NCBI RefSeq assembly: GCF_907163085.1
Contig: NZ_CAJQTX010000006.1
Span: 1-64,000, forward strand
Reading direction: 5' to 3'
Origin: Candidatus Accumulibacter sp. ACC003
Lineage (GTDB): Bacteria; Pseudomonadota; Gammaproteobacteria; Burkholderiales; Rhodocyclaceae
Length of the DNA: 64,000 nucleotides
The translations under genes were made by a program, and so were the position numbers. Under the pieces are notes generated by a model, which was not told the origin of the DNA, did not search any database, and was given only the letters and a program-made list of their open reading frames with translations. Below, piece by piece: positions 1 to 64,000 of this stretch; the first letter of the stretch is position 1; the number at the start of each line of letters is the position of its first letter.

Positions 1-127
1 GATTGCCGACACGCTGGCACGGACAGTGATCGCGCCGCAGCAACTGCCGGTGGGGGTTCTCACGGCGCTGATCGGCGTCCCCGTCTTCCTGTTCCTGCTG
101 AGCCGTGCCGCACCTGCCCGAGGCTGA
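1..127 (+). CDS. FecCD/BtuC-type ABC importer permease, C-terminal end (partial)
   Basis: An open frame enters from the left edge (first full codon at 2) and stops with TGA at 125-127. Its last 41 residues contain [17 protein letters not shown] followed by [13 protein letters not shown], the typical end of FecCD/BtuC permeases for vitamin B12 or ferric-siderophore uptake. This is the last cytoplasmic coupling segment and final membrane helix. The ATPase gene starts just past the stop, so the two form an importer operon. The substrate cannot be read from this fragment. Confidence 0.85.
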
Positions 128-128
128 G

Positions 129-908
129 ATGGCTCGGCAGATGCCGCTGTTGAGCACGCATGCGCTGAGCGTTGGCATTGCTGGCCGCCGCTTCTGCGAC
201 GAGCTGACGCTGGCTGTGCAGGCCGGTGAATCATTGGCCATCCTTGGCCGCAATGGCGCCGGCAAATCAACCTTGCTGTCGGTGCTCGCCGGCTTGCGGG
301 AACCGATCGCCGGCGAGGTGCGCGTCGATGGTGCGTCGTACGCGACGCTGGGCGCCCGCCGCAGTGCGCGTATTCGCGGCTGGTTGCCGCAAAGCCACAG
401 CGAGGCTTTCTCGTCGACGGTCCTGGAGACCGCACTGGTCGGGCGCCACCCGCATCTCGGCCGCTGGGACTGGGAGTCGGCGAAAGACGCGACGGTCGCC
501 CGCCAGGCACTGGCCAGGGTCGGCCTGGCCGAATTGGCGCAGCGCGACGTGCAGACGCTTTCCGGTGGCGAGCGGCAAAGGCTGGCGATCGCTACCCTGC
601 TTACCCAGGAGCCGCGGCTTTATCTGCTCGACGAGCCCTTGGCGCACCTCGATCTGAATCACCAGATTGCGACTCTCGAATTGTTGGCTACACTCAGCCG
701 CGACGAGCAGACGGCGAGTGTGATGGTCCTGCACGAACCGGGCCTGGCGGCGCGTTTCTGCAGCCACGTGCTGCTGCTCTTCGACGATGGCACGACGCTA
801 CACGGACCCTGCGACGAGGTGATCAGCAGCGAGTCGCTATCGAGGCTCTACGGCTATCCGCTGCGCCAGGTCGGCGATGGCCGACAGCGCTGGTTCATGC
901 CCGGGTAG
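129..908 (+). CDS. ABC importer ATP-binding protein (FecE/BtuD type)
   Basis: Cytoplasmic ATPase that powers the permease encoded immediately upstream. In a 259-residue product starting at ATG 129, I see Walker A GRNGAGKS (about residues 40-47), signature LSGGERQR (about 144), Walker B LYLLDEP (about 164) and the H-loop His in VLHEP (about 202). Length and motifs fit the FecE/BtuD/HmuV group importing chelated iron, heme or cobalamin. I prefer ATG 129, one base after the permease stop, over a GTG at 105 that would overlap the permease by 23 bp. The substrate is unresolved because the binding protein and most of the permease lie outside the window. Confidence 0.88.
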   Translation: MARQMPLLSTHALSVGIAGRRFCDELTLAVQAGESLAILGRNGAGKSTLLSVLAGLREPIAGEVRVDGASYATLGARRSARIRGWLPQSHSEAFSSTVLETALVGRHPHLGRWDWESAKDATVARQALARVGLAELAQRDVQTLSGGERQRLAIATLLTQEPRLYLLDEPLAHLDLNHQIATLELLATLSRDEQTASVMVLHEPGLAARFCSHVLLLFDDGTTLHGPCDEVISSESLSRLYGYPLRQVGDGRQRWFMPG

Positions 909-986
909 GAACGGCGGCTGCCGGCCAGCGGGCCAGCCTTGGTTTCCGTGGCCACCTCGTGACGGGCAACGCTCGCCGGCATCGCC

Positions 987-2771
987 TCAAGCGGGCGGCG
1001 TCACCGGTCCGCTGCGTGCTGCCTGGCTGGCCTGCTTGCGCCGGTACATGTCGGCATCGGAACGTTGCACCAGCGACTCGACGTCCTGCCCGTCGTCGGG
1101 GTACATCGCCAGGCCGACCGAAGCCCCGGCTTCGGCGATCTGCGCCGCCGGATCGATCGACAGCAGTGGCGCGCCCAGCAGTTGCTCGATCTTGTTGCGG
1201 GCCTTTTCGGCATCGAGCCGGTTGTCGACCGCGTCGAGCATGACGACAAACTCATCGCCGGCGTAACGCGCCACCAGATCCCTGCTGCGCAGCCCGGTCA
1301 GCATGCGCTGCGCGATCTCCTGCAGGACCTTGTCGCCGACGTCGTGGCCGAAACTGTCATTGATGTTCTTGAAGTCGTTGAGGTCGATGAAAAGGATCGC
1401 GAAAGGGCGCGGCTCGAGGTTCTCGGCTTGCTGTAACAGGCGCTCGTCGACCCGCCGCATGAACGCCTCGCGGTTGGCCAGCCCGGTCAGGCGGTCGCTG
1501 AGCAATTTGCTCTGCATGCTCCGGAAGCTCTTGGCAAGATCGCCGATTTCATCGCTGCGGGTGACGTCGAAGGACGCGTTCAGGTCACCATTGCCGATCT
1601 GGCGGGCGGCCACTGCCAGCTGCTTGAGGTCGCGGGCGACGACCGAAAGGACCATGAAGCCAATGACCATGGTCATCAGCGACGCCAGCAGCGCCAGTGC
1701 CACCGTGCGTTTGAAGTTTTCGGTGACGCTGAACAGGAAATCGCTGCGTGGGACGGCGACGACAATCAGCCAGTCCAGCCCGGCGGCATCCTGAATGCGG
1801 GCGTAGGCGGCTTCCACCGGCTGATCGTCTACGGCTTCGAAGACGACGGTTCGCGGCTGCGCGATCTCGTCGATCCTGTTGGTCTCGTCGATCGCGTTGA
1901 ATTGGCTCTGCAGCTTGCGTATTGCCCGGTAACTGGCGACCACCAGCTGATCGTCGCTGTCCTCTGCGTTGAGCCGTACGTTGCCACCGGCGGCGTCTTT
2001 GTGCAGGTGGTGGCCCCGCGAGGTACCGATCAGGTTGCCATCGGGCTCGACGACGTAGGCGATGCCCTTGGCGCTCAGACGCAGGGCTCGCAGGAAGTTA
2101 TTGACCCCTTGCAGCGACAGGTCGGTGGCGACGACGCCCTGGAATTCGCCGCGCGCGTCGTTGACGCGTCGCGCGCGCGTGGCGACCAGTTCCTCGGTCT
2201 TGAAGTCGATGTATACCGACGTCCAGGTGTTCGACGAAGCGGCATTCTTACCGGAGGTGAACCACGGCCGCTGGCGCGGCTCGAAGATCCGCGTTTCACG
2301 TACCGGATCGTGCAGTTTGCCGTCTATTCCGGAAAAGCGGTAGATCGTGCGCGGCCCCTCGCCGCTGCGGCGCAGGCGCAACTCGGCGTCGCTCGCGGAA
2401 TGCCGCCAGAGCCCGAAAAAGTGTCCGTTACGGTCGCCGTAATACGCGTAGTTGTTGGGGTCGCGATGCACCGACGTCGCCAGCCAGAAGCGCGTGCGCA
2501 GATTGGCGAGGTCGTCCTCGATGCTGGCCGGCGCGGCAACGCCGCTGGGGAAGGCTGTTTCGAGCACTGCACTGGCGCCGAATACATGACGCTCGGCGGC
2601 CTGCGCAATGCGGTATACCATCTCCGACAGCAGCTGCTTCGACAGGGTGTCGACGGCGACGCGTCCGGCCGAATACGACAAGCCGCCAATCGCTGCAGCG
2701 AGCAACAGAACCAGGACCACGTACGGCATGGTCAGCATCTGCCGCAGAGAAAGGAACTGCAGAAACTTCAT
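987..2771 (-). CDS. Membrane diguanylate cyclase, Cache-HAMP-GGDEF
   Basis: Predicted c-di-GMP synthase of 594 residues in the inner membrane. An N-terminal helix (about residues 12-30) is followed by a large periplasmic Cache-like sensor region, a second helix (ALALLASLMTMVIGFMVL), a HAMP linker (ARQIGNGDLNASF) and a C-terminal GGDEF domain beginning DRLTGLANREAFMRR. The active-site loop reads AGDEF (residues about 504-508), a variant usually compatible with activity. An RxxD inhibitory site was not evident. I chose ATG 2771 (MKFLQFLSL) because the upstream extension is low-complexity and precedes the membrane helix. It converges with the ABC ATPase on the plus strand. The ligand sensed by the Cache domain is unknown. 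Confidence 0.9.
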   Translation of the reverse strand: MKFLQFLSLRQMLTMPYVVLVLLLAAAIGGLSYSAGRVAVDTLSKQLLSEMVYRIAQAAERHVFGASAVLETAFPSGVAAPASIEDDLANLRTRFWLATSVHRDPNNYAYYGDRNGHFFGLWRHSASDAELRLRRSGEGPRTIYRFSGIDGKLHDPVRETRIFEPRQRPWFTSGKNAASSNTWTSVYIDFKTEELVATRARRVNDARGEFQGVVATDLSLQGVNNFLRALRLSAKGIAYVVEPDGNLIGTSRGHHLHKDAAGGNVRLNAEDSDDQLVVASYRAIRKLQSQFNAIDETNRIDEIAQPRTVVFEAVDDQPVEAAYARIQDAAGLDWLIVVAVPRSDFLFSVTENFKRTVALALLASLMTMVIGFMVLSVVARDLKQLAVAARQIGNGDLNASFDVTRSDEIGDLAKSFRSMQSKLLSDRLTGLANREAFMRRVDERLLQQAENLEPRPFAILFIDLNDFKNINDSFGHDVGDKVLQEIAQRMLTGLRSRDLVARYAGDEFVVMLDAVDNRLDAEKARNKIEQLLGAPLLSIDPAAQIAEAGASVGLAMYPDDGQDVESLVQRSDADMYRRKQASQAARSGPVTPPA

Positions 2772-2982
2772 CGGCGGTCGCCCCGGGTGCTGCGGTGGGA
2801 AAGGTGCCAGGAGAGCCGCTGTGCCGCGCCGACACGCGGTCGCGACCGGCCCTGACGGTCGGCAGGCGAGCCTGGAAATGTCGTTGCACAGGCACCTGAT
2901 GCAGCACATGCTATCGTCAGCAGGGCGCTGGCGGCGTGATTGATGTCACGCTGGCTGCTGAGTGGCGGTGCTTCGCCCGCCG

Positions 2983-3420
2983 TCATCCGGCTGGTCGCGG
3001 CTCGGTGGTCGCCAGCGCGGCAGCCGAAGCGGACTTGACACTTGGCACGTAGTCGAAATCGGCGACCATGATGTGGTTGTAGAACCAGCCGTTGATCAGG
3101 TACTTGACCTCGTCGGCAATCTCGTCGAGGGTCATCCGCTTGGCGTTCTCCAGCAAAGTGAACAGCATCCGGCGGAACTCCGTGTGCAGTTCTCGATGCG
3201 CCTCGAGGCCCGGGTAGTTGCAAGCGGCCATCATCTGCTCTTCTTCGCGCAAATGCACCTTGACGTACTCGGTCAGCATGGCCAGGGATTTCATCACCCG
3301 GATCTGGTCGCCATCGCTGGTGAAGGTCGCGGCCAGGTCGAACAATTGTCGATGCTGGGCATCAATGTTTGGCAAGCCGACCAGGATCTTCGACGACCAT
3401 TCCGCCAACTCAAGTTTCAT
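2983..3420 (-). CDS. Bacteriohemerythrin
   Basis: Small non-heme di-iron O2-binding protein, 145 residues from ATG 3420, which has GGAG six bases upstream. Iron ligands are visible: His23 in IDAQH, His56 and Glu60 in HLREEE, His75 and His79 in HRELH, and a final NHI..D motif (HIMVADFDY). It lies upstream of and co-oriented with the diguanylate cyclase, with about 210 bp between them, so co-transcription is possible but unproven. Upstream in-frame starts (GTG 3444, ATG 3432) lack a comparable ribosome site. A second bacteriohemerythrin is encoded at 13,441. Roles in the family include O2 storage, delivery and sensing. Confidence 0.92.
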   Translation of the reverse strand: MKLELAEWSSKILVGLPNIDAQHRQLFDLAATFTSDGDQIRVMKSLAMLTEYVKVHLREEEQMMAACNYPGLEAHRELHTEFRRMLFTLLENAKRMTLDEIADEVKYLINGWFYNHIMVADFDYVPSVKSASAAALATTEPRPAG

Positions 3421-3501
3421 GCTGTGCTCCATCTGCTCGCTCACCGTGAAAGTCGCCTAAGCGACTCACGAATCTCGCTTCTCCGCGATTCGCGACAGGC
3501 G

Positions 3502-3581
3502 TTGGGAAGGGGATTGGGAAGGGGATTGGGAAGGGGATTGGGAAGGGGATTGGGAAGGGGATTGGGAAGGGGATTGGGAAG
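3502..3581. repeat. 12-bp tandem repeat, 6.7 copies
   Basis: The unit TTGGGAAGGGGA occurs six times without error, then eight more bases of a seventh copy. It lies in the spacer between the hemerythrin gene and the ABC-F gene, upstream of the former. Because the unit is a multiple of three it keeps several frames open, giving spurious Pro-Phe-Pro-Ile or Gly-Arg-Gly-Leu repeats. I read it as a non-coding minisatellite likely to vary in copy number. Confidence 0.95.
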
Positions 3582-3655
3582 ACGGGGGAAACGGACATGG
3601 CTTTCATGATAACGCGTGTCTCGAGAGCTTGTGACCGCTTGGCTGGCCGACGATC

Positions 3656-5602
<1,947 letters not shown>

Positions 5603-5680
5603 GGGGGTGTGCTACTCCAGTCGATTTTCCAGCAGGCAGAACGGAATTCTTGGGGTGATCGGAATCGGCGGCGTTGGTGA

Positions 5681-6553
5681 TTAGCGAAAGATCACGGTCT
5701 TGTTGGCGTGCAACAGCACGCGGTCCTCGAGGTGATAACGCAGCCCGCGCGCCAGCACGGCCTTCTCGATGTCTCTGCCGTAGCGCACCATGTCGTCGAC
5801 CGAGTCGGAATGATCGATGCGGATCACGTCCTGCTCGATGATCGGGCCCTGGTCGAGTTCTCGCGTGACGTAGTGGCAGGTGGCGCCGATCAGCTTGACG
5901 CCACGCTGGTAAGCCTGGTGATACGGTCTGGCGCCAACGAAGCTCGGCAGAAACGAGTGGTGGATGTTGATGATCTGCCCCGGGTAGCGCTCGCACAGGT
6001 CGGCCGGCAGAATCTGCATGTAGCGGGCGAGAACCATGGTGTCGCCCTTGACTTCGTCGTAGATCCGGCGAATCTCGGCGTAAGCGCCTTCCTTGTTGTC
6101 CGGGGCTATCGGGACGTGGTGGAAAGCGATGCCGTGCCACTCGACGAAGGCCTTGAAGTGCTCATGATTCGAGATCACGCAGGGAATTTCGATGTCGAGT
6201 TCCTTCGACTGCCAGCGCGCCAGCAGGTCGTACAGGCAGTGTTCCTGTTTGCTGACCATCAGCACCACGCGTCGCCTGACTGCCGAGTCGCTGATCTTCC
6301 AGTCCATCGACAACTCGGCGGCCAGCGGCGCGAAGCGCTGGCGGAATTCGGCCAGGTGGAAAGGCAGTGAATCGGCCTTCACCTCCATGCGCATGAAGTA
6401 ACGGCTGCCATGCTCGGCGTTGCCTTCGTCGGCGTGATAGCTGGATTCGAGGATCCAGCCGTTGTGCTGGGCGATAAAGCTGGCGACGCGGGCGATGATC
6501 CCGACCTGGTCGGGACACGATCCCGACAGCGTATAGAAGCGACGTGTAAGCAT
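5681..6553 (-). CDS. purU: Formyltetrahydrofolate deformylase PurU
   Basis: Hydrolyses 10-formyl-THF to THF and formate, balancing one-carbon pools. The 290-residue product has an N-terminal ACT domain (LSGSCPDQVGIIARVASFIAQ) and a C-terminal formyltransferase-like catalytic domain with SNHEHFK, INIHHSFLPSFVGARPY and GATCHYV. The Asn-His-Asp trio is present: SNH, the IHHSFLP His, and the Asp in ELDQGPIIEQD. The length is normal (280-290 aa). I chose ATG 6553 (MLTRRFYTLSG) because upstream residues are not conserved in the family. thrH lies 13 bp upstream on the same strand, suggesting a bicistronic unit. Confidence 0.95.
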   Translation of the reverse strand: MLTRRFYTLSGSCPDQVGIIARVASFIAQHNGWILESSYHADEGNAEHGSRYFMRMEVKADSLPFHLAEFRQRFAPLAAELSMDWKISDSAVRRRVVLMVSKQEHCLYDLLARWQSKELDIEIPCVISNHEHFKAFVEWHGIAFHHVPIAPDNKEGAYAEIRRIYDEVKGDTMVLARYMQILPADLCERYPGQIINIHHSFLPSFVGARPYHQAYQRGVKLIGATCHYVTRELDQGPIIEQDVIRIDHSDSVDDMVRYGRDIEKAVLARGLRYHLEDRVLLHANKTVIFR

Positions 6554-6566
6554 GTGGTACCGCCCC

Positions 6567-7184
6567 TCAGGCCGCTGCGCAGGCGGCAAAGGCCTTGTCG
6601 ATCTCGGCGCGTAGATCGGCGTAGGAGCGCGTTACCGGATACTGCGGGAATTCCTCGATCACCTTCGCCGGCGGGCAAAACAGGATGCCGGCGTGTGCTT
6701 CGCCGAGCATCGCCGTATCGTTGTACGAATCACCCGCCGCGACGACCGTAAACCGGAGTTCCTTGAAACGACGGACCGCCTGACGTTTCTGGTCGGGCAT
6801 CCGCAAGCGGTAGCGCACGACCGTGCCATTGGCGTCGGCTTCGAGGCTGTGGCAGAACAGTGTCGGCCAACCAAGCTGGCGCATCAGCGGCTGGGCGAAC
6901 TCGTAGAAGGTGTCGGAGAGGATGATCAGCTGATAATCTTCGCGCAGACCATCGACGAACTCGCGGGCCCCGGCGAGTGGTCCCATTTCGGCGATGACCT
7001 TCTGGATGTCGGGCAGGCCAAGCTTGTTCTCGGCCAGGATGGCCAGCCGGTAGCTCATCAATTTGTCATAGTCTGGCTCGTCGCGCGTGGTGCGGCGAAG
7101 CTCCGGAATGCCCGTGCGGGCAGCGAATTCGATCCAGATTTCGGGGACGAGTACGCCTTCAAGGTCAAGGCAGACGATTTGCAC
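6567..7184 (-). CDS. thrH: ThrH: phosphoserine phosphatase / homoserine phosphotransferase
   Basis: HAD-superfamily enzyme of 205 residues, the same length as Pseudomonas ThrH, which dephosphorylates phosphoserine and can transfer the phosphate to homoserine. HAD motifs: motif I is CLDLEGVLVPEIW (the first Asp is the nucleophile, with Glu replacing the usual second Asp, typical for ThrH). Motif II is the Ser in IILSDTFYEF, and motif III/IV is the Lys region plus GDSYNDTAML. It lies just upstream of purU, linking serine and one-carbon metabolism. The ATG at 7184 fits the conserved N-terminus. Confidence 0.93.
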   Translation of the reverse strand: MQIVCLDLEGVLVPEIWIEFAARTGIPELRRTTRDEPDYDKLMSYRLAILAENKLGLPDIQKVIAEMGPLAGAREFVDGLREDYQLIILSDTFYEFAQPLMRQLGWPTLFCHSLEADANGTVVRYRLRMPDQKRQAVRRFKELRFTVVAAGDSYNDTAMLGEAHAGILFCPPAKVIEEFPQYPVTRSYADLRAEIDKAFAACAAA

Positions 7185-7525
7185 GGCAGGCTCCCGGTTG
7201 GTGAGGTTTTTGCGAAAAGACGCGATTCTACCAAATCCACCCCGGCAAAACCGCGGCCAGGCGCCGGCCGATGGTGGTCAAGGCTTGGCCATGGCGGCCA
7301 CTTCGCGGCTCGCCGTTCGCTCCAGGGGCCACTGACGAGCGCGGCGCAAAGCGCGACGGCCTGGCGGACTCGTGGCGGGTCGCAGAACGATGATCCACCG
7401 AGTCGATCGGTGTTTGTGCTAGCCTCGCCACTGGCCTACCCGGCTGGCCGCTGCGTCAGCGTTTCCGCCGACTGCCGCGGGCAGTGATCACGACCCTTTT
7501 TTCGCCGATTTGGCAGGAGGAAAGA
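7185..7525. other. Intergenic region between divergent thrH and the 7526 gene
   Basis: About 340 bp without a supportable gene. It must carry the thrH promoter on the minus strand and the promoter of the coiled-coil gene on the plus strand. I could not identify convincing -35/-10 pairs. A clear AGGAGG ribosome site sits at 7515-7520 for the plus-strand gene. Confidence 0.6.
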
Positions 7526-8110
7526 ATGCGTTTTGGCAGTTACCTGCTTGTCGCGCTGTGCACCAGTCTGCTGGCCTGGGCCGATGAGCCTCCGGCGGCT
7601 GCGGAAGCGCCAAAAACGCTCGAGCAGGCCGTTCTGCAACGCGAACGCGCCGACGCGATGCGTGCCGCCGCAGAGCTGCGCTACGCGGCCGAACAGAACG
7701 AGTGCTATGGCAAGTTTCTCGTCAACTCTTGTCTGGTGGACGCCAAGAAGCGCTATACCGCGTCGACCGTCGAGGCGCGCCAGATCGACCAGCCGGCGAT
7801 TGACTTCGAGCGCGCGGCGCGGCGGCAGGACCTCGAAGCCAAGGAAGCGCAACGCGCTGCCGATGCGCTGGTCCGCCAGGCCGATGAGCAGGAAAGTACG
7901 CAGCAGTTCCGTGCCGAGCAGGCGGCGAAGCTCGCCGAGCGCGACGCCAGGCTTGCCGACAAAGCCCGGAAAGCTGAAGAAGGGCGTGCGAAAACGGCCG
8001 CCGACCAGGCCAAGAGGCAAGCCAAACTCGATAAACGGGCCAGGCAGGACGCCGAGCGCGAGGCCAAGAAGGCCGCCGCGGCAGCGGCCAAGCCAGCGCC
8101 GGCCAACTGA
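7526..8110 (+). CDS. Secreted Ala-rich coiled-coil protein, unknown function
   Basis: I do not recognise a named family. The 194-residue product starts at ATG 7526, five bases after AGGAGG. It has a signal peptide (MRFGSYLLVALCTSLLAWA, cleavage near ADE), then a region with two cysteines in NECYGKFLVNSCL that could form a disulfide. After that comes a long Ala/Lys/Arg/Glu-rich helix (about residues 80-190) predicted to be a coiled coil, ending in KPAPAN. The composition suggests a periplasmic helical rod or scaffold. It converges with ybiT. The reading frame is certain; the function is not. Confidence 0.75.
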   Translation: MRFGSYLLVALCTSLLAWADEPPAAAEAPKTLEQAVLQRERADAMRAAAELRYAAEQNECYGKFLVNSCLVDAKKRYTASTVEARQIDQPAIDFERAARRQDLEAKEAQRAADALVRQADEQESTQQFRAEQAAKLAERDARLADKARKAEEGRAKTAADQAKRQAKLDKRARQDAEREAKKAAAAAAKPAPAN

Positions 8111-8181
8111 GCCGACGCCGGGCGGCTGGTCAAGCGCGCGGATGCGGTGGCACCGGCGTACTGGCCGGCGCGCTGGCGGCG

Positions 8182-9804
<1,623 letters not shown>

Positions 9805-9982
9805 TCAGAAACCTCGGTAAAATCATTGGGTTGCAAAAGCGCGATATTGTACCTCAGCGACCGCCGCCGTGCCTGCCCGGCGTGCCCGGTCGCGGACTCG
9901 GATTGGCTGCCCGGCTGCCGGCATTGCGCCGGCGGGCAGAACGAAGCGTGCCGCGAGCAAGCGGCTCCGGGGCGCCTCGGCG

Positions 9983-10603
9983 TCAGCGATTGTCGAGTGC
10001 CAGCTTGATACCGAAAGCGACCAGAGCGACACCCGCCAGGCGGGTCGCCAGTTTGCGCGCCGACGGCAGTGCCGACAGCTTGTGCGCCAGCGCGTTGCCG
10101 AGTAGGACCAGCCCGGTCTGGTAGAGAAGGGCAAGCACGGTGACGTGCAGCATCATCGCCAGCAGCGTCAGCGACGACGCGTCGGCACGCAAGAAAAGCG
10201 GAAAGAAGGCGACGAAGAAGAGCATCACCTTGGGGTTGGTGAGGCTGACCGCGAATGCCTGCCGGCCGTATACCCCGGCGCTTTTCCTGGCTTCCGGGGT
10301 GGCCTGGGGCTTGCCGACGCGCTGGCGCAGCAATTGCACGCCGATCCAGCCCAGATAGGCGGCGCCAAACCACTGCAAGCCGGAAAAGATCGCCGGGTGG
10401 GCATGCATCACCGCCGCCAGGCCGGCGACGGCGGCGACCATGTAGACCAGATCACCGAGCAGTGTGCCGACGACTGCGCCCATTCCCGCGGCGACGCCAT
10501 CGCGGGCGCTGGCATTGAGGATGGCCAGCGTGCCGGGGCCCGGGATCATCTGGAAGACGATAATCGCGGCGACAAAACTGCTGTAGTTCTGGATTTCGAA
10601 CAC
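9983..10603 (-). CDS. LysE/RhtB family amino-acid exporter
   Basis: Inner-membrane exporter of 206 residues with about six hydrophobic segments. The family hallmark near the N-terminus reads MIPGPGTLAILNASARDG (PGP motif), followed by GAVVGTLLGDLVYMVAAVAGL and SLTNPKVMLFFVAFFPLF. Family members export lysine, homoserine, threonine and similar solutes; the substrate here is not predictable. The start is GTG 10603 with AGGAGA nine bases upstream, which decides it. It runs in the same direction as the HD hydrolase and gloA genes upstream but is separated from them. Confidence 0.9.
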   Translation of the reverse strand: MFEIQNYSSFVAAIIVFQMIPGPGTLAILNASARDGVAAGMGAVVGTLLGDLVYMVAAVAGLAAVMHAHPAIFSGLQWFGAAYLGWIGVQLLRQRVGKPQATPEARKSAGVYGRQAFAVSLTNPKVMLFFVAFFPLFLRADASSLTLLAMMLHVTVLALLYQTGLVLLGNALAHKLSALPSARKLATRLAGVALVAFGIKLALDNR

Positions 10604-10687
10604 TCGATTTTCTCCTGTCGATGACCGGCTGCCGCCTTGGCAGCGGTACGGTCAAGGCTCGCGCTGCGCCGCCGCGGGTGCCGACGT

Positions 10688-11203
10688 TCAGAGGCGTTGC
10701 TCGGCTTCTGGCACAGTTGCCAGCAGGGCATCGAGTTCGGCCCAGAAGGGCTCGCAGAGACCGTGGCGATAAGCGGCACGTCTGAAGCTGGGATGCTCGC
10801 TGCGATAGACCGCCATCAGGCGCTGTTGATCGTCCAGTAAGCAGGTCCTGACGTTTGCCAGGCGGTCGGCGGCCTTGACCAGTAGCGCCAGCTCGGCCGG
10901 GCCGGCGGCGACGGTCGCCAGCCTGGCGTAGGTCTTCGCCTTGCGCTCGGCGCGGTTCTCGCCGGGCGAGTCGGTGAGCAGGCTGACGCACTCGGCGACC
11001 AGTGGCCCAAAGCGCTCGTCGATGTCGCTGGCGGTGACGTCGGTGTCCTCGATGATGTCGTGGAGATAACCAATGATCTGCGCCTCGCTTCCGTAGGGTG
11101 CGAGCAGCCGCACCACCGCTTCGAGGTGAACCGAGTACGGTCGGTCGCCATACCTCTGGCCATCGTGCGCAGCGAAGGCAAACTTGCGCGCCTCATCGAG
11201 CAT
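10688..11203 (-). CDS. Small HD-domain hydrolase, SpoT/RelA-hydrolase-like
   Basis: A 171-residue protein with the metal-binding HD motifs of stand-alone (p)ppGpp hydrolases: PYSVHLEAV, YLHDIIEDT and KAADRLANVR. There is no synthetase, TGS or ACT domain, so it resembles small alarmone hydrolases (Mesh1/SAH type). Its size is normal for them. Hydrolysis of ppGpp or another nucleotide is an inference from the motifs. The start ATG 11203 has AAGGAG upstream, preferred over an in-frame start at 11239. Neighbours are the FmdE-like gene upstream and LysE downstream, with no obvious functional link. Confidence 0.82.
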   Translation of the reverse strand: MLDEARKFAFAAHDGQRYGDRPYSVHLEAVVRLLAPYGSEAQIIGYLHDIIEDTDVTASDIDERFGPLVAECVSLLTDSPGENRAERKAKTYARLATVAAGPAELALLVKAADRLANVRTCLLDDQQRLMAVYRSEHPSFRRAAYRHGLCEPFWAELDALLATVPEAEQRL

Positions 11204-11347
11204 TCTTGTCTCCTTGCAGGTTTTCGCTCGGGGTGGCACGGCTTGTCTGGTTTCGGCAAGCGCCCAGGTCCGAACTGGCGATACGGGGGACCGGCGACAA
11301 TCCTTAAGCGCAATTCGTCGCTGCGAGCGGATTTTGCCGCGTTCTTC

Positions 11348-11947
11348 TTACGCGAAACTGACCAGGCGCGGATCGCTGAAGTGCTCGACGAGGATTCGCC
11401 GCACGCGATCCTGCCACAGCGTGGCGAACAGCGCTCGCTGCTCTGGATCGTCGTTTCCAGCGAGCAGCTGCTGCAGCAGCGGTCCGACGCGGGCGTCGGC
11501 CGGGACATGGCCGAGCTGCAGCGAAGCGCTGACGTTCTGGCCGTTGTCCAGGCGTGTGCGGCGGATCTCGCCAGGCAGCTCGACGCTGAAACGCAGCAAT
11601 TCGCGACGCGAGAAACGACCGGCCAGCCCCTTGAACCCCCCCGCAGCGGCGCCGGTCAGCAGCCCGACGACGGCGGCGACGACGCCGCTGACAGCGGCCT
11701 CCAGAGGGTCGCGGAAATCGACCTGGATGCCGCCGCGCAGGGGCAGCTGGTCGGGGTATGGCGCTTGCAGAACGCGGCTGCTGAGCAGATAGGCGCCGGC
11801 CACCGTCGGACACGAATGGCCGGCGAGCTTGACGGCGTCGGCGTAGCCATACTCGATCACGCCGCCGTCGGCAGCGCCGAGAAATTCGGCCAGGGGATCG
11901 CGCATGATGATCGTCGGCACCTCGGCGAAGAAGCTCGGAAAGCTCAC
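11348..11947 (-). CDS. FmdE-like protein
   Basis: A 199-residue protein with the FmdE-family signature GHSCPTVAGAYL near residue 42 and the preceding EYGYADAVKLA. FmdE was named from the formylmethanofuran dehydrogenase operon; bacterial homologues have no settled role and often bind metal through this Cys/His region. I chose the GTG at 11947, four bases after the gloA stop, giving VSFPSFFAEVPTIIMRDPLAEFLGAADGG split across two helices and implying translational coupling. ATG 11905 is an alternative. A Gly/Ala-rich segment (VSGVVAAVVGLLTGAAAGG) may be a membrane-facing or flexible part. Confidence 0.72.
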   Translation of the reverse strand: MSFPSFFAEVPTIIMRDPLAEFLGAADGGVIEYGYADAVKLAGHSCPTVAGAYLLSSRVLQAPYPDQLPLRGGIQVDFRDPLEAAVSGVVAAVVGLLTGAAAGGFKGLAGRFSRRELLRFSVELPGEIRRTRLDNGQNVSASLQLGHVPADARVGPLLQQLLAGNDDPEQRALFATLWQDRVRRILVEHFSDPRLVSFA

Positions 11948-11951
11948 CGGC

Positions 11952-12338
11952 TCAAGCCTTTTTCTCGACCAGCTCGATCTTGTAGCCATCGGGATCCTCG
12001 ACAAAGGCGATCACCGACGTGCCGTGTTTCATCGGCCCCGCTTCGCGAACCACTTTGCCGCCGCGCGCCTTGATCTGCTCGCAGGCGGCGTAGGCGTCGG
12101 CGACGGCGATCGCCACATGGCCGAAGGCGTCGCCGAGTTCGTACGAAGGCGTATCCCAGTTGTGGGTCAATTCAAGGACGGTTTCTTGCGATTCCGGGCC
12201 AAAGCCGACAAAGGCCAGCGTGAAGCGCCCGCCCGGGTAATCCTGGCGCCGCAACAGGTGCATGCCAATGACCTCGGTGTAGAAAGCCAGCGATCGATCG
12301 AGGTCGCCAACGCGTAACATGGTGTGCAGGATTCTCAT
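11952..12338 (-). CDS. gloA: Lactoylglutathione lyase (glyoxalase I)
   Basis: Converts the hemithioacetal of methylglyoxal and glutathione to S-lactoylglutathione, detoxifying methylglyoxal in the cytoplasm. The 128-residue product starts [26 protein letters not shown] and has the VOC-fold metal ligands: His5, the Glu in TVLELTHNW, the His in FGHVAIAV and the Glu in KIELVEKK. The length matches the Ni-type bacterial enzyme. ATG 12338 is preceded by AGGAGA. The FmdE-like gene follows after 4 bp. Confidence 0.96.
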
Positions 12339-12641
12339 GCCTTCTCCTGAGCAGTGTGGGCAGCAGCGAGCGACTGTCATTTGACGCGCGCCGACGGGAA
12401 TTGAGGGGAGACCCCGCGACGATACACCAGAAGCAAGGGCGACGGTTCGTCGCCGGCTGGCGTGCCGCTGCGCCGTGAGAGCAAGGCAGCCTTGCACCAA
12501 TACCGCTATCGGAATACCGTAGCTTGTTGCGGTCAATCGATCAGGATCTGCCTGGCTGGTGCCGCGACCGGATTTCGCGCCGACGTTTGGGCGGACCACA
12601 ATGGACCTTGTCGACAAGGTTCACAAAGGAAGGCAGGAACC

Positions 12642-13307
12642 ATGAACAAGATCATCATTTCAGTATCCGCGATGCTTCTCGTCGTGAACGGGCTTTCAGG
12701 CTGCGCCAACATGACCGAAACGCAGCGCGATAGCGGCACCGGAGCGGCCATCGGGGCGGTCGCCGGCGCGGTCATTGGCCGGGCTTCGGCAGGCGGCAAC
12801 AAGGGTCGGAGCACGGCCACCGGTGCCGCAGTTGGCGCGGCGATTGGTGCCGCTGGCGGCTATCTGTGGTCGCAGCGCATGCAGGAACAGAAGGCGTCGA
12901 TGGAGCAGGCCACGCAAGGCACCGGCGTGGCAGTGTCGCAGACGGCCGACAACCAGCTCAAGCTGGACATCCCCAGCGACATTTCCTTCGACGTTGGCCG
13001 CTACAACATCAATGCCAACATGACGCCGGTGCTCGACCGGCTTGCGGCCAGCCTTAACCAGCACCCGGTGACCACCGTCACGGTTATCGGCCACACCGAC
13101 AGCAGCGGCAGTGACGCAATCAACGACCCGCTGTCGGTCAATCGTGCGGCGGCGACGCGCGACTACCTGGTGGCCCGCGGCGTCGCGGCGTCGCGCATCG
13201 CCATCGATGGCCGTGGCTCGCGTCAGCCGGCGGCTGACAACGCCACGGCCGCCGGGCGTGCGATCAACCGCCGCGTCGAAATATTCATCGCCGAGCCGGC
13301 ACGGTGA
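12642..13307 (+). CDS. OmpA-family lipoprotein with glycine zipper (YiaD-like)
   Basis: Outer-membrane lipoprotein of 221 residues that would hold peptidoglycan. It has a lipoprotein signal with lipobox LSGC (Cys about 21), then a glycine-zipper region (GAAIGAVAGAVIG and GAAVGAAIGAAGGYLW). It ends in an OmpA C-terminal domain with ISFDVGRYNINANMTP, VIGHTDSSGSD, LSVNRAAATRDYL and NRRVEIFI, the expected peptidoglycan-binding motifs. The architecture matches E. coli YiaD. ATG 12642 follows AGGAAGGCAGGA. Apparently monocistronic. Confidence 0.92.
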   Translation: MNKIIISVSAMLLVVNGLSGCANMTETQRDSGTGAAIGAVAGAVIGRASAGGNKGRSTATGAAVGAAIGAAGGYLWSQRMQEQKASMEQATQGTGVAVSQTADNQLKLDIPSDISFDVGRYNINANMTPVLDRLAASLNQHPVTTVTVIGHTDSSGSDAINDPLSVNRAAATRDYLVARGVAASRIAIDGRGSRQPAADNATAAGRAINRRVEIFIAEPAR

Positions 13308-13440
13308 GTATCGGTCGCCGCTGACGAGATCGTGTTTGCCGCCCGCTCCCTTGACAATCGTAATTCAACGTCTATAACAAGGGATCGGTGCAGAAAACCG
13401 ATCACCCGCGCGCCTGCTACGAAGGCGAAAGGAGAAACGC

Positions 13441-13956
13441 ATGAGTTTCGCATCGAGTCATTCGGTCGCACCCATGTCGGGCCTGCATAATCTGTCCGAG
13501 TTTTCCCTCAAGCAGCTCATTTCCTGGGGCGACCACCTCAAGGTCCATCAGCCGCAGATCGACGCGCAGCACGAGGCGATTTTCAATCTCGCGCTGGAGA
13601 TCGCGCACATCTGGCAGGATCGCGGCAATCTCGATGAGCTGAAAGCGCTCGCCGAGAAGCTCGACAAGGTCCTGCACGCGCACTTCCGCTACGAGGAACA
13701 GCTGCTGGCCGACATCGGCTATCCAGAGCTCGCTGCGCACAAGGCTGAACACCAGGTGATGCTCGACGAATTGCAGGCCATCCTCGACCGCCTCCACAAA
13801 TCGCAATCCGGCACTATCGCCGGCGAACCGGGCCTGGCGTTCCAGAACTACGTGCTGGGCCTGACGGTCGGCCACATCTTCAACAGCGACATGGATTATT
13901 GCCTCTACGCTCGCCAGGCAGCGAGCGACAAAGGGCAGGTCTGGCCGAGCAGGTAG
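13441..13956 (+). CDS. Bacteriohemerythrin (second copy)
   Basis: Di-iron O2-binding hemerythrin of 171 residues. Ligand motifs: PQIDAQHEAIF, HAHFRYEEQLL, AAHKAEHQVML and VGHIFNSDMDYCLYA. Compared with the copy at 2,983 it carries an N-terminal extension of about 20 residues and is clearly divergent, so it is not a recent duplicate. ATG 13441 has AAGGAGAAA upstream. Two such genes within 11 kb suggest adaptation to fluctuating oxygen, an inference. Confidence 0.92.
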   Translation: MSFASSHSVAPMSGLHNLSEFSLKQLISWGDHLKVHQPQIDAQHEAIFNLALEIAHIWQDRGNLDELKALAEKLDKVLHAHFRYEEQLLADIGYPELAAHKAEHQVMLDELQAILDRLHKSQSGTIAGEPGLAFQNYVLGLTVGHIFNSDMDYCLYARQAASDKGQVWPSR

Positions 13957-14068
13957 GCTCAGGGCTGGCCGCGCGGGCGGCAGCAGAACGGCTGCTTGCG
14001 CTGGCCATCGAGCCCGGCCGCAAAAGTACCGTTACTTCTCGCGTCTACGCGGCGTCAGCGTTCCGCGG

Positions 14069-14830
14069 CTACCAGCGTGGGCAATCGACGGCGAGTCGTC
14101 GTAGTTCCTGGCGTGCGGCGCGGTGATCGGGGTATAGCTGCGCGACGATCGCCCAGAAGCGCGGGCCGTGGTTCATTTCGCGCAAGTGCGCCAGTTCGTG
14201 CGCGACGACGTAGTCGACCACCGCCGGCGGGAAATGGATCAGCCGCCAGTTCAGGCGAATTCCGCTACGCAGGCTGCAGCTTCCCCAGCGCGTGCGGGCC
14301 GCCGACAGCGACAGCCGCGGCAGCTCGACGCCGAGTCGCTGCGCGTAGAGCGCCAGGCGTTCGCCGAACAGCACGCGGGCCCTTTCGCGCAGCGCTTTCT
14401 CGAGCAGCCGCGGCGCGTCGGTCGGCGCGCGCAGGCACAGGGTAAGCGCCGGCTGCTCGGCCAGTCGCGTCCACACGTAGCGGTTGGCGCCCGCTGCCAG
14501 GTGGATCGTGAGCGCCTGGCCAAGTAGCGGCAGCGCCAGGCCATCGGTGATTTGCAGTGTTTCCGGAGGTTGGCGCCCCGACCATTCGTCGAGCTTGCGG
14601 CCGATCCATTGGCCGTGCTTCAGGAGCAGCGTTTCGACTTCGCGCAACGAGGCGCGCGGCGGCGCGCCGACGCGCAGGCCACGATGATCGATCGACAGGC
14701 CGATGGTTTGACGCTTGCCGCGGCGCAGGACGTAGGGCACGGTGCGCTCGCCGATGGCAATGCTGCGCGACGTTTCGCCAGTCGCCGGTGGTCGCTCGCC
14801 GAAGCCGAGTTGCTCAAACAGTCGCGGCAT
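14069..14830 (-). CDS. YgjP-type zinc metallohydrolase (DUF45/WLM-like)
   Basis: A 253-residue protein with the zinc-protease motif HELAHLREMNHGPRFW (HExxH plus a third His) and the preceding TRWGSCSLRSGIRLNWRLIHFPP typical of the YgjP/DUF45 family, related to SprT and M48 peptidases. The N-terminal half has a beta-rich region (YVLRRGKRQTIGLSID). The physiological substrate is unknown. Its start (ATG 14830) overlaps the plsC 3' end by 17 bp, so it is the distal gene of the gmhB-plsC unit. Confidence 0.88.
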   Translation of the reverse strand: MPRLFEQLGFGERPPATGETSRSIAIGERTVPYVLRRGKRQTIGLSIDHRGLRVGAPPRASLREVETLLLKHGQWIGRKLDEWSGRQPPETLQITDGLALPLLGQALTIHLAAGANRYVWTRLAEQPALTLCLRAPTDAPRLLEKALRERARVLFGERLALYAQRLGVELPRLSLSAARTRWGSCSLRSGIRLNWRLIHFPPAVVDYVVAHELAHLREMNHGPRFWAIVAQLYPDHRAARQELRRLAVDCPRW

Positions 14831-15557
14831 CGGCAGGCGCCGGGTAGCGGTGCGGCGACAGGCGCCGCATTTCGCCCTCGATCCATTCGGCGGCCAGCGC
14901 GTTGATCTTTGCGGCTGACTTGTCGGCCGGGTCGATCGGCGGTCCGATACTGACGGTGATCAGTCCGGGCGAGATCTGGAAAGCGTTTCTTCCCCAGATT
15001 TCGCCGGCGTTGTGCGCCACCGGCACGACGCGGCTGCCGGCACGCACCGCCAGGTGCGCGGCGCCGGGCTTGTAACGACACGTCGCGCCGGGCGCGACGC
15101 GCGTTCCCTCGGGGAAGATCACCACCCAATAGCCGGCTGCCAGGCGCTCACGCCCCTGCTCGAAGATCTGCTTGAGGGCGTCCTTGGCAGCCGCTCGATC
15201 GATCGAGATCATCTTCAACGCGGCCAGGCCCCAGCCGAAGAAAGGTATCCGCAGCAGTTCCTTCTTGAGCACGAAGACCAGCGGCGGAAAGACCTCCTGC
15301 AGGCCGACCGTTTCCCACGCCGACTGGTGTTTGGCGAGAACGATCGACGGCTCCGCGGGGATGTTCTCACGCCCGATGACGCGATAGCGGATGCCGAGAA
15401 CGCTGTGGCACAGCGCCATGAAACCGGCCCGCCAGACGGCGATGACCTGATAGCGTACGCGTATCGGCAAGAGCACGGCCAGCGAAACGAGAACGCCGAA
15501 TGGGATTGTCCACACGCTGACCAGCAGCAGGAACAGCGTCGAACGGACGGCGACCAT
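14814..15557 (-). CDS. plsC: 1-acyl-sn-glycerol-3-phosphate acyltransferase
   Basis: Makes phosphatidic acid from lysophosphatidic acid at the inner membrane. The 247-residue product has an N-terminal membrane helix (LFLLLVSVWTIPFGVLVSL), the catalytic motif KHQSAWET (HX4D-like, here HQSAWE as in many proteobacterial PlsC), FGWGLAALKMISIDR, and FPEGTR. The start is ATG 15557, overlapping the gmhB stop in TGATG, so the gene is translationally coupled; the longer upstream frame is only a shadow of gmhB. The gmhB-plsC order is common in proteobacteria. Confidence 0.93.
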   Translation of the reverse strand: MVAVRSTLFLLLVSVWTIPFGVLVSLAVLLPIRVRYQVIAVWRAGFMALCHSVLGIRYRVIGRENIPAEPSIVLAKHQSAWETVGLQEVFPPLVFVLKKELLRIPFFGWGLAALKMISIDRAAAKDALKQIFEQGRERLAAGYWVVIFPEGTRVAPGATCRYKPGAAHLAVRAGSRVVPVAHNAGEIWGRNAFQISPGLITVSIGPPIDPADKSAAKINALAAEWIEGEMRRLSPHRYPAPADAATV

Positions 15558-16093
15558 CACGACTGCAGGAGGTGTTCGGCGGCGGTCGCGAGATCGGGGA
15601 AAACCAGCGTGCCTTCGGGCAGACCGCCGGCCTCGACGGTCTGCGCACCCTGGCCGGTCAGGACCAGCAGCGGTTTTGCGCCGACCGCTGCGGCGGCCAG
15701 CAGGTCGCGCAGGGTATCGCCGATTGCCGGCACGCCCGCCAGGTCGACGTTGAAGCAGTTGGCGATACGTTCGAACATGCCGGTCTTGGGTTTGCGGCAA
15801 GTGCAGTGCGCATCGACCGCATGCGGGCAGTAGAAGATCGCGTCGATGCGGCCGCCGACGGTTTGTACGGCACGGTGCATCTTGGCGTGGATGGCGTTCA
15901 GCGTATCCATGTCGAACAGGCCGCGTCCGACGCCGGACTGGTTGGTGCACAACACCACCCGGTAGCCGGCCTGGTTGAGGCGGGCGATTGCCTCGAGGCT
16001 GCCGGGTATCGGTCGCCACTCGGCAGGCGACTTGATGAACTGCTTCGAGTCGTAGTTGATGACGCCGTCGCGGTCGAGAATGACGAGTTTCAT
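15557..16093 (-). CDS. gmhB: D-glycero-D-manno-heptose 1,7-bisphosphate 7-phosphatase
   Basis: HAD phosphatase of ADP-heptose synthesis for the LPS inner core. The 178-residue product has LDRDGVINYDS (nucleophile Asp and acid Asp), LCTNQSGVGRG, the zinc-binding loop CPHAVDAHCTCRKPKTGM (Cys/His ligands) and GDTLRDLLAA. The length is typical. ATG 16093 overlaps the glyS stop, and the 3' end overlaps the plsC start, so glyQ-glyS-gmhB-plsC-ygjP appears to be one transcript. Confidence 0.96.
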   Translation of the reverse strand: MKLVILDRDGVINYDSKQFIKSPAEWRPIPGSLEAIARLNQAGYRVVLCTNQSGVGRGLFDMDTLNAIHAKMHRAVQTVGGRIDAIFYCPHAVDAHCTCRKPKTGMFERIANCFNVDLAGVPAIGDTLRDLLAAAAVGAKPLLVLTGQGAQTVEAGGLPEGTLVFPDLATAAEHLLQS

Positions 16094-18162
16094 ACGGCCA
16101 GCTTCGAAATGTCGGCAACCGCGTTGAGCTCTTCGGAGAGCGCTTTCAGCAGGCCCAGTCGATTGGCCCGCAGTAGCGGCTCGGGGACGTTGACCATCAC
16201 TTCTTCGAAGAAACGGTCGACTTCGCTGCGTACCGCCGCCAGCGTTTTCAGCGCGTCGGCGTAATTGTCGTTGGCGACGTGCGACTTGACCAGCGGTGCG
16301 ATCAGCAGCACACGTTCGAACAGCGCCGTCTCGGCGTCTTCTTCGAGTAGCGCGATGTCGGGATCGGGGAGGTCGGCCTCGGCTTTTTTCAGGATGTTGC
16401 CGATACGCTTGTTGGCGGCGGCGAGCGCCAGCGCCTCGGGCAGCTTCTGGAACTCGGCGACCGCCGCCAGCCTGGCCGGAACGCGATCAATGCGCGTCGG
16501 CTGTTGGGCGAGAACGGCCTCGACGACGTCGACCGAGTGGCCGGCGTCCCTGAGCATGCCGCGCAGGCGGTCGAGCATGAATACCAGCAAGGGCTGCTCG
16601 AGCGGCTCGATCTGAAGTCCCTGGGTATCGAAGGCGTTGCGGGCGTCGCCGATCAGCTCGGCCAAGTCGAGCGGCAAGGGGGTTTCCATCAGGATACGCA
16701 GGACGCCAAGCGCCGCGCGACGCAGGCCGAAGGGATCCTTGTCGCCGGTCGGCAACTGGCCGATGCCGAAGAAACCGACCAGCGCGTCGAGCTTGTCGGC
16801 CAGCGCAGCGGCGCAGGCGATGTCGCCCTCGGGCAGCGCATCGCCGGCAAAGCGTGGGCGGTAGTGCTGCTCGACGGCGTCGGCAAGCGCCGGCACGACG
16901 CCCTCGTGCAGCAGGTAGTAGCGGCCCATGGTGCCCTGCAACTCGGGGAACTCGCCGACCATGTCGGTCAGGAGGTCGACCTTGGCGAGCAGTCCCGCGC
17001 GCTCGGCGATGTTCACGTCGGCGCCGAGTTTCTCGGCAATGGCGCGCGCGCTGCGGCCCAGACGCTGCGCCCGGTCGCCCAGCGAGCCGAGCTTATTGTG
17101 ATAGACCACCGCGCCGAGGCGCATCGCCCGGGTGGTGAAGCCGTTCTTGCGGTCCTGGTTGTAGAAGAAGCGGGCATCGGCTAGGCGCGGGCGAACGACG
17201 CGCTCGTTGCCCTGGATGATGGCGCCGGGATCGTCGACCTGCATGTTGGAAACGATCAGGAACTTGTTCAGCAGCTTGCCGCTGGCGTCGAGCAGCGGGA
17301 AGTACTTCTGGTTCTGCTGCATCGTCAGGATCAGGCATTCCTGCGGCACTTCCAGGTATTCGGCCTCGAATTCGCCGGCATAGACCGCCGGCCATTCGAC
17401 CAGCGCGGTGACCTCGTCGAGCAGGCCGTCGGCGCGATTGATGCGCGCGCCGAGTTGGCCGGCAGCGGCGTCGAGCTGCGCAGCGATCGCCGCACGCCTG
17501 GCCGCGAACGAGGCGATGACCTTGCCCCTGGCGAGCTGCTCGGCATAGTCGGCGGCGTTGCCGACGACGATTTCGCCGGTCGACAGGAAGCGGTGACCGA
17601 GCGTGACGCGAGCGCTGCGCAGCCCCAGCACTTCGCCGGCAACGACGCGCTCGCCGTGCAACAGGATCAGGCCATGCACCGGGCGGACGAATTGATGTTC
17701 CGAGTCGCCCCAGCGCATCACTTTCGGGATCGGCAGCTTCTTCAGCGCCTGCGCGACGATCTCGGCAAGATGGGCGTCGATTTCCTCGCCTTCTTTCGGG
17801 CGTCGGGCGACGAAGTATTCGCCTTTGCCGTCAGCGGTCTGGTGCAGTTGCTCGAAGCTGACTCCTGCCGAGCGCATGAAGCCCTGCAGCGCCTTGGTCG
17901 GCTGGCCGGCGGCGTCGAGCGCGCCAGCGACGGCCGGTCCCTTGCGTTCGAGCAGCCGGTCGGGTTGCCTGGCGGCGATGCCGGTAATCGTCAGCGCCAA
18001 TCGGCGCGGCGTCGCGAATGCCGTGCAAACGCTGTCGTCGGCGGTGAACAACTGCGCCTTGAGGGCATTGAAAACGCCTTCGGCGAAAGCCTCGGAGAGC
18101 AGTTTGAGTGATTTGGGCGGCAGTTCTTCGGTGCGCAGCTCGATCAGGACGGTGTCGTTCAT
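16090..18162 (-). CDS. glyS: Glycyl-tRNA synthetase beta subunit
   Basis: Beta subunit (690 aa) of the bacterial alpha2beta2 glycyl-tRNA synthetase, involved in tRNA recognition. It begins MNDTVLIELRTEELPPKSLKLLSEAF, a family hallmark, and includes LLERKGPAVAGA, RPVHGLILLHG, TMQQNQKYFPLLD and RRAALGVLRILMET, ending in an anticodon-binding-like domain. ATG 18162 was chosen because the upstream extension overlaps glyQ out of frame. It lies one base after glyQ. A tRNA-Gly gene lies 7 kb away at 25,168. Confidence 0.97.
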   Translation of the reverse strand: MNDTVLIELRTEELPPKSLKLLSEAFAEGVFNALKAQLFTADDSVCTAFATPRRLALTITGIAARQPDRLLERKGPAVAGALDAAGQPTKALQGFMRSAGVSFEQLHQTADGKGEYFVARRPKEGEEIDAHLAEIVAQALKKLPIPKVMRWGDSEHQFVRPVHGLILLHGERVVAGEVLGLRSARVTLGHRFLSTGEIVVGNAADYAEQLARGKVIASFAARRAAIAAQLDAAAGQLGARINRADGLLDEVTALVEWPAVYAGEFEAEYLEVPQECLILTMQQNQKYFPLLDASGKLLNKFLIVSNMQVDDPGAIIQGNERVVRPRLADARFFYNQDRKNGFTTRAMRLGAVVYHNKLGSLGDRAQRLGRSARAIAEKLGADVNIAERAGLLAKVDLLTDMVGEFPELQGTMGRYYLLHEGVVPALADAVEQHYRPRFAGDALPEGDIACAAALADKLDALVGFFGIGQLPTGDKDPFGLRRAALGVLRILMETPLPLDLAELIGDARNAFDTQGLQIEPLEQPLLVFMLDRLRGMLRDAGHSVDVVEAVLAQQPTRIDRVPARLAAVAEFQKLPEALALAAANKRIGNILKKAEADLPDPDIALLEEDAETALFERVLLIAPLVKSHVANDNYADALKTLAAVRSEVDRFFEEVMVNVPEPLLRANRLGLLKALSEELNAVADISKLAV

Positions 18163-18163
18163 C

Positions 18164-19069
18164 TCATTGCCCCTCGGCGCCAGCGGTGGTCTTGCACATC
18201 GGGAAACCGAGCGCCTGCCGGGAATCGTGATAAGCCTGCGCGACTTCGCGCGCCAGCGCGCGGACGCGGCCAATGTAGGCCGCGCGTTCGGTCACCGAGA
18301 TGGCGCCGCGGGCGTCGAGCAGATTGAACGTATGCGAGCACTTCATGACCATCTCGTAACCGGGTAGCGGCAGGCCGGCGGCGATCAGTCGCAGCGCTTC
18401 GGACTCGTACTCGCCGAAGTGGCGGAACAGCATGTCGACGTTGGCCAGTTCGAAGTTGTACTTCGACTGCTCGACTTCGTTTTGATGAAAGACGTCGCCG
18501 TAGGTCACCCGGTAGCCCGGTCCTTCGGCCCACACCAGGTCGAAGACGTTTTCGACGCCCTGCAGGTACATCGCCAGGCGTTCGATACCGTAGGTGATTT
18601 CGCCGAGCACCGGCCGGCATGGCAGCGAGCCAACTTCCTGGAAATACGTGAACTGGGTTACTTCCATGCCGTCCAGCCAGACTTCCCAGCCGAGTCCCCA
18701 GGCGCCCAGCGTCGGGCTTTCCCAGTCGTCCTCGACGAAGCGCACATCGTGCTGCGCGGTATCGATGCCGAGCGCGCGCAAGGATTCGAGATAGAGGTCC
18801 TGGATATTGGCCGGCGACGGCTTCATGACCACCTGGTACTGGTAGTAATGCTGCATGCGGTTCGGATTCTCGCCGTAGCGACCGTCCTTGGGGCGGCGCG
18901 ACGGTTGTACATAAGCCGCGTTCCACGGTTCCGGGCCGATCGCTCTGAGAAAGGTCGCGGTGTGAAAGGTGCCGGCACCGACTTCGATGTCGTAAGGCTG
19001 CAATAGCGCGCAGCCCTGTTGGTCCCAGAACTCCTGGAGACGCAGAATGACTTGTTGAAACGTTGGCAT
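18164..19069 (-). CDS. glyQ: Glycyl-tRNA synthetase alpha subunit
   Basis: Catalytic class II subunit, 301 residues, normal length. Recognisable blocks: [24 protein letters not shown] (split across two helices), [49 protein letters not shown] and [15 protein letters not shown]. Activates glycine and, with GlyS, charges tRNA-Gly. ATG 19069. First gene of the glyQ-glyS-gmhB-plsC-ygjP run; lnt ends 117 bp upstream. Confidence 0.97.
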
Positions 19070-19185
19070 GGGAGAGTTTCGGAGCGAAGCGAAAGCGCGA
19101 TTTTACTTGTTTTCTGGCCGGACAAGAACCGCGTTCAAGCCGCTTCGCGGCCTTGGCGGTGGCGTCGCCAGCTGCGCCGGGCGCC

Positions 19186-20715
19186 TCAGCGCCGCTGGCG
19201 TTTGCCGATCGACAGCAGGACCAGCAGCAAGGCCATCGCAATCACCGGCCAGTTGCCCCAGCGAACGTACGGTGTCGCCCCGGCGTAGCCCTGCACCTCG
19301 TCGACCAGCGCGCCGCGGGTGAATGGCGGCAACCGTGAGCGTACGCGGCCGTCGACGTCGATGATCGCCGTCATGCCGGTGTTGGTCGCGCGCAGCATCA
19401 TCCGGCCGCTTTCAAGCGCGCGCATCTGGGCAATCTGCAGGTGTTGCGCGGGCGCCAGCGAGTCGCCGAACCAGGCGACGTTGGAGATATTGACGAGCAG
19501 CGTCGCGGCCGGCAGTGCGTCGATAATCTCCTCGCCGAAGGCGTCCTCGTAGCAGATGTTTACTGCCACTTTCTGGCCGACCAGATCGAGCGGCGCCTGC
19601 CCGGGCGAGCCGGCCGTGAAATCCGACATCGGGATGTTGGCCATGGCCATGAACCAGGCGAAGCCGGGTGGTACGAACTCGCCGAAAGGAACCAGGTGGC
19701 GCTTGCTGTAACGCTGCGATTCCGCGACGCCGAGAGTCACTGCGGAGTTGAAGTAGCGGCGGCCTTCGGCGACGGCGATTCCCAGCAACAGCTCGCCTTC
19801 CTGGCGCCGCGCAAGTTTCCGCAACTCGTCGAGATACGCCGCGGGAACCTGGTCGAGAAACGCCGGCAGCGCGGTTTCCGGGAGGACCGTCAGCCGTGCC
19901 GGGTTTTCCTGCGCCAGGCGGTAGTAGGTGCGCAGCGAATCGACAAAGCGCTCGGGGCGCCATTTAATCTCCTGCGGCACATTGCCCTGCAGCAGCGCGA
20001 CGCGCAGGGTTTCGCCCTCTTTCTGCGTCCAGCGCCGTTCCTGGAGCGCGGCGCCGCCAGCTATCGTCAGCACGATTAGCAGCAGTGGCAGCGTCAGCCA
20101 GCGGCTTTGCCGGCCGGCCGAGCCGGGTGCCGGCGGCGAGCGCCAGCGCCGCGCGATCTCGAACAGCAGCGCGCCGACCAGCGCCGACGCCAGCGAAACG
20201 CCATAGACGCCGAGCAGCGGCGCGTAGCCGGCGAGCGGGCTGGGCGGGACTTGCGAGTAGCCGGCGGCGAGCCACGGAAAACCCGTAAAGACCCACGAGC
20301 GCGCCCACTCGGCGAGCACCCACAGGGCGGCGAAGAGCAGCACCCGCGGCAGCCGGCCGATGCTCGCCAGGCGTACGAACAGCGCGCCGACGAGCGCCGG
20401 GAAAATGCTCAGCACGACGCAGAACAGTAGCGTCGCCAGGCCGGCCAGCGGCGCCGGCATGCCACCAAAGACGCTGAGGCTGACGTAGACCCACGAGACG
20501 CCAGCGAGAAACAGGCCGAAAGCGAAAGCCGCGCCGATCAGCGCACCGCAGCGCGCGCGCCGCGCGCCGTCGGCCTCGGCGCAGAGCAGCGCGTAGAGGC
20601 CGCCGAGCGTCAGCCAATTGACCGGAAAGCAGGCGAAAGGGGCAAAGGCGAAGACGCCCGCGGCGCCGAGCAGCAGCGCGCCGAAGACGCGCCAGTGCAG
20701 GGCTTTCCTAGGCAT
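19186..20715 (-). CDS. lnt: Apolipoprotein N-acyltransferase
   Basis: Adds the third acyl chain to lipoproteins in the inner membrane. The 509-residue product has about seven N-terminal hydrophobic helices and a C-terminal nitrilase-like domain. The catalytic Glu is in VLPETALPAFLDQ, the Lys in SKRHLVPFGEFVP, and the Cys in NICYEDAFGEE. Followed by DSLAPAQHLQIAQMRALESGR. The start ATG 20715 overlaps the corC stop by 8 bp, so it is coupled to corC, a conserved arrangement. Confidence 0.96.
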   Translation of the reverse strand: MPRKALHWRVFGALLLGAAGVFAFAPFACFPVNWLTLGGLYALLCAEADGARRARCGALIGAAFAFGLFLAGVSWVYVSLSVFGGMPAPLAGLATLLFCVVLSIFPALVGALFVRLASIGRLPRVLLFAALWVLAEWARSWVFTGFPWLAAGYSQVPPSPLAGYAPLLGVYGVSLASALVGALLFEIARRWRSPPAPGSAGRQSRWLTLPLLLIVLTIAGGAALQERRWTQKEGETLRVALLQGNVPQEIKWRPERFVDSLRTYYRLAQENPARLTVLPETALPAFLDQVPAAYLDELRKLARRQEGELLLGIAVAEGRRYFNSAVTLGVAESQRYSKRHLVPFGEFVPPGFAWFMAMANIPMSDFTAGSPGQAPLDLVGQKVAVNICYEDAFGEEIIDALPAATLLVNISNVAWFGDSLAPAQHLQIAQMRALESGRMMLRATNTGMTAIIDVDGRVRSRLPPFTRGALVDEVQGYAGATPYVRWGNWPVIAMALLLVLLSIGKRQRR

Positions 20716-21571
20716 CAGTGATATCTGGCGAGCCGGGGACGAGCAGGGTATAGATCCGCCGACCGTCGGCGCGCAAGACCTGGAACGGAGTGTCTTCGAT
20801 GCAGATCGTTTCGTTGAACAGCGGCACGCGACCGAGTTCGCGCAAGATCAGGCCGCCGACCGTGGCGCACTTCTCGTCGCTGAAGTGTGTTGCGAAGGCG
20901 CTGTTGAATTCGCCTATAGCCGTTTGCGCCTTGACCCGGTAAAGACCGCTGTGGTCAAGCTCGATGTTGCCGTCGGTCTCGTCAAAGTCGTATTCATCCT
21001 CGATCTCGCCGACGATCTGTTCGAGCACGTCCTCGATGGTGATCAGCCCGGCGATGCCGGCGTATTCGTCGATAACCATCGCCATGTGATTGCGCGACAC
21101 GCGCAGCTCGCGCAGCAGGCCGTCGAGGCGTTTGAATTCCGGGATGAACACCGCCGGCCGTACCCAGTCGCGGAGCGTGAAATCATCGTCGCGCTGTACG
21201 CGTAGCAGATCCTTGGCCAGCAGGATGCCGACGACGTTGTCGCGACTGCCGTCGATGATCGGAAAGCGCGAGTGTGCCGTGAGATTCACTTGCGCGATGA
21301 CCGCCGCGAATGAGTCCTTGACGTCTACGACTTCCATCAGCGGGCGCGGCACCATCACCTCGCGCGCGGTGACTTCCGAAGCGGCGAGCGCGCCCTCGGT
21401 GATGCGCAAGGCGTCGGCGTCGAGCAGTTTGCGCTGGTGCGCCGACTGCAAGAGCTTCATCAGCTGCTCACGGTCTTCGGGTTCGCGAACGAGCAGCGCC
21501 GAAAGGCGTTCAAAAAAGCCCGGGTTGGCGCTGGGGTTGGGGATGGTCTTGTTGCTGGTGTGCGTGGCCAT
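20708..21571 (-). CDS. corC: CorC/HlyC-family CBS-domain protein
   Basis: A 287-residue cytoplasmic protein linked to Mg/Co efflux (CorC/YbeX). It has two CBS motifs (AREVMVPRPLMEVVDV...; VGILLAKDLLRV and FIPEFKRLDGLLRELRV), then a CorC_HlyC domain near EDEYDF, ending in RADGRRIYTLLV. There is no DUF21 membrane domain, matching CorC rather than the longer YfjD/YtfL proteins. It sits between ybeY and lnt in the standard order. Confidence 0.94.
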   Translation of the reverse strand: MATHTSNKTIPNPSANPGFFERLSALLVREPEDREQLMKLLQSAHQRKLLDADALRITEGALAASEVTAREVMVPRPLMEVVDVKDSFAAVIAQVNLTAHSRFPIIDGSRDNVVGILLAKDLLRVQRDDDFTLRDWVRPAVFIPEFKRLDGLLRELRVSRNHMAMVIDEYAGIAGLITIEDVLEQIVGEIEDEYDFDETDGNIELDHSGLYRVKAQTAIGEFNSAFATHFSDEKCATVGGLILRELGRVPLFNETICIEDTPFQVLRADGRRIYTLLVPGSPDITDA

Positions 21572-21639
21572 GATCAGTTTCGAGGATTGAGGCGTCAGCG
21601 GCGACGAGGCCAGCGCCGTCGCTCAGCGCCGCTGACGTT

Positions 21640-22107
21640 TCAGTCCTCGCCGCGGTACGGGTCAGGGTATCCCAGGGCCGCCAGGACGCGACGTTCCAGG
21701 CCCTCCATCTCGGTCGCTTCCTGCTCGCCGGTCTCGTGGTCGTAAGCCTGCAGATGCAGGACGCCATGGACGATCAGATGCGCGCAATGCGCCGTCAGCG
21801 ACTTGTCCTGCTCGGCAGCCTCGCGCACCAGCACCGGCGTGCACAGTACCAGGTCACCGCAAAGCAGCGGTTCAAGCGCGTAGGGGAAGGACAGGACGTT
21901 GGTGGCGTCTTCCTGGCCGCGATACTCGCGGTTCAGTCGTCGCCCTTCGCGCTTGCCGACGAAGCGCACGGTGATTCGCCCGCCGCGTTCGCCGTTGACT
22001 GCCGCCGCCGCGCGCACCCAGGCGCGGACTTGCCGCTTGCGCGGCAGCTCGTGGCGTTTGCCGGCGTATTGCACGTCGACGTCGAGGTGTTCGGTTTCTT
22101 TGGGCAT
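21640..22107 (-). CDS. ybeY: Endoribonuclease YbeY
   Basis: Zinc-dependent RNase for 16S rRNA 3' maturation and ribosome quality control; 155 residues. Its zinc motif reads HGVLHLQAYDHE, keeping all three His of H-x3-H-x5-H, while the usual LGYDH glycine is Ala. Upstream conserved parts are VRFVGKREGRRLNREYRGQE and DATNVLSFPY. It lies between phoH and corC. The gap to phoH (about 90 bp) is larger than elsewhere in this block. Confidence 0.94.
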   Translation of the reverse strand: MPKETEHLDVDVQYAGKRHELPRKRQVRAWVRAAAAVNGERGGRITVRFVGKREGRRLNREYRGQEDATNVLSFPYALEPLLCGDLVLCTPVLVREAAEQDKSLTAHCAHLIVHGVLHLQAYDHETGEQEATEMEGLERRVLAALGYPDPYRGED

Positions 22108-22197
22108 GTGGTTTGCTGCCTTTTTATCGAGGACGAGCGTCGTAAAAGCGCGGAACGCTCATCACTTTCATGATCAGAGGGCTTCTGTTGATGGTCA

Positions 22198-23202
22198 TCA
22201 GCGTTTGGCTTCGAGTGCTTCCAGCGCCGCGGTATGCGCCTCGTACGCCGAGACGATGCGCGCCACCAGCGGATGGCGGACGACGTCTTCCTTGAGGAAC
22301 TCGGTGAAGGCGATGCCGCGAACGTCCTTGAGGATCACGCGCGCCTCGATCAGGCCGCTCTTCTGGCCGCGTTGCAGGTCGATCTGCGTGACGTCGCCGG
22401 TGACCACCGCCTTGGCGCCGATGCCGATGCGCGTCAGGAACATCTTCATTTGTTCGGGCGTCGTGTTCTGCGCCTCGTCGAGGATGATGAACGCATGGTT
22501 CAGGGTACGGCCGCGCATGTACGCCAGCGGCGCGATCTCGATCGCGCCGCGTTCAAACAGCTTGCCGACGCGCTCGAAGCCCATCAGGTCGTAGAGCGCG
22601 TCGTACAGCGGCCGCAGATACGGATCGACCTTCTGCGCCAGGTCGCCAGGCAGAAAGCCCAGGCGTTCGCCGGCCTCGACCGCCGGCCGCGTCAGGACGA
22701 TGCGTTTCACCAGTTCGCGCTCGAAGGCGTCGACCGCCGAAGCGACCGCCAGATACGTCTTGCCGGTACCCGCCGGGCCCGTGCCGAAGGTGATGTCGTG
22801 TTCCTGGATATGCTTGAGGTATTCGATCTGGCGCGGCGTGCGGCCGTGCAGTTCGCTCTTGCGCGTCATCAGGGCCGGCGAGACGCCGGGGCCGGAAGAG
22901 ACGTGGCGTAGCGGCCGGTTGACAATCTCGATCAGCCCGAGCTGGATCTCGTCGACCGACAGCGCGTTCTTGGCCTGCGCGTAGAACTGCTGCAGCGCTT
23001 CCGACGCGCGCGTCGTCTGGGCGATTTCACCGCGTAGGGTGAAGCGCTCGCCGCGGCGGGCGATCGAGACGTCGAGTGCGGTTTCGATCTGGCGCAGATT
23101 CTCGTCGAGGGCGCCGCACAGATTGGCCAGATGCCGGTTATTGACCGGCGACAGCAACAACTCGATGGCGCGGCTCTTGGCCGCTGGCGCGGCGGCGCTC
23201 AT
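22198..23202 (-). CDS. ybeZ: PhoH-like ATPase (YbeZ)
   Basis: Cytoplasmic P-loop ATPase/helicase-like protein of 334 residues that partners YbeY in rRNA processing. Walker A is [13 protein letters not shown]. Other conserved parts are [50 protein letters not shown] (Walker B DEAQN) and [11 protein letters not shown]. The N-terminus carries a short nucleic-acid-binding-like region before the ATPase. The start ATG 23202 overlaps the miaB 3' end by 4 bp. Confidence 0.95.
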
Positions 23203-24566
23203 GCGGCGTCGCCGACGAGTTCGCCGCGCAGCGAATGCGGCATTGCCGAGCTGATGCGGACCTCGACGAAGCGATTGAGCCAGGCCGCCGGGTCGCCCGC
23301 GGTGACGGCAAAATTGACCACCCGGTTGTTATCGGTGCGGCCGGCCAGTTCCTTGTCGTCCTTGCGCGAAACGCCTTCGACGAGCACCCGCTGGACGCTG
23401 CCGACCATCGCCGCCGAAACCGCTTGCGCCAGCTCGTCGATGCGCTTCTGCAGACGCTGCAGGCGTTCGAGCTTGACCGCTGGCGGCGTCTCGTCGGCGA
23501 GTTCGGCGGCCGGGGTGCCGGGCCGTGCGCTGTAGATGAACGAAAACGACGCGTCGAAGGCGAGGTCGTCGATCAGCTTCATGGTCTTCTCGAAATCGTC
23601 GGCGGTTTCGCCGGGAAAGCCGACGATGAAATCCGACGACAGCGACAGATCGGGACGCGCCACCCGCAGCTTGCGCACCAGACTCTTGTATTCGAGCGCC
23701 GTATAGCCGCGCTTCATCGCCGCCAGCACGCGGTCGGAACCCGACTGCACCGGTAGATGCAGGTGCGAAACCAGTTTCGGAACGCTGGCATAGACGTCGA
23801 TCAGGCGCTGTGTCACCTCGCGCGGATGCGAAGTCGTGTAGCGGATCCGTTCGATTCCCGGAATCTCGGCGATGTACTCGATCAACAACGCCAGATCGGC
23901 GCTTTCCTCGCCGGGCTGCGCCTGCCCCTTGCCGCTCATCGCGCCGCGGTAGGCATTGACGTTCTGGCCGAGCAGCGTGACCTCGGCGACGCCCTGCGCG
24001 GCCAGACCAGCGACCTCGGTCAACACGTCGTCGAAGGGTCGCGAGACTTCCTCGCCACGCGTATAGGGGACGATGCAGAACGAACAGAACTTGCTGCAGC
24101 CTTCCATGATCGAGACGAAAGCGGCCGCGCCATCGACGCTCGCCGGCGGCAGCTTGTCGAATTTCTCGATCTCGGGGAAGGAAATGTCGACCTGCGACTT
24201 GCCCAGGCGACGCCGGTCGGCGATCAGCTGCGGCAGGCGATGCAGCGTTTGCGGCCCGAAGACGACGTCCACATAAGGCGCGCGGGCGACGATCGCTGCG
24301 CCCTCCTGGCTCGCCACGCAACCGCCGACGCCGATGATCAGGTCGGGATTGGCGCGCTTCAGCAGGCGCACGCGACCGAGGTCGTGAAAGACGCGCTCCT
24401 GGGCCTTCTCGCGCACCGAGCAGGTGTTGAAGAGGATGATGTCGGCGTCGTCGGGGGTGTCGGTCTTGACGATTTCTTCCGATGCAGCGAGTACGTCGGC
24501 CATCTTGTCCGAGTCGTACTCGTTCATCTGGCACCCGAAGGTGCGGATGAACAGTTTTTTGGCCAT
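23199..24566 (-). CDS. miaB: tRNA-2-methylthio-N6-dimethylallyladenosine synthase
   Basis: Radical-SAM methylthiotransferase modifying A37 of tRNAs, 455 residues. The N-terminal UPF0004 domain holds three cluster cysteines ([28 protein letters not shown]). The radical-SAM motif is [20 protein letters not shown] domain ends the protein ([21 protein letters not shown]). Length and motifs are standard. It is first of the miaB-phoH-ybeY-corC-lnt series on the minus strand. Confidence 0.97.
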
Positions 24567-24581
24567 GTTTTACTTGTTGGT

Positions 24582-24938
24582 TTAGCGTGCGCGCGGCGCC
24601 GAGGCTTCGCTCGACGTCAGCATCCAGACGCGATTGATCGCGCCCGACGCGTTGGGGAGATAAACGACTTCCACGGGGTTCTGGATTTGCATCGGCACCA
24701 CGATCAGGTTTTGCCGGCTGCGGATTTGCGCCGTTGGCGCCAGTGGCCAGCGCTGCTCGTCGATGACGACAAAGCCGTCGCCTGCGGGCGGCAGCATGAC
24801 ACCCTGCTTCGCTTCTGCCGGCAGCAGGCGGGCCATTGCCGCCGGCTCGTTCAAGAGCCACGGGTCAGGCGCTGGCGCCATTGCCGACTGGGCAATGCTG
24901 CTGAGAATCGTGTACAGGAGAGCGGCCGGGATGTCCAT
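24582..24938 (-). CDS. Conserved-looking small hypothetical protein
   Basis: I do not recognise the family. The 118-residue product begins with a hydrophobic stretch (IPAALLYTILSSIAQSAMA) that could be a signal peptide. It continues with DGFVVIDEQRWPLAPTAQIRSRQN and VYLPNASGAINRVWMLT, which look like a short beta-rich domain. It ends 15 bp before miaB on the same strand, so it may be the promoter-proximal gene of the miaB operon. The coding reading is supported by the spacing and by the absence of a better frame. Confidence 0.6.
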   Translation of the reverse strand: MDIPAALLYTILSSIAQSAMAPAPDPWLLNEPAAMARLLPAEAKQGVMLPPAGDGFVVIDEQRWPLAPTAQIRSRQNLIVVPMQIQNPVEVVYLPNASGAINRVWMLTSSEASAPRAR

Positions 24939-25167
24939 CGGCGCATTATAGACACGCCAACGCGCCGCTGTCAGCTCAACTTGCGGCCAGCGGCCGCGTC
25001 GTCAAGCCGGCGGGCAGCCCGGCGCACCGGACAAATATCAGTGTGGCGTATGTCGGGAAGCGCGCCGTCGCTGCCTGGCTGGCCAGTCGCGGCGACGGTC
25101 TGTTGCCTACGGTGGCGCAAGCGGACGTTGTGGAGAAGCGTACAAGCGTCGTAGAATGGCGGCCTTT

Positions 25168-25241
25168 GCGGGCGTCGTATAATGGTAATACCCTAGCTTC
25201 CCAAGCTAGAGCCGAGGGTTCGATTCCCTTCGCCCGCTCCA
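25168..25241 (+). tRNA. tRNA-Gly (anticodon CCC)
   Basis: A 74-nt cloverleaf with encoded CCA. The acceptor stem GCGGGCG (25168-25174) pairs with CGCCCGC (25231-25237). The anticodon stem CTAGC/GCTAG encloses the loop TTCCCAA, giving anticodon CCC. The T loop reads GGTTCGATTCC. It decodes GGG. It marks the boundary between the core gene block and the degraded accessory zone, a common position for integration. Confidence 0.96.
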
Positions 25242-25594
25242 CCTTCCGCTTGTTCCGCTGATGTCATTGAAGCTCGCGTTGCCGTTCGCGAGATGCCGGG
25301 CAAGGCGGCGGCAAGGTGGTTCACAGGCTGGGGAACCCCGGTCTCTATCGCCTCCCCAGCGGCACCTACACTATTCGCATGGCACTTCCCGCACGTCTGC
25401 GGCCGGTTGTCGGCCAGTGTGGTGTTGCACGCTACGAGGCCACTGAGCGCAAGCGTTCGGCGTTGGTTTTGGCGTAGCTGACGCCCTGTCCTGTCAAGAA
25501 TCCAGTAACAAGTCGGTGCGGGCTTCATGGCGAGCAAGCGCCAGCGATTTCCTCGCGATCTGCCTGGCCCGCGGGTCAATCAGAGGATGGAGCT
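25242..25594. other. Non-coding stretch downstream of tRNA-Gly
   Basis: About 350 bp without a supportable gene. A minus-strand frame here contains a CGKCH motif but runs through the tRNA gene and shows no other conserved feature. The segment up to the first dispersed repeat may be decayed mobile DNA inserted beside the tRNA, but I see no integrase or direct repeat of the tRNA 3' end. Confidence 0.5.
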
Positions 25595-25630
25595 GGATTG
25601 CCGCGTCGGCTTTGCCTCCTCGCAATGACG
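25595..25630 (-). repeat. Dispersed repeat, inverted copy 1
   Basis: Reads GGATTGCCGCGTCGGCTTTG then CCTCCTCGCAATGACG on the plus strand. Its reverse complement matches the segment at 25851-25886 at about 32 of 36 positions. The core (TCATTGCGAGGAG ... GCAATCC) is of the short interspersed palindromic type seen in many proteobacteria. Non-coding. Confidence 0.8.
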
Positions 25631-25850
25631 GTGTGGGCGCGCGCCGCGTGTCGGCCGTGGCGCCCGGCAACGCCCGCCGAGTGGGACGCTTGGACGCTTT
25701 CCCTTGAAGGGTGGCCGCAAGCTTTGGCGGAGGCCAGTTTCAGCGACCACAAGCTTTCGGTATGGCCTTGCTTTCAGGATTGCTGAAGGTCTCCTCAAGA
25801 ATGCAGCACGACACCAGCGCCAAATTTCATCGCGATGCGCCTGGCGCGCA

Positions 25851-25886
25851 CGTCATGGCGAGGAGGTGCAGCCGACGTGGCAATCC
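25851..25886 (+). repeat. Dispersed repeat, copy 2
   Basis: Reads CGTCATGGCGAGGAGGTGCA followed by GCCGACGTGGCAATCC, inverted relative to the copy at 25595. It lies 22 bp from the point where homology of the broken PIN toxin gene ends. A weaker third copy (GTCATGGCGAGCGCAGCGAA) begins at 53887. Confidence 0.8.
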
Positions 25887-25907
25887 AGTGATCTTTCTCC
25901 TGGCGTT

Positions 25908-26229
25908 GGCGATGTAGCCGTCACGGGTTGGGAATCGTCGCCCGCCGGCCTTGGCCTTCACGGCCAGTTCGCCATAGCGCCGTCCCGCGGCGATGTCGAA
26001 TGGCAGCAGCCGATCCCTGAATAGTCCCTTCGGACCGTCAAGGGCTGCTGTCAACGCGTACGTGCGCTTGCCGGCTGTGAGCGCCGCGATGCCAAACAGG
26101 AACTCTGCCAGCGCCACGCTGGACAGCTACAGCCTTTCAGCGACTTGATGATTCAGCCAGGCTGGCATGGCCGGATGCGGCTCTGGCGGCATCGGATCGG
26201 AACCGACCTGGGTATCGAGAACGATCGTT
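25908..26229 (-). pseudogene. VapC-type PIN toxin remnant
   Basis: Reading leftwards from 26229, the frame gives TIVLDTQVGSDPMPPEPHP, then MPAWLNHQVAERL, an in-frame TAG stop at 26127-26129, and then LSSVALAEFLFGIAALTAGKR ending ...RRFPTRDGYIA. This matches the VapC/FitB PIN family (LDTNV start, AELxFGIAxLPxGKR middle, TxDxxIAAIA late). The catalytic Asp of LDT is kept, the following Asn is Gln, and the C-terminal third is missing at a dispersed repeat. Just upstream a short frame ending DQQGDRMPAAAL may be the antitoxin tail. Non-functional by the stop and truncation. Confidence 0.8.
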
Positions 26230-26558
26230 CAAAGCGCAGCGGCCGGCATCCTGTCGCCCTGCTGGTCGAAGACCGCGAAATTCTCGTTCGTGAGGGCGAT
26301 CTCGCGGCCCAATGTCGTTCGTGCGGCATCACGTTCCTGCGTTGCGCGATCAGTTCACGTTGGCTAGTATCCACTGGGCTGGCCTTATGATTCTGTTCTT
26401 GAGAAAGCCGGCGTGCCGGCAACGGCCACCGGTGTCCGCCGCTGTCGCCCAGCACAGCGAAAAAACCAGCCCGGCAAGCCGTGCCCTGCAAGTGGCTCCT
26501 GTCGCCGCTATACCACGGTCGTTTTTATCAAACTGGCGAGAGCCAAAAGGAGAGTGCG
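26230..26558. other. Intergenic, possible antitoxin relic
   Basis: About 330 bp. The minus strand next to the VapC remnant holds a frame (RTTLGREIALTNENFAVFD) ending just before the toxin start, as an antitoxin would, but it has an upstream stop and no recognised start. The plus strand end carries the ribosome site (AAAAGGAGAG) of the lipoprotein gene at 26559. No other gene is supported. Confidence 0.4.
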
Positions 26559-27239
26559 ATGCAGTCAACAGTGAGAAGGGCGTCGCTGCTTGCGGCCGCC
26601 GTGATGGGCCTGGCTGGCTGCGCAAGCCTGCAGTCAGGTCCAAAGGAAATGACGTTTTTTGTGACCAGCGTTGGCTCCGGCAAAGGTGGCGATCTGGGTG
26701 GCCTCGAGGGCGCCGACCAGCACTGTCAAGCGCTGGCACGGGCGGCGGGTGCCGGTGATCGTACCTGGCACGCCTACCTGAGCACCCAGGCAGCAAAGCT
26801 GGCCGACAGCAACTTTGTTAATGCGCGCGACCGGATCGGCGCAGGCCCCTGGCAGAACGCCAGGGGCGAAGTGATCGCGTGGAGCGTCGACGACCTGCAT
26901 TCGGCCAACAGCGAGTTGAGCAAGCAGACGGCGCTCGACGAAAAGGGTGAGCCGGTCAATAGCCGCACCGAGAAACCCAACAAGCACGACATCCTGACCG
27001 GTTCGCGACCCGACGGAACGGCTTTTCCGGGCGCCTCGTTTGCCGACATGACTTGCGGCAACTGGACGAAGAGCACGCCCGATGGTGCCGCGATGACCGG
27101 CCATTTTGATCGCGCCGGTCCGCTCGACGCGGCCTGGGCTGTCTCGTGGAATTCGGCGCACCCAACGCTTGGCTGCAGCCAGGAAAAAGTGCGTCCGACG
27201 GGTGGCGACGGACTGTTCTATTGCTTTGCTGAGAAATAA
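26559..27239 (+). CDS. Lectin-like lipoprotein
   Basis: A 226-residue putative lipoprotein: signal MQSTVRRASLLAAAVMGLAGC with lipobox LAGC, then a domain beginning MTFFVTSVGSGKGGDLGGLEGADQHC (two halves). The repeated motifs GADQHCQALA, TWHAYLSTQ, ARDRIGAGPWQNA, NKHDILTGSRPDGT, CGNWTKS and LFYCFAEK resemble secreted proteins often annotated as lectin-like (DUF1554/C-type-lectin-like). Cys residues are paired. Ligand and role are unknown. ATG 26559 has AAGGAG upstream. It stands alone in a degraded region. Confidence 0.78.
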   Translation: MQSTVRRASLLAAAVMGLAGCASLQSGPKEMTFFVTSVGSGKGGDLGGLEGADQHCQALARAAGAGDRTWHAYLSTQAAKLADSNFVNARDRIGAGPWQNARGEVIAWSVDDLHSANSELSKQTALDEKGEPVNSRTEKPNKHDILTGSRPDGTAFPGASFADMTCGNWTKSTPDGAAMTGHFDRAGPLDAAWAVSWNSAHPTLGCSQEKVRPTGGDGLFYCFAEK

Positions 27240-27664
27240 GCCCTTGGCTTGCTCGCCCGGGAGCTGAACAACTCATCGCCGACGCGGCAATTGTCGGGTG
27301 CTGAAGCTCTATCGACTGTGGCTTGCGGTGCGAGGCCCAGCAGAGAGCCAATCCTCTGCTGCCGCTGTTTGACGCCGCTTCGCCTCGTCTGTGTGCTGGA
27401 ATTCTGAGCTGTTACCCGCCGCTGACCAGCGTTCTCTGTCGCCGCTTACCCACCCCCTTTTGCCGATCCGGCCTGGCGCGCTGAATTCGGCGAAATCGAT
27501 CCCAAACGCGCGCGCTTCCCGACAAGACCTTGCGGCGCGCTTCCCGCCCGATGCACTCCTCGCTCAGCGGCGCAGGACCTTCGTGCCGCAGCGTCCTGTT
27601 GCCTCTTGCGCACCGGCTTCGCTGGCACGACTGCACGCCGACGAACTGCACGCGCGAGTTCCTT
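27240..27664. other. Intergenic, no supportable gene
   Basis: About 425 bp between the lipoprotein gene and the 21-bp repeat array. Several short open frames exist on both strands but none has a ribosome site, conserved motif or consistent codon pattern. It may be part of the same decayed locus as the repeat array. Confidence 0.5.
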
Positions 27665-28118
27665 TGCTCGATGGGCAAGGCTTTCCGCCCTTCCGGCAAG
27701 GCTTTTCGCCCTTCGCGCCAGGCTTTTGTACGCGGGCATCAGCGACACGACCGCAGCGGCGAAGCTTTTTGCTCGACCGCCGCAGCGGCGAAGTGTCCCG
27801 GCAAGGCTTTGAACGTCGCGCGCGAGAAAAAAAGCCTCGCCCGCAAGCCTTTTTGCTCGACGCGCACAGCAGCGCGGCTTGCGCGGTGAAGCTTTGATCC
27901 TTGCGCGTGCAGCTCAAGACCTCGCGCGCAAGGTCGAGAAGCTCGCGTTTGATGTTCTCCATCATCGGCATCGAGCCTCGAAGCTTTGCGCGCCAGGTTT
28001 CGCGGTTTGCACACCAGGGCTTTCATGCTGGCGGCCAAGGATCGCAAGCTTGCCGTCGAAGGTCGGAGCCTTGCGCCCGCAGCTCGGAAGCTTGTGTGCC
28101 GAGCGCCGAGGCTTGCGC
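27665..28118. repeat. Degenerate 21-bp repeat array (heptad-like)
   Basis: A recurring 21-nt period, best seen at 27972-28118 as seven consecutive units, for example AAGGATCGCAAGCTTGCCGT(C) and GAAGGTCGGAGCCTTGCGCC(C). A second run sits near 27665-27727 with CAAGGCTTTCCGCC-like units. In plus frames it reads as heptads: GKAFRPS GKAFRPS RQAFVRG; RAAQDLA RKVEKLA; AAKDRKL AVEGRSL APAARKL VCRAPRL. In minus frames: KSLARRA KSLAGRA ESLAHRA. Stops break any single long frame. It is either a decayed coiled-coil gene or a coding-like minisatellite; I cannot decide the strand. Confidence 0.7.
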
Positions 28119-28704
28119 AGCGCTCAGGAAGTGGTGACCGGGCACTGCTTCGCCTTGCGGCTGCTGCGACCAGCCATCGCTGCCGTCAAGGCCGCGAGCC
28201 CGGCGCTCCTGCCGAAGTCCCTGGCCAGCGAATAAGCCGCGAGCGCGGCGAAAAGGCGGGCCACTGACCAGCGATGGCCGGCGGCGACGGCCGCACTTTT
28301 GCGCATCACGCCGGACGAGCATCCTGAAAGCGCGTTCTTGCGTGCGCCGTTCGGCCGAAGTGGCCGCCTGACAGTCGGTGGCGATTGCGTGCCGAGATCG
28401 GCTTCGTTGTACCATCACGGAATTGCAGCTTTCGGCCAGAAGCAGCCGCAAAGCCAGTGTGCCTCAAGCTGCCGTTCATTCCCATCGCTTCAAGCCAAGC
28501 TATTTTTTCAAGACGCATCGAAAGAAAAGGCGATTTGATTAGCAATGAACGTCAGCCAGGCCCCTTGGTGAGGTTAATCGCTAATCAAGGCCATGCCGTT
28601 CGCGAAAACACCTGCGTGCGAATCCGCCTGGACTATTGCAACAATATTCGGAGCCGATTCGTCCAATAACTTTCAGGTTCTGGAAGCACAGAAAGGAGAG
28701 CGCG
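28119..28704. other. Intergenic, no supportable gene
   Basis: About 585 bp after the repeat array. Its GC content drops toward 28,500-28,680. Short frames on both strands lack motifs. The 3' end carries GAAAGGAGAG, the ribosome site of the cupin gene at 28705, very similar to the leader of the 26559 gene. Confidence 0.5.
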
Positions 28705-29049
28705 ATGAGCAACGTACAGGTGGCACCTGAGACGAAGGGCGTCACGGTGACGTTACTTGCCACGGTTGATCTTGGTCCTGAAATAGAAGGCATGGCAGGC
28801 CGCCAACTTCGAATGCGAAAGGTAACCATCGAGGCTGGAGGCGTGTTCGGGCCGATTCACGACCATAAAGACAGACCAGGCACCGTTTTCATACTGCAAG
28901 GAACCATCACTGACCATCGAAATGGCGTCGCTACGGACTATGGTCCGGGAGTGGGCTGGCCCGAGGATAGGAACACCACACACTGGCTTGAGAATAGAGG
29001 AACGATTCCGGCAGTGGAGATCTCGGTCGATATAGTCAGGCAAGAGTAA
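28705..29049 (+). CDS. Cupin-domain protein
   Basis: A 114-residue single-domain cupin. Metal-site motifs are GGVFGPIHDHKDRPGTVFILQG (split: GPIHDH, with the Glu/His positions following in FILQG) and a second block THWLENRGTIPAVEISVDI. The N-terminus carries LLATVDLGPEIEGM. Cupins of this size are enzymes or sensors of many kinds, so no substrate is given. ATG 28705 has an excellent AAGGAGAG site. The gene stands alone, and an ISAs1 element is inserted 62 bp downstream. Confidence 0.82.
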   Translation: MSNVQVAPETKGVTVTLLATVDLGPEIEGMAGRQLRMRKVTIEAGGVFGPIHDHKDRPGTVFILQGTITDHRNGVATDYGPGVGWPEDRNTTHWLENRGTIPAVEISVDIVRQE

Positions 29050-29111
29050 GCCCAAGCCCGACATCTAACACTGTCCGGACTACGAGGTGGCTCAACAGAT
29101 CGGCCTTCGGT

Positions 29112-30397
29112 CCAGGGCCTCCGCACTCCGCTGTCATAGCGGTGTGAGGCCCAGCATCGTCATCCGGACATCGTCATCCCAAGCAGCTCCTTTGCGCTTC
29201 AAGCGTAAGCTGGCTTTAGTCTTGTCGGTCGTATCCAGACGAATCAGGTTGAGAACGATTTTCTTCAAGAGGGAGAGGTTCTGTGGGGCGTTGTCCTTGC
29301 GTACAGTGCTGGCATCTTCACGAAAGCTGACGTCGAGCACCCAGTGAAGGCGGTTTTCTACGCCCCAATGGCCTCGCACCGCGGCCGCCAGCTCTTCGGC
29401 GGTCAAGGCACGAGAACTGATGTAGTAGCGTCGCTCGAAGTTCGATTCCTTGTCGCCAACCTTGCGCAGGGAGTCGACCAGGCCGATCGTCTGGCACTTC
29501 GGCCAATCGGCCAGATCAACGAGTCCTTGCGCAGGCAAGACCGAGGCGATCTGTCCGACGATTCGACCATGGGACTTGCGGGCCTGACGGTGGCGATCAA
29601 CGGCCTCGGATTGATACTGGTCGATGAACTCGGTCTCGATGGCTTCCAGCAACGTCGGCTGGTTGCCTTTGACCGCCAGCAGGTAGTCACCGCCTTGATC
29701 CGTGATCTGCCGAGCAATAGTTTTCTGGCAGCCCATGGCGTCGATGGTGACCAGCAACCCATTGATATACAGTGCCTTGAGGAGTTCCGGGATGGCGGTG
29801 ATCTCATTACTCTTGCTGGCGACCTTTTCCTGGCCGAGGACAATACCCAATTCCGTAGCGAAGGCGCTGACCATGTGAATCGCGGTTTCGCCACCACTGC
29901 CGGAACCTCGCACCGTCTTGCCATCGAACGCGACGCTGCCTCGCAAGGCGCCGACCACCCCGGCCACCCAGCGGCGAAACGCGACCTCAAATTGCTTCGG
30001 GTCAAGCGCTCGGAACACCCGCAGAAACGTCTCCGTGGAGGGAACCCCGTTCTTGAGCACCAGGAATTCACGCAGCCATTTTTCTTTCCGGCGCCCCCAG
30101 TAGGCGATGTCTTCGATGGTGTCACAATCCGAGAGTACCCCTGCCATGGCAATCACCAAAATCTCCTGGAAGTCATGCAGCGTCCCGTTGCTGGGTCTGC
30201 GCGGGTCGTCCACTTCCCTCAAGCAGCACATCAGGCTCACTCCCGTCGTCACAGTCATTTCGTTCGTCCAAAAGACGAGAGTAGACCTGATTTCAACAGG
30301 GTTTACAAGTGGTTGTCATAAGCCCATGAATGTTAACGATTTTCCGCTGATCGAGTATGACAACAAGCACTATGCTATCCGAGTGCGGAGGCCCTGG
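29112..30397 (-). mobile_element. ISAs1-family insertion sequence, complete
   Basis: A 1,286-bp element with perfect 17-bp terminal inverted repeats (CCAGGGCCTCCGCACTC at 29112-29128 and GAGTGCGGAGGCCCTGG at 30381-30397). It is flanked by an 8-bp target duplication CCTTCGGT (29104-29111 and 30398-30405). It carries one intact transposase gene. The intact ends and exact duplication mean recent insertion. Joining the flanks restores a palindromic sequence downstream of the cupin gene. Confidence 0.95.
29134..30258 (-). CDS. ISAs1-family transposase
   Basis: A DDE transposase of 374 residues, full length for the family (formerly H-repeat-associated proteins). Motifs: DPRRPSNGTLHDFQEILVIAMAGVL, the first Asp in VAFDGKTVRGS, the second in VTIDAMGCQKTIA, and the Glu in VRGHWGVENRLHWVLDVSF. 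The frame is uninterrupted, so it should be active. The start ATG 30258 lies inside the right end of the IS. A diverged fragment of a related gene lies at 33,333. Confidence 0.95.
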   Translation of the reverse strand: MTVTTGVSLMCCLREVDDPRRPSNGTLHDFQEILVIAMAGVLSDCDTIEDIAYWGRRKEKWLREFLVLKNGVPSTETFLRVFRALDPKQFEVAFRRWVAGVVGALRGSVAFDGKTVRGSGSGGETAIHMVSAFATELGIVLGQEKVASKSNEITAIPELLKALYINGLLVTIDAMGCQKTIARQITDQGGDYLLAVKGNQPTLLEAIETEFIDQYQSEAVDRHRQARKSHGRIVGQIASVLPAQGLVDLADWPKCQTIGLVDSLRKVGDKESNFERRYYISSRALTAEELAAAVRGHWGVENRLHWVLDVSFREDASTVRKDNAPQNLSLLKKIVLNLIRLDTTDKTKASLRLKRKGAAWDDDVRMTMLGLTPL

Positions 30398-30405
30398 CCT
30401 TCGGT

Positions 30406-30751
30406 CCGCTTCGCCTCCTCCGCGCGCCGATCAGCCGCAACGTTCGAATGTCCGTTTGGAATCGTTAGCGGACGAGATATGGAGCTGTGTCGTTTCGTGT
30501 GGAACGGCGCTGGTTTTGGCGGTTTGAAGGGGCGGCGATGTCAAGGGTGGACGCTGTTCGGGCGCAGGCGCACCCTGACAGCGTCAGCGAAAATACGCTC
30601 ATGGTCCGGCGCCAGTTCCGCGACGCGGCTATGGCATTGCCCGCGCCGATGTTGTCGTTGGCTTACCTCAAGATAATAATTGGCAGACCACAATCTTCTG
30701 AGAGAGAGTCGAATTCGAAAGCGTAGAGTCTGCGTTTTAATCGTTGCCATA
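30406..30751. other. Intergenic, unresolved
   Basis: About 345 bp between the ISAs1 target duplication and the second PIN remnant. It starts with the right half of a palindrome (GCGCGCCGATC) interrupted by the IS, then CGTTAGC at about 30465. Short open frames have no recognised motif. Confidence 0.4.
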
Positions 30752-31066
30752 AGCACCCTGGCGGCTCGCCCAGGCGACCCCATTCTCGGGGTGGCTCATC
30801 GGCAAATTGTTCTTGCTTGATGGGAATCCGCAACCAGTACGAATTTTTGGTGTCAGAGTCGGTGTTGCGTGAGTTTGGCGATGGTAACCCGGAAGCAAAA
30901 AAATGGCTGGCTATGGTGAATGATGTGTCCCGGCCATTAATCACCGGGCAGGCACTTAATATTGCGGAGTAGTTGGTGGGGCATGCAATTGTCGGCGCAC
31001 TGCAAACCGGGAGATACAAAGAAACAATGCTGAGCACTTGGAACGACAGGTGGCGATCAGCCGACA
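30752..31066 (+). pseudogene. PIN-domain toxin remnant (second)
   Basis: Pieces in different plus-strand frames line up with a VapC-like PIN protein. First LAARPGDPILGVAHRQIVLA followed by a stop where WWE is expected. Then, after a frame change, NQYEFLVSESVLREFGDGNP and EAKKWLAMVNDVSRP (frame 30820-30972, ending TAG), then LVGHAIVGA and finally LSTWNDRW, resembling the conserved LLTWNCRH. At least two stops and two frame changes make it non-functional. It is unrelated in sequence to the PIN remnant at 25,908. Confidence 0.65.
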
Positions 31067-31288
31067 CTGACGTTGCGCAAAACCCTTACTGTCGAGCACC
31101 GGTTTTCCTCGATACACCAGCCAATCGTTCCGCTACCGACAGGTTCTGGATCGATATTTGTCTGGCCGCCGCCTGCAAGGCCTGGACAAGTTGGCGGCTT
31201 TATATGCAGTTATGCCAGGTTACGAGGATTGTTACTCCCTCGGCCGCGCGACCCGCAACATCAGCTCGAGACTCTACAAAGGTCTGCC

Positions 31289-31675
31289 ATGTCCAAGACG
31301 ATTCACGATTCCTCTACCCCTGCCGCTGACGCGACGGCGTCTGTCGCCGAAGTCCAGCGCGAGGAAGCGCTGCTCAAGACTGGTGCTTTGCAGAGCGCGA
31401 TTTTCAACAGTGCCAACTTCTCAAGCATCGCGACTGATGCTCAAGGTGTCATCCAGATTTTTAACGTTGGCGCGGAACGTATGCTGGGCTACACGGCGGC
31501 GGACGTGGTGAACAAGATCACGCCCGCTGACATTTCCGATCCGCTGGAATTGATATCGCGCGCCGAGGCCCTGAGCGTCGAACTCGATAGCTCGATAACG
31601 CCGGGCTTCGAGGCATTGCTGTTCAAAGCCTCGCGCGGCATCGAAGATATCTACGAACTAACCTATATTCGCAAG
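31289..31675 (+). pseudogene. PAS-domain sensor protein, truncated by an IS
   Basis: From ATG 31289 the frame encodes MSKTIHDSSTPAADATASVA, a short coiled segment (EVQREEALLKTGALQ) and a PAS domain: SAIFNSANFSSIATDAQGVI, FNVGAERMLGYTAADVV and ISRAEALSVELDSSITPGFE, ending ELTYIRK. There the IS4-type element begins. A PAS domain of this kind normally continues into further PAS domains and a histidine kinase or GGDEF output; none is found beyond the IS, so the rest has been lost. The residual frame adds about 33 IS-derived residues. Confidence 0.85.
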
Positions 31676-33234
31676 GCAACGGTGTCCGGCTGCCTCATAG
31701 GTATGCCAACAACAATGGCCGCAACTGGGCCTCGTAGAGCGCCTGCGAGGCGGGTTTGTGAAAACAGTGCTTAAAAAACCGCAGGACTTGGCGGCTCACC
31801 TTGGAGGTGTAGCGGAATACCGGGGCAGTCCAGTCGGGGCGATCGGTCCCGTCGGTCGCCGAGGTCTGGCGCCGGTCCTGCTTGCGCAAAGCCTTCTCGT
31901 CCACGATTCCGTGCTGCCCCATTCTGTAGTGCACCAGCAGGGCCACCAAGAGGCTGGTGACAACGGCCAGGCGGACCTGATTCTCGATGGCCGCCACACT
32001 GGCGCCCCATGCCTTGGCGAGGCTGAAGTCGTTCTTCCATGTGTCGAAACATTTCTCCTCCTCCCAGCGGCGGGAGTAGAGGAAGGCGATGACGCCGGGC
32101 GCGAGGTCGAACTCGTTGGTCAGAAACTCCACGAGATGTCCTCGTCGGCTGCGGAAGGTGATCAGGCGCCAGTGTTGGCGGGAACTGAGCAAGGTGATGC
32201 GCAGATCGTTGAGCACCCCGTCGTTGGCCGGGACATCCTCGATCTTTAAGGGCTCGGTGGACTCGACGCACAGGCTGCTTTTCATGCGCGTGATCATGGT
32301 CACGCCCAAGCTCTTTTTCCGGTCATCCCAAAACGTCGCGTCGATGAAAGCGCGGTCGACCAGCCACAGCGCGCCCTTGTCACGGGTCATGGCCTGCGCG
32401 GATTGGTCATAGTCGCGCAACAGAGTGATTTCGTGGCGACTGCGGGTGTCGACGTGCACGTCGGTGGGGCAACCCAGGCGCACGTCGTAGAAGCTCAACA
32501 GCGCGTGCCCCTTGGGATTGTCCGTCCCGCCCTGGCGGGGCGTACACCGCCCGTAGTGGGCGCTTTCGCTCTGATAGGTCCCATCCATTGCATACACCGG
32601 CCGTCCTTGCAGGGCTGGGAATTGCGCCAGGCGATCCGGCAGCGCGGCCCGGGCCTCGGTGAGCAACGGCGGCATCGCCGCCTCCAAGACCGTGCGGCGG
32701 CGGCGCGAGGACAGCGCGTCCGACCAGGTGGAACGTGCCAGCGGGACGCGCTGCGCCGTCCCCGGCTCGCAATGCAGCAGCGACTGCACCTGCTCGCGCA
32801 GGGTGCGCATGCCCTGCAGGTGGCGCAGCACCCCCAGGCCGATAAAATCCGCCATGCTCAACACTCGCGATACCGCGTCGGTACCGCGCACCTGCGCCAA
32901 GGCACGAGCCATCGGCGCCAACAATTCACCCAAGACGGTTTGGTTCATGAGGCTATCCATGACCGCAGTTAATCGTTCGGTATCCACAAGACACTCCAAT
33001 AAGCTGTTGTTTATACAGCCAAAATTGCGAGCATTTTGCCAAACCTTTGTCAAGTGTTTTTCGCATTATTTTAAAAATATTTTTGCCGCCTCAATATCCG
33101 CGCCATAGAGCACGTCGATTTCGAACCTGCCGCTTTTCTATTAAATACTCAAATTATCCGCGTATAACACGACTGCGACGCCGCCTTGTGGTGGATTACC
33201 TGCTTCGGCCAAAATTCAAGCCGGACACCGTTGC
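31676..33234 (-). mobile_element. IS4-family insertion sequence
   Basis: A 1,559-bp element bounded by 15-bp inverted repeats GCAACGGTGTCCGGC (31676-31690) and GCCGGACACCGTTGC (33220-33234), holding one transposase gene. No target duplication: the left flank is the PAS gene and the right flank is an inverted fragment of the same IS. This indicates rearrangement or deletion after insertion. Confidence 0.9.
31695..33053 (-). CDS. IS4-family transposase
   Basis: A 452-residue DDE transposase, uninterrupted. Visible features: the first Asp in PVYAMDGTYQSESA, the second in ALWLVDRAFIDATFW, and the IS4-type YREK-like block YSRRWEEEKCFDTWKNDF containing the catalytic Glu. The N-terminus is helical (LLAPMARALAQVRGTDAVSR). 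The stop lies five bases inside the left terminal repeat. The start could be at 33053 or at an internal Met (MDSLMNQTVLG). Confidence 0.93.
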   Translation of the reverse strand: MTKVWQNARNFGCINNSLLECLVDTERLTAVMDSLMNQTVLGELLAPMARALAQVRGTDAVSRVLSMADFIGLGVLRHLQGMRTLREQVQSLLHCEPGTAQRVPLARSTWSDALSSRRRRTVLEAAMPPLLTEARAALPDRLAQFPALQGRPVYAMDGTYQSESAHYGRCTPRQGGTDNPKGHALLSFYDVRLGCPTDVHVDTRSRHEITLLRDYDQSAQAMTRDKGALWLVDRAFIDATFWDDRKKSLGVTMITRMKSSLCVESTEPLKIEDVPANDGVLNDLRITLLSSRQHWRLITFRSRRGHLVEFLTNEFDLAPGVIAFLYSRRWEEEKCFDTWKNDFSLAKAWGASVAAIENQVRLAVVTSLLVALLVHYRMGQHGIVDEKALRKQDRRQTSATDGTDRPDWTAPVFRYTSKVSRQVLRFFKHCFHKPASQALYEAQLRPLLLAYL

Positions 33235-33327
33235 ACTGTTTTCACAAACCCGCCTCGCAGGCGCTCTACGAGGCCCAGTTGCGGCCATTGTTGTTGGCAT
33301 ACCTATGAGGCAGCCGGACACCGTTGC
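33235..33327 (+). repeat. Inverted terminal fragment of the neighbouring IS4-type element
   Basis: This segment is the exact reverse complement of the left end of the adjacent IS (31676 to about 31768), including the last codons of the transposase and the terminal repeat, ending GCCGGACACCGTTGC at 33327. It starts right after the right terminal repeat, so that repeat and this piece abut. It is a remnant of a second copy in opposite orientation. Confidence 0.92.
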
Positions 33328-33332
33328 TTCAG

Positions 33333-33440
33333 GTGCAAGCTGGTTTTGTTCTTGTCGGTCGTGTCCAGAGGAATCAGCTTGCGCACGATTTTCTTCAAGA
33401 GCGAGAGATGCTGCGGGGCCTTGTCGTGCCGTGCTGGCAT
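33333..33440 (-). pseudogene. ISAs1-type transposase fragment
   Basis: The sequence aligns with the C-terminal coding region of the intact ISAs1 transposase at 29205-29320 (shared stretches such as CTTGTCGGTCGT, CGATTTTCTTCAAGAG, GGGGC), with scattered differences and a truncated 5' part. The reading frame is broken. It is an older, diverged copy. Confidence 0.8.
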
Positions 33441-33501
33441 TCGCGTAGCCGCGACCCACTAGGGTGAATTCATCGGGCCAGTTTTGGTCCGGCCGTGCTC
33501 G

Positions 33502-33529
33502 CGAAAACCCCGCCGAAGCGGGGTTTTCG
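33502..33529 (-). terminator. Intrinsic terminator of the PEP-CTERM gene
   Basis: A hairpin CGAAAACCCCGC-CGAAG-CGGGGTTTTCG just past the stop of the gene at 33545. The stem is GC-rich, with an A/T-rich outer part giving a T-run on both strands, so it can act bidirectionally. Its core (CCCCGCCGAAGCGGGG) is identical to the hairpin after the second PEP-CTERM gene. Confidence 0.85.
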
Positions 33530-33544
33530 TGACGTTGGTACCGC

Positions 33545-34192
33545 TTAGTGATTTCGTCGACGCGCTGCGGCGAGACCGACCAAGGCCAAGCCCAGCAGGG
33601 CGAGGCTGGCGGGTTCCGGAGCGGCCGCCTGGCGCATCGTCGGACCGAAGCCTGGCGTATCTAACGAGACGGCAGGAAATGCAAGGCCGGAATCGAATCC
33701 TGATTGAAAGCCGCCGCCAAACGTGATTTCCGCGATGGTCGTGTAGGGCGCACCAATTTGCGCGATCAGTCCCGATGGCAGGAACAGTGTACCGATCATG
33801 TAGTCGTCTGGCGCCAAGGTCAGTGCCGTGATGTTTTCAAACAGCCACCGGCCGTCCTTGCTTGCCGATGCGACGGCTGTGCTCTTATCGGTGATCTCTA
33901 CGCTGGCGAGTTGCGTCTCGGTCGCCGCCCTCCATAAACGGGTGAGCGCTGTGCCGCCCAAGCCGTCGGGGCTGCTGTCCCACACGCCAAGGCCATCGAT
34001 CGTGATCTGTTTGATCACCTTGAACGACCAGCCAAACGTTATGCCCTTGGCTCCACATGAAATGGCAGTGCAGGAAAACGTCGTGCCTCCGGTATCGAGA
34101 TCGAGATCGAGCAGCAAGCTAGCGTTGGCGTTCTGAGGCGCGAGGCTCGTCACCAAGAGCATAGACGCCAGAAGTCCGATGATTCGGTTCAT
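33545..34192 (-). CDS. PEP-CTERM sorting-domain protein
   Basis: Secreted protein of 215 residues with an N-terminal signal peptide (MNRIIGLLASMLLVTSLA, cleavage near NANA-SLL) and a C-terminal exosortase signal: PEPASLALLGLALVGLA followed by AARRR. The middle is a beta-rich domain (FSCTAISCGAKGITFGWSF; LFLPSGLIAQIGAPYTTIAE) with a Cys pair. PEP-CTERM proteins are processed by exosortase EpsH/XrtA and tied to exopolysaccharide or floc formation. ATG 34192 was chosen over an earlier start because the signal peptide begins there. Monocistronic with its own terminator. Confidence 0.9.
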   Translation of the reverse strand: MNRIIGLLASMLLVTSLAPQNANASLLLDLDLDTGGTTFSCTAISCGAKGITFGWSFKVIKQITIDGLGVWDSSPDGLGGTALTRLWRAATETQLASVEITDKSTAVASASKDGRWLFENITALTLAPDDYMIGTLFLPSGLIAQIGAPYTTIAEITFGGGFQSGFDSGLAFPAVSLDTPGFGPTMRQAAAPEPASLALLGLALVGLAAARRRNH

Positions 34193-34531
34193 AAGTTTCC
34201 CCAAAAAATAGTTATTTGGCCTGCGCTGTGCTATTCGACCCAGCTTCAACGCCTCGCGCCAAGCGCCTGCGGTGCCCTGGCATCGCCAGAGTGCCGATGA
34301 AGTCAGTTAAGCAACAATCGATCCGAAATGCAAATCCATGATTTATTGCGCGCGATGGCCGCACCGTCGGTGGCCAGTGTAGCAAAATCCGATGGTGCAA
34401 AGGTGCCTTGCCGTGACGAGCCCTGCCGATGATCGGCCCGGCGCCGGCGACGTTCCGAGCTTGATCACGTCCGGTATCTGTCGAGATCGTTGTCGTCTGA
34501 GTTCATGCTGGCCCGTCAGCTACGGCGATGC
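34193..34531. other. Intergenic region upstream of the PEP-CTERM gene
   Basis: About 340 bp between the PEP-CTERM start and the end of the dehydrogenase gene. It must contain the PEP-CTERM promoter on the minus strand. No convincing sigma-70 or sigma-54 site or further gene was found. Confidence 0.5.
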
Positions 34532-35437
34532 TTAGCCCTCATTGATCGCGCTACGCCCGCTATTGCTCGCCACCGGGCTTCCACCGCTCCTCTCCAGAAC
34601 AGCGAGCAGCCGCGAGGTGTCCTGCGTTCCCCAGCCGGCGGCGATCAGCGCGTCGAGTTGCTGCATCACCGCGCTGGCGACCGGCAAGGGCACCGCCTGA
34701 CGCGTCGCTTCGGCCATCAGCATGGCGAAGTCCTTGTGGTGCAGGCGCGCCTCGACGCCGGCGGCGAAGTCGCGCGCCGCCATCTTGCCGCCAAAGAACT
34801 CGAGCACGCGTGAGCCGGCCGAACCGCCGAGAGTCGCAGTACGCACGCGCGCAAAATCGATTCCCGCCGCCTCTGCGAAACGCGCTGCTTCGGCGCAGGC
34901 TTCGATGGCTGCAACCATCACCAGCTGGTTGCACGCTTTCGCGACCTGCCCGGCGCCGGCGTCACCGACGCGGACGATGGTCTTGCCGAGGCAGCGAAAG
35001 ATCGGATCGAGCCGCTCTGCCAGCGCCGCCTTGCCGCCCCACATGATGGCCAGCGTCGCGGCTTGCGCGCCGGCGGTGCCACCGGAAACCGGGGCATCGA
35101 CAAAATGGCGAGCACGCGCTTCGTAAGCTGCGGCGATGGCCCTGGCGACGGACGGCGCAATGGTCGAGAAATCGACGTGAATGGCGTCCGCCGCCAGGCC
35201 TTCGAGAAGCGGCGCCGTCAGGCCGACGACGTCGGCGCTGCCAGTGACGTTGGTGCACACCATCTCGCAGCACGCGGCCAGTTCCTGCAGGCTTGCCGCG
35301 CGGCGCGCGCCGAGCGCCAGTAGCGCGTCGGCGGCGTCGGGGCGGCGGCTCCAGACCGTCAATTGATGGCCGGCCGCCAGCAGGCGTTCGGCCATCGGCC
35401 GGCCCATGCCGCCGACGCCGATCAAGCCCAGCTTCAT
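34532..35437 (-). CDS. 3-hydroxyisobutyrate-dehydrogenase-family oxidoreductase
   Basis: NAD(P)-dependent beta-hydroxyacid dehydrogenase, 301 residues. The Rossmann motif is GLIGVGGMGRPMAERLL, the substrate motif FVDAPVSGGTAGAQ, and the catalytic Lys lies in GAGQVAKACNQL. It overlaps the stop of the neighbouring paralogue by 4 bp (ATGA), so the two are co-translated. Identity to the neighbour is moderate, so substrates may differ (3-hydroxyisobutyrate, tartronate semialdehyde and L-serine are options). Confidence 0.87.
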   Translation of the reverse strand: MKLGLIGVGGMGRPMAERLLAAGHQLTVWSRRPDAADALLALGARRAASLQELAACCEMVCTNVTGSADVVGLTAPLLEGLAADAIHVDFSTIAPSVARAIAAAYEARARHFVDAPVSGGTAGAQAATLAIMWGGKAALAERLDPIFRCLGKTIVRVGDAGAGQVAKACNQLVMVAAIEACAEAARFAEAAGIDFARVRTATLGGSAGSRVLEFFGGKMAARDFAAGVEARLHHKDFAMLMAEATRQAVPLPVASAVMQQLDALIAAGWGTQDTSRLLAVLERSGGSPVASNSGRSAINEG

Positions 35438-36309
35438 TGCGGCGTGGACAGTTTTTCGAGGAGCTTGAGCGCGGCGACCGAGTCGTCCTCACCCATGCCG
35501 CTGCCGACGATGGCGTTGAACAGTTGTGCGGTGGCAGCCGCGGCGGGCAGCATCAGGCCGAGGCGGTGCGCTTCCTCCATGACGATGCGCAGGTCCTTCT
35601 GGTGCATCCAGGCTTTGAAGCCCGGTTTGAAGTTGCGGTCGAGCATCCGCTGGCCGTGGTTTTCGAGGATGCGCGAGTAGGCGAAGCCACCGAGTAGCGC
35701 TTCGCGCACCTTGGCCACGTCGACGCCGTTCCTGGCCGCGAAGTTGAAGGCCTCGGCAACGGCCACGACGCCGACACCGGTGAGGATCTGGTTGCACGCC
35801 TTGGCAACCTGGCCGGCGCCGATGTCGCCGATCAAGGTCACCGACTTGCCCATCTTCTCGAACAGCGGCTTGACCTTCTCGAATACCTCCGGCTTGGCGC
35901 CGACCATGATCGTCAAGGCGGCGTTGATCGCGCCGACCTCGCCACCGGAAACCGGCGCATCGACGAATTCGATGCCTTTTTCGGCCAGGCTGGCGCCGAT
36001 TTCGCGCGCCGCGTTGGGGTTGATGGTGCTCATGTCGACGACGATCAATCCCGCTCTGGCGCCTTCGGCAAGGCCGGCTTCGCCCAGCGCCAAGGCCTTA
36101 ACGTCGGGCGCGTCGGCGACAATCGTGAACACGATTTCGGCGTGTTCGGCGACCTCGGCGGGCGAATCATGCATTCTCGCTTCGACGTCGCAGAAAGGCT
36201 CGAGCGAGGCGGCGCGGCGTGCCCAGAGGTGCAGCGTGTGGCCGGCCTTGGCCAGGTGTAGCGCCATGGGGCGGCCCATCAGGCCGAGTCCGATAAATCC
36301 GATTTGCAT
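35434..36309 (-). CDS. garR: 2-hydroxy-3-oxopropionate (tartronate semialdehyde) reductase-like
   Basis: A 291-residue beta-hydroxyacid dehydrogenase. It has GFIGLGLMGRPMALHLAKAGH, FVDAPVSGGEVGAINAALTIMVG and IGAGQVAKACNQILTG (catalytic Lys). Among family members it looks most like GarR/GlxR, which reduces tartronate semialdehyde to glycerate, an assignment by recall of the block TLTIMVGA-like region. Start ATG 36309 has GGAGAC upstream. It is upstream of the paralogue and downstream of the hydroxyacid dehydrogenase at 36345. Confidence 0.8.
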   Translation of the reverse strand: MQIGFIGLGLMGRPMALHLAKAGHTLHLWARRAASLEPFCDVEARMHDSPAEVAEHAEIVFTIVADAPDVKALALGEAGLAEGARAGLIVVDMSTINPNAAREIGASLAEKGIEFVDAPVSGGEVGAINAALTIMVGAKPEVFEKVKPLFEKMGKSVTLIGDIGAGQVAKACNQILTGVGVVAVAEAFNFAARNGVDVAKVREALLGGFAYSRILENHGQRMLDRNFKPGFKAWMHQKDLRIVMEEAHRLGLMLPAAAATAQLFNAIVGSGMGEDDSVAALKLLEKLSTPQ

Positions 36310-36344
36310 GCGTGTCTCCTGTGCCGACTTGCCGGGGTTTGGCG

Positions 36345-37325
36345 TTAACCGGCGAAGGTCGATGGGTTGAGCAGATTGGGCGGGCGCTTGCCGCTGAGCG
36401 CCGCGACCAGGTTGTCGGCGGCGAGCGATGCCATGCCGAGGCGCGTGGCGTAGGTCGACGATCCGATGTGTGGCGTCAGCACGGCATTATCGAGGGTCAG
36501 GAAGCGTCCGTCGAGCGCCGGTTCGTTCTCGAAGACGTCGAGGCCGGCGCCGGCAATGCGCCGCTGCTGCAGCGCGTCGATCAGGGCGTCGTCGTCGACG
36601 ATGCCGCCGCGCGCGACGTTGATCAGGTGCGCGCTCGGCTTCATCGCCGCCAGTTCGCTGGCGCCAATGAGGTGATGCGTGGCCGGCGAGTAGGGCAGCA
36701 GCAGGACCAGGAAATCGGCTTCGCGCAGCAGCTCATCCCGGCTGACCCAGGTGGCATTGCAGGCTTGTTCGGCGTCGTCGGCAAGGCGATGGCGATTGTG
36801 GTAGACGACTCGCATGTCGAAGCCAAGCGCGCGTCGGGCGACGGCCTGGCCAATGCGGCCCATGCCGAGGATGCCCAGCGTCGCGTGGTGAACGTCGTTG
36901 CCGAACCAGTTGTCGTGGAACTGCCAGCCTTGCCATTGGCCGGCGCGGAGCCATTTGTCGGCGCCGACGACGCGCCGTGCCGACGCCAGGAGCAGCGCCC
37001 AGACGGTATCCGCGGTGGTGTCGTCGAGAACGCCAGGCGTATTGGTGGCCATCACACCGGCGCCGGTAAGCGCCTCGAGGTCGAAGTTGTTGTAGCCGAC
37101 GGCGACGTTGCAGACCGCCTTGAGAGCCGGCGCTCTGGCCAGCACCGCCGCGTCGATACGGTCGGAGAGCAGCGTAATGGCGGCGACCTTGTCGGCCAGG
37201 CGGGCGGCGAGTTGCTCGGCGGGCAGCGCAGCGTCTTGATCGTTGTAGTCGACGTCGAAATGCGTCGACAGGCGTTCGACCAGTGCCGGGAAAATGGCGC
37301 GACAGACGAGTATTTTGGTTTTCAT
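36345..37325 (-). CDS. D-2-hydroxyacid dehydrogenase (glyoxylate/hydroxypyruvate reductase type)
   Basis: A 326-residue NAD(P)-dependent dehydrogenase. Motifs: VAVGYNNFDLEALTGAGV, NTPGVLDDTTADTVWALLL, the Rossmann GILGMGRIGQAVARRA, INVARGGIVDDDAL (Arg), ENEPALDG (Glu) and LTPHIGSSTYATR (His). This catalytic Arg-Glu-His set and the length match GhrB-type glyoxylate/hydroxypyruvate reductases. With the two hydroxyacid dehydrogenases downstream it suggests a glyoxylate/C3-acid route. ATG 37325. Confidence 0.88.
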   Translation of the reverse strand: MKTKILVCRAIFPALVERLSTHFDVDYNDQDAALPAEQLAARLADKVAAITLLSDRIDAAVLARAPALKAVCNVAVGYNNFDLEALTGAGVMATNTPGVLDDTTADTVWALLLASARRVVGADKWLRAGQWQGWQFHDNWFGNDVHHATLGILGMGRIGQAVARRALGFDMRVVYHNRHRLADDAEQACNATWVSRDELLREADFLVLLLPYSPATHHLIGASELAAMKPSAHLINVARGGIVDDDALIDALQQRRIAGAGLDVFENEPALDGRFLTLDNAVLTPHIGSSTYATRLGMASLAADNLVAALSGKRPPNLLNPSTFAG

Positions 37326-37433
37326 CGGCAGGGTTCCGTTTCAGTCATCGTGCTTGCGCCGCTCTTCGCTGTCTTCGCACACGGCCATCGCGACCCCGAC
37401 CGGCATCGCCAGAATGCTCTTGAAATGGCACGC

Positions 37434-38237
37434 TTATTTCGCTCCGGGAATCATGCCCAGGCGACGCGACATCAGCTTGGCCAACTCGTGGACGGTTCTT
37501 GCCGCGAGGCTGACGCGGTCTGCGCTGGACGGTGTGCTGCTGCTCTTCATCATGCTCAGCGCGACTGCCGCAACAGCCTGGTGTCCGCTGGCGTCAAAGA
37601 CCGGCGCGCCATAGCAGCACATGCCGGCACGTGTTTCCTCGTCGTCTACCGCAAAGTCCTGCTGCCGTGCCACTGCCAGGTTGGCCAGCAAGGACTCGAC
37701 GGAAGTCAGCGTTTTCGGCGTCAGGCGCTCCAGTTTCCGGCCCTGGTACAGCTGGCGTATACGCTCGTCGCTCATCGTGCTCAGCAGCGCTTTGCCGGTC
37801 GCCGTCGAGTGTGCGGGCAGCCGCATGCCGATGCGGTAGGTCAGGGCAAACGCTTGACTGCCATTTCGACACGCCACATAGACAACGTTGCTGCCGTCCA
37901 TGACGGCCAGCACGGCGGATTCCTCGGGCATGATGTGCAGGGAATCCCAGGCACGCCCGAATTCCTGGGTGAGGTCGGTGCGCGCCAGGTACGCGTGCGC
38001 CAGGTCGACCAGGTGCGTACCGAGGTGGTAGCTACCGTTGTCGAAACGCTGCAGCAGTCCGCAGAGCGTCAGGCTGGTGCACAGACTGAGCGTTGAACTC
38101 TTCGGCAGTCCGAGACGCGCGGCGATCTCGCCGAGGCTAAGCGCGTCGCGCGAGGCGGCGATCTCGTCAAGCACGCGCGCCGCTTTGAGCACCGATGGAA
38201 CTACCGCCTTGGGCAAATCACGGTTCGCCGTGTGCAC
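37434..38237 (-). CDS. IclR-family transcriptional regulator
   Basis: A 267-residue regulator with an N-terminal winged helix (VLKAARVLDEIAASRDALSLGEIAARLGLPKSSTLSLCTSL) and a C-terminal effector domain with MPAHSTATGKALLS-like residues (RLPAHSTATGKALL), a family hallmark. Divergent from the semialdehyde dehydrogenase gene and upstream of the oxidoreductase genes, so it probably controls both. The start is GTG 38237, with no strong ribosome site. Effector unknown. Confidence 0.87.
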   Translation of the reverse strand: MHTANRDLPKAVVPSVLKAARVLDEIAASRDALSLGEIAARLGLPKSSTLSLCTSLTLCGLLQRFDNGSYHLGTHLVDLAHAYLARTDLTQEFGRAWDSLHIMPEESAVLAVMDGSNVVYVACRNGSQAFALTYRIGMRLPAHSTATGKALLSTMSDERIRQLYQGRKLERLTPKTLTSVESLLANLAVARQQDFAVDDEETRAGMCCYGAPVFDASGHQAVAAVALSMMKSSSTPSSADRVSLAARTVHELAKLMSRRLGMIPGAK

Positions 38238-38283
38238 TGTCCAGTTGACCTCGCTGTCGTAGATCTCGTCGCCATGAATACGA

Positions 38284-38313
38284 TTGACACTTCGATTGGC
38301 ACGAACCTACTAT
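38284..38313 (+). promoter_or_regulatory. Predicted sigma-70 promoter of the semialdehyde dehydrogenase gene
   Basis: TTGACA at 38284-38289, then 18 bp, then TACTAT at 38308-38313. This is a near-consensus -35 with a fair -10, about 37 bp upstream of the ATG at 38350. It lies in the divergent region with the IclR gene, where the regulator would be expected to bind. Confidence 0.55.
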
Positions 38314-38349
38314 GGATAAAATTCAAAATCAAGCACGGGGTTCACATAT

Positions 38350-39849
38350 ATGAATGAAATTCGACAGCTGTCGCACTTCATCAATGGCCATCACGTTCCG
38401 GGATCAGGTTCGCGCTGGGGCGACGTCTTCAACCCGGCAACCGGGCAACTGACGGCGCGGGTGCCGCTGGCGAGCGCCGACGAGACCGCTCGGGCGATCA
38501 CCGCCGCCGCCACGGCGCTGCCCGGATGGGCAGATACGCCGCCACTGCGGCGTGCGCGCGTGCTGTTCAAGTTTCGCGAGCTGCTTGAGCGGCACCTCGA
38601 CGAGCTGGCGGCGATCCTCACCGCCGAGCACGGCAAGGTGCTCGCTGATGCCAGGGGCGAGATCATCCGCGGCATGGAAGTCGTCGAGTTCGCCTGTGGC
38701 ATCCCGCATCTGTTGAAGGGCGCTTACTCCGAGCAGATCGGCAGCGGCGTCGACAGCTGGTCGATCCGTCAGCCAATCGGCGTCTGCGCCGGCATCACGC
38801 CGTTCAATTTCCCGGTGATGGTGCCGATGTGGATGTTTCCGATCGCCCTGGCTTGCGGCAATACCTTCGTCCTCAAGCCGTCCGAGCGTGACCCGTCGGC
38901 CAGCGTGTTCATCGCCGAGCTGCTGGCGCAGGCCGATCTGCCAAATGGTGTATTCAACGTCATCCACGGCGACAAGGAGGCGGTCGACGGCTTGCTGACC
39001 GACGCGCGCGTGGCCGCGCTCAGCTTTGTCGGTTCGACGCCGATCGCCGAGTACATTTATGCCACGGGAAGCGCGCACGGCAAGCGCGTGCAGGCGCTCG
39101 GCGGCGCCAAGAATCACCTGCTGGTGATGCCGGACGCCGATCTCGCGCAAGCCGTCGATGCGCTGATCGGCGCCGCCTACGGTTCTGCCGGCGAACGCTG
39201 CATGGCGATCTCGGTGGCAGTCGCCGTCGGCGACGTTGGTGACCGGCTGGTGGCGGCGTTGGCGCAACGCGTGCGCTCGCTAAGAATCGGCGCCGGCATC
39301 GACCCGGCGATGGAAATGGGGCCGCTGGTTACGCGGCAGCATCTCGACAAGGTGCGCGCTTACGTCGATCTGGGCGTCGAGGAGGGTGCCGAGCTGGTGG
39401 TCGATGGCCGCGAACTGCAGGTGGCCGGTCACCGTGACGGGTATTTCCTCGGCGGCTGCCTGTTCGACCGTGTTTCTTCGGCGATGCGCATCTACCGCGA
39501 GGAAATCTTTGGCCCGGTGCTGTGCGTCGTCCGCGTTGCCGATTTCGAGGCCGCCATCGATCTCGTCAATGCGCACGAATACGGCAATGGCGTGGCGGTG
39601 TTTACCCGCAGCGGTCATATCGCCAGGGAGTTCGTGCGGCGCGTTCAGGTTGGCATGGTCGGCGTCAACGTGCCAATTCCCGTGCCGATGGCTTTCCATA
39701 GTTTCGGCGGCTGGAAGCGCTCGCTGTTCGGCGATCATGCGGTCCATGGTCCCGATGGCGTGCACTTCTACACCCGTCTCAAGACGGCGACTGCGCGCTG
39801 GCCACAGGACACAGCGAGTGCGGCCAGTTTCGTGATGCCGACGCACTGA
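38350..39849 (+). CDS. mmsA: CoA-acylating methylmalonate-semialdehyde dehydrogenase
   Basis: Converts methylmalonate semialdehyde (or malonate semialdehyde) plus CoA to propionyl- or acetyl-CoA, the last step of valine and related catabolism. The 499-residue product has [60 protein letters not shown], the catalytic Cys in [11 protein letters not shown], and [10 protein letters not shown], all typical of the MmsA group of the ALDH family. Together with the 3-hydroxyisobutyrate-dehydrogenase-like genes it suggests a branched pathway under the IclR regulator. Confidence 0.92.
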
Positions 39850-40018
39850 GCGCCGGTGAGCGCGAATATCGACTCGCCGCCTTGGCCGTAGCTGGTCCGG
39901 CTGGCGCCGCTTTGGCCAGCGGGCCATTGCCTGTGATAGGCTGTACTTGTTGGTGGTGCCGCTTTGCTGCCGTAGCTCATTGCCGTTGTCCGATAACCAA
40001 CCGAGGAGAGATTTGCTG

Positions 40019-40969
40019 ATGAAACCAGGTCGTTTTTCGCTAGCCGTGATCGCCGCCGCGCTCCTGGCCGTTCCTGCTTACAGCGGCGCGCAGCAGGCCA
40101 GCAGCGCCGAGGCGCCGGTGGCTGCCAAGGCGCCGGCGGCGGTTGCCGAGGCCGCCGCCGACGCAGTCAAAGCTCCTGCCGCCACGGTCGACGCGGCCAA
40201 GGCACCGGCGGCTACGGCGGCGGCTGGCAAGGCGCCGGCTGCCGCTGCCGAGGCGGCTACAGATCCGGCCGTCGCCGCCGAGGCGAGCCCGGCGCCGGTC
40301 ATTGAGCCAGAGGCCGCCGCGGCGCTCAAGCGCAGCAGCGATTTCCTGCAAACGCTGAAGACTTTCAGTGTGCGCATCGATTCGAGCACCGACGAAGTTC
40401 TCGAGGACGGTCAGAAGATCCAGATGGGTTCGGTCGCCGATGTTTCGGTGCTCAAGCCCAATCGTCTGCGCGTGGACGTCGTTGCTGACGACCGCCAGCG
40501 CCAGTTTTACTACGACGGCAAGACGCTGACTCTCTACGCCAAGCCGCTGAACTATTACGCGTCGGTCAAGGCTCCGGCAACGATCAAGGAAATGCTCGAC
40601 TTCGCCGAAACGAAATACGGTCTGGAGTGGCCGCTGGCCGACCTGCTGGCGCCAGAGTCCTTGATGGCCAACATCAAGTCGGGGATGGATCTCGGCAAGA
40701 GTCGCGTCGCTGGCGTGGTCTGCGACCACTATGCCTTCCGCCAGGACGATATCGATTGGCAGATCTGGATCCAGGAAGGCAAGATTCCGCTGCCGAGAAA
40801 AATCGTCATTACCACCCGGGGGGTCGAGGGCGCGCCACAACATGCGTCGGTGCTGAGCTGGAATCTGTCGCCGCGACTGCGTGAAAGCGCCTTCCGTTTT
40901 GCGGCCCCCAAGAGCGCCCAAAAGATCGTCTTTCGCGAGCTGGACGAGCAGCCCGGCAACAAGAATTGA
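40019..40969 (+). CDS. DUF2092-family secreted protein with Ala/Pro-rich leader
   Basis: A 316-residue exported protein. A signal peptide (MKPGRFSLAVIAAALLAVPA) is followed by about 80 residues of low-complexity Ala/Pro/Lys repeats (AKAPAAVAEAAADAVKAPAA in one part). The globular domain then shows LKTFSVRIDSSTDEVLEDGQ, RLRVDVVADDRQRQFYYDG, MLDFAETKYGLEWPLADLL, VAGVVCDHYAFRQDDIDWQI and NLSPRLRESAFRF, which match DUF2092, related to lipoprotein-carrier folds. ATG 40019 follows GGAGAG. It is paired with the NVNRN gene 6 bp downstream. Confidence 0.85.
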   Translation: MKPGRFSLAVIAAALLAVPAYSGAQQASSAEAPVAAKAPAAVAEAAADAVKAPAATVDAAKAPAATAAAGKAPAAAAEAATDPAVAAEASPAPVIEPEAAAALKRSSDFLQTLKTFSVRIDSSTDEVLEDGQKIQMGSVADVSVLKPNRLRVDVVADDRQRQFYYDGKTLTLYAKPLNYYASVKAPATIKEMLDFAETKYGLEWPLADLLAPESLMANIKSGMDLGKSRVAGVVCDHYAFRQDDIDWQIWIQEGKIPLPRKIVITTRGVEGAPQHASVLSWNLSPRLRESAFRFAAPKSAQKIVFRELDEQPGNKN

Positions 40970-40975
40970 GGTGAG

Positions 40976-41440
40976 ATGATGAGCCAAGAGCAAACCCAGA
41001 AACATTCCTCCGGCCGTTGGCCGCGTGCTGTCCTGATGTCGCTGCTGGCCGTCGGCGCGCATGATTTCTTCGCCGCGTCAGAGGCGCATGCGGGGCGCGC
41101 GGTGCACGCCTCGGGGAATACCCGGACGAGCGTCAACCGGAACGCCAACGTCAACCGGAATACGAACGTCAATCGCAACACCAACGTGAACGTCAACCGT
41201 AACGTCAATGTGAATGTGAATCACCGCGGCGGCTACCACCCGGTGGGAACCGCCGTCGCCGTCGGCGCGGCCGTGGCGGTGACGGCCGCCGTCGTCGGCT
41301 CGATAGTCTACTCGCTGCCGCCGAGTTGCTCACCTTACGCCTATGCCGGCGTGACCTACCAGCGATGCGGTGGCACCTACTATCAGCCGCAGTATTCCGG
41401 GAGTTCGGTCACCTACGTGGTCGTCAACCAGCCCTACTGA
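40976..41440 (+). CDS. Exported Asn-rich NVNRN-repeat protein
   Basis: A 154-residue protein with a signal-like N-terminus (VLMSLLAVGAHDFFAASEAHA). An Asn/Val-rich repeat (NVNRNTNVNRNTNVNVNR and similar, about residues 52-82) comes next, then HRGGYHPVG, a hydrophobic helix (AVAVGAAVAVTAAVVGSIVYSL), and a Cys-containing tail (PPSCSPYAYAGVTYQRCGGTYYQPQY). I know no function, but such proteins regularly follow DUF2092 genes in Rhodocyclales (recall). It lies 6 bp after the DUF2092 stop and is likely co-transcribed. Confidence 0.75.
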   Translation: MMSQEQTQKHSSGRWPRAVLMSLLAVGAHDFFAASEAHAGRAVHASGNTRTSVNRNANVNRNTNVNRNTNVNVNRNVNVNVNHRGGYHPVGTAVAVGAAVAVTAAVVGSIVYSLPPSCSPYAYAGVTYQRCGGTYYQPQYSGSSVTYVVVNQPY

Positions 41441-41450
41441 CGGTCCGGCC

Positions 41451-41489
41451 GGCGACGCGGTCGGGCTATCACTGCCCGGCCGCGTCGCC
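41451..41489. terminator. Strong GC hairpin between convergent genes
   Basis: GGCGACGCGGTCGGGC (41451-41466) pairs at 15 of 16 positions with 41474-41489, enclosing a 7-base loop. It sits 10 bp past the NVNRN stop and before the convergent lipoprotein stop. There is no T-run, so it may stop transcription only in part or act as an RNA 3'-end stabiliser. Confidence 0.6.
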
Positions 41490-41512
41490 GCTTGCAGCGC
41501 ATGCTTGGGCTA

Positions 41513-41839
41513 TTACCAGCTCGCCGCGTTGCGTCCGGAGACCGCCAGGCAACTCGACGACCCGAGCTGGCAAACAGAAATATAAGTGGCTTTCTGGCCG
41601 CAGCCGGCGACGCCGATGGTGTATTCGGCGCGCTCGATGCCGTTCCAGAGAACGGGTTGCAGGATATTGCTCGAAAGCACTGTTCCGGTCGCGCTCGGAC
41701 ACGACATCTCGAATTGGCCGCGGCGGACGGCGACCTGCAGCGCCGTGTCCTGCTCGCTGCCGAGCAGCTGCTGATTGCTGGCGCAGCCGGCCACGAGAAG
41801 CGCCACCGCGGTCACGTAAAGCATCGTTTTCTTCGACAT
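41513..41839 (-). CDS. Small lipoprotein, unknown function
   Basis: A 108-residue putative outer-membrane lipoprotein. Signal MSKKTMLYVTAVALLVAGC ends in lipobox VAGC. The mature part has SEQDTALQVAVRRGQFEMSC, SATGTVLSSNILQP, GIERAEYTIGVAGCGQKATYI and CQLGSSSC, with four further Cys that could form two disulfides. I know no family. The start ATG 41839 has AGAGG six bases upstream, and two nearby in-frame starts (41842 and a TTG at 41857) are less well spaced. Converges with the NVNRN gene. Confidence 0.75.
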   Translation of the reverse strand: MSKKTMLYVTAVALLVAGCASNQQLLGSEQDTALQVAVRRGQFEMSCPSATGTVLSSNILQPVLWNGIERAEYTIGVAGCGQKATYISVCQLGSSSCLAVSGRNAASW

Positions 41840-41996
41840 CATGAGCCTCTTTATCAAGTGGTGCTGGTCAAAACGGGAAATAAGGCGATAGCTGCCGCAG
41901 TATCACTGCTTGTCGCCGCGGTCGTCAATCGGAGCGCGTTGCCAGAATTCGCCGATCGGCAAGCGCAATCTTCGTCAGCGGCGCTGTTATCGATAC

Positions 41997-42075
41997 GGAA
42001 TGATGGAGGATACGTTCTCCCGGGCGCCGTCAAGCAACAGCAGGATCGGCAGGTGTGGAAACAGCCCCTTAAGCC
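41997..42075 (-). pseudogene. DDE transposase remnant, 3' segment
   Basis: Read from 42075 leftwards the frame gives GLKGLFPHLPILLLLDGA, matching SDRLKTLFPRLPILLLLDGL of the transposase encoded at 60121. It is interrupted on the right by the Tn5-like IS at 42076 and continues at 43570-43790. This is an old copy of the same transposase family. Confidence 0.75.
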
Positions 42076-43569
42076 CATCCCGTTATACACAACTCACATG
42101 ACATGACGGAGCTCGCGCATATGCTCTACGCCGGAGACGAAATCACGCAAGCGCTGGATGCCGAGCCAGAGGGATTTGACGCCGGGTTCGCCGTCGCCCT
42201 TGCGGGCGAGGAATCCGCCGAGCTGCGCGATCAAACGGATGACCTCGCGAATGCTCGGCACCTTCTTCGGTGGTTTCTTCTTGTTGAGGATAAAGGCGCC
42301 GGCCCATTCCGTTTCGGAGAAGAGCAGATCGGCAGGCCACTGCGGGTGGATGCGTCCCAGGCGGATCAGGCGGGCAAGGCGCCAGGAAACAACCAGATAG
42401 ACCGCCAGAGCCAGTTCCAGCTTGCTCTGGCTGCCCAGTTGCAAGGCCTCGACCCGGCAGCCGTTCTTGAGCACATGGAACAAGGTTTCGATCTCCCAGC
42501 GGCAGCGATACCAGTCGATCAATTCGACGGCCGCCTCAAGATCGGCAACTTTACGATTGGTCAGCAAGCGCCATTCGACCGGCTTGCAGCCGGCGGGCGC
42601 CCCGATTTCCGTGGCGATCAGGCAGGTCACTCTGATGTGGCGGCCGTCCGTGTCACGAGCCGGGAGGTCGACCGCATGGCTTCGCAACTGCTGGCGCACG
42701 ATCCGTTTTGGCTGCCCGTGCCGCGATGCCAGAGTGAATTCGATCTCGCCGAGGGGCGCTTCGGCAAGAGTTGCCGCCCACAGTTTGCCGCCTTGCGGCA
42801 AACAGCGGTTGTGTTTGGCGCGAATCAGCCAGTCGGCCGGCGTTCCCAACGCCTGGGCGCGCTGCATCAGGCCGACGATGTCCGCTTCGCGGTCGGCCAC
42901 ATAGACCAATCGCGTTTGTGGCATCCCCGCCGCGGTTTCGGCGACCCGCTCGTAGCCTTCAATCCAGCGCGTGCTCTCGCTGATGCCCGGCCGGCTTCCG
43001 TCGGCCGCTTTCGCTTCTCTCGCCCACATCCAGGCGTCGATCACCCCGAGCGGTTCACGTTCCGGGGTCACCGCATAGGTCGGGTGCAGATACATGCCGC
43101 GCTGGGCTTCGTACGAGAGCGGCCCGAGTCCTTCGATCTCCTGACCGTTGAAGTCCAGTTCGGTGGTGTCCTGAAGGCACAACACCACCGGGTGTTGTGC
43201 CATGCGCCTTTGGCTGCAATCCATGTGCGGTTGCAGGATCGATTGCCAGTTCAACCCGCGCTTGCCAGCGTGGGCCTGATCGAAGAAACGGTACGCCGCC
43301 ACAGTCTCCGCCCAATCCCCACAGGCGCCTGGTATGCTCGCCGTCGGCTGCTCTGCAAAGCGTGTCGCCAGTTTGATTAGCCTCCGTCTCAGACGTCCGT
43401 CCCCCAGTTCAGCCCCGCCAAATTCGTCTCCCGCCCAGTTTGCCATCGCCCGATCCTTATGAAAATGGGAAAGGGAAAGCAAGGGGTATACCAGACAAAA
43501 TCAGTCAACTATTTGTCAGGGCACATCGGGCGGCCACGTTATGCTGAGTGAGTTGTGTATAACGAGATA
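42076..43569 (-). mobile_element. Tn5/IS50-like IS4-family insertion sequence
   Basis: A 1,494-bp element. The inner terminal repeats CGTTATACACAACTCAC (42081-42097) and GTGAGTTGTGTATAACG (43548-43564) match perfectly; a further five bases on each side are near-matching. The flanks carry a 9-bp target duplication CCTTAAGCC (42067-42075 and 43570-43578), as expected for this family. It sits in the older transposase remnant. Confidence 0.93.
42094..43446 (-). CDS. Tn5-like IS4-family transposase
   Basis: A 450-residue transposase with a Tn5-type N-terminal domain (AGDEFGGAELGDGRLRRRLIKLATRFAEQP) and the DDE residues in LCLQDTTELDF, VADREADIVG, and YRCRWEIETLFHVLKNGCR. The frame is intact. The start ATG 43446 (MANWAGDEF) matches the Tn5-family N-terminus; a further upstream Met at 43482 is less likely. 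The stop codon lies within the left terminal repeat. Confidence 0.94.
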   Translation of the reverse strand: MANWAGDEFGGAELGDGRLRRRLIKLATRFAEQPTASIPGACGDWAETVAAYRFFDQAHAGKRGLNWQSILQPHMDCSQRRMAQHPVVLCLQDTTELDFNGQEIEGLGPLSYEAQRGMYLHPTYAVTPEREPLGVIDAWMWAREAKAADGSRPGISESTRWIEGYERVAETAAGMPQTRLVYVADREADIVGLMQRAQALGTPADWLIRAKHNRCLPQGGKLWAATLAEAPLGEIEFTLASRHGQPKRIVRQQLRSHAVDLPARDTDGRHIRVTCLIATEIGAPAGCKPVEWRLLTNRKVADLEAAVELIDWYRCRWEIETLFHVLKNGCRVEALQLGSQSKLELALAVYLVVSWRLARLIRLGRIHPQWPADLLFSETEWAGAFILNKKKPPKKVPSIREVIRLIAQLGGFLARKGDGEPGVKSLWLGIQRLRDFVSGVEHMRELRHVM

Positions 43570-43790
43570 CCTTAAGCCGTGCGCTAAAGCGTGTATAGGC
43601 ACGTCGTTCGCCGCGCCCTGGGCGAATTCGAGAAGTCGCTGAGCAAGGCGATCACCAGGCCATTGCGCCGGGCAAGACTGGCGTCCAGAAAATAGACGAA
43701 GTACTGGCGAGGGCGTGCTTCATTCTGGCCGCGGGTCCGTTCCTGGCGATTTTCATCCCAGAGCGTGTCGCGGGCGCGTTTTTGCGAGCC
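43570..43790 (-). pseudogene. DDE transposase remnant, 5' segment
   Basis: The frame encodes PGSQKRARDTLWDEN, then QYFVYFLDASLARRNGLVIA, LLSDFSNSPRARR, closely parallel to DGSQKVAGDTLWAEE and QYFVYVLEASLAFHNGLVVP of the transposase at 60121. It is severed from its 3' part (41997-42075) by the Tn5-like IS and lacks the N-terminal coding region. Confidence 0.8.
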
Positions 43791-43845
43791 AGGGGATAAG
43801 CGTGCTGGATGAGATGGCGGCAAAAGACCATGAATGGCCACAAAA

Positions 43846-43873
43846 CGAAGACCCCGCCGAAGCGGGGTCTTCG
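43846..43873 (-). terminator. Intrinsic terminator of the second PEP-CTERM gene
   Basis: The hairpin CGAAGACCCCGC-CGAAG-CGGGGTCTTCG ends 16 bp past the stop of the gene at 43890. Its core equals that of the hairpin at 33502. The outer stem differs by two compensating pairs, so base pairing is preserved. Confidence 0.8.
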
Positions 43874-43889
43874 TCAATTGTGTCGGTGA

Positions 43890-44633
43890 TCAGGCATTCT
43901 TGCGGCGCTCGAATCGGAGTCCTGCAAGGCCGAGGCCGAGCAAGGCCAGCGAACCCGGTTCCGGCACGCTTGTGTCGCTGACAATGAAGTAGGTCATACG
44001 TTCGTCAGCCGGTGAGCATGAGGCATCGCCGGGACATATGACGCCGTTAGGATAAAAGCCGGTCGCGCCCGTCTGGTAAGTGGCACCGTTGTTGCCCTCT
44101 GGACCAAGCTCCAGCACGTTGTACTCGGTCACCCAAGCGAAGGGGCCCATAACGTCGGACAGGAAGTCAATGATGGTGTGCCCATAACCGCTTCCGTCAA
44201 CAATACCGGGCTTGAAGATCAGAACGTCGCCCTTCTTGTCGCCGTCTGGGCCGGTGCAGGCCAAGCCGTCGTCGGTCACGCCGTGATCGCAAACGCCGAT
44301 CGCGCCAGCGGTCAAGCGCAGCGGTGCGATGCCGCCCTTGCCAATCACCTCGTAAGAGATCACCTCCAGGCCAGCATAAGCCGCGTCCACCGTCGACGCG
44401 ATATGGGTCAAGCTGACGTCATAGGGCCCGAAGAAACCGAGAAATGACCCCGATATGTTGCCGTGTTCGTCGAGGGTGATGCTACATCCCCCGACAACAT
44501 CACAGCCAACAAAACCATCGTCGGGACCACCCGCGAAAGGGAACGCCTGTGCTGCGCCTGGCGCCAGAGCAAACAAACCGGCTGCAAGAGCGACTGCTGA
44601 AGCAAGATTTCCTGTACGTAGTTTCAAGGTCAC
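43890..44633 (-). CDS. PEP-CTERM sorting-domain protein (second)
   Basis: A 247-residue secreted protein. The signal peptide is near LASAVALAAGLFALAPGAAQA (cleavage after AQA). The mature part is rich in Gly/Asp with several Cys (GFVGCDVVGGCSITLDEHGN; ICPGDASCSPADERM). The C-terminus is VPEPGSLALLGLGLAGL followed by RFERRK. Exosortase processing and link to the extracellular matrix are family knowledge. I use GTG 44633, behind GAGGGG, because the longer frame extends into non-conserved sequence. It is unrelated in the middle part to the first PEP-CTERM protein. Confidence 0.85.
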   Translation of the reverse strand: MTLKLRTGNLASAVALAAGLFALAPGAAQAFPFAGGPDDGFVGCDVVGGCSITLDEHGNISGSFLGFFGPYDVSLTHIASTVDAAYAGLEVISYEVIGKGGIAPLRLTAGAIGVCDHGVTDDGLACTGPDGDKKGDVLIFKPGIVDGSGYGHTIIDFLSDVMGPFAWVTEYNVLELGPEGNNGATYQTGATGFYPNGVICPGDASCSPADERMTYFIVSDTSVPEPGSLALLGLGLAGLRFERRKNA

Positions 44634-44673
44634 ACCCCTCAAATGAAAATATGACCCACCCGGAAGAATCGAT

Positions 44674-44724
44674 ATGGCACGCTTTGCTTGCCATGGCGCA
44701 ACATTGAGCAAATTTTGTGCCATG
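44674..44724. promoter_or_regulatory. Inverted TGGCA/TGCCA half-sites upstream of the PEP-CTERM gene
   Basis: ATGGCA (44674) and TGCCAT (44689) form one inverted repeat. CATGGCGCAA (44692-44701) and TTGTGCCATG (44715-44724) form another, with one mismatch and 13 bp between arms. They lie 40-90 bp upstream of the GTG start. This looks like an operator cluster, but no known factor is assigned. I tested for a sigma-54 -24/-12 element and the spacing does not fit. Confidence 0.4.
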
Positions 44725-44890
44725 TTTTTAAAATATCCACAAGATCAATTGCTTGCGGTTAGTTTGTTAGCTAAAAGCGTAAGTATTCGGTGAACCCGTA
44801 GCCCCCGCTTTTTTGGTCGGCGTGGTTCAGTCAGCGATTGGCGGGTAGACCGGAAATCTGGACTGGACACAGCAGCGGAAATCCGGCACC

Positions 44891-46591
44891 ATGCGGCGCA
44901 TGGACACGGGTGCGGACATCATTGGCGGAGGATCGGCGGCAAGTCACCGCCAAGTGGCGCCGTTCGCCGAGGTGTTGGTGACGTTGACCAAGGAGCAGGA
45001 AATCAAGCTCCGCTGGGAGGCCAGCTTCTGGCGGAGCCAACATCGACAAGCGCTGGTTCGGTTGGCGCAATCGGAGGCCGCTCATCGGGTGGAAATGGCG
45101 CAAGCGGCGGCGCGCGAGGCGGCCTTGCGCAGCGAACTGGAGCAGGCCAAGGGCAAGATCCGCGATCTGCAAAAACGCCTGTTTGGTCGCAAGTCAGAAC
45201 GCTCTTCGGGAGCCGAGAAGAACCCGGCGGCGGACCAAAAATCGTCGCGAGCTCGAGGTCAGCAACCGGGAGCAGCGGGTCACGGGCGGAACCCGGAAAG
45301 TCACTTGCCGACGCAGATCGAGGTCATCGACATCGACTGCCCGCATTGCCCGGACTGTGGTCTGGGCTACGTCGACTTTCCCGGCACGGAAGACAGTGAA
45401 GTCCTCGAGATCGAGGTCAAGGCCTACCGCCGGAAGATCTGCCGGCGGCGCTACCGGCGGACCTGTCAGTGTTCGGGCGCGCGGGGTATTCTGACCGCGC
45501 CACCGCCGGCACGATTGATCCCGCGTGGAAAGTACGGCGTGTCGATCTGGGTGCACCTGCTGCTGTCGAAGTTCTTGTACGGCCAGCCGACGCATCGGCT
45601 TCTGCGAGACTTGTCCGACCACGGACTGACGCTCTCGGCAGGAACGGTGGCCGGCGGACTGCGTGCCTTGGCACCGCTGTTCGAGCCGCTTGAAGAAGCA
45701 CTGCTTGGCCAACTACGCAGCGAGAAACAGTGGCACGCAGACGAGACCCGCTGGCGGGTCTTTGCCGAGACCGAAGGGAAGGTCGGACATCGCTGGTATT
45801 TCTGGGTGTTCCACGGCCCATCGGTCATCCACTTCGTGCTCGACCCGAGCCGCTCGGCGGCGGTGCCGATCCGGGAGCTCTCCGGTAGCGCCGGAGGAGT
45901 CATCATCTGTGATCGCTATTCGGCCTACAAGAAGCTCGCGCGAGTCCTTGACCACTTCATTCTGGCTTTCTGCTGGGCACATCAGCGGCGTGATTTCCTG
46001 GAACTGGCCAACGCCCATCCGGAGCTCGCGGACTGGGCACTGGCCTGGGTCGAGCAGATCGCTCAGCTCTACCACTTGAATGGACGGCGCCTGGAAGTCC
46101 GTAGCGACCCAGTACAGTGGGCCGAACGCGACCGCGCCTTGCGGCAGGCGATCACGCAAATGGCCAGTCAACGGGAAAGCGAACTGGCGAACCCGGCGCT
46201 CAAAATGCCGGCGAGCAAGGTGCTGCGAAGCATGCGCAAACATTGGTCCGGCCTGACCGTCTTTGTCGACCGCCCCGAGGTGGCGATGGACAATAATGCC
46301 GCCGAGCGCGCACAGCGCACGCCGGTGGTCGCACGCAAGAACTTCTATGGGTCGGGCAGTCTCTGGTCCGGCGCACTCGCCGCGACGATGTTCAGCTTGC
46401 TGCTGACGCTGCGCTTGTGGGGAATCAACCCGCGCACCTGGCTGACGGCGTATCTGGAGGCCTGCGCCGCCAACGGCAACCTGCCGCCGACGGACTTGAG
46501 TGCCTTTCTGCCCTGGGCGATGGCGACCGATCGACTGGCTCAGATGCGTGGCATCCCGGTCGATCAGAGCCGTCCCATCGATAGCTCGTGA
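44891..46591 (+). CDS. IS66-family transposase (TnpC type)
   Basis: A 566-residue IS66 transposase with an N-terminal coiled coil (EAAHRVEMAQAAAREAALRS, ELEQAKGKIRDLQKRLFGRKSE), a zinc-finger-like motif (CPHCPDCGLGYVDF), and DDE residues in QWHADETRWRVF, VIICDRYSAYKKL, and NNAAERAQRTPVVARKNF. The full-length frame is intact. The stop overlaps the start of the DUF4338 gene in GTGA, coupling their translation. Unlike classical IS66 it has no tnpA/tnpB upstream. Confidence 0.95.
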   Translation: MRRMDTGADIIGGGSAASHRQVAPFAEVLVTLTKEQEIKLRWEASFWRSQHRQALVRLAQSEAAHRVEMAQAAAREAALRSELEQAKGKIRDLQKRLFGRKSERSSGAEKNPAADQKSSRARGQQPGAAGHGRNPESHLPTQIEVIDIDCPHCPDCGLGYVDFPGTEDSEVLEIEVKAYRRKICRRRYRRTCQCSGARGILTAPPPARLIPRGKYGVSIWVHLLLSKFLYGQPTHRLLRDLSDHGLTLSAGTVAGGLRALAPLFEPLEEALLGQLRSEKQWHADETRWRVFAETEGKVGHRWYFWVFHGPSVIHFVLDPSRSAAVPIRELSGSAGGVIICDRYSAYKKLARVLDHFILAFCWAHQRRDFLELANAHPELADWALAWVEQIAQLYHLNGRRLEVRSDPVQWAERDRALRQAITQMASQRESELANPALKMPASKVLRSMRKHWSGLTVFVDRPEVAMDNNAAERAQRTPVVARKNFYGSGSLWSGALAATMFSLLLTLRLWGINPRTWLTAYLEACAANGNLPPTDLSAFLPWAMATDRLAQMRGIPVDQSRPIDSS

Positions 46592-47445
46592 AGCCTTATT
46601 GCGGGCGTCACTTTACCGACGACGAACTGCAGGCCCTCTGCCGCCTGATCGAAGCCCATCCTGGCAGCAGCCGCGCGCAACTGTCGCGCCAGGTGTGTGA
46701 GCTCTTCGACTGGCGTAAGCCCAATGGCGAGCTGAAGGATATGACCTGCCGGGTGGCCATGCTGCGTATGCAGGCCGACGGCCTGCTCACCCTGCCGGCG
46801 GCACGACGGGCCGCTCCTCGCCAACCCGAGTATCTGCCTACTCACGCCACCGATCCACAACCGTTGCTCACCCAGCCGGTGCATGAACTGCCGCCGCTGC
46901 GTCTGCATCAGGTCGTCGGTTCGGCGAACTCGCGTCTGTGGAACGAGTACATCGCCCGCTACCACTATCTCGGCCACACGCCCATGGCGGGCAGTCAGAG
47001 CCGCTACTTCGTCTTCGCCGGCGAGACCCTGGTCGCCTTGCTCAGCTTCGGCGCCAGCGCCTGGAAACTCGCCGCGCGCGAGCAATTCATCGGTTGGCAC
47101 GATGAGCAGCGACAAAGGAACCTGCAACTGGTGGTGAACAATGCCCGCTTTCTGATCCTGCCCTGGATCCAGTGCAAGGGCCTGGCCTCCAAGATCCTCT
47201 CGCTTATGCAGCGGCAATTGCCCAAGGACTGGCTGGCGCGCTACGGCTACCGCCCCGTACTACTCGAAACCTTCGTCGAGACGCCCCGCCATCGCGGCAC
47301 CTGCTACCAGGCCGCCAACTGGATCAAGGTCGGCCAAACCGCCGGCCGAGGCAAGAAGTGCCCCACCCGCAAGTCGATCCTCCCGATCAAGGATATCTGG
47401 CTCTATCCCCTTCACCGATCCTTCCGATCAGTCCTCTGCCGCTAA
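46588..47445 (+). CDS. DUF4338 (DruA-like) protein within the IS66 element
   Basis: A 285-residue protein of the DUF4338 family, to which DruA of the Druantia anti-phage system belongs. An N-terminal part (LCRLIEAHPGSSRAQLSRQV; DMTCRVAMLRMQADGLLTLP) resembles a winged helix. The domain then shows YHYLGHTPMAGSQSRYFVFA, FIGWHDEQRQRNLQLVVNNA, RFLILPWIQCKGLASKILS, LLETFVETPRHRGTCYQAAN and GQTAGRGKK. The start GTG 46588 overlaps the transposase stop by 4 bp. Being within the TIRs and target duplication, it is part of the transposon. Whether it helps transposition or protects the host is unknown. Confidence 0.88.
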   Translation: MKPYCGRHFTDDELQALCRLIEAHPGSSRAQLSRQVCELFDWRKPNGELKDMTCRVAMLRMQADGLLTLPAARRAAPRQPEYLPTHATDPQPLLTQPVHELPPLRLHQVVGSANSRLWNEYIARYHYLGHTPMAGSQSRYFVFAGETLVALLSFGASAWKLAAREQFIGWHDEQRQRNLQLVVNNARFLILPWIQCKGLASKILSLMQRQLPKDWLARYGYRPVLLETFVETPRHRGTCYQAANWIKVGQTAGRGKKCPTRKSILPIKDIWLYPLHRSFRSVLCR

Positions 47446-47639
47446 CCCGCCTCGGCAATGGCGCTGGCGCGCTACGGGTTGGCCGAATACTTACCTAAAA
47501 GCAAGCAATTGATAGGGATGTGTAAAAATTTACGACAAGATTCGCGCCTGGTACTTGTGTTACGGCCGTGTGGCAAAAAATGGTGTGCGCGGCGGCGTGA
47601 ATTTCGGTGGAATTAGTATTGAGTATTGGGAGGTTTGAA

Positions 47640-48053
47640 ATTCGTGCCTCTAAAGTGGCCGCGAGAGCGGCGATTGGCGGTTCAGTGCGGTCTGTCGTGG
47701 GTGAAGGTTTCCGACCGGCAGGAGCGGCCTTGGAGTCTGGCTTTCTCCGCGCTCGCTGCGCTCGCGGCTGTTCTCGGCGCCCGCCAGAAGCGCGCTGGCG
47801 TGCCCTTTGCCATGAGCGTGCTGTTTTCGTCGCCGCTTTCCTCAGCCTGACGGTGATGTTCTGGCCGGACATGATTCCCTGTTCGCTGACCGTCGCCGAC
47901 GTGGCTTCGCCGGAAGCGTCGCTCTGGTTTCTCTTTTACGGCGCCATCATCGTGCTGCCGGTGATCGCCGTCTGCACCATCGGCGTGTACCGGGTTTTCC
48001 GTGGCAAGATCGGCAAGCCCAATGACATCGTCGTACGCACTTGTGGCAGATGA
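47640..48053 (+). pseudogene. cydB: Cytochrome bd oxidase subunit II C-terminal remnant
   Basis: The plus strand encodes RERRLAVQCGLSWVKVSD and FSALAALAAVLGARQKRAGV, then PFAMSVLF; after a frame change near 47,830 it continues FLSLTVMFWPDMIPCSLTVA, DVASPEASLWFLFYGAIIVL, and TIGVYRVFRGKIG. The late blocks match the C-terminal helices of CydB-type subunits (FWPYMIP, VTVAEAASPEAS, YTxGVYWVFRGKI). Only about 120 of roughly 335 residues remain. The left part was lost, with the IS66 element 145 bp upstream. The DUF3302 gene follows. Confidence 0.72.
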
Positions 48054-48199
48054 TCGGCGGGCTGCGGGCTGCCGCCGCGTCGTAGTTCCGCGCCCTGGCG
48101 GCGGTCGCGGCCCGGAAAGTCGCTGTATACTCGCCGCCTTGGCGGCTTGGTGACCACGTTGCCAAGCCATACGATAGCGGCATTGAGGGACGATCGACG

Positions 48200-48568
48200 A
48201 TGCTTGGCTTCGAACTGGATTTCTGGGACTACGCAACCTTCGCCACGGCGCTCCTGGCGGGCGTCGCGGTGTTGACGATCTTCGTCTGGATTGCCGGATT
48301 GCCGGGGCGGATCGCCCTGGCCCGCAAGCATCCGGAAGCCGAAGCGGTGAAGCTGATGGGCTGGGCCGGACTGCTGCCGACGATCTACCCCTGGGTACAG
48401 GCGTTCATCTGGGCTTTCAAGCCGACCGATGTCATCGATATTCGCCGCTTCCCGCGTGCCGAGGCACGCGCGATCGAAGAGGAGCTTGCCCGCCTCGACG
48501 GGAAGGCCGAGGCCACGCCGGCCAAGACGACGGCCGAGCCACCGCCCGCCAGTGGCGCGCCGAGCTGA
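48200..48568 (+). CDS. DUF3302 inner-membrane protein (YiaW-like)
   Basis: A 122-residue membrane protein: a first helix (ATFATALLAGVAVLTIFVWIAGLPG), an ARKHPEAEAVKLMGWAGLLP segment, then a second helix (TIYPWVQAFIWAF) and a cytoplasmic tail. The ARKxHP...GW core is the DUF3302 hallmark, seen in E. coli YiaW. It directly precedes a HlyD/YiaV-type gene, the same partner as in E. coli, supporting a membrane-efflux accessory role. Confidence 0.82.
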   Translation: MLGFELDFWDYATFATALLAGVAVLTIFVWIAGLPGRIALARKHPEAEAVKLMGWAGLLPTIYPWVQAFIWAFKPTDVIDIRRFPRAEARAIEEELARLDGKAEATPAKTTAEPPPASGAPS

Positions 48569-48583
48569 CGAGGAAAGATTCCC

Positions 48584-48844
48584 ATGCTGTTCGGTTTTGT
48601 GCTCCTGTTCGGCTACGCTTTCATCGTGTGGCTGGTGTTCTTCAAGTTCAAGTGGATGAAGTTCAACATCGCCTGGGGCGTGGTGTCCGTCTCCGTTGGC
48701 CTGCATCTGCTGATCATCTTCATGCTTGGCCTGCGCTTCGTTGCCCCGTATGCGACCGAGGCGAAGGTCATCCAGCACACCATTCAGCTGGTTCCGCGAC
48801 TACCCGAACCGACGCTGGTGACCGAGGTACTGGTTGCTCCTAAC
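48584..48844 (+). pseudogene. HlyD/YiaV-family adaptor gene, 5' segment (interrupted)
   Basis: Starts at ATG 48584 and encodes LLFGYAFIVWLVFFKFKWMK (membrane anchor) and IQHTIQLVPRLPEPTLVTEVLVAPN, the N-terminal part of a YiaV-like HlyD adaptor. At 48845 foreign DNA starts (E then stop). The rest of the gene lies at 51272. Joined, the two parts give a 384-residue product in frame (...VLVAPN|VPVKKGQPLF...). Interrupted by the IS91-like element. Confidence 0.92.
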
Positions 48845-49137
48845 GAATAAGGATAGATCGTGCGAAGCCACGATCTGATCCGTTTGTTGGACGAGCCCGG
48901 GCCGGAGCGCTGGGCGCGCCCTCTGCAAATATCTTTTTTGGATTTACCCCGCAGGCATGAATGCCGAAGGGCGGGGAGCGGGCCGTCGCCGCGCGCTGCG
49001 GCACCGTCAGCGAAGATCGCGCAAATCCGGCCGTTTTGGCGTCCCGGCCACTGAACTCCGGGCGACCCCGTCACTCAGCTTGGGGAAACTGAAGTCCCAA
49101 AGGCGGCCGGACAGCGCTGTGAAGGCGGCTTACACGA

Positions 49138-50244
49138 TCAGGCAGCGATCGCGACGAGCGGTGGAGCAGCGACGAAGGCGGGCGATGTTGATCGAATACG
49201 CGTCCGGACAATTGACATCACGGAGCCACAGCACGGGCAAAGCATCGCTGGCCGCTCCTTGCGCGGCGGCGTGAAGCGGCTGGGATCGAACTTCAGCAAG
49301 CGGTGCAGCAAACTGATCAGGCGCTTGCAGTTGGCGTGCAGGAAGCCGAAATTGCGGGCGCGGCGAAAGCCCTTGGGTAGCACGTGCTGGAGGATCAGCC
49401 AGAGGAAATCGGCGCCGGCTAGCGAGCGCTTTTCCGACTTGCCGGTTTGTGCGTTGCGGTAGCGGAAGCTCACCCGCCCATCCTTACAAGCGAGGATGTC
49501 CTGTTCACGGATGACGCCGCGGTAGAGGTAACGACCGAGGTAGATCAGGGCCTTCTCGCCGCTGCCCACCGATTTGCAGTGCGCTACCCATTCCCGCGGA
49601 TAGGACGCCGGCAGGCAAATGCCGGCCGCCTCGATCGCCGCCAGCATTTTGGCCCGGAAGACCTTGGCCATCGCCTTCTCGTTGAACAGGTAGGTGCCGT
49701 TCTTGCCGCGCCGCTTGCGTCGCCAGCGCTGCTTCGCGGCATCGATCGCTGCCGCGGGGACGACGAGATGGACATGCGGGTGGAAGTCGAGCCGACGCGA
49801 GTGCGTGTGCAGGACCGCGATGGCGCCGGGCGTGCCCTGCAACTGCCGGTCGTTCTGACTGAAGCGGTGCACCGTTTCCCAGGCACAGCGCATCAAGCCA
49901 TCGAAGACGACGTCGGCGTGCGCCGCAGCGAGCCCGCGCAATTCGGCCGGCAGCGTGAAGGTCAGCAGAAAGTAGTCGGCCGGGACGAGGCGCTCTATCT
50001 GACGTTCCAGCCATTGCTGGCTCTCGTGGTGCTGGCAGTGCGGGCAAAGGCGATGGCCGCAGGAATGCGGAACGAGTTTTTGCTGATCGCAGCCTTCGCA
50101 CTGGAGCTGCATCATCGGGCTGGCCGGGCCGCGGCAATCGCGCATCGCCGAGAGTGCCCGAAGCTGATCGAAGCTCAGGCGGTGGCGAAATTGCGTCATG
50201 AAGTCCGCTTCGAATTCGGCAATGACAGAGCCGAGGCGGATCAT
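49138..50244 (-). CDS. IS91-family transposase (HUH/Y)
   Basis: A 368-residue rolling-circle transposase. Zinc motifs are CEGCDQQK and CGHRLCPHCQHHE. The metal-binding HUH is in DFHPHVHLVVP, and the catalytic Tyr is likely in LIYLGRYLYRG. ATG 50244 (MIRLGSVIAEF) overlaps the recombinase stop by 4 bp (50241-50244); an in-frame start at 50268 is possible. The 3' end lies 290 bp from the left boundary. Confidence 0.92.
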   Translation of the reverse strand: MIRLGSVIAEFEADFMTQFRHRLSFDQLRALSAMRDCRGPASPMMQLQCEGCDQQKLVPHSCGHRLCPHCQHHESQQWLERQIERLVPADYFLLTFTLPAELRGLAAAHADVVFDGLMRCAWETVHRFSQNDRQLQGTPGAIAVLHTHSRRLDFHPHVHLVVPAAAIDAAKQRWRRKRRGKNGTYLFNEKAMAKVFRAKMLAAIEAAGICLPASYPREWVAHCKSVGSGEKALIYLGRYLYRGVIREQDILACKDGRVSFRYRNAQTGKSEKRSLAGADFLWLILQHVLPKGFRRARNFGFLHANCKRLISLLHRLLKFDPSRFTPPRKERPAMLCPCCGSVMSIVRTRIRSTSPAFVAAPPLVAIAA

Positions 50245-51157
50245 CGCGGCGTCCCCTTGCTCAGACAAAAGCGGTCCATCAGCGCGTTGATGCGGTCGAT
50301 GGCGTGATGCCGGGTTTGATCCGTCAGATGGGTGTAGCGAACCGTCGTGAGAATCGAGTGATGGCCGAGAATGCTCTGCACCTCGGTGAGCTCGACGCCC
50401 GCCTCGATCAGGTGCGTGGCATAGGCGTGACGCAAACTGTGCGGCGAAATGTTTTTTTTAGCCCGCAGGATTCGACCACCGCCCGCAGTGCCTTCTGAAC
50501 GCCGCTGCGATTGAGCGGTGTCCTGGCGCTGCTCGCACCTGGCAAGCCGCCGCGGCGATTGGGAAACAGCAGAACGGGATTACGGTGGCGCTGCCAGAAA
50601 CAACGCAGGAGTCGGTAGGTGGCCGTCGGCAGCGGCACCAGGCGATCCTTGTTGCCCTTGGCATCGCGGATATGCACCCGCCCGCGCGCGCCGTCGATGT
50701 CGGCGACCGTCAGCCGTAAGCCTTCGCCCAGGCGCAGGCCGAGACTGTAGAGGGTGAAGAAGAAAACGCGGTAACTGAGCACCTGCGTGGCCAGAAAAAT
50801 CCGCTCGGTCTCCTCGACCGTGACGATGTCCGGCAGGCGCAGCGAGCGCGGCGGCTTGATCAGACCGGGCGCCACCCAGGGTTTCTTCAGCACGTGCTCG
50901 TAGTAAAACTTGAGCCCGTACAGATCGAGCTTGAGCGAACTCCAGGAGTGCGTCTCACGCAGGTCGGCGAAGTAATCCAACAGGTCGGCCTCGCTCAGAT
51001 CGTCGATCTGATGAGCGAAGTAATCTCCCACCCGGCGGACGGCGCGCGAATACGCGTCGATCGTCTTCGGCTGCAAGCCCTTGAGCTTCAGGTGCTTCTG
51101 GTGCAGCTCGTAGTTCGTGTCAAAAATCGTCGTTGCGACAGCGGACATCTCTTCCAT
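50241..51157 (-). pseudogene. Tyrosine recombinase (XerC/D-like) split at an A8 run
   Basis: Two overlapping frames make one recombinase. The first encodes the SAM-like core-binding domain (LHQKHLKLKGLQPKTIDAYS) and a catalytic start (YSLGLRLGEGLRLTVADIDG, with Arg), ending soon after GLKK. The second gives the HxxR/Tyr region (LRHAYATHLIEAGVELTEVQ, ILGHHSILTTVRYTH). They meet at eight T on the plus strand (50452-50459). A shift of -1 on the A-run, at A-AAA-AAC, joins them as GLKK-NISPHSLRHAYATHL. Programmed slippage, transcript slippage or a plain one-base loss are all possible. The start is uncertain (51157, 51148 or 51175). Confidence 0.8.
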
Positions 51158-51271
51158 CTTGCGGTAACCTCGCATTCGTCATGAACGTCCCTCGGATGAG
51201 GGGCGAGGTCACATCTTGAGTCAACGCGACGACAGCACCGGGGTTTCCTCCGCGTAGCGGCTTCGTCCAAC

Positions 51272-52165
51272 GTGCCGGTCAAGAAGGGCCAGCCGCTGTT
51301 CCAGTTTGATCGTCGCGCCTATCAATACAAGGTCGATCAGCTCGAAGCGTCGTTGGCCAAGGCCAAGCAGAATGTGCTGGTGATGAAGAGCGACATCGAC
51401 ATCAACGCGGCGAAGGTCGTCAAGCTGCGCAGCGAGCTGAAGTACGCAAAGTACCAGGAAAAGCTTTCAGTCAAGCTCGCCAAGCAGGGCGCTGGCCCCG
51501 AGGAAGACGCCCAGAAATGGAGCGCGCAGGCGGCCGCCCATGCTGCCGGGGTCCAGGAGGCGCTGGCCGAGGAGCAGCGTGCGCGGCTGCAATACAACTC
51601 GCAGATCAATAACGTCAACACGACGGTCGCCGAAGTACAGGCCGAGCTCGAGCAGGCGCGCTTCTACCTCGACAACACGCTGATGGTCGCGCCCGAGGAC
51701 GGCTACATCATCAATCTGCAGGTGCGTCCGGGGATGGTCGCCGGCATCGTCCGTTTCGGCGCCATTGCCGCGTTCATCTGCGACGCCGATCGTTACCTGC
51801 TGGCTAATTTCTTCCAGGAAAATCTCAAGTACGTGAAGCCCGGCCAGTTGGTCGAGGCGGCGATCGATCTCTATCCCGGGCAGATATTTCGTGGTACGGT
51901 CCAGGCGATCTGGAAGGGCAACGGTGTCGGGCAGATGCTGCCCAGCGGGACGCTGCCGACATTCTCCTACGTGCCGACCGAAGTCCCGCAGGGACAGTTC
52001 GCGGTTGCTATCCACCTCGACGACGAGGACCAGGCGAAATTCCCGATCGGCACCCAGGGTCGGGCGACAATCTACACCCATCCCGACAGCGGCTTCGTCG
52101 TTTTGCGGCGGATCGGTATCCGCGCCTACAGCTGGTTCAACTGGCTGTACCCCTTCGCCGGCTGA
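51272..52165 (+). pseudogene. HlyD/YiaV-family adaptor gene, 3' segment
   Basis: Continues the interrupted gene from 48844: VPVKKGQPLFQFDRRAYQYK, a long coiled coil (DQLEASLAKAKQNVLVMKSD; EEQRARLQYNSQINNVNTTV), and a barrel part (MVAPEDGYIINLQVRPGMVA; FFQENLKYVKPGQLVEAAID). A GTG at 51272 might allow a truncated product without the membrane anchor. The stop overlaps the outer-membrane factor start by one base (TGATG). Confidence 0.92.
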
Positions 52166-53628
52166 TGCGCGCGCCGATCGTCATGGTGCTCAGCGCGCTG
52201 GCCGCGCTGGCTGGCTGCGCACTGAAGACCCCCTTCACGCAGTCCGAGGTGGTCGAGCAGGCGCTGCCGGCGTCGACCCATATTCCCGCCGCCTGGCAGG
52301 CCGACGCCAGGGCCGGGAGCGTCGTCGACGGTTGGCTGAAGGCCTTCCAGGATCCGCTGCTCGAGGCCATCGTCGCCGAGGCCATTGCCAATAACCTCGA
52401 CCTGCGCCAGGCGGCAGAGCGCGTGCGCATCGCTCAGCAGCAGCTGCTGCTCGTCGGCGCGCAGCTGGCGCCGCAGATTGACGGGCAACTCGGCGCCAAG
52501 AGCCTGCGCGACAAAGACCAGGGTAATAGCTTCAACAGCACGCTGGCCTACGTCGGCGTCGCCTGGGAGATTGATCTCTGGGGCCGCCTGCGCGCGCAGC
52601 GCGCTGTTGCCGAAGCGGCCTTCGAGGCCAGCGCGCTTGATTACGCGAACGCGCGCCAATCGCTGGCGGGGCTGGTGGCAAAGACCTGGTACTTGGCCAT
52701 CGAGACGCGCCAGTTGGTCCAACTCAGCGAGCAGGCGGTGCGCGTTTTCGAGGACCTGCTGCGGCTGGTGGATATCAGGTTTTCCGCCGGCAAGGATTCC
52801 GAGCTGAACGTGGTCGACGTCCGTGCCCAGCTCGAGACGGCGCAGAGCGATCTCGAAGGTGCTCGCCAGGCTGCTGGCGACGCACGCCGCGCCCTGGAAA
52901 TCCTGCTCGGCCGTTATCCCGGCGCCGAGTTGGCGGTGGCGTCGTCGTTTCCACGGCTGCCGTCGGTCGTCGGCGCAGGCGCGCCCGCTGCCTTGCTCGA
53001 ACGACGCCCGGACATCGTCGCCGCCGAGCGCGCGGTGCTCGCCGCCTTCCGCCAGCAGGAAGCGGCGGAGTTGGCGCTGCTGCCGGATTTCTCCCTGTCA
53101 CTGGCCGGCGGTCGCCTTGGTGACAACCTGCTCTCGCTGCTTCGCCTCAATCCGTGGTTGGCCGCGGCCGGCATCGGCGTGTCGATTCCGATCTACGAAG
53201 GTGGCGCCTTACGCGCACAGATCGAGATCGCCAATGCGCAGCAGGCGCAGGCGGTCGCCCACTACGGTGCGCTGATGCTGGACGCTTTTCGTGAAGCCGA
53301 AGCCGCCCTGGCCAACGAGCAGTTCCTGGCCAGGCGCATACCTTTTCAGGATCGTGCGGTGGTGGACCGTACTGCCGCCGTACGCATCGCCACTGTCCAG
53401 TATCGGGCGGGTATGCGGGACCTGCTCTGGGTGGCGCAGTTACAGTCGGCAGAGATCCAGAGCCAGGCGATCGCCATCAAACTGCGTGCCACCCGGGGCG
53501 CCAACCGCATCCGGCTGTATCTGGCACTTGGCCGTAGCTTCGACGCTACGCCGGCGGTGGCTGCGGCGCTTCCCCCTGCACGTCCATCACGCGACGACCA
53601 GGAACAGGCGACGACCACGGCGCAGTAG
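52165..53628 (+). CDS. Outer-membrane efflux lipoprotein, NodT family
   Basis: A TolC/OprM-like outer-membrane channel of 487 residues. Lipobox LAGC is near residue 18. Two OEP repeats follow (NNLDLRQAAERVRIAQQQLL, WEIDLWGRLRAQRAVAEAAF; FSAGKDSELNVVDVRAQLET and LERRPDIVAAERAVLAAFRQQE in parts), then GVSIPIYEGGALRAQIEIAN and RAGMRDLLWVAQLQ. It is translationally coupled to the interrupted HlyD adaptor, so DUF3302-HlyD-OMF formed an efflux operon. No inner-membrane pump is seen in the window. Confidence 0.92.
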   Translation: MRAPIVMVLSALAALAGCALKTPFTQSEVVEQALPASTHIPAAWQADARAGSVVDGWLKAFQDPLLEAIVAEAIANNLDLRQAAERVRIAQQQLLLVGAQLAPQIDGQLGAKSLRDKDQGNSFNSTLAYVGVAWEIDLWGRLRAQRAVAEAAFEASALDYANARQSLAGLVAKTWYLAIETRQLVQLSEQAVRVFEDLLRLVDIRFSAGKDSELNVVDVRAQLETAQSDLEGARQAAGDARRALEILLGRYPGAELAVASSFPRLPSVVGAGAPAALLERRPDIVAAERAVLAAFRQQEAAELALLPDFSLSLAGGRLGDNLLSLLRLNPWLAAAGIGVSIPIYEGGALRAQIEIANAQQAQAVAHYGALMLDAFREAEAALANEQFLARRIPFQDRAVVDRTAAVRIATVQYRAGMRDLLWVAQLQSAEIQSQAIAIKLRATRGANRIRLYLALGRSFDATPAVAAALPPARPSRDDQEQATTTAQ

Positions 53629-54066
53629 CACGCAGCAGCGGTGCATGGACATGCACGGCAATGCTCGCACGCTTCACCGTTGGTGGCCGGCGAAGCCACT
53701 GCGACGGCTGTCAAGCGAGACGCGACAAGCGATCGCCGGCCCTCCGGATGAGATGCTGGCTGTGCCATCAGCGAATCTGTGTACCGGCAAGGTACTCGAA
53801 GTAGGCAACTGCCATGGCTGCTGCTGCTGCGCCGCCGCTGCGCTGGACTGCGCAGTGACGACGTGGGGGCGGCTAGCCGCGTAGCCGTCATGGCGAGCGC
53901 AGCGAAGCCATATGTCGCCGACGCAGTTCCTCCGGCGGATCTTCCACGCACCATCAATGTAAGTCGTTGATGTAATTGAAGTAAGCCATAAATCGCCCGA
54001 ACGCGTAGGCATGTAACAATGTATTTACGGCTTTACAAACATGTCGTTATATTGTTAAGTGTCGGC
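53629..54066. other. Intergenic region before the IS1634-type transposase
   Basis: About 440 bp. It contains a partial copy of the dispersed repeat seen at 25,595 and 25,851 (from 53887, GTCATGGCGAGCGCAGCGAA). No gene is supported. The left end of the IS1634-type element should lie here (AT-rich part 53960-54060), but I could not match it to an inverted partner near 55,720. Confidence 0.5.
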
Positions 54067-55683
54067 ATGTACATCGCCCACATCCCCAACCGCAAGTCTA
54101 GGCCAGCCATTCTGCTTCGCGAATCGTATCGCGAGGGGGGCAAGGTCTGCACACGGACTATCGCCAATCTGACGAATTGGTCTGCGGAGCAGATCACCGC
54201 GATGGAACGTCTGGTGAAAGGCGAGTTCGACGATTGGTCCGGGGAGATGACCAGTGGTGAGATTTTCGGTGTTCTGTTTGCGCTCAAGCATCTGGCTGAC
54301 CAGGTGGGCATCACGCGGGTGCTGGGCACGGCCCCGGAAAGCAAGCTCAACTTGTTCCTGATTCTGGCACGCATCGCGCATGGTGGGTCGCGGTTGTCGG
54401 CGGTGCGCTGGGCGCAGCAGCACGCGGTGGCCAGCGTGCTGGGGGTGGACGACTTTGATGAGGATGATCTCTACGCGGCGCTGGACTGGCTGGCGAGCCA
54501 GCAGGAGCGCATTGAGCGCGAGCTGTACCAGGCCTATGTCAAACAACAGGGCCAGCCACCGGTATTGGTGCTCTACGACGTCACCTCGAGCTACTTTGAA
54601 GGGGAATGCAACGAGTTGGGGCGGTACGGTTACAACCGCGACGGCAAGCGGGGCAAGCAGCAAATCGTCATCGGTTTATTGACCGCGGAGGACGGGGAGC
54701 CCCTGGCTGTGCGAGTCTTCGAAGGCAACACGGCGGACCCGACGACGGTGGCCAGTCAGATCACGATTCTCAAAGAGCAATTCGGCCTGGCCGAGGTGGT
54801 GCTGGTCGGCGACCGGGGAATGATCAAAGCCAAGGGGAAAGCGGCGCTGTCGGCGCAGGGCTTTCGTTATATCACCGCCTTGACTGACGCCCAGGTGCGT
54901 ACCTTTCTCAAGCAGGGCGTGTTGCAGACGGATCTCTTCGACGCACATCTGTGCGAGGTGGAGCACGGCGACAAGCGCCTGATCGTGCGCCGCAACGATA
55001 CCGTGCGGGTACGCGAGGAGCGGCGGCGGGACGACAAGCTGACCCAGTTGCAGGCAAAGATCACCGCACGTAACGCCTTCGTCAAGGACTCCACCCGCGC
55101 CAGCGCCGCGACAGGCCTGGCCGCCCTGCAGAACTGGGCCAAGCGCCACAAGCTCAGCGGGTTTGTCACGCTGACGCTGGAGGAACGCGTCATTGTCTGG
55201 TCTATCGACGAGGAGGCCAAAGCGCAGGACGCTCTGCTCGACGGCTGCTACCTCCTGGAAACGAACGTGCCGGTGGACATGATGGATGCCAAGACGGTCG
55301 ATGCGCGCTATCGGGACCTGCAAAAAGTCGAGCGCAACTTCCGCACCGTGAAGACCGCCTTCCTGGAAATCCGTCCGATCTTCCTGCGCAAGGCCGAGCG
55401 CACCAAAGCGCATGTGTTCGTGGCGATGCTGGCGTTGAAGATCACCCGACAGTTTGAAGCGGGGCTGCGTCAGGCCTTCGGCACGACCGAAAGCAGTAGT
55501 ACCGCCATTACCTCGGACGACGCCCTACTGGCGCTCGGACGACTGACCTACCTCTACAGCACCGACCGCAACGGTCAGCGTCACACTCACCTGCCGCGCC
55601 CGGACGAGCAACAGGCACAGATCCTCGGTGCCATTGGCCTTGCCTTCCCCCTCAAGCCAAAAGCCCAGAAGCGCGCTGCGTAG
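54067..55683 (+). CDS. IS1634-family transposase
   Basis: A 538-residue DDE transposase, full length. N-terminal part MYIAHIPNRKSRPAILLRES, then the DDE residues in LVLYDVTSSYFEGE, VVLVGDRGMIKAKGK, and the Glu block YRDLQKVERNFRTVKTAFLE. IS1634 hallmarks such as GYNRDGKRGKQQIVIGLL are present. ATG 54067 is chosen over upstream in-frame Met. The element ends could not be fixed. Confidence 0.93.
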   Translation: MYIAHIPNRKSRPAILLRESYREGGKVCTRTIANLTNWSAEQITAMERLVKGEFDDWSGEMTSGEIFGVLFALKHLADQVGITRVLGTAPESKLNLFLILARIAHGGSRLSAVRWAQQHAVASVLGVDDFDEDDLYAALDWLASQQERIERELYQAYVKQQGQPPVLVLYDVTSSYFEGECNELGRYGYNRDGKRGKQQIVIGLLTAEDGEPLAVRVFEGNTADPTTVASQITILKEQFGLAEVVLVGDRGMIKAKGKAALSAQGFRYITALTDAQVRTFLKQGVLQTDLFDAHLCEVEHGDKRLIVRRNDTVRVREERRRDDKLTQLQAKITARNAFVKDSTRASAATGLAALQNWAKRHKLSGFVTLTLEERVIVWSIDEEAKAQDALLDGCYLLETNVPVDMMDAKTVDARYRDLQKVERNFRTVKTAFLEIRPIFLRKAERTKAHVFVAMLALKITRQFEAGLRQAFGTTESSSTAITSDDALLALGRLTYLYSTDRNGQRHTHLPRPDEQQAQILGAIGLAFPLKPKAQKRAA

Positions 55684-55881
55684 GCAGAAGCCGATCTCGC
55701 TTCATCCACCGTTATTTAAAAAAATACAAAGACATACAGCAGAACTTCGGCTACCAGCGCGAGGAAGATCCGTCCGGGCTGCCACGCATCACGACGGGTT
55801 TCCCTACCTGCTGGGAATCGGCTTGTCGGGGCAGGGCATCGTCGTCGGCTTCGCTGGCGCCGCGCCTGCCGCGTCAGCCGA

Positions 55882-56316
55882 TCAGCGGCGGCGCTGGAAG
55901 TAGATGTCGTACTTCTGTTTGGCGACTGCCTGGTAGTAGATGCCGATGAGTCGATCGTTGGCCGGATCGTAGGTGAGATCGTAGGTCGAGCCGCCGTAGC
56001 CGCCGGCGGTCAACTCGAAGAAGGCGCGTAGCTTGCCGTCCGCGCGTGATGCTTCGGCCCGGGCGAAAGGCAACTGGCCGGGATTGAAATACAGCGCGTC
56101 GATCTGGCCGCCCGCGGCGACGTCGCTGATGGTGATCGTATAGCCGCCGTCGGGACGCACCCAAGCGCCTTTCAACACCTTGAAGTCGACGCTCGTCGCA
56201 GCGGTTGGCGATAGCGTGTTGCCGGCGGCGGCTGCAGGTGGCGCGGCGATCGCGGTAGCGACCGAAGCCACCGCCAGCGACACGCCGAGCGTCAGCATGA
56301 TGATCGATTTATTCAT
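55882..56316 (-). CDS. Exported small protein, unknown function
   Basis: A 144-residue secreted protein: signal MNKSIIMLTLGVSLAVASVA with cleavage near AIAA. The mature domain has LKGAWVRPDGGYTITISDVA, QIDALYFNPGQLPFARAEAS, AFFELTAGGYGGSTYDLTYD, and DRLIGIYYQAVAKQKYDIYF, a compact beta-rich fold. I do not recognise a name. It follows the large lipoprotein gene (56406-58967) by 89 bp on the same strand, so they probably share a transcript. Confidence 0.78.
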   Translation of the reverse strand: MNKSIIMLTLGVSLAVASVATAIAAPPAAAAGNTLSPTAATSVDFKVLKGAWVRPDGGYTITISDVAAGGQIDALYFNPGQLPFARAEASRADGKLRAFFELTAGGYGGSTYDLTYDPANDRLIGIYYQAVAKQKYDIYFQRRR

Positions 56317-56405
56317 TTCGTCTGCTTTCATGGGTGATCAGTGCCGCGTTCGACGGCGTGACAGGTTCAGAGGTCCAGTGTTCAGGCTGCAGCAGCAAGG
56401 AATCG

Positions 56406-58967
56406 CTAACGGCGGCCGCCAAAACGGCCGCCGAAGCCGCCACCGAAGCGGCCACCAAAGCCACCGCCAAAGCGATCGCCACCACCGCCGAAGCGGTTGT
56501 CGCCACCAAAGCCGCCAGCGCTGGCATGGCTCTCGGCATTGTTGCGCGCGTTTTGCTCGCGATCGGCCCACGCGGTGTCGCCGCCAGCGGCTTGCCAGCC
56601 GTCGGCGCCGTGTTGTTGCCAGCCGCTGTCGCTGCTGCGGTAGGCACTGCCGTCGGCGCCGGCGTAGTGATTGCCGAACAGACCGCTCGAGGTATAGCTC
56701 TTGGTCTGGCCGGTCCTGGCGTCGTAGGCGGTGGTCGTGTGCTGCGCGCCGACGCCGTCCGGGCCGGCTGTCGCACCGGCGGTTTTCGAGATTGAGCTGC
56801 CGCCGGGGCCGCTTGCCGAGGCACTCGACGCGTACGAGCGCTGGCCGCTTTCGGTATTGTACGAAGTGCCGCGGGCGACGTTGCCGGTGGCGCCGCCGGC
56901 GGTATTGAAGGTCCGGTCGTAGCCGCGCTGCGCCTGACCGGTGTCGGCGTTGTAGCTGCGACCAGCGGCGTACGAGCCGCTGGTTCCGGTGCGCATGTTG
57001 GTGTAAGAGCCGCTGGCCCGGCTGCCGGCCTTGCCGTCGGCGTTGGCGTACCAGCTGCGCGAGCCGGCGTAGACGGTGTTGCCCCAACGCCCGTAGACGC
57101 TGGCGCTGGTCGAGCCGCAGCACGGATAGCCCCAGTAGCCGGGGTGATACCAGGCGCCGCCCCAGTAGTCGGTGGCCCAGGCGGCGGTCGCCAGGCCGAG
57201 GCCGAAGCCGTAGGCATAACCAACGTAGGGGTTGTAGATCGGCGCCGCGGCGAGTCCCCAGGTGTAGGGTGGCGCGTACCACATGGAGCCGATCCACGGC
57301 GTGTAGTAGTAGCCGGTGCCATAGACGACGACGCCGTCGGTGGTCACGACGTTGCCCAGGTAGCCGGGCGTATAGCCGACGTAGACGACCTCCTTGCTGG
57401 CGCCGTAGACGTGCACGTAGGTCACGTAGTGCAGCGGCGAACTGACCGGAATGTCGTAGATCACGGCTGGCACGCTGGTCGCCACGAACCACGGGCCGGT
57501 GAGGCCGCTGGCGGTGAACCAGACGCCCGCCTCGACGGCGTAATAGTTGTTCGGCGCCACCGCGATGATCGGCACCTCGGCGTTGCTGACGTAGCGCAAG
57601 GGGGTGCCGTCGATCGGCCGGAACTGCGGTGCGCCATCGAATACCGGGGTGAACTTCGGACCCTTGGCGAGCGGCATGGCGGCGGTTTGGGGAATCGAGT
57701 TGGCGATCAGCGCTTCCTGCGCCTGCGGCGTGCCGGCCACCGACGGCAGGACGGCGCCGGCCGGTGCGTTCCCGGGAATGCGGCTGAAGTCGGCGGGTAG
57801 CGCGTTGGCCGGCGTGTAGGTCCACGCACCGGTCAGCGCAGAAGCGCGGTACCAGCGTCCCGAGAGCAGCGTGTAGTAGTCGTTGTTGGCGGTATTCACC
57901 AGCACGTCGGCGGTAGTGTTCTCGGCCCACAGCAGGCCGGTGCCGGTGATCGGCACAAAATTCGGCTGGCCCTTGAAGACGATCAGTTCGGCCGGCACCT
58001 GGCTGGCGTAGATGGTCGGCACGCCGTTCTGCAGCGACGGCTTGGGATTGGCGTGCGGACCGCCGTCGAGCAGGTCCACCAGGCCTTTTTTGGCCAGTTG
58101 CCCGGCCAACTCGTTCAATCCCGAAGGCTCGCCAGCGGCTCTGCTCCACGGGCCCTCGAGCGCGGTCGCTGTCAGCCAGCCGTCGAAGACGTGCAGGTAC
58201 CAGGCGCTCTGCCCGCGCTCGCGGACGAGCAGCGCCTGGGTATTGAGGACACGTTCGAAGCGGCTGTCGGCGACCGGCCTGATCGCCGGCTGGCCATCGA
58301 TCGGCACGAGGATCGCCGGCGTCGTGCTGATGATCACGCGCGGCGGATCGTTGTTGACCTGGACGCTCTTCGCTTTTACCGTCCCCGAGGCGGCGAGTTC
58401 GCCTTCGAGCAGCGCCAGCGACATTGTCGCCATCGCCGCCGGCAACGGCGTGCGCAACTGACGCAGGTAATCGAGCCCGTGATCGGGCAGCGTCGGGAAA
58501 CTGGCGCGGCCGAGGCGGAGGTCCTCGAGAGCGACTCGTTGCGTCAGGCGATCAACGCCAGTACGCGCGGTCCCCCAGACGACGCCGAAAATCTCGTCCT
58601 TCGCGTCGGCCTTCCTGATCGCGACTGCCACCCGGAAAGCGAGCTGGTTGCCGTGCCAGCTATCGACCTGCGGCAGGTAGACCAGCGCTGTCGCGCCGAC
58701 CAGCTCGACCTGGCGTGGCCAGGCGTCGCTGGCCGGCTGCGGCGCGGCCGGCGGCTCGGCTGCGGCGCCCGCGCCCGGTGCGGCCGGGGTCGTCGGGTCG
58801 ACCACCGCCAAGGGCGGGTCGAGCAAGGCGTTGACCGTGAGCGGCATCGTCGTGTCTGCGGCCCCGTCGCCGGGAATTGGCGCCGCCTGCTGGCTGGCGC
58901 AGCCGATCGGGCCGGCGATGATGGCGCCAAGCAGGCAGGCGAGCAATCGGGGTTTGGCTACGTTCAT
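56406..58967 (-). CDS. Large envelope lipoprotein with repeated G-x-W...L-x-G-x-W motifs
   Basis: An 853-residue putative lipoprotein (signal MNVAKPRLLACLLGAIIAG, lipobox PIGC). The sequence GWLTATALEGPW, GRWYRASALTGAW and GVWFTASGLTGPW marks three copies of a motif. Between them are VPTIYASQVPAELIVFKGQP and VYGASKEVVYVGYTPGYLGN. The C-terminal third is low-complexity, rich in Gly, Ser, Tyr, with GYWGYPCCGS, and ends in Gly-Gly-Phe-Gly-Gly-Arg repeats. I recall proteins like this being annotated as carbohydrate-binding (family V/XII). No catalytic motif is seen. ATG 58967 has GGAGG upstream. Confidence 0.8.
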   Translation of the reverse strand: MNVAKPRLLACLLGAIIAGPIGCASQQAAPIPGDGAADTTMPLTVNALLDPPLAVVDPTTPAAPGAGAAAEPPAAPQPASDAWPRQVELVGATALVYLPQVDSWHGNQLAFRVAVAIRKADAKDEIFGVVWGTARTGVDRLTQRVALEDLRLGRASFPTLPDHGLDYLRQLRTPLPAAMATMSLALLEGELAASGTVKAKSVQVNNDPPRVIISTTPAILVPIDGQPAIRPVADSRFERVLNTQALLVRERGQSAWYLHVFDGWLTATALEGPWSRAAGEPSGLNELAGQLAKKGLVDLLDGGPHANPKPSLQNGVPTIYASQVPAELIVFKGQPNFVPITGTGLLWAENTTADVLVNTANNDYYTLLSGRWYRASALTGAWTYTPANALPADFSRIPGNAPAGAVLPSVAGTPQAQEALIANSIPQTAAMPLAKGPKFTPVFDGAPQFRPIDGTPLRYVSNAEVPIIAVAPNNYYAVEAGVWFTASGLTGPWFVATSVPAVIYDIPVSSPLHYVTYVHVYGASKEVVYVGYTPGYLGNVVTTDGVVVYGTGYYYTPWIGSMWYAPPYTWGLAAAPIYNPYVGYAYGFGLGLATAAWATDYWGGAWYHPGYWGYPCCGSTSASVYGRWGNTVYAGSRSWYANADGKAGSRASGSYTNMRTGTSGSYAAGRSYNADTGQAQRGYDRTFNTAGGATGNVARGTSYNTESGQRSYASSASASGPGGSSISKTAGATAGPDGVGAQHTTTAYDARTGQTKSYTSSGLFGNHYAGADGSAYRSSDSGWQQHGADGWQAAGGDTAWADREQNARNNAESHASAGGFGGDNRFGGGGDRFGGGFGGRFGGGFGGRFGGRR

Positions 58968-59137
58968 CGTTTGGTCCTCCGCGAGGGCAATAAATGGGCT
59001 GTGGCGAGCGCGACGGCGCAGTATGGAGGGCCGTCCTGGGTCGGTCAATATCGGGTCTGCACGGCAGCGCTGAAGCATGACTGCGCCAGCCCAGTACTGG
59101 CAAGGCGTTGCGGTGGGCAGGCAAAAAAGGTTTCGCA
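58968..59137. other. Promoter region of the large lipoprotein gene
   Basis: Holds GGAGG at the start of the lipoprotein gene (minus strand) and its presumed promoter. The left boundary of the DDE transposon may lie at about 59138. I could not assign -35/-10 boxes. Confidence 0.4.
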
Positions 59138-59218
59138 CAAGGGAGCTAGACAGCCGGGGGGACTTCTGGCAGGATAGGTGGAGGGTCATTGGTCCACGTT
59201 TCAGCCGGAGGTATCGTG

Positions 59219-60124
59219 GTGGTTGCAACGAGCGAAGGGGAGTGGGTGCACTGCGGTCGCGTATTCAGCGCCGCGGAGATCGCCGAGGTGTGCGGGACGG
59301 TGGCGTGGCTGCCGGGATTGGCGCGCAAGGAGTTGGCGGCGACGGTCTGCGAGCACCTGGGGTGGACCACTCTGACAGGGACGGCGAAGATCAGCGCCTG
59401 CCTGGAGTTTCTGGAGCGTTTGCAGGCGGCCGGGCTGCTGACACTGCCGGCGATAAGGCCGTCGTCAGCACGCCGTTGCGCGCCGCCCGCGGCACCCGTA
59501 GATACGGTCACCGGGGAGCTTCCCGTGCACTGCGCCCTGTCGGCACTCGCACCGGTCTGCCTGGAAGTCGTTCGCGACGCGGCGTTGGTGGCGCAGTGGG
59601 ATGCGCTGGTGGCGCGCTGGCACCCACTGGGTTTCCAGGGGGCCTTCGGCTACCGCCTGCGCTACTTCATCACGGCGGGCGACCGGCGGCTCGGCAGCGT
59701 CCTGCTGGCCGGCGCTGCCCGCGCGGTCGCCGTGCGCGACCGCTGGATCGGCTGGACGGCCCAGGCCCGCCGCGAGAACCTGGCGCGGGTGGTGAACAAC
59801 AGCCGCTTCCTGATCTTTCCCCACGTCCGGGTGCCGCATCTGGCCAGTCATGTGCTCGGACAACTCGCGCGCCGCGCACGCGCGGACTGGCTCGATCACT
59901 GGGGCTTCGAGCCCCTGTTGCTGGAGACTTTCGTCGATCCTCGTCACTATACCGGCACCTGTTACCGCGCGGCCGGTTGGCAGTTGCTCGGGGCAACCAG
60001 CGGGCGCGGGCTGGCCCGCCCCGGCCAGTCGTATCGCAGCACGCCCCGCCAGGTGTGGCTCAAACCGCTGAGCGCCGATTGTCGCGACCGGCTGTGTGCC
60101 GCCCCTGGGAGCTCCCGGCCATGA
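59219..60124 (+). CDS. DUF4338 (DruA-like) protein paired with a DDE transposase
   Basis: A 301-residue DUF4338 protein. Its C-terminal domain parallels that of the IS66-borne gene: WIGWTAQARRENLARVVNNS, RFLIFPHVRVPHLASHVLGQ, LLETFVDPRHYTGTCYRAAG, and GATSGRG. N-terminal helix-turn-helix-like part: GLARKELAATVCEHLGW and LEFLERLQAAGLLTLP. I chose GTG 59219 because GGAGG lies 7 bp upstream; a TTG at 59189 is the alternative. Its stop overlaps the transposase start (ATGA). Confidence 0.85.
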   Translation: MVATSEGEWVHCGRVFSAAEIAEVCGTVAWLPGLARKELAATVCEHLGWTTLTGTAKISACLEFLERLQAAGLLTLPAIRPSSARRCAPPAAPVDTVTGELPVHCALSALAPVCLEVVRDAALVAQWDALVARWHPLGFQGAFGYRLRYFITAGDRRLGSVLLAGAARAVAVRDRWIGWTAQARRENLARVVNNSRFLIFPHVRVPHLASHVLGQLARRARADWLDHWGFEPLLLETFVDPRHYTGTCYRAAGWQLLGATSGRGLARPGQSYRSTPRQVWLKPLSADCRDRLCAAPGSSRP

Positions 60125-61641
60125 GCAAACCCTGCCGTCGCCCGACACGCGCTGCCCTCAAGGAGCTGCGCTCAGAGAAGAAACGGCAGGAAAAGGCACT
60201 GAACGCGAAACGGCGCGCGAGTGGACAAGTCCTCCACTCCCCCACTTCTCTGCCCAACCGATGCTCAGCCTTCGCGACCGTCGGCGAGGAAAGGGAGGCC
60301 CGCGAGGACGCCGTGAGCAAAAAGACGCGTCTCCTGCGCAAAGAGCTACCCGCCTTGCTCGAGCAACTGGAACAAATTCCCGACCCGAGAGACCCCAGGA
60401 AGCGCCGCCACAAGCTGACCGCGCTGCTGCTTTACGGTCTGCTGATGTTCGTCTTTCAGTTCTCCTCTCGGCGCGAGACCAACCGCGAAATATCCCGTCC
60501 CCAGTTCATGGCCAACCTCCACCTGCTGTTCCCGGAGATCGAGACCCTGCCACACGCCGACACCCTGTTTCGGCTGCTGCGCGACATCGACCTTGACCAC
60601 CTTGAGCAGGCCCACGTCGATCTGGTGAAGCGGCTGATCCGCGGCAAGAGCTTCCGCCGCTATCTGATCAACCACTGCTACCCCATCGCCATCGACGGCT
60701 CGCAGAAGGTCGCCGGCGACACCCTCTGGGCGGAGGAACTCCTCCAGCGCACCGTCGGCAAGGAGGAAACCCGCCACACCCAGTACTTCGTCTACGTCCT
60801 CGAGGCCAGCCTGGCTTTCCACAACGGCCTGGTCGTCCCACTGCTCAGCGAGTTCCTCGAACACGCGCTGGGCGATACCGAAGCGCAAAAGCAGGACTGC
60901 GAGCTGCGCGGCTTTGTGCGCTTGAGCGACCGGCTCAAGACGCTGTTCCCCCGCCTGCCGATCCTGCTCCTGCTCGACGGCCTTTACGCCAACGGGCCGG
61001 TGATGCAGCGCTGCTTGCGCGCCCACTGGCAGTTCATGATCGTGCTTAAGGACAAGGATTTGTCCACGGTCTGGCAGGAGTTCCGCGCACTCCACGCCCT
61101 GAAGCCACAAGCCGTGCAGCGCGCTTGGGGAAGGCGCCGACAACACTTCAGCTGGGTCAACGACATCGACTACGCCTTCGCGGCCAACGGGCGTCAGCGT
61201 CTCAAGCTGAACCTGGTGGTCTGTGAGGAAAGCTGGGAAAAGATCGATGAACAGGCCAGGACCGTCACCGAAACATCGCGCCACGCCTGGCTCTCCAGCC
61301 AACCGCTCAGACAAGACAATGTCCATGAGCGCTGCAACCTCGGTGCCCGCCACCGTTGGGGCATCGAAGCGGGCTTCCTCGTCGAAAAACATCAGGGCTA
61401 CCACTACGAGCATGCCTTTGCCCTCGACTGGAATGCCATGAAAGGCTATCACCTCCTCATGCGCCTGGCGCATGTGTTCAATACCCTGGCACGTTTCACC
61501 CGGCAGTTACGCAACCTCTATCAAGAACTCGGTGTGCGCGGCGCCATCGCCTTCATCCGTAATTCCTGTGCTGCGCCCTGGCTTGACCCAGCACGCCTGC
61601 GTCTGCTTCTCGCCGAACCGTTCCTGCTGCAACTCGAATAA
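60121..61641 (+). CDS. DDE transposase (ISNCY-like)
   Basis: A 506-residue transposase with an N-terminal basic helix (MSKPCRRPTRAALKELRSEK), then IPDPRDPRKRRHKLTALLLY. The catalytic Asp residues are probably in CYPIAIDGSQKVAGDTLW and LPILLLLDGLYANGPV, with the Glu in RHRWGIEAGFLVEKHQGYHYE. The frame is intact. ATG 60121 overlaps the DUF4338 stop. I would place it with ISNCY-type elements from memory; the family is uncertain. A broken relative surrounds the Tn5-like IS at 42,076. Confidence 0.88.
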   Translation: MSKPCRRPTRAALKELRSEKKRQEKALNAKRRASGQVLHSPTSLPNRCSAFATVGEEREAREDAVSKKTRLLRKELPALLEQLEQIPDPRDPRKRRHKLTALLLYGLLMFVFQFSSRRETNREISRPQFMANLHLLFPEIETLPHADTLFRLLRDIDLDHLEQAHVDLVKRLIRGKSFRRYLINHCYPIAIDGSQKVAGDTLWAEELLQRTVGKEETRHTQYFVYVLEASLAFHNGLVVPLLSEFLEHALGDTEAQKQDCELRGFVRLSDRLKTLFPRLPILLLLDGLYANGPVMQRCLRAHWQFMIVLKDKDLSTVWQEFRALHALKPQAVQRAWGRRRQHFSWVNDIDYAFAANGRQRLKLNLVVCEESWEKIDEQARTVTETSRHAWLSSQPLRQDNVHERCNLGARHRWGIEAGFLVEKHQGYHYEHAFALDWNAMKGYHLLMRLAHVFNTLARFTRQLRNLYQELGVRGAIAFIRNSCAAPWLDPARLRLLLAEPFLLQLE

Positions 61642-62105
61642 CCTTGCCCAGGCCTGCCCAACACATCTTCCCAAGCGCGGCGCACCCCGCGCCGGGAAAG
61701 GCTCGCCTGGCGATCGTAACGGAGCTCCCTCGACCTCTCCTGTCCCACTGACTGAACACCAAACCCCCGCGCCGCAAGCGCTCCCTTGCCGCTAGCCAAC
61801 CCCCATCTGGCCGCCTCGGCGGCGAAAGTGGGCGTAACCGGCAAGTGCTGTCGATTCGGGGAGGTCATGCGTCAGGGCTGTCTGCACGGTCTCTGAGCTG
61901 TCACGATCGATTTTATCCGTTAGCATAGCGGCCTCGCCCGATTTCGGGTTTTTGTAGCCCGCGTGCCGTGTCAATGCAATGCGCGGCCGAAGCCCGTGAC
62001 CTGGCCGACGCCGGGTTCTTGCCCAATTCTGAATTTCCCCCACCCATCTGCCGCCTTGCCCGACTGCCCGTCGAGTCGCCGCCGCCGTATGATATTTGAG
62101 TGAAA
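61642..62105. other. Intergenic region upstream of the adenylation gene
   Basis: About 460 bp. It contains the presumed right end of the DDE transposon (to about 61788) and then a segment with a small hairpin CCCGATTTCGGG followed by TTTTT (61937-61953), a weak terminator candidate. No gene is supported. The start of the adenylation gene lacks a good ribosome site. Confidence 0.45.
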
Positions 62106-63689
62106 ATGGCCACCAACTACAACCTGGCGCTTGCCGTATATCGCCATAGCTTGACGACACCCGACGCCGTAGCGGTGGTCTCCAGGGGGCAATCCCTGAC
62201 CTATGGCGAGATCGCCGCGCGCGCCGCGTCTCTGGCCGACGGCCTGCGGCGCAGTCGTGCCTGGCAGTGCCGCGAGCGCTCGCCGCTGCGCGTGGGAATC
62301 CTGGCGTCACGCGGCATCGACGCTTGCGTGGCCTTGCTGGCGGCGTGCTGGGCGGGCGCCGCGTATGTGCCGATTGGCCTGAAGCTTCCCGAAGAGCGAA
62401 CGCTGACGCTGCTCTCGCTGTGTGATCTCTCGGCGATCATCGCCGACGAAGACGGCGCCAGGCTGTTGACCGAACGTCTGCTCGACGCGTGCCCGCCGAT
62501 CGTCATTCACGCTTCGCGGACGCCGCTCAGCGCTCGCGACGACGCGGTCGAAGTGCTCAGCATGGCATCGCTGCCGCCGGTGACGGTGGTGGAGCCGACG
62601 TTGATGGCGGCGCACGAGACGGCGTACATCATCTTCACCTCGGGAACGACCGGCGTCCCGAAGGGCGTAGTGATTTCGAGCGGCGCTGCCCGCCACTATG
62701 CGGCGATGATCGCCGAGCGCCTCGGCTTGCGGAGCAGCGACCGTGCCCTCGAGACCTGCGAACTGGGCTTCGACTTCTCGGTGCACAACATGTTTTCGAC
62801 CTGGGAAGTCGGCGCCGCGCTGCACATCCTGCCGGCGACGACGGTGATGAACGCCGTCAAGTTTGCTCGCACTTCGGAATTGACCGTCTGGAATTCGGTG
62901 CCGTCGCTGGCCGGCATGCTGCGCCAGGTCAATGCCCTCAAGGCGGGAAGTCTGGCCGGGCTTCGGATCACCGTCTTCGGCGGCGAACAGTTGCCCGAGG
63001 CCACGGTCACCGCCTGGCAGAGCGCCGCGCCGAACAGCGTCATCGTCAATCTTTACGGGCCTACCGAGGCAACAGTCTTCTGTCTGGCGCAGACCATTGG
63101 TCAGCCGCTGCCAGTGACGCCCGGGCGCGGCGTCCTGGCGATCGGCACGCCGCTGCCGGGGAGCGCGGCGAAGGTTGTGGATGAGGATGGCGTCGAGCTG
63201 GCCGACGGGACGGCGGGCGAACTGGCGATTGCCGGCGTGCAGCTGGCCGATGGCTATCTCGGCGCGGCCGACCTGACGGCGTCGCGCTTTCCCGTCATCG
63301 ACGGCCAGCGCTGGTACCTCAGCGGCGATGTCGCGACGCGCGATGCCGCCGGCAATTTTCACTGCTTCGGCCGCATCGACAATCAGGTCAAGGTTCTCGG
63401 CTACCGCGTCGAACTCGAGGAAATCGACGCGCATCTGCGCCTCGTCAGCCACGTCGATGTGGTCGGCTCGGTGGCCTGGCCGCTGGTCGACGGGATGGCG
63501 CGTGGCATCGTCTGTTTCGTCGGCGTGCCGACGATCGACGCCGATCGCCTGATCAGCGATCTCAAGGCCAGGCTGCCCGCGTACATGGTGCCGAACCGAC
63601 TTATCGCGCTGGCGGAGATGCCCTTGAACCACAGCGGCAAGGTCGACCGGCGAGCGCTGCATCGCTTGCTTGACACGGACGCCGCTTGA
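62106..63689 (+). CDS. AMP-dependent adenylating enzyme, DltA/NRPS-A-domain-like
   Basis: A 527-residue ANL-superfamily enzyme that activates a carboxylic or amino acid as an adenylate, typically loading a carrier protein. Core motifs: YIIFTSGTTGVPKGVVIS (A3), NLYGPTEATVFC (A5), GDVATRDAAGNFHCFGRIDN with YRVELEEID (A7-A8) and NHSGKVDRRAL (A10 Lys). The length and lack of a C or T domain resemble DltA, D-alanine:carrier ligase. ATG 62106 was chosen over a GTG at 62100. The next gene overlaps its stop by 4 bp (TTGA). The substrate is unknown. Confidence 0.87.
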   Translation: MATNYNLALAVYRHSLTTPDAVAVVSRGQSLTYGEIAARAASLADGLRRSRAWQCRERSPLRVGILASRGIDACVALLAACWAGAAYVPIGLKLPEERTLTLLSLCDLSAIIADEDGARLLTERLLDACPPIVIHASRTPLSARDDAVEVLSMASLPPVTVVEPTLMAAHETAYIIFTSGTTGVPKGVVISSGAARHYAAMIAERLGLRSSDRALETCELGFDFSVHNMFSTWEVGAALHILPATTVMNAVKFARTSELTVWNSVPSLAGMLRQVNALKAGSLAGLRITVFGGEQLPEATVTAWQSAAPNSVIVNLYGPTEATVFCLAQTIGQPLPVTPGRGVLAIGTPLPGSAAKVVDEDGVELADGTAGELAIAGVQLADGYLGAADLTASRFPVIDGQRWYLSGDVATRDAAGNFHCFGRIDNQVKVLGYRVELEEIDAHLRLVSHVDVVGSVAWPLVDGMARGIVCFVGVPTIDADRLISDLKARLPAYMVPNRLIALAEMPLNHSGKVDRRALHRLLDTDAA

Positions 63690-64000
63690 ACCCGCCGGCA
63701 GCAACGGCCAGCGCGGCCGCCCCGGGCGCGGGCGCGCGGCCAAGCGCGGCGGGAGGCAGCTCGTGGCGCCGCTTCCTGGCCATCGACGAGCGCGCGGCCT
63801 GCATCGCCGGCGCGCAAACGCTGCGCGGCCGGCTGCTGATCTACGCGGTGGCGATTGTCGCCGTCGCCAGCAACTTTCCGTGGTGGGAATCGGCGCTGAT
63901 GGTCAGCGCCGCGATGGCCGCGGCGTATGCGCCGAAGTTCCGTAATGCGATTCTGTTCACGGCGACCTGGGTAGCGGCGTTTCTCGAAATGGGGCTCGCC
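63686..64000 (+). CDS. Membrane protein, N-terminal part (partial)
   Basis: An open frame from TTG 63686 to the window end (105 codons), overlapping the adenylation stop in TTGA. After an Ala/Pro/Gly-rich start comes RRFLAIDERAACIAGAQTLR and hydrophobic segments LLIYAVAIVAVASNFPWW, then ALMVSAAMAAAYAPKFRNA and TATWVAAFLEMGLA, typical of a polytopic membrane protein. By analogy with dlt operons it may be an MBOAT-type acyltransferase, but no motif of that family is within the visible part. Confidence 0.65.
   Translation, partial: MNPPAATASAAAPGAGARPSAAGGSSWRRFLAIDERAACIAGAQTLRGRLLIYAVAIVAVASNFPWWESALMVSAAMAAAYAPKFRNAILFTATWVAAFLEMGLA

Follow-up and report, generated by a model that had tools for sequence, protein, structure and literature searches.

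A DUF4338 domain fused to DndF has been read as a GNAT domain that may act on proteins (PMC10853773, in the part of that paper available to us), and for transposons the toxin-antitoxin genes of Tn3 elements have been proposed as accessory genes within the transposition module (PMC7157771, likewise in part). Among the papers available to our search, none names both DruA and transposase, and we found, in the portions of the sources available, no measured activity of any DUF4338 protein. On profile comparison, the closest functional relative that we found for the DruA (DUF4338) proteins described here is Mom, and the DruA of the Druantia defence system is a distant relative. The window, that is the whole stretch of 64,000 nucleotides of Candidatus Accumulibacter sp. 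ACC003 that was analysed, contains two such proteins, and each druA gene was established to be an integral part of its own transposon, located between the ends and target duplications of that element (Table 1). Our findings suggest that DruA is an undescribed helper of DNA transposition, occurring in pairs with many kinds of jumping gene.

The preliminary description had treated the region as one extent (44779..61641), which was corrected to two units: an IS66 element at 44779-47494, flanked by an 8-bp target duplication, and a second element at 59065-61880, flanked by a 9-bp one. The two DUF4338-transposase pairs that it had claimed are both present, with tnpC preceding druA and overlapping it by 4 bases (GTGA) in the IS66 element, and druA preceding the transposase gene with a 4-base overlap (ATGA) in the second. 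Elements of the IS66 family carry inverted repeats, generate a target duplication of 8 bp and have tnpA and tnpB adjoining tnpC. The TnpC of the window exceeds the NCBIfam IS66 cut-off (NF033517, 302 bits; cut-off 180), its DruA passes PF14236 (6.1e-41), and an 8-bp duplication was observed in 18/18 IS66 copies analysed, a set that leaves out three rows, namely L034 (without duplication) and a pair of neighbouring copies in L048. Among the open reading frames between the two ends of this element no tnpA or tnpB was seen; at locus L170 a TnpB gene stands before druA. The DruA of the second element also passes PF14236 (2.2e-25); its gene ends at 60124 and starts with GTG at about 59216/59219, a TTG at 59189 being also open. 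The transposase of this element had been called an ISNCY-like DDE transposase, of which the DDE assignment stood, by virtue of PF13808 (score 49.4, cut-off 32.3), while the ISNCY name was matched by no model used; PF01609 gave 0.0039, below its cut-off, and no NCBIfam transposase model exceeded its cut-off. The imperfect repeat at the ends of the second element was read by eye; the inverted-repeat search did not list it. Recognised genes inside the ends of each window element were limited to the transposase and druA, with no Druantia companions. The two window DruA proteins are 36% identical, and trees place the IS66-linked and second-type proteins in different clades.

Table 1. Features of the two DruA-bearing elements in the window
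Feature	Position	Strand	Remarks
Target duplication, left copy, 8 bp (CTAAAAGC)	44771..44778	.	IS66 element
Left terminal inverted repeat, IS66 element	44779..44802	+	24 nt, 92% complementary; end position common to most aligned copies
IS66 transposase TnpC	44891..46591	+	PF03050 3.6e-59
DruA/DUF4338 protein, 285 aa	46588..47445	+	HTH-like N-terminal part (sequence pattern) and predicted Mom-like acyltransferase domain
Right terminal inverted repeat, IS66 element	47471..47494	-	Inverted-repeat search and aligned copies
Target duplication, right copy, 8 bp	47495..47502	.	IS66 element
Target duplication, left copy, 9 bp (TCTGCACGG)	59056..59064	.	Second element
Left end, second element	59065..59087	+	Imperfect inverted repeat, 18/23 positions; end position from copies
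DruA/DUF4338 protein, 301 aa	59219..60124	+	Start uncertain, 59189-59219
DDE transposase with DDE_Tnp_1_assoc domain	60121..61641	+	PF13808 4.8e-13
Right end, second element	61858..61880	-	Imperfect inverted repeat
Target duplication, right copy, 9 bp	61881..61889	.	Second element

Within the Accumulibacter genome 81/83 DruA-family matches adjoin, or are fused to, a transposase. A TnpC, in some cases cut, lies beside 31/32 IS66-type DruA matches in the same order, with 255 or 575 bases between the matches in 31/32, and all 21 second-type matches have their own transposase beside them at a spacing of 111 or 193 bases (21/21). The distances among druA and among tnpC genes correlate (r 0.605, 0/2000 permutations, 33 pairs); variants differ by few amino-acid changes, their copy numbers counting overlapping loci twice. 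At locus L098 a frameshift check indicated a decayed copy. The possibility that either pair arose by secondary insertion beside a transposase was rejected, as druA and the transposase gene are both enclosed by the element ends and are repeatedly found side by side. A Tn5-like transposase at 42094-43482 in the window is without a DruA domain, and DruA is therefore optional.

The association extends to other genomes, where 66/80 DruA loci have a co-oriented transposase at most 400 bases away (measured between match ends) or fused, in at least 12 phyla as judged by record name in this 80-locus set. The transposase comes first in 31 loci, druA comes first in 29, six are fused, among them the single 717-aa frame of L177, and 14 are without transposase; four of the 14 (L137, L162, L165, L179) have no more than 270 bases of sequence past druA, L153, L160, L183 and L185 were also counted here, three of them with a radical-SAM-like neighbour, and L095 and L167 in the set are the same contig. 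A family-profile draw from two phyla, comprising 60 of 103 matches, gave a transposase for 38/47 transposon-type DruAs as against 0/13 Druantia-type or other proteins, for which both strands were searched (Fisher 1e-7). A Pfam check, which covered the transposon-type rows only, raised the former figure to 40/47 with a transposase within 1.5 kb; L249, L267 and L279 occur in both the draw and the 80-locus set, and without them the count is 37/44. An Arenicellales IS66 element likewise has druA inside its ends, as probably does a Bacillota IS1634-like element, for which no duplication is shown. Viral contigs yielded 3 loci on 2 contigs, and a tblastn search of 50,697 phage records with the window DruA gave no match at 0.01. 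The partners of DruA carry eight transposase labels, two of them weakly identified. The expectation that DUF4338 genes adjoin transposases elsewhere thus held mostly, for short-type genes in the samples taken, and there is strong support for regarding DUF4338 as a partner of transposons in general: its position inside elements, the eight partner labels and three kinds of fusion. It is scarcely credible that DruA occurs near transposases simply as both cluster in mobile regions; the genome is indeed rich in insertion sequences, but the location between element ends and target duplications, the fixed order and spacings, and the absence of transposases from the 13 Druantia-type or other matches of the same draws are contrary to such a coincidence.

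A 4-base start/stop overlap fits 39/60 unfused druA-transposase pairs: 47 first genes end in [AGT]TGA, 39 of which are followed by a frame that fits (p 3e-12), and the overlaps occur with either gene first (23 and 16). In-frame fusions link DruA to three kinds of transposase, Tn5-like, ISAs1-type and another DDE_Tnp_1, the DruA of the ISAs1-type fusions being without the N-terminal part. DruA might instead be defence or anti-restriction cargo, carried for the benefit of host or element and taking no direct part in transposition, as PF14236 is named after the Druantia defence protein and Mom itself is anti-restriction; we consider this highly improbable, since the fusions, the overlaps in both orders and the divergence correlated with that of TnpC would be unexpected of loose cargo.

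The relationship to Mom was established by comparison of a DruA profile with an alignment of 12 Mom relatives (selected among 284 phage records and 33 viral loci), which hhalign matched at 95.5% (E 1.4e-8, 163 aligned columns) over the acyltransferase domain, with a score of 63.4 as compared to a maximum of 23.4 in 100 shuffles; the match to one Mom sequence alone was weak (1.6%, P 0.03). The Mom-like family phrog_1384 matched at 1.3e-6 over 27 residues, and PF25680 matched 29/63 DruA members at E up to 0.1 (best 6e-5), the IS66-linked window DruA scoring 18.3 bits and thus below the curated cut-off of 27.1 bits. Residues H126, R187, S201 and Y240 are invariant in 63/63 DruAs at positions conserved in Mom, and His, Tyr, Asn and Gly positions are conserved between DruA and Mom, albeit the R187/R101 and S201/S114 pairings move in another alignment. 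The pI is above 8.5 in 62/63 DruAs and is 9.9 for Mom. A profile search of solved structures with DruA gave one chance match (E 1.4), and an alignment of five Druantia-type sequences gave no profile match to Mom (0.6%).

By analogy with Mom, we propose that DruA may be an acyltransferase which is coupled to the transposase and modifies the DNA of the element, a reading to which we assign a probability of just under one half (about 0.48). DruA is basic and combines an N-terminal part resembling a helix-turn-helix with an acyltransferase domain of the Mom-like (GNAT) type, and translational coupling would hold it beside the transposase while acting. It would attach an acyl-type group to bases, presumably adenine as for Mom, of its own element's DNA, either at the element ends or on the transposition intermediate. 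The modification might protect the element against host nucleases, as Mom does for phage Mu, or control when and where the transposase acts; the DNA binding, catalysis, substrate and benefit to the element are what we infer. A GNAT enzyme commonly acts on proteins, and DruA could instead acylate its own transposase or a host factor and so regulate transposition. Tight coupling would suit such a regulator, and protein targets have been proposed for DndF-fused DUF4338 in the accessible part of PMC10853773; the profile link nevertheless points to the DNA-modifying branch, Mom being the sole Pfam family, apart from their own, that at least two of the 63 DruA members hit and Mom-like the only named phage family matched, so that protein acylation appears decidedly unlikely.

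A motif in the target sites bears on a different explanation. An outward TTG, noticed by eye before a 3-mer scan corrected for 3-mers, positions, sides and sets, occurs about 18 bases beyond the right end of the second element in 14/19 copies (corrected p 8e-9) and about 18 bases beyond the left end of an ISAs1-type element in 10/21 copies (corrected p 2.5e-6), as compared to 0/19 left and 2/19 right for IS66 copies in the same scan. Per-position content was weak, up to 0.7 bits, for 20 ISAs1-type targets, and no position exceeded 0.5 bits in 18 IS66 targets. A TTG common to two of three DruA-bearing element types with different transposases would fit a targeting role for DruA, and it is conceivable that DruA is a non-enzymatic partner which uses its N-terminal part and its basic surface to bind ends or target, assisting complex assembly or target choice, with the Mom-like fold as a scaffold. 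The high pI, the fusions and the conserved N-terminal block (C37, W42 and G47, invariant in 63 DruAs) are consistent with this explanation. However, both TTG-bearing types have the transposase domain PF13808 in common, so that the transposase could account for the motif, which the IS66 copies are without; the ISAs1-type DruA is without the N-terminal part, and invariance of the four Mom-conserved residues would be unexpected in a scaffold. We regard a non-enzymatic partner of this kind as rather unlikely.

A broader extension of the base-modification proposal is possible, if doubtful: a Mom-like base-modifying enzyme may be a general, exchangeable module of bacterial DDE transposons, and its marks on their own DNA or on the target would license, aim or protect the cognate transposase or its intermediate; Mu Mom and Druantia DruA would be later specialisations of this partnership. 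DUF4338, a family without known function, gains a context outside phage defence and a link to Mom. A DNA-modifying partner is predicted for some insertion sequences; if the base-modification proposal is true, transposition in many phyla would involve self-made DNA marks and the uncharacterised Druantia DruA would gain a testable biochemical lead. Surveys of defence systems could be misled if transposon druA genes are labelled as Druantia proteins.

The kinship with Druantia DruA noted in the preliminary description stands in that Pfam family PF14236 is common to both and hhalign gives 96.9% to Druantia type I DruA over the central part, but it is distant only: the PADLOC DruA model matched roughly 50 residues of the window proteins, at 2.7e-4 and 2.0e-4, as compared to 1.4e-211 and 7.4e-106 for the Druantia-type proteins of L092 and L091. 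An assignment of the window loci as a Druantia system was rejected in the absence of a full-length match to PADLOC DruA. In contrast to Druantia DruA, proteins of the window type align with roughly positions 32-222 of the profile (297 positions) and are encoded beside a transposase within a short element. Unlike the Tn3 toxin-antitoxin genes, whose products we take to be unrelated to DruA, DruA occurs with transposases of several families, in some cases as a fusion. The DndF-fused DUF4338 belongs to a defence context, with no tie of the domain to transposons in the part of PMC10853773 available. Mom of phage Mu and Mom-like proteins (PF25680, phrog_1384) appear, on the alignments above, to have in common with DruA a homologous acyltransferase domain, conserved positions and a similar pI. 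Unlike Mom, the window DruA is longer at its N-terminus by some 100 residues, and proteins of its type are linked to a transposase, by coupling or fusion, in small insertion sequences; phage Mu is alike in being a transposing element with its own modification enzyme.

The two DruA (DUF4338, PF14236) genes of the window lie inside two different mobile elements, as inverted repeats or duplications are found outside both gene pairs. The IS66 unit is flanked on both sides by the 8-bp repeat CTAAAAGC, while the second unit, whose limits (59065-61880) were obtained from alignment with other copies, is associated with the 9-bp repeat TCTGCACGG; among 18 copies of the second element tested, the duplication was 9 bp in 13, 8 bp in three and 10 bp in one, with none found in one. 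The four-base overlaps between druA and transposase genes reported in the preliminary description were seen in both pairs, as was the reversed gene order, with the transposase gene first in the IS66 unit and druA first in the second unit. The window IS66 copy interrupts an inverted repeat (44744-44762 and 47495-47513), the empty site of which would form a hairpin of approximately 46 bases, and a minus-strand remnant at 43629-43817 exhibits 55% identity to the transposase of the second element.

Genes and terminal repeats of the two DruA-carrying elements
Feature	Coordinates	Remark
IS66 transposase	44891-46591	GTGA overlap with the next gene, druA
IS66-linked DruA gene	46588-47445	Start overlaps the 3' end of the transposase gene by GTGA
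Second DruA gene	End at 60124	ATGA overlap with the following DDE transposase gene
DDE transposase of the second element	60121-61641	Differs from the IS66 transposase
Inverted repeats of the IS66 element, 24 nt	44779-44802 and 47471-47494	

PF14236 matched 83 places in the 5.39 Mb genome to which the window belongs, and these were sorted into 32 IS66-type, 21 second-type and 25 third-type matches, four Tn5-type fusions and one solo broken gene. TnpC, the IS66 transposase, whole or cut, adjoins 31 of the 32 IS66-type matches, the exception being a 5'-truncated copy, and all 21 second-type matches are accompanied by their own transposase, whole or partial. The third type, a 1908-bp element, carries a DruA domain joined in frame to the front of a PF13808 transposase, which we take to be ISAs1-type in line with one NCBI annotation of a relative; 22 of the 24 copies fetched from the 25 places are full-length, and 20 of these 22 display a 10-bp duplication. 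In the remaining four cases DruA is fused ahead of Tn5-like transposases, one fusion being 5'-truncated, and overall 81 of the 83 matches are located beside, or are fused to, a transposase. With regard to the DruA-ISAs1 fusion (locus L076:2707-4614 and 21 other full-length copies), the transposase is split across two frames in 21 of 22 copies, the break falling where seven A occur in a row (A AAA AAG), which suggests programmed frameshifting.

GTDB species genomes were scanned with a six-DruA alignment and the best 80 of at least 530 relatives were kept, ranked against the window IS66-linked DruA, a ranking that favours relatives of that DruA. The proximity of DUF4338 genes to transposases, first noticed from the two window pairs, was found to extend to 66 of these 80 best-ranked loci, where a co-oriented transposase match lies within 400 bases of druA or is fused to it (31 transposase first, 29 druA first and 6 fused). 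By record name the 66 loci span at least 12 phyla, many being MAGs and six originating from a single Arenicellales genome. Partners in the 80-locus sample are IS66, Tn5-like, the second window type, a type that is presumably IS1634-like (PF01609 match, with DUF4277 in L145) and IS5-like (L174, scoring slightly below its Pfam cut-off); a TnpB gene precedes druA at the IS66 locus L170, and probably also at six loci similar to it. IS66-DruA stretches of 84.5-90% identity are present in MAGs named Desulfobacteria and Planctomycetota (L118, L119 and L120), suggesting cross-phylum transfer or binning error, and two DruA loci (L225 and L226) are situated in opposite orientation at the two ends of a 42.7-kb viral contig. 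At L153, L160, L183 and L185, a DruA with an extra N-terminal part lies near a radical-SAM-like protein (Pfam match below cut-off in L153, L160 and L185, and a relative of that protein in L183) with no transposase match, and this is possibly another modification pair.

To reduce the bias of similarity ranking, PF14236 was searched in whole-phylum draws. In the window's phylum 15 of 398 genomes were positive, counting the genome of the window itself; in the two phyla to which a pair of DruA-carrying genomes belong, the figures were 21 of 247 and 36 of 299. For the latter two phyla, 60 of 103 matches were taken as loci, with flanks of up to 1.5 kb, and divided into 47 transposon-type (at least 90 bits against an alignment of 63 transposon-type DruAs) and 13 Druantia-type or other. 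A same-strand transposase match was observed at 38 of the 47 (32 of these within 400 bases or fused) as compared to a match on either strand at none of the 13 (Fisher 1e-7); a Pfam check of the transposon-type loci only raised the former to 40 of 47, owing to DDE_5 beside L246 and DDE_Tnp_1 beside L252. The window's phylum, own genome excluded, yielded 19 matches on 18 stretches. A transposase or remnant adjoins or encloses DruA in L094, L095, L096, L098, L099, L100, L105 and L107, the partner in L094 and L107 being UPF0236, presumably a transposase family, and L101, by reading only, looks like a cut ISAs1-type fusion. L091, L092 and L093 are Druantia-type, and the matches in L097, L106 and L108 are incomplete, being either cut or fragmentary. 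L102-L104 are large proteins containing DruA domains (L102:2804-6646, L103:3-3131 and L104:3983-6022), two with weak AAA/STAND-like ATPase matches. The whole-phylum draws thus show, for these samples, that the PF14236 family occurs in few genomes and that its short form is mostly transposon-borne.

Of 60 unfused pairs, 39 have a putative start of the second gene that would give a 4-base overlap with the stop of the first; where the first gene ends in [AGT]TGA, the second frame fits in 39 of 47 cases as compared to one third by chance (p 3e-12), and the overlap occurs in either order, with the transposase gene leading in 23 pairs and druA in 16. The druA and tnpC distances correlate, with a Mantel r of 0.605 (0 of 2000 permutations) over 33 pairs, reduced from 39 by dropping near copies. 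In a DruA tree of 89 sequences, made by a quick method with many open forks and carrying partner labels on 78 rows, partner family switches at least 12 times, fewer than the mean of 30.6 in 100 shuffles, and partners are therefore both inherited and swapped. The preliminary description had asked if the DruAs linked to the two window transposases form separate clades, and they do fall in different ones. Comparison of IS66 druA variants with the window copy, gapped copies being skipped, placed four of five at dS 0.044-0.049 and dN 0.003-0.008 and the fifth at dS 0.005 and dN 0.0015, with few changes in each.

Over 27 residues the window DruA matches PHROG 1384 (1.3e-6), which is annotated as a Mom-like DNA modification protein. 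With an E limit of 0.1, PF25680 Mom was matched by 29 of 63 DruA relatives, the best at 6e-5. A profile of the 63 transposon DruAs aligned with one of 12 phage Mom relatives over 163 columns (probability 95.5, E 1.4e-8), scoring 63.4 versus at most 23.4 for 100 column-shuffled Mom profiles and 13.5 for the reversed Mom profile; Mu Mom as a single sequence matched weakly (1.6%). In the profile alignment, Mom H48/Y49/R101/S114/D139/Y149/N153/G158 correspond to H126/Y127/R187/S201/E231/Y240/N244/G249 of DruA; H126, R187, S201 and Y240 are invariant among the 63 DruAs, and H48, Y49, D139, Y149, N153 and G158 among the 12 Moms; the R187/R101 and S201/S114 pairings move in direct alignment. Some of the aligned Mom residues are important for Mom. 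In the literature, Mom is described as a GNAT whose target is the N6 of adenine (PMC7824862), and DUF4338 is termed a GNAT domain (PMC10853773). The N-terminal part of DruA appears helix-turn-helix-like by sequence pattern. Druantia-type DruA is related to transposon-type DruA by profile (96.9%), while a five-sequence Druantia-type alignment gave no profile match to Mom (0.6%).

When element flanks were scanned for 3-mers, with correction for the 3-mers, positions, sides and sets tried, two of three element types returned an identical top word, outward TTG. For the second element, 14 of 19 copies have a TTG that starts 17-19 bases beyond the right end (p 8e-9), and for the ISAs1-type element 10 of 21 copies have one starting 19-21 bases beyond the left end (p 2.5e-6; opposite side 6 of 21). 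Of 19 IS66 copies, none carries the word on the left and two carry it on the right, and the best words of IS66 itself reach only 6e-3. As both TTG-positive elements carry PF13808 transposases, it may be the transposase that sets the motif; a role for DruA is possible.

Our literature search, with most subscription journals and ISfinder outside its scope, retrieved no text that mentions both DruA and a transposase, nor DruA, Druantia and IS66 together; earlier notice of the pairing is possible given that scope. At least one DruA-matched gene has already been named 'ISAs1 family transposase' by NCBI. The published passages retrieved mention DUF4338 as a GNAT domain fused to DndF (PMC10853773), in one row of an island-gene list and among Druantia genes, and none of these passages ties it to a transposase.

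DruA, which can be produced together with the transposase and is sometimes fused to it, combines a DNA-binding-like part with a Mom-like acyltransferase. The simplest reading of the pairing is that DruA modifies bases of the element's DNA while the element transposes, and such a mark might protect, license or aim the element. The nearest working precedent is phage Mu, a transposing element with its own Mom, and another is the control of Tn5 and Tn10 ends by Dam methylation.
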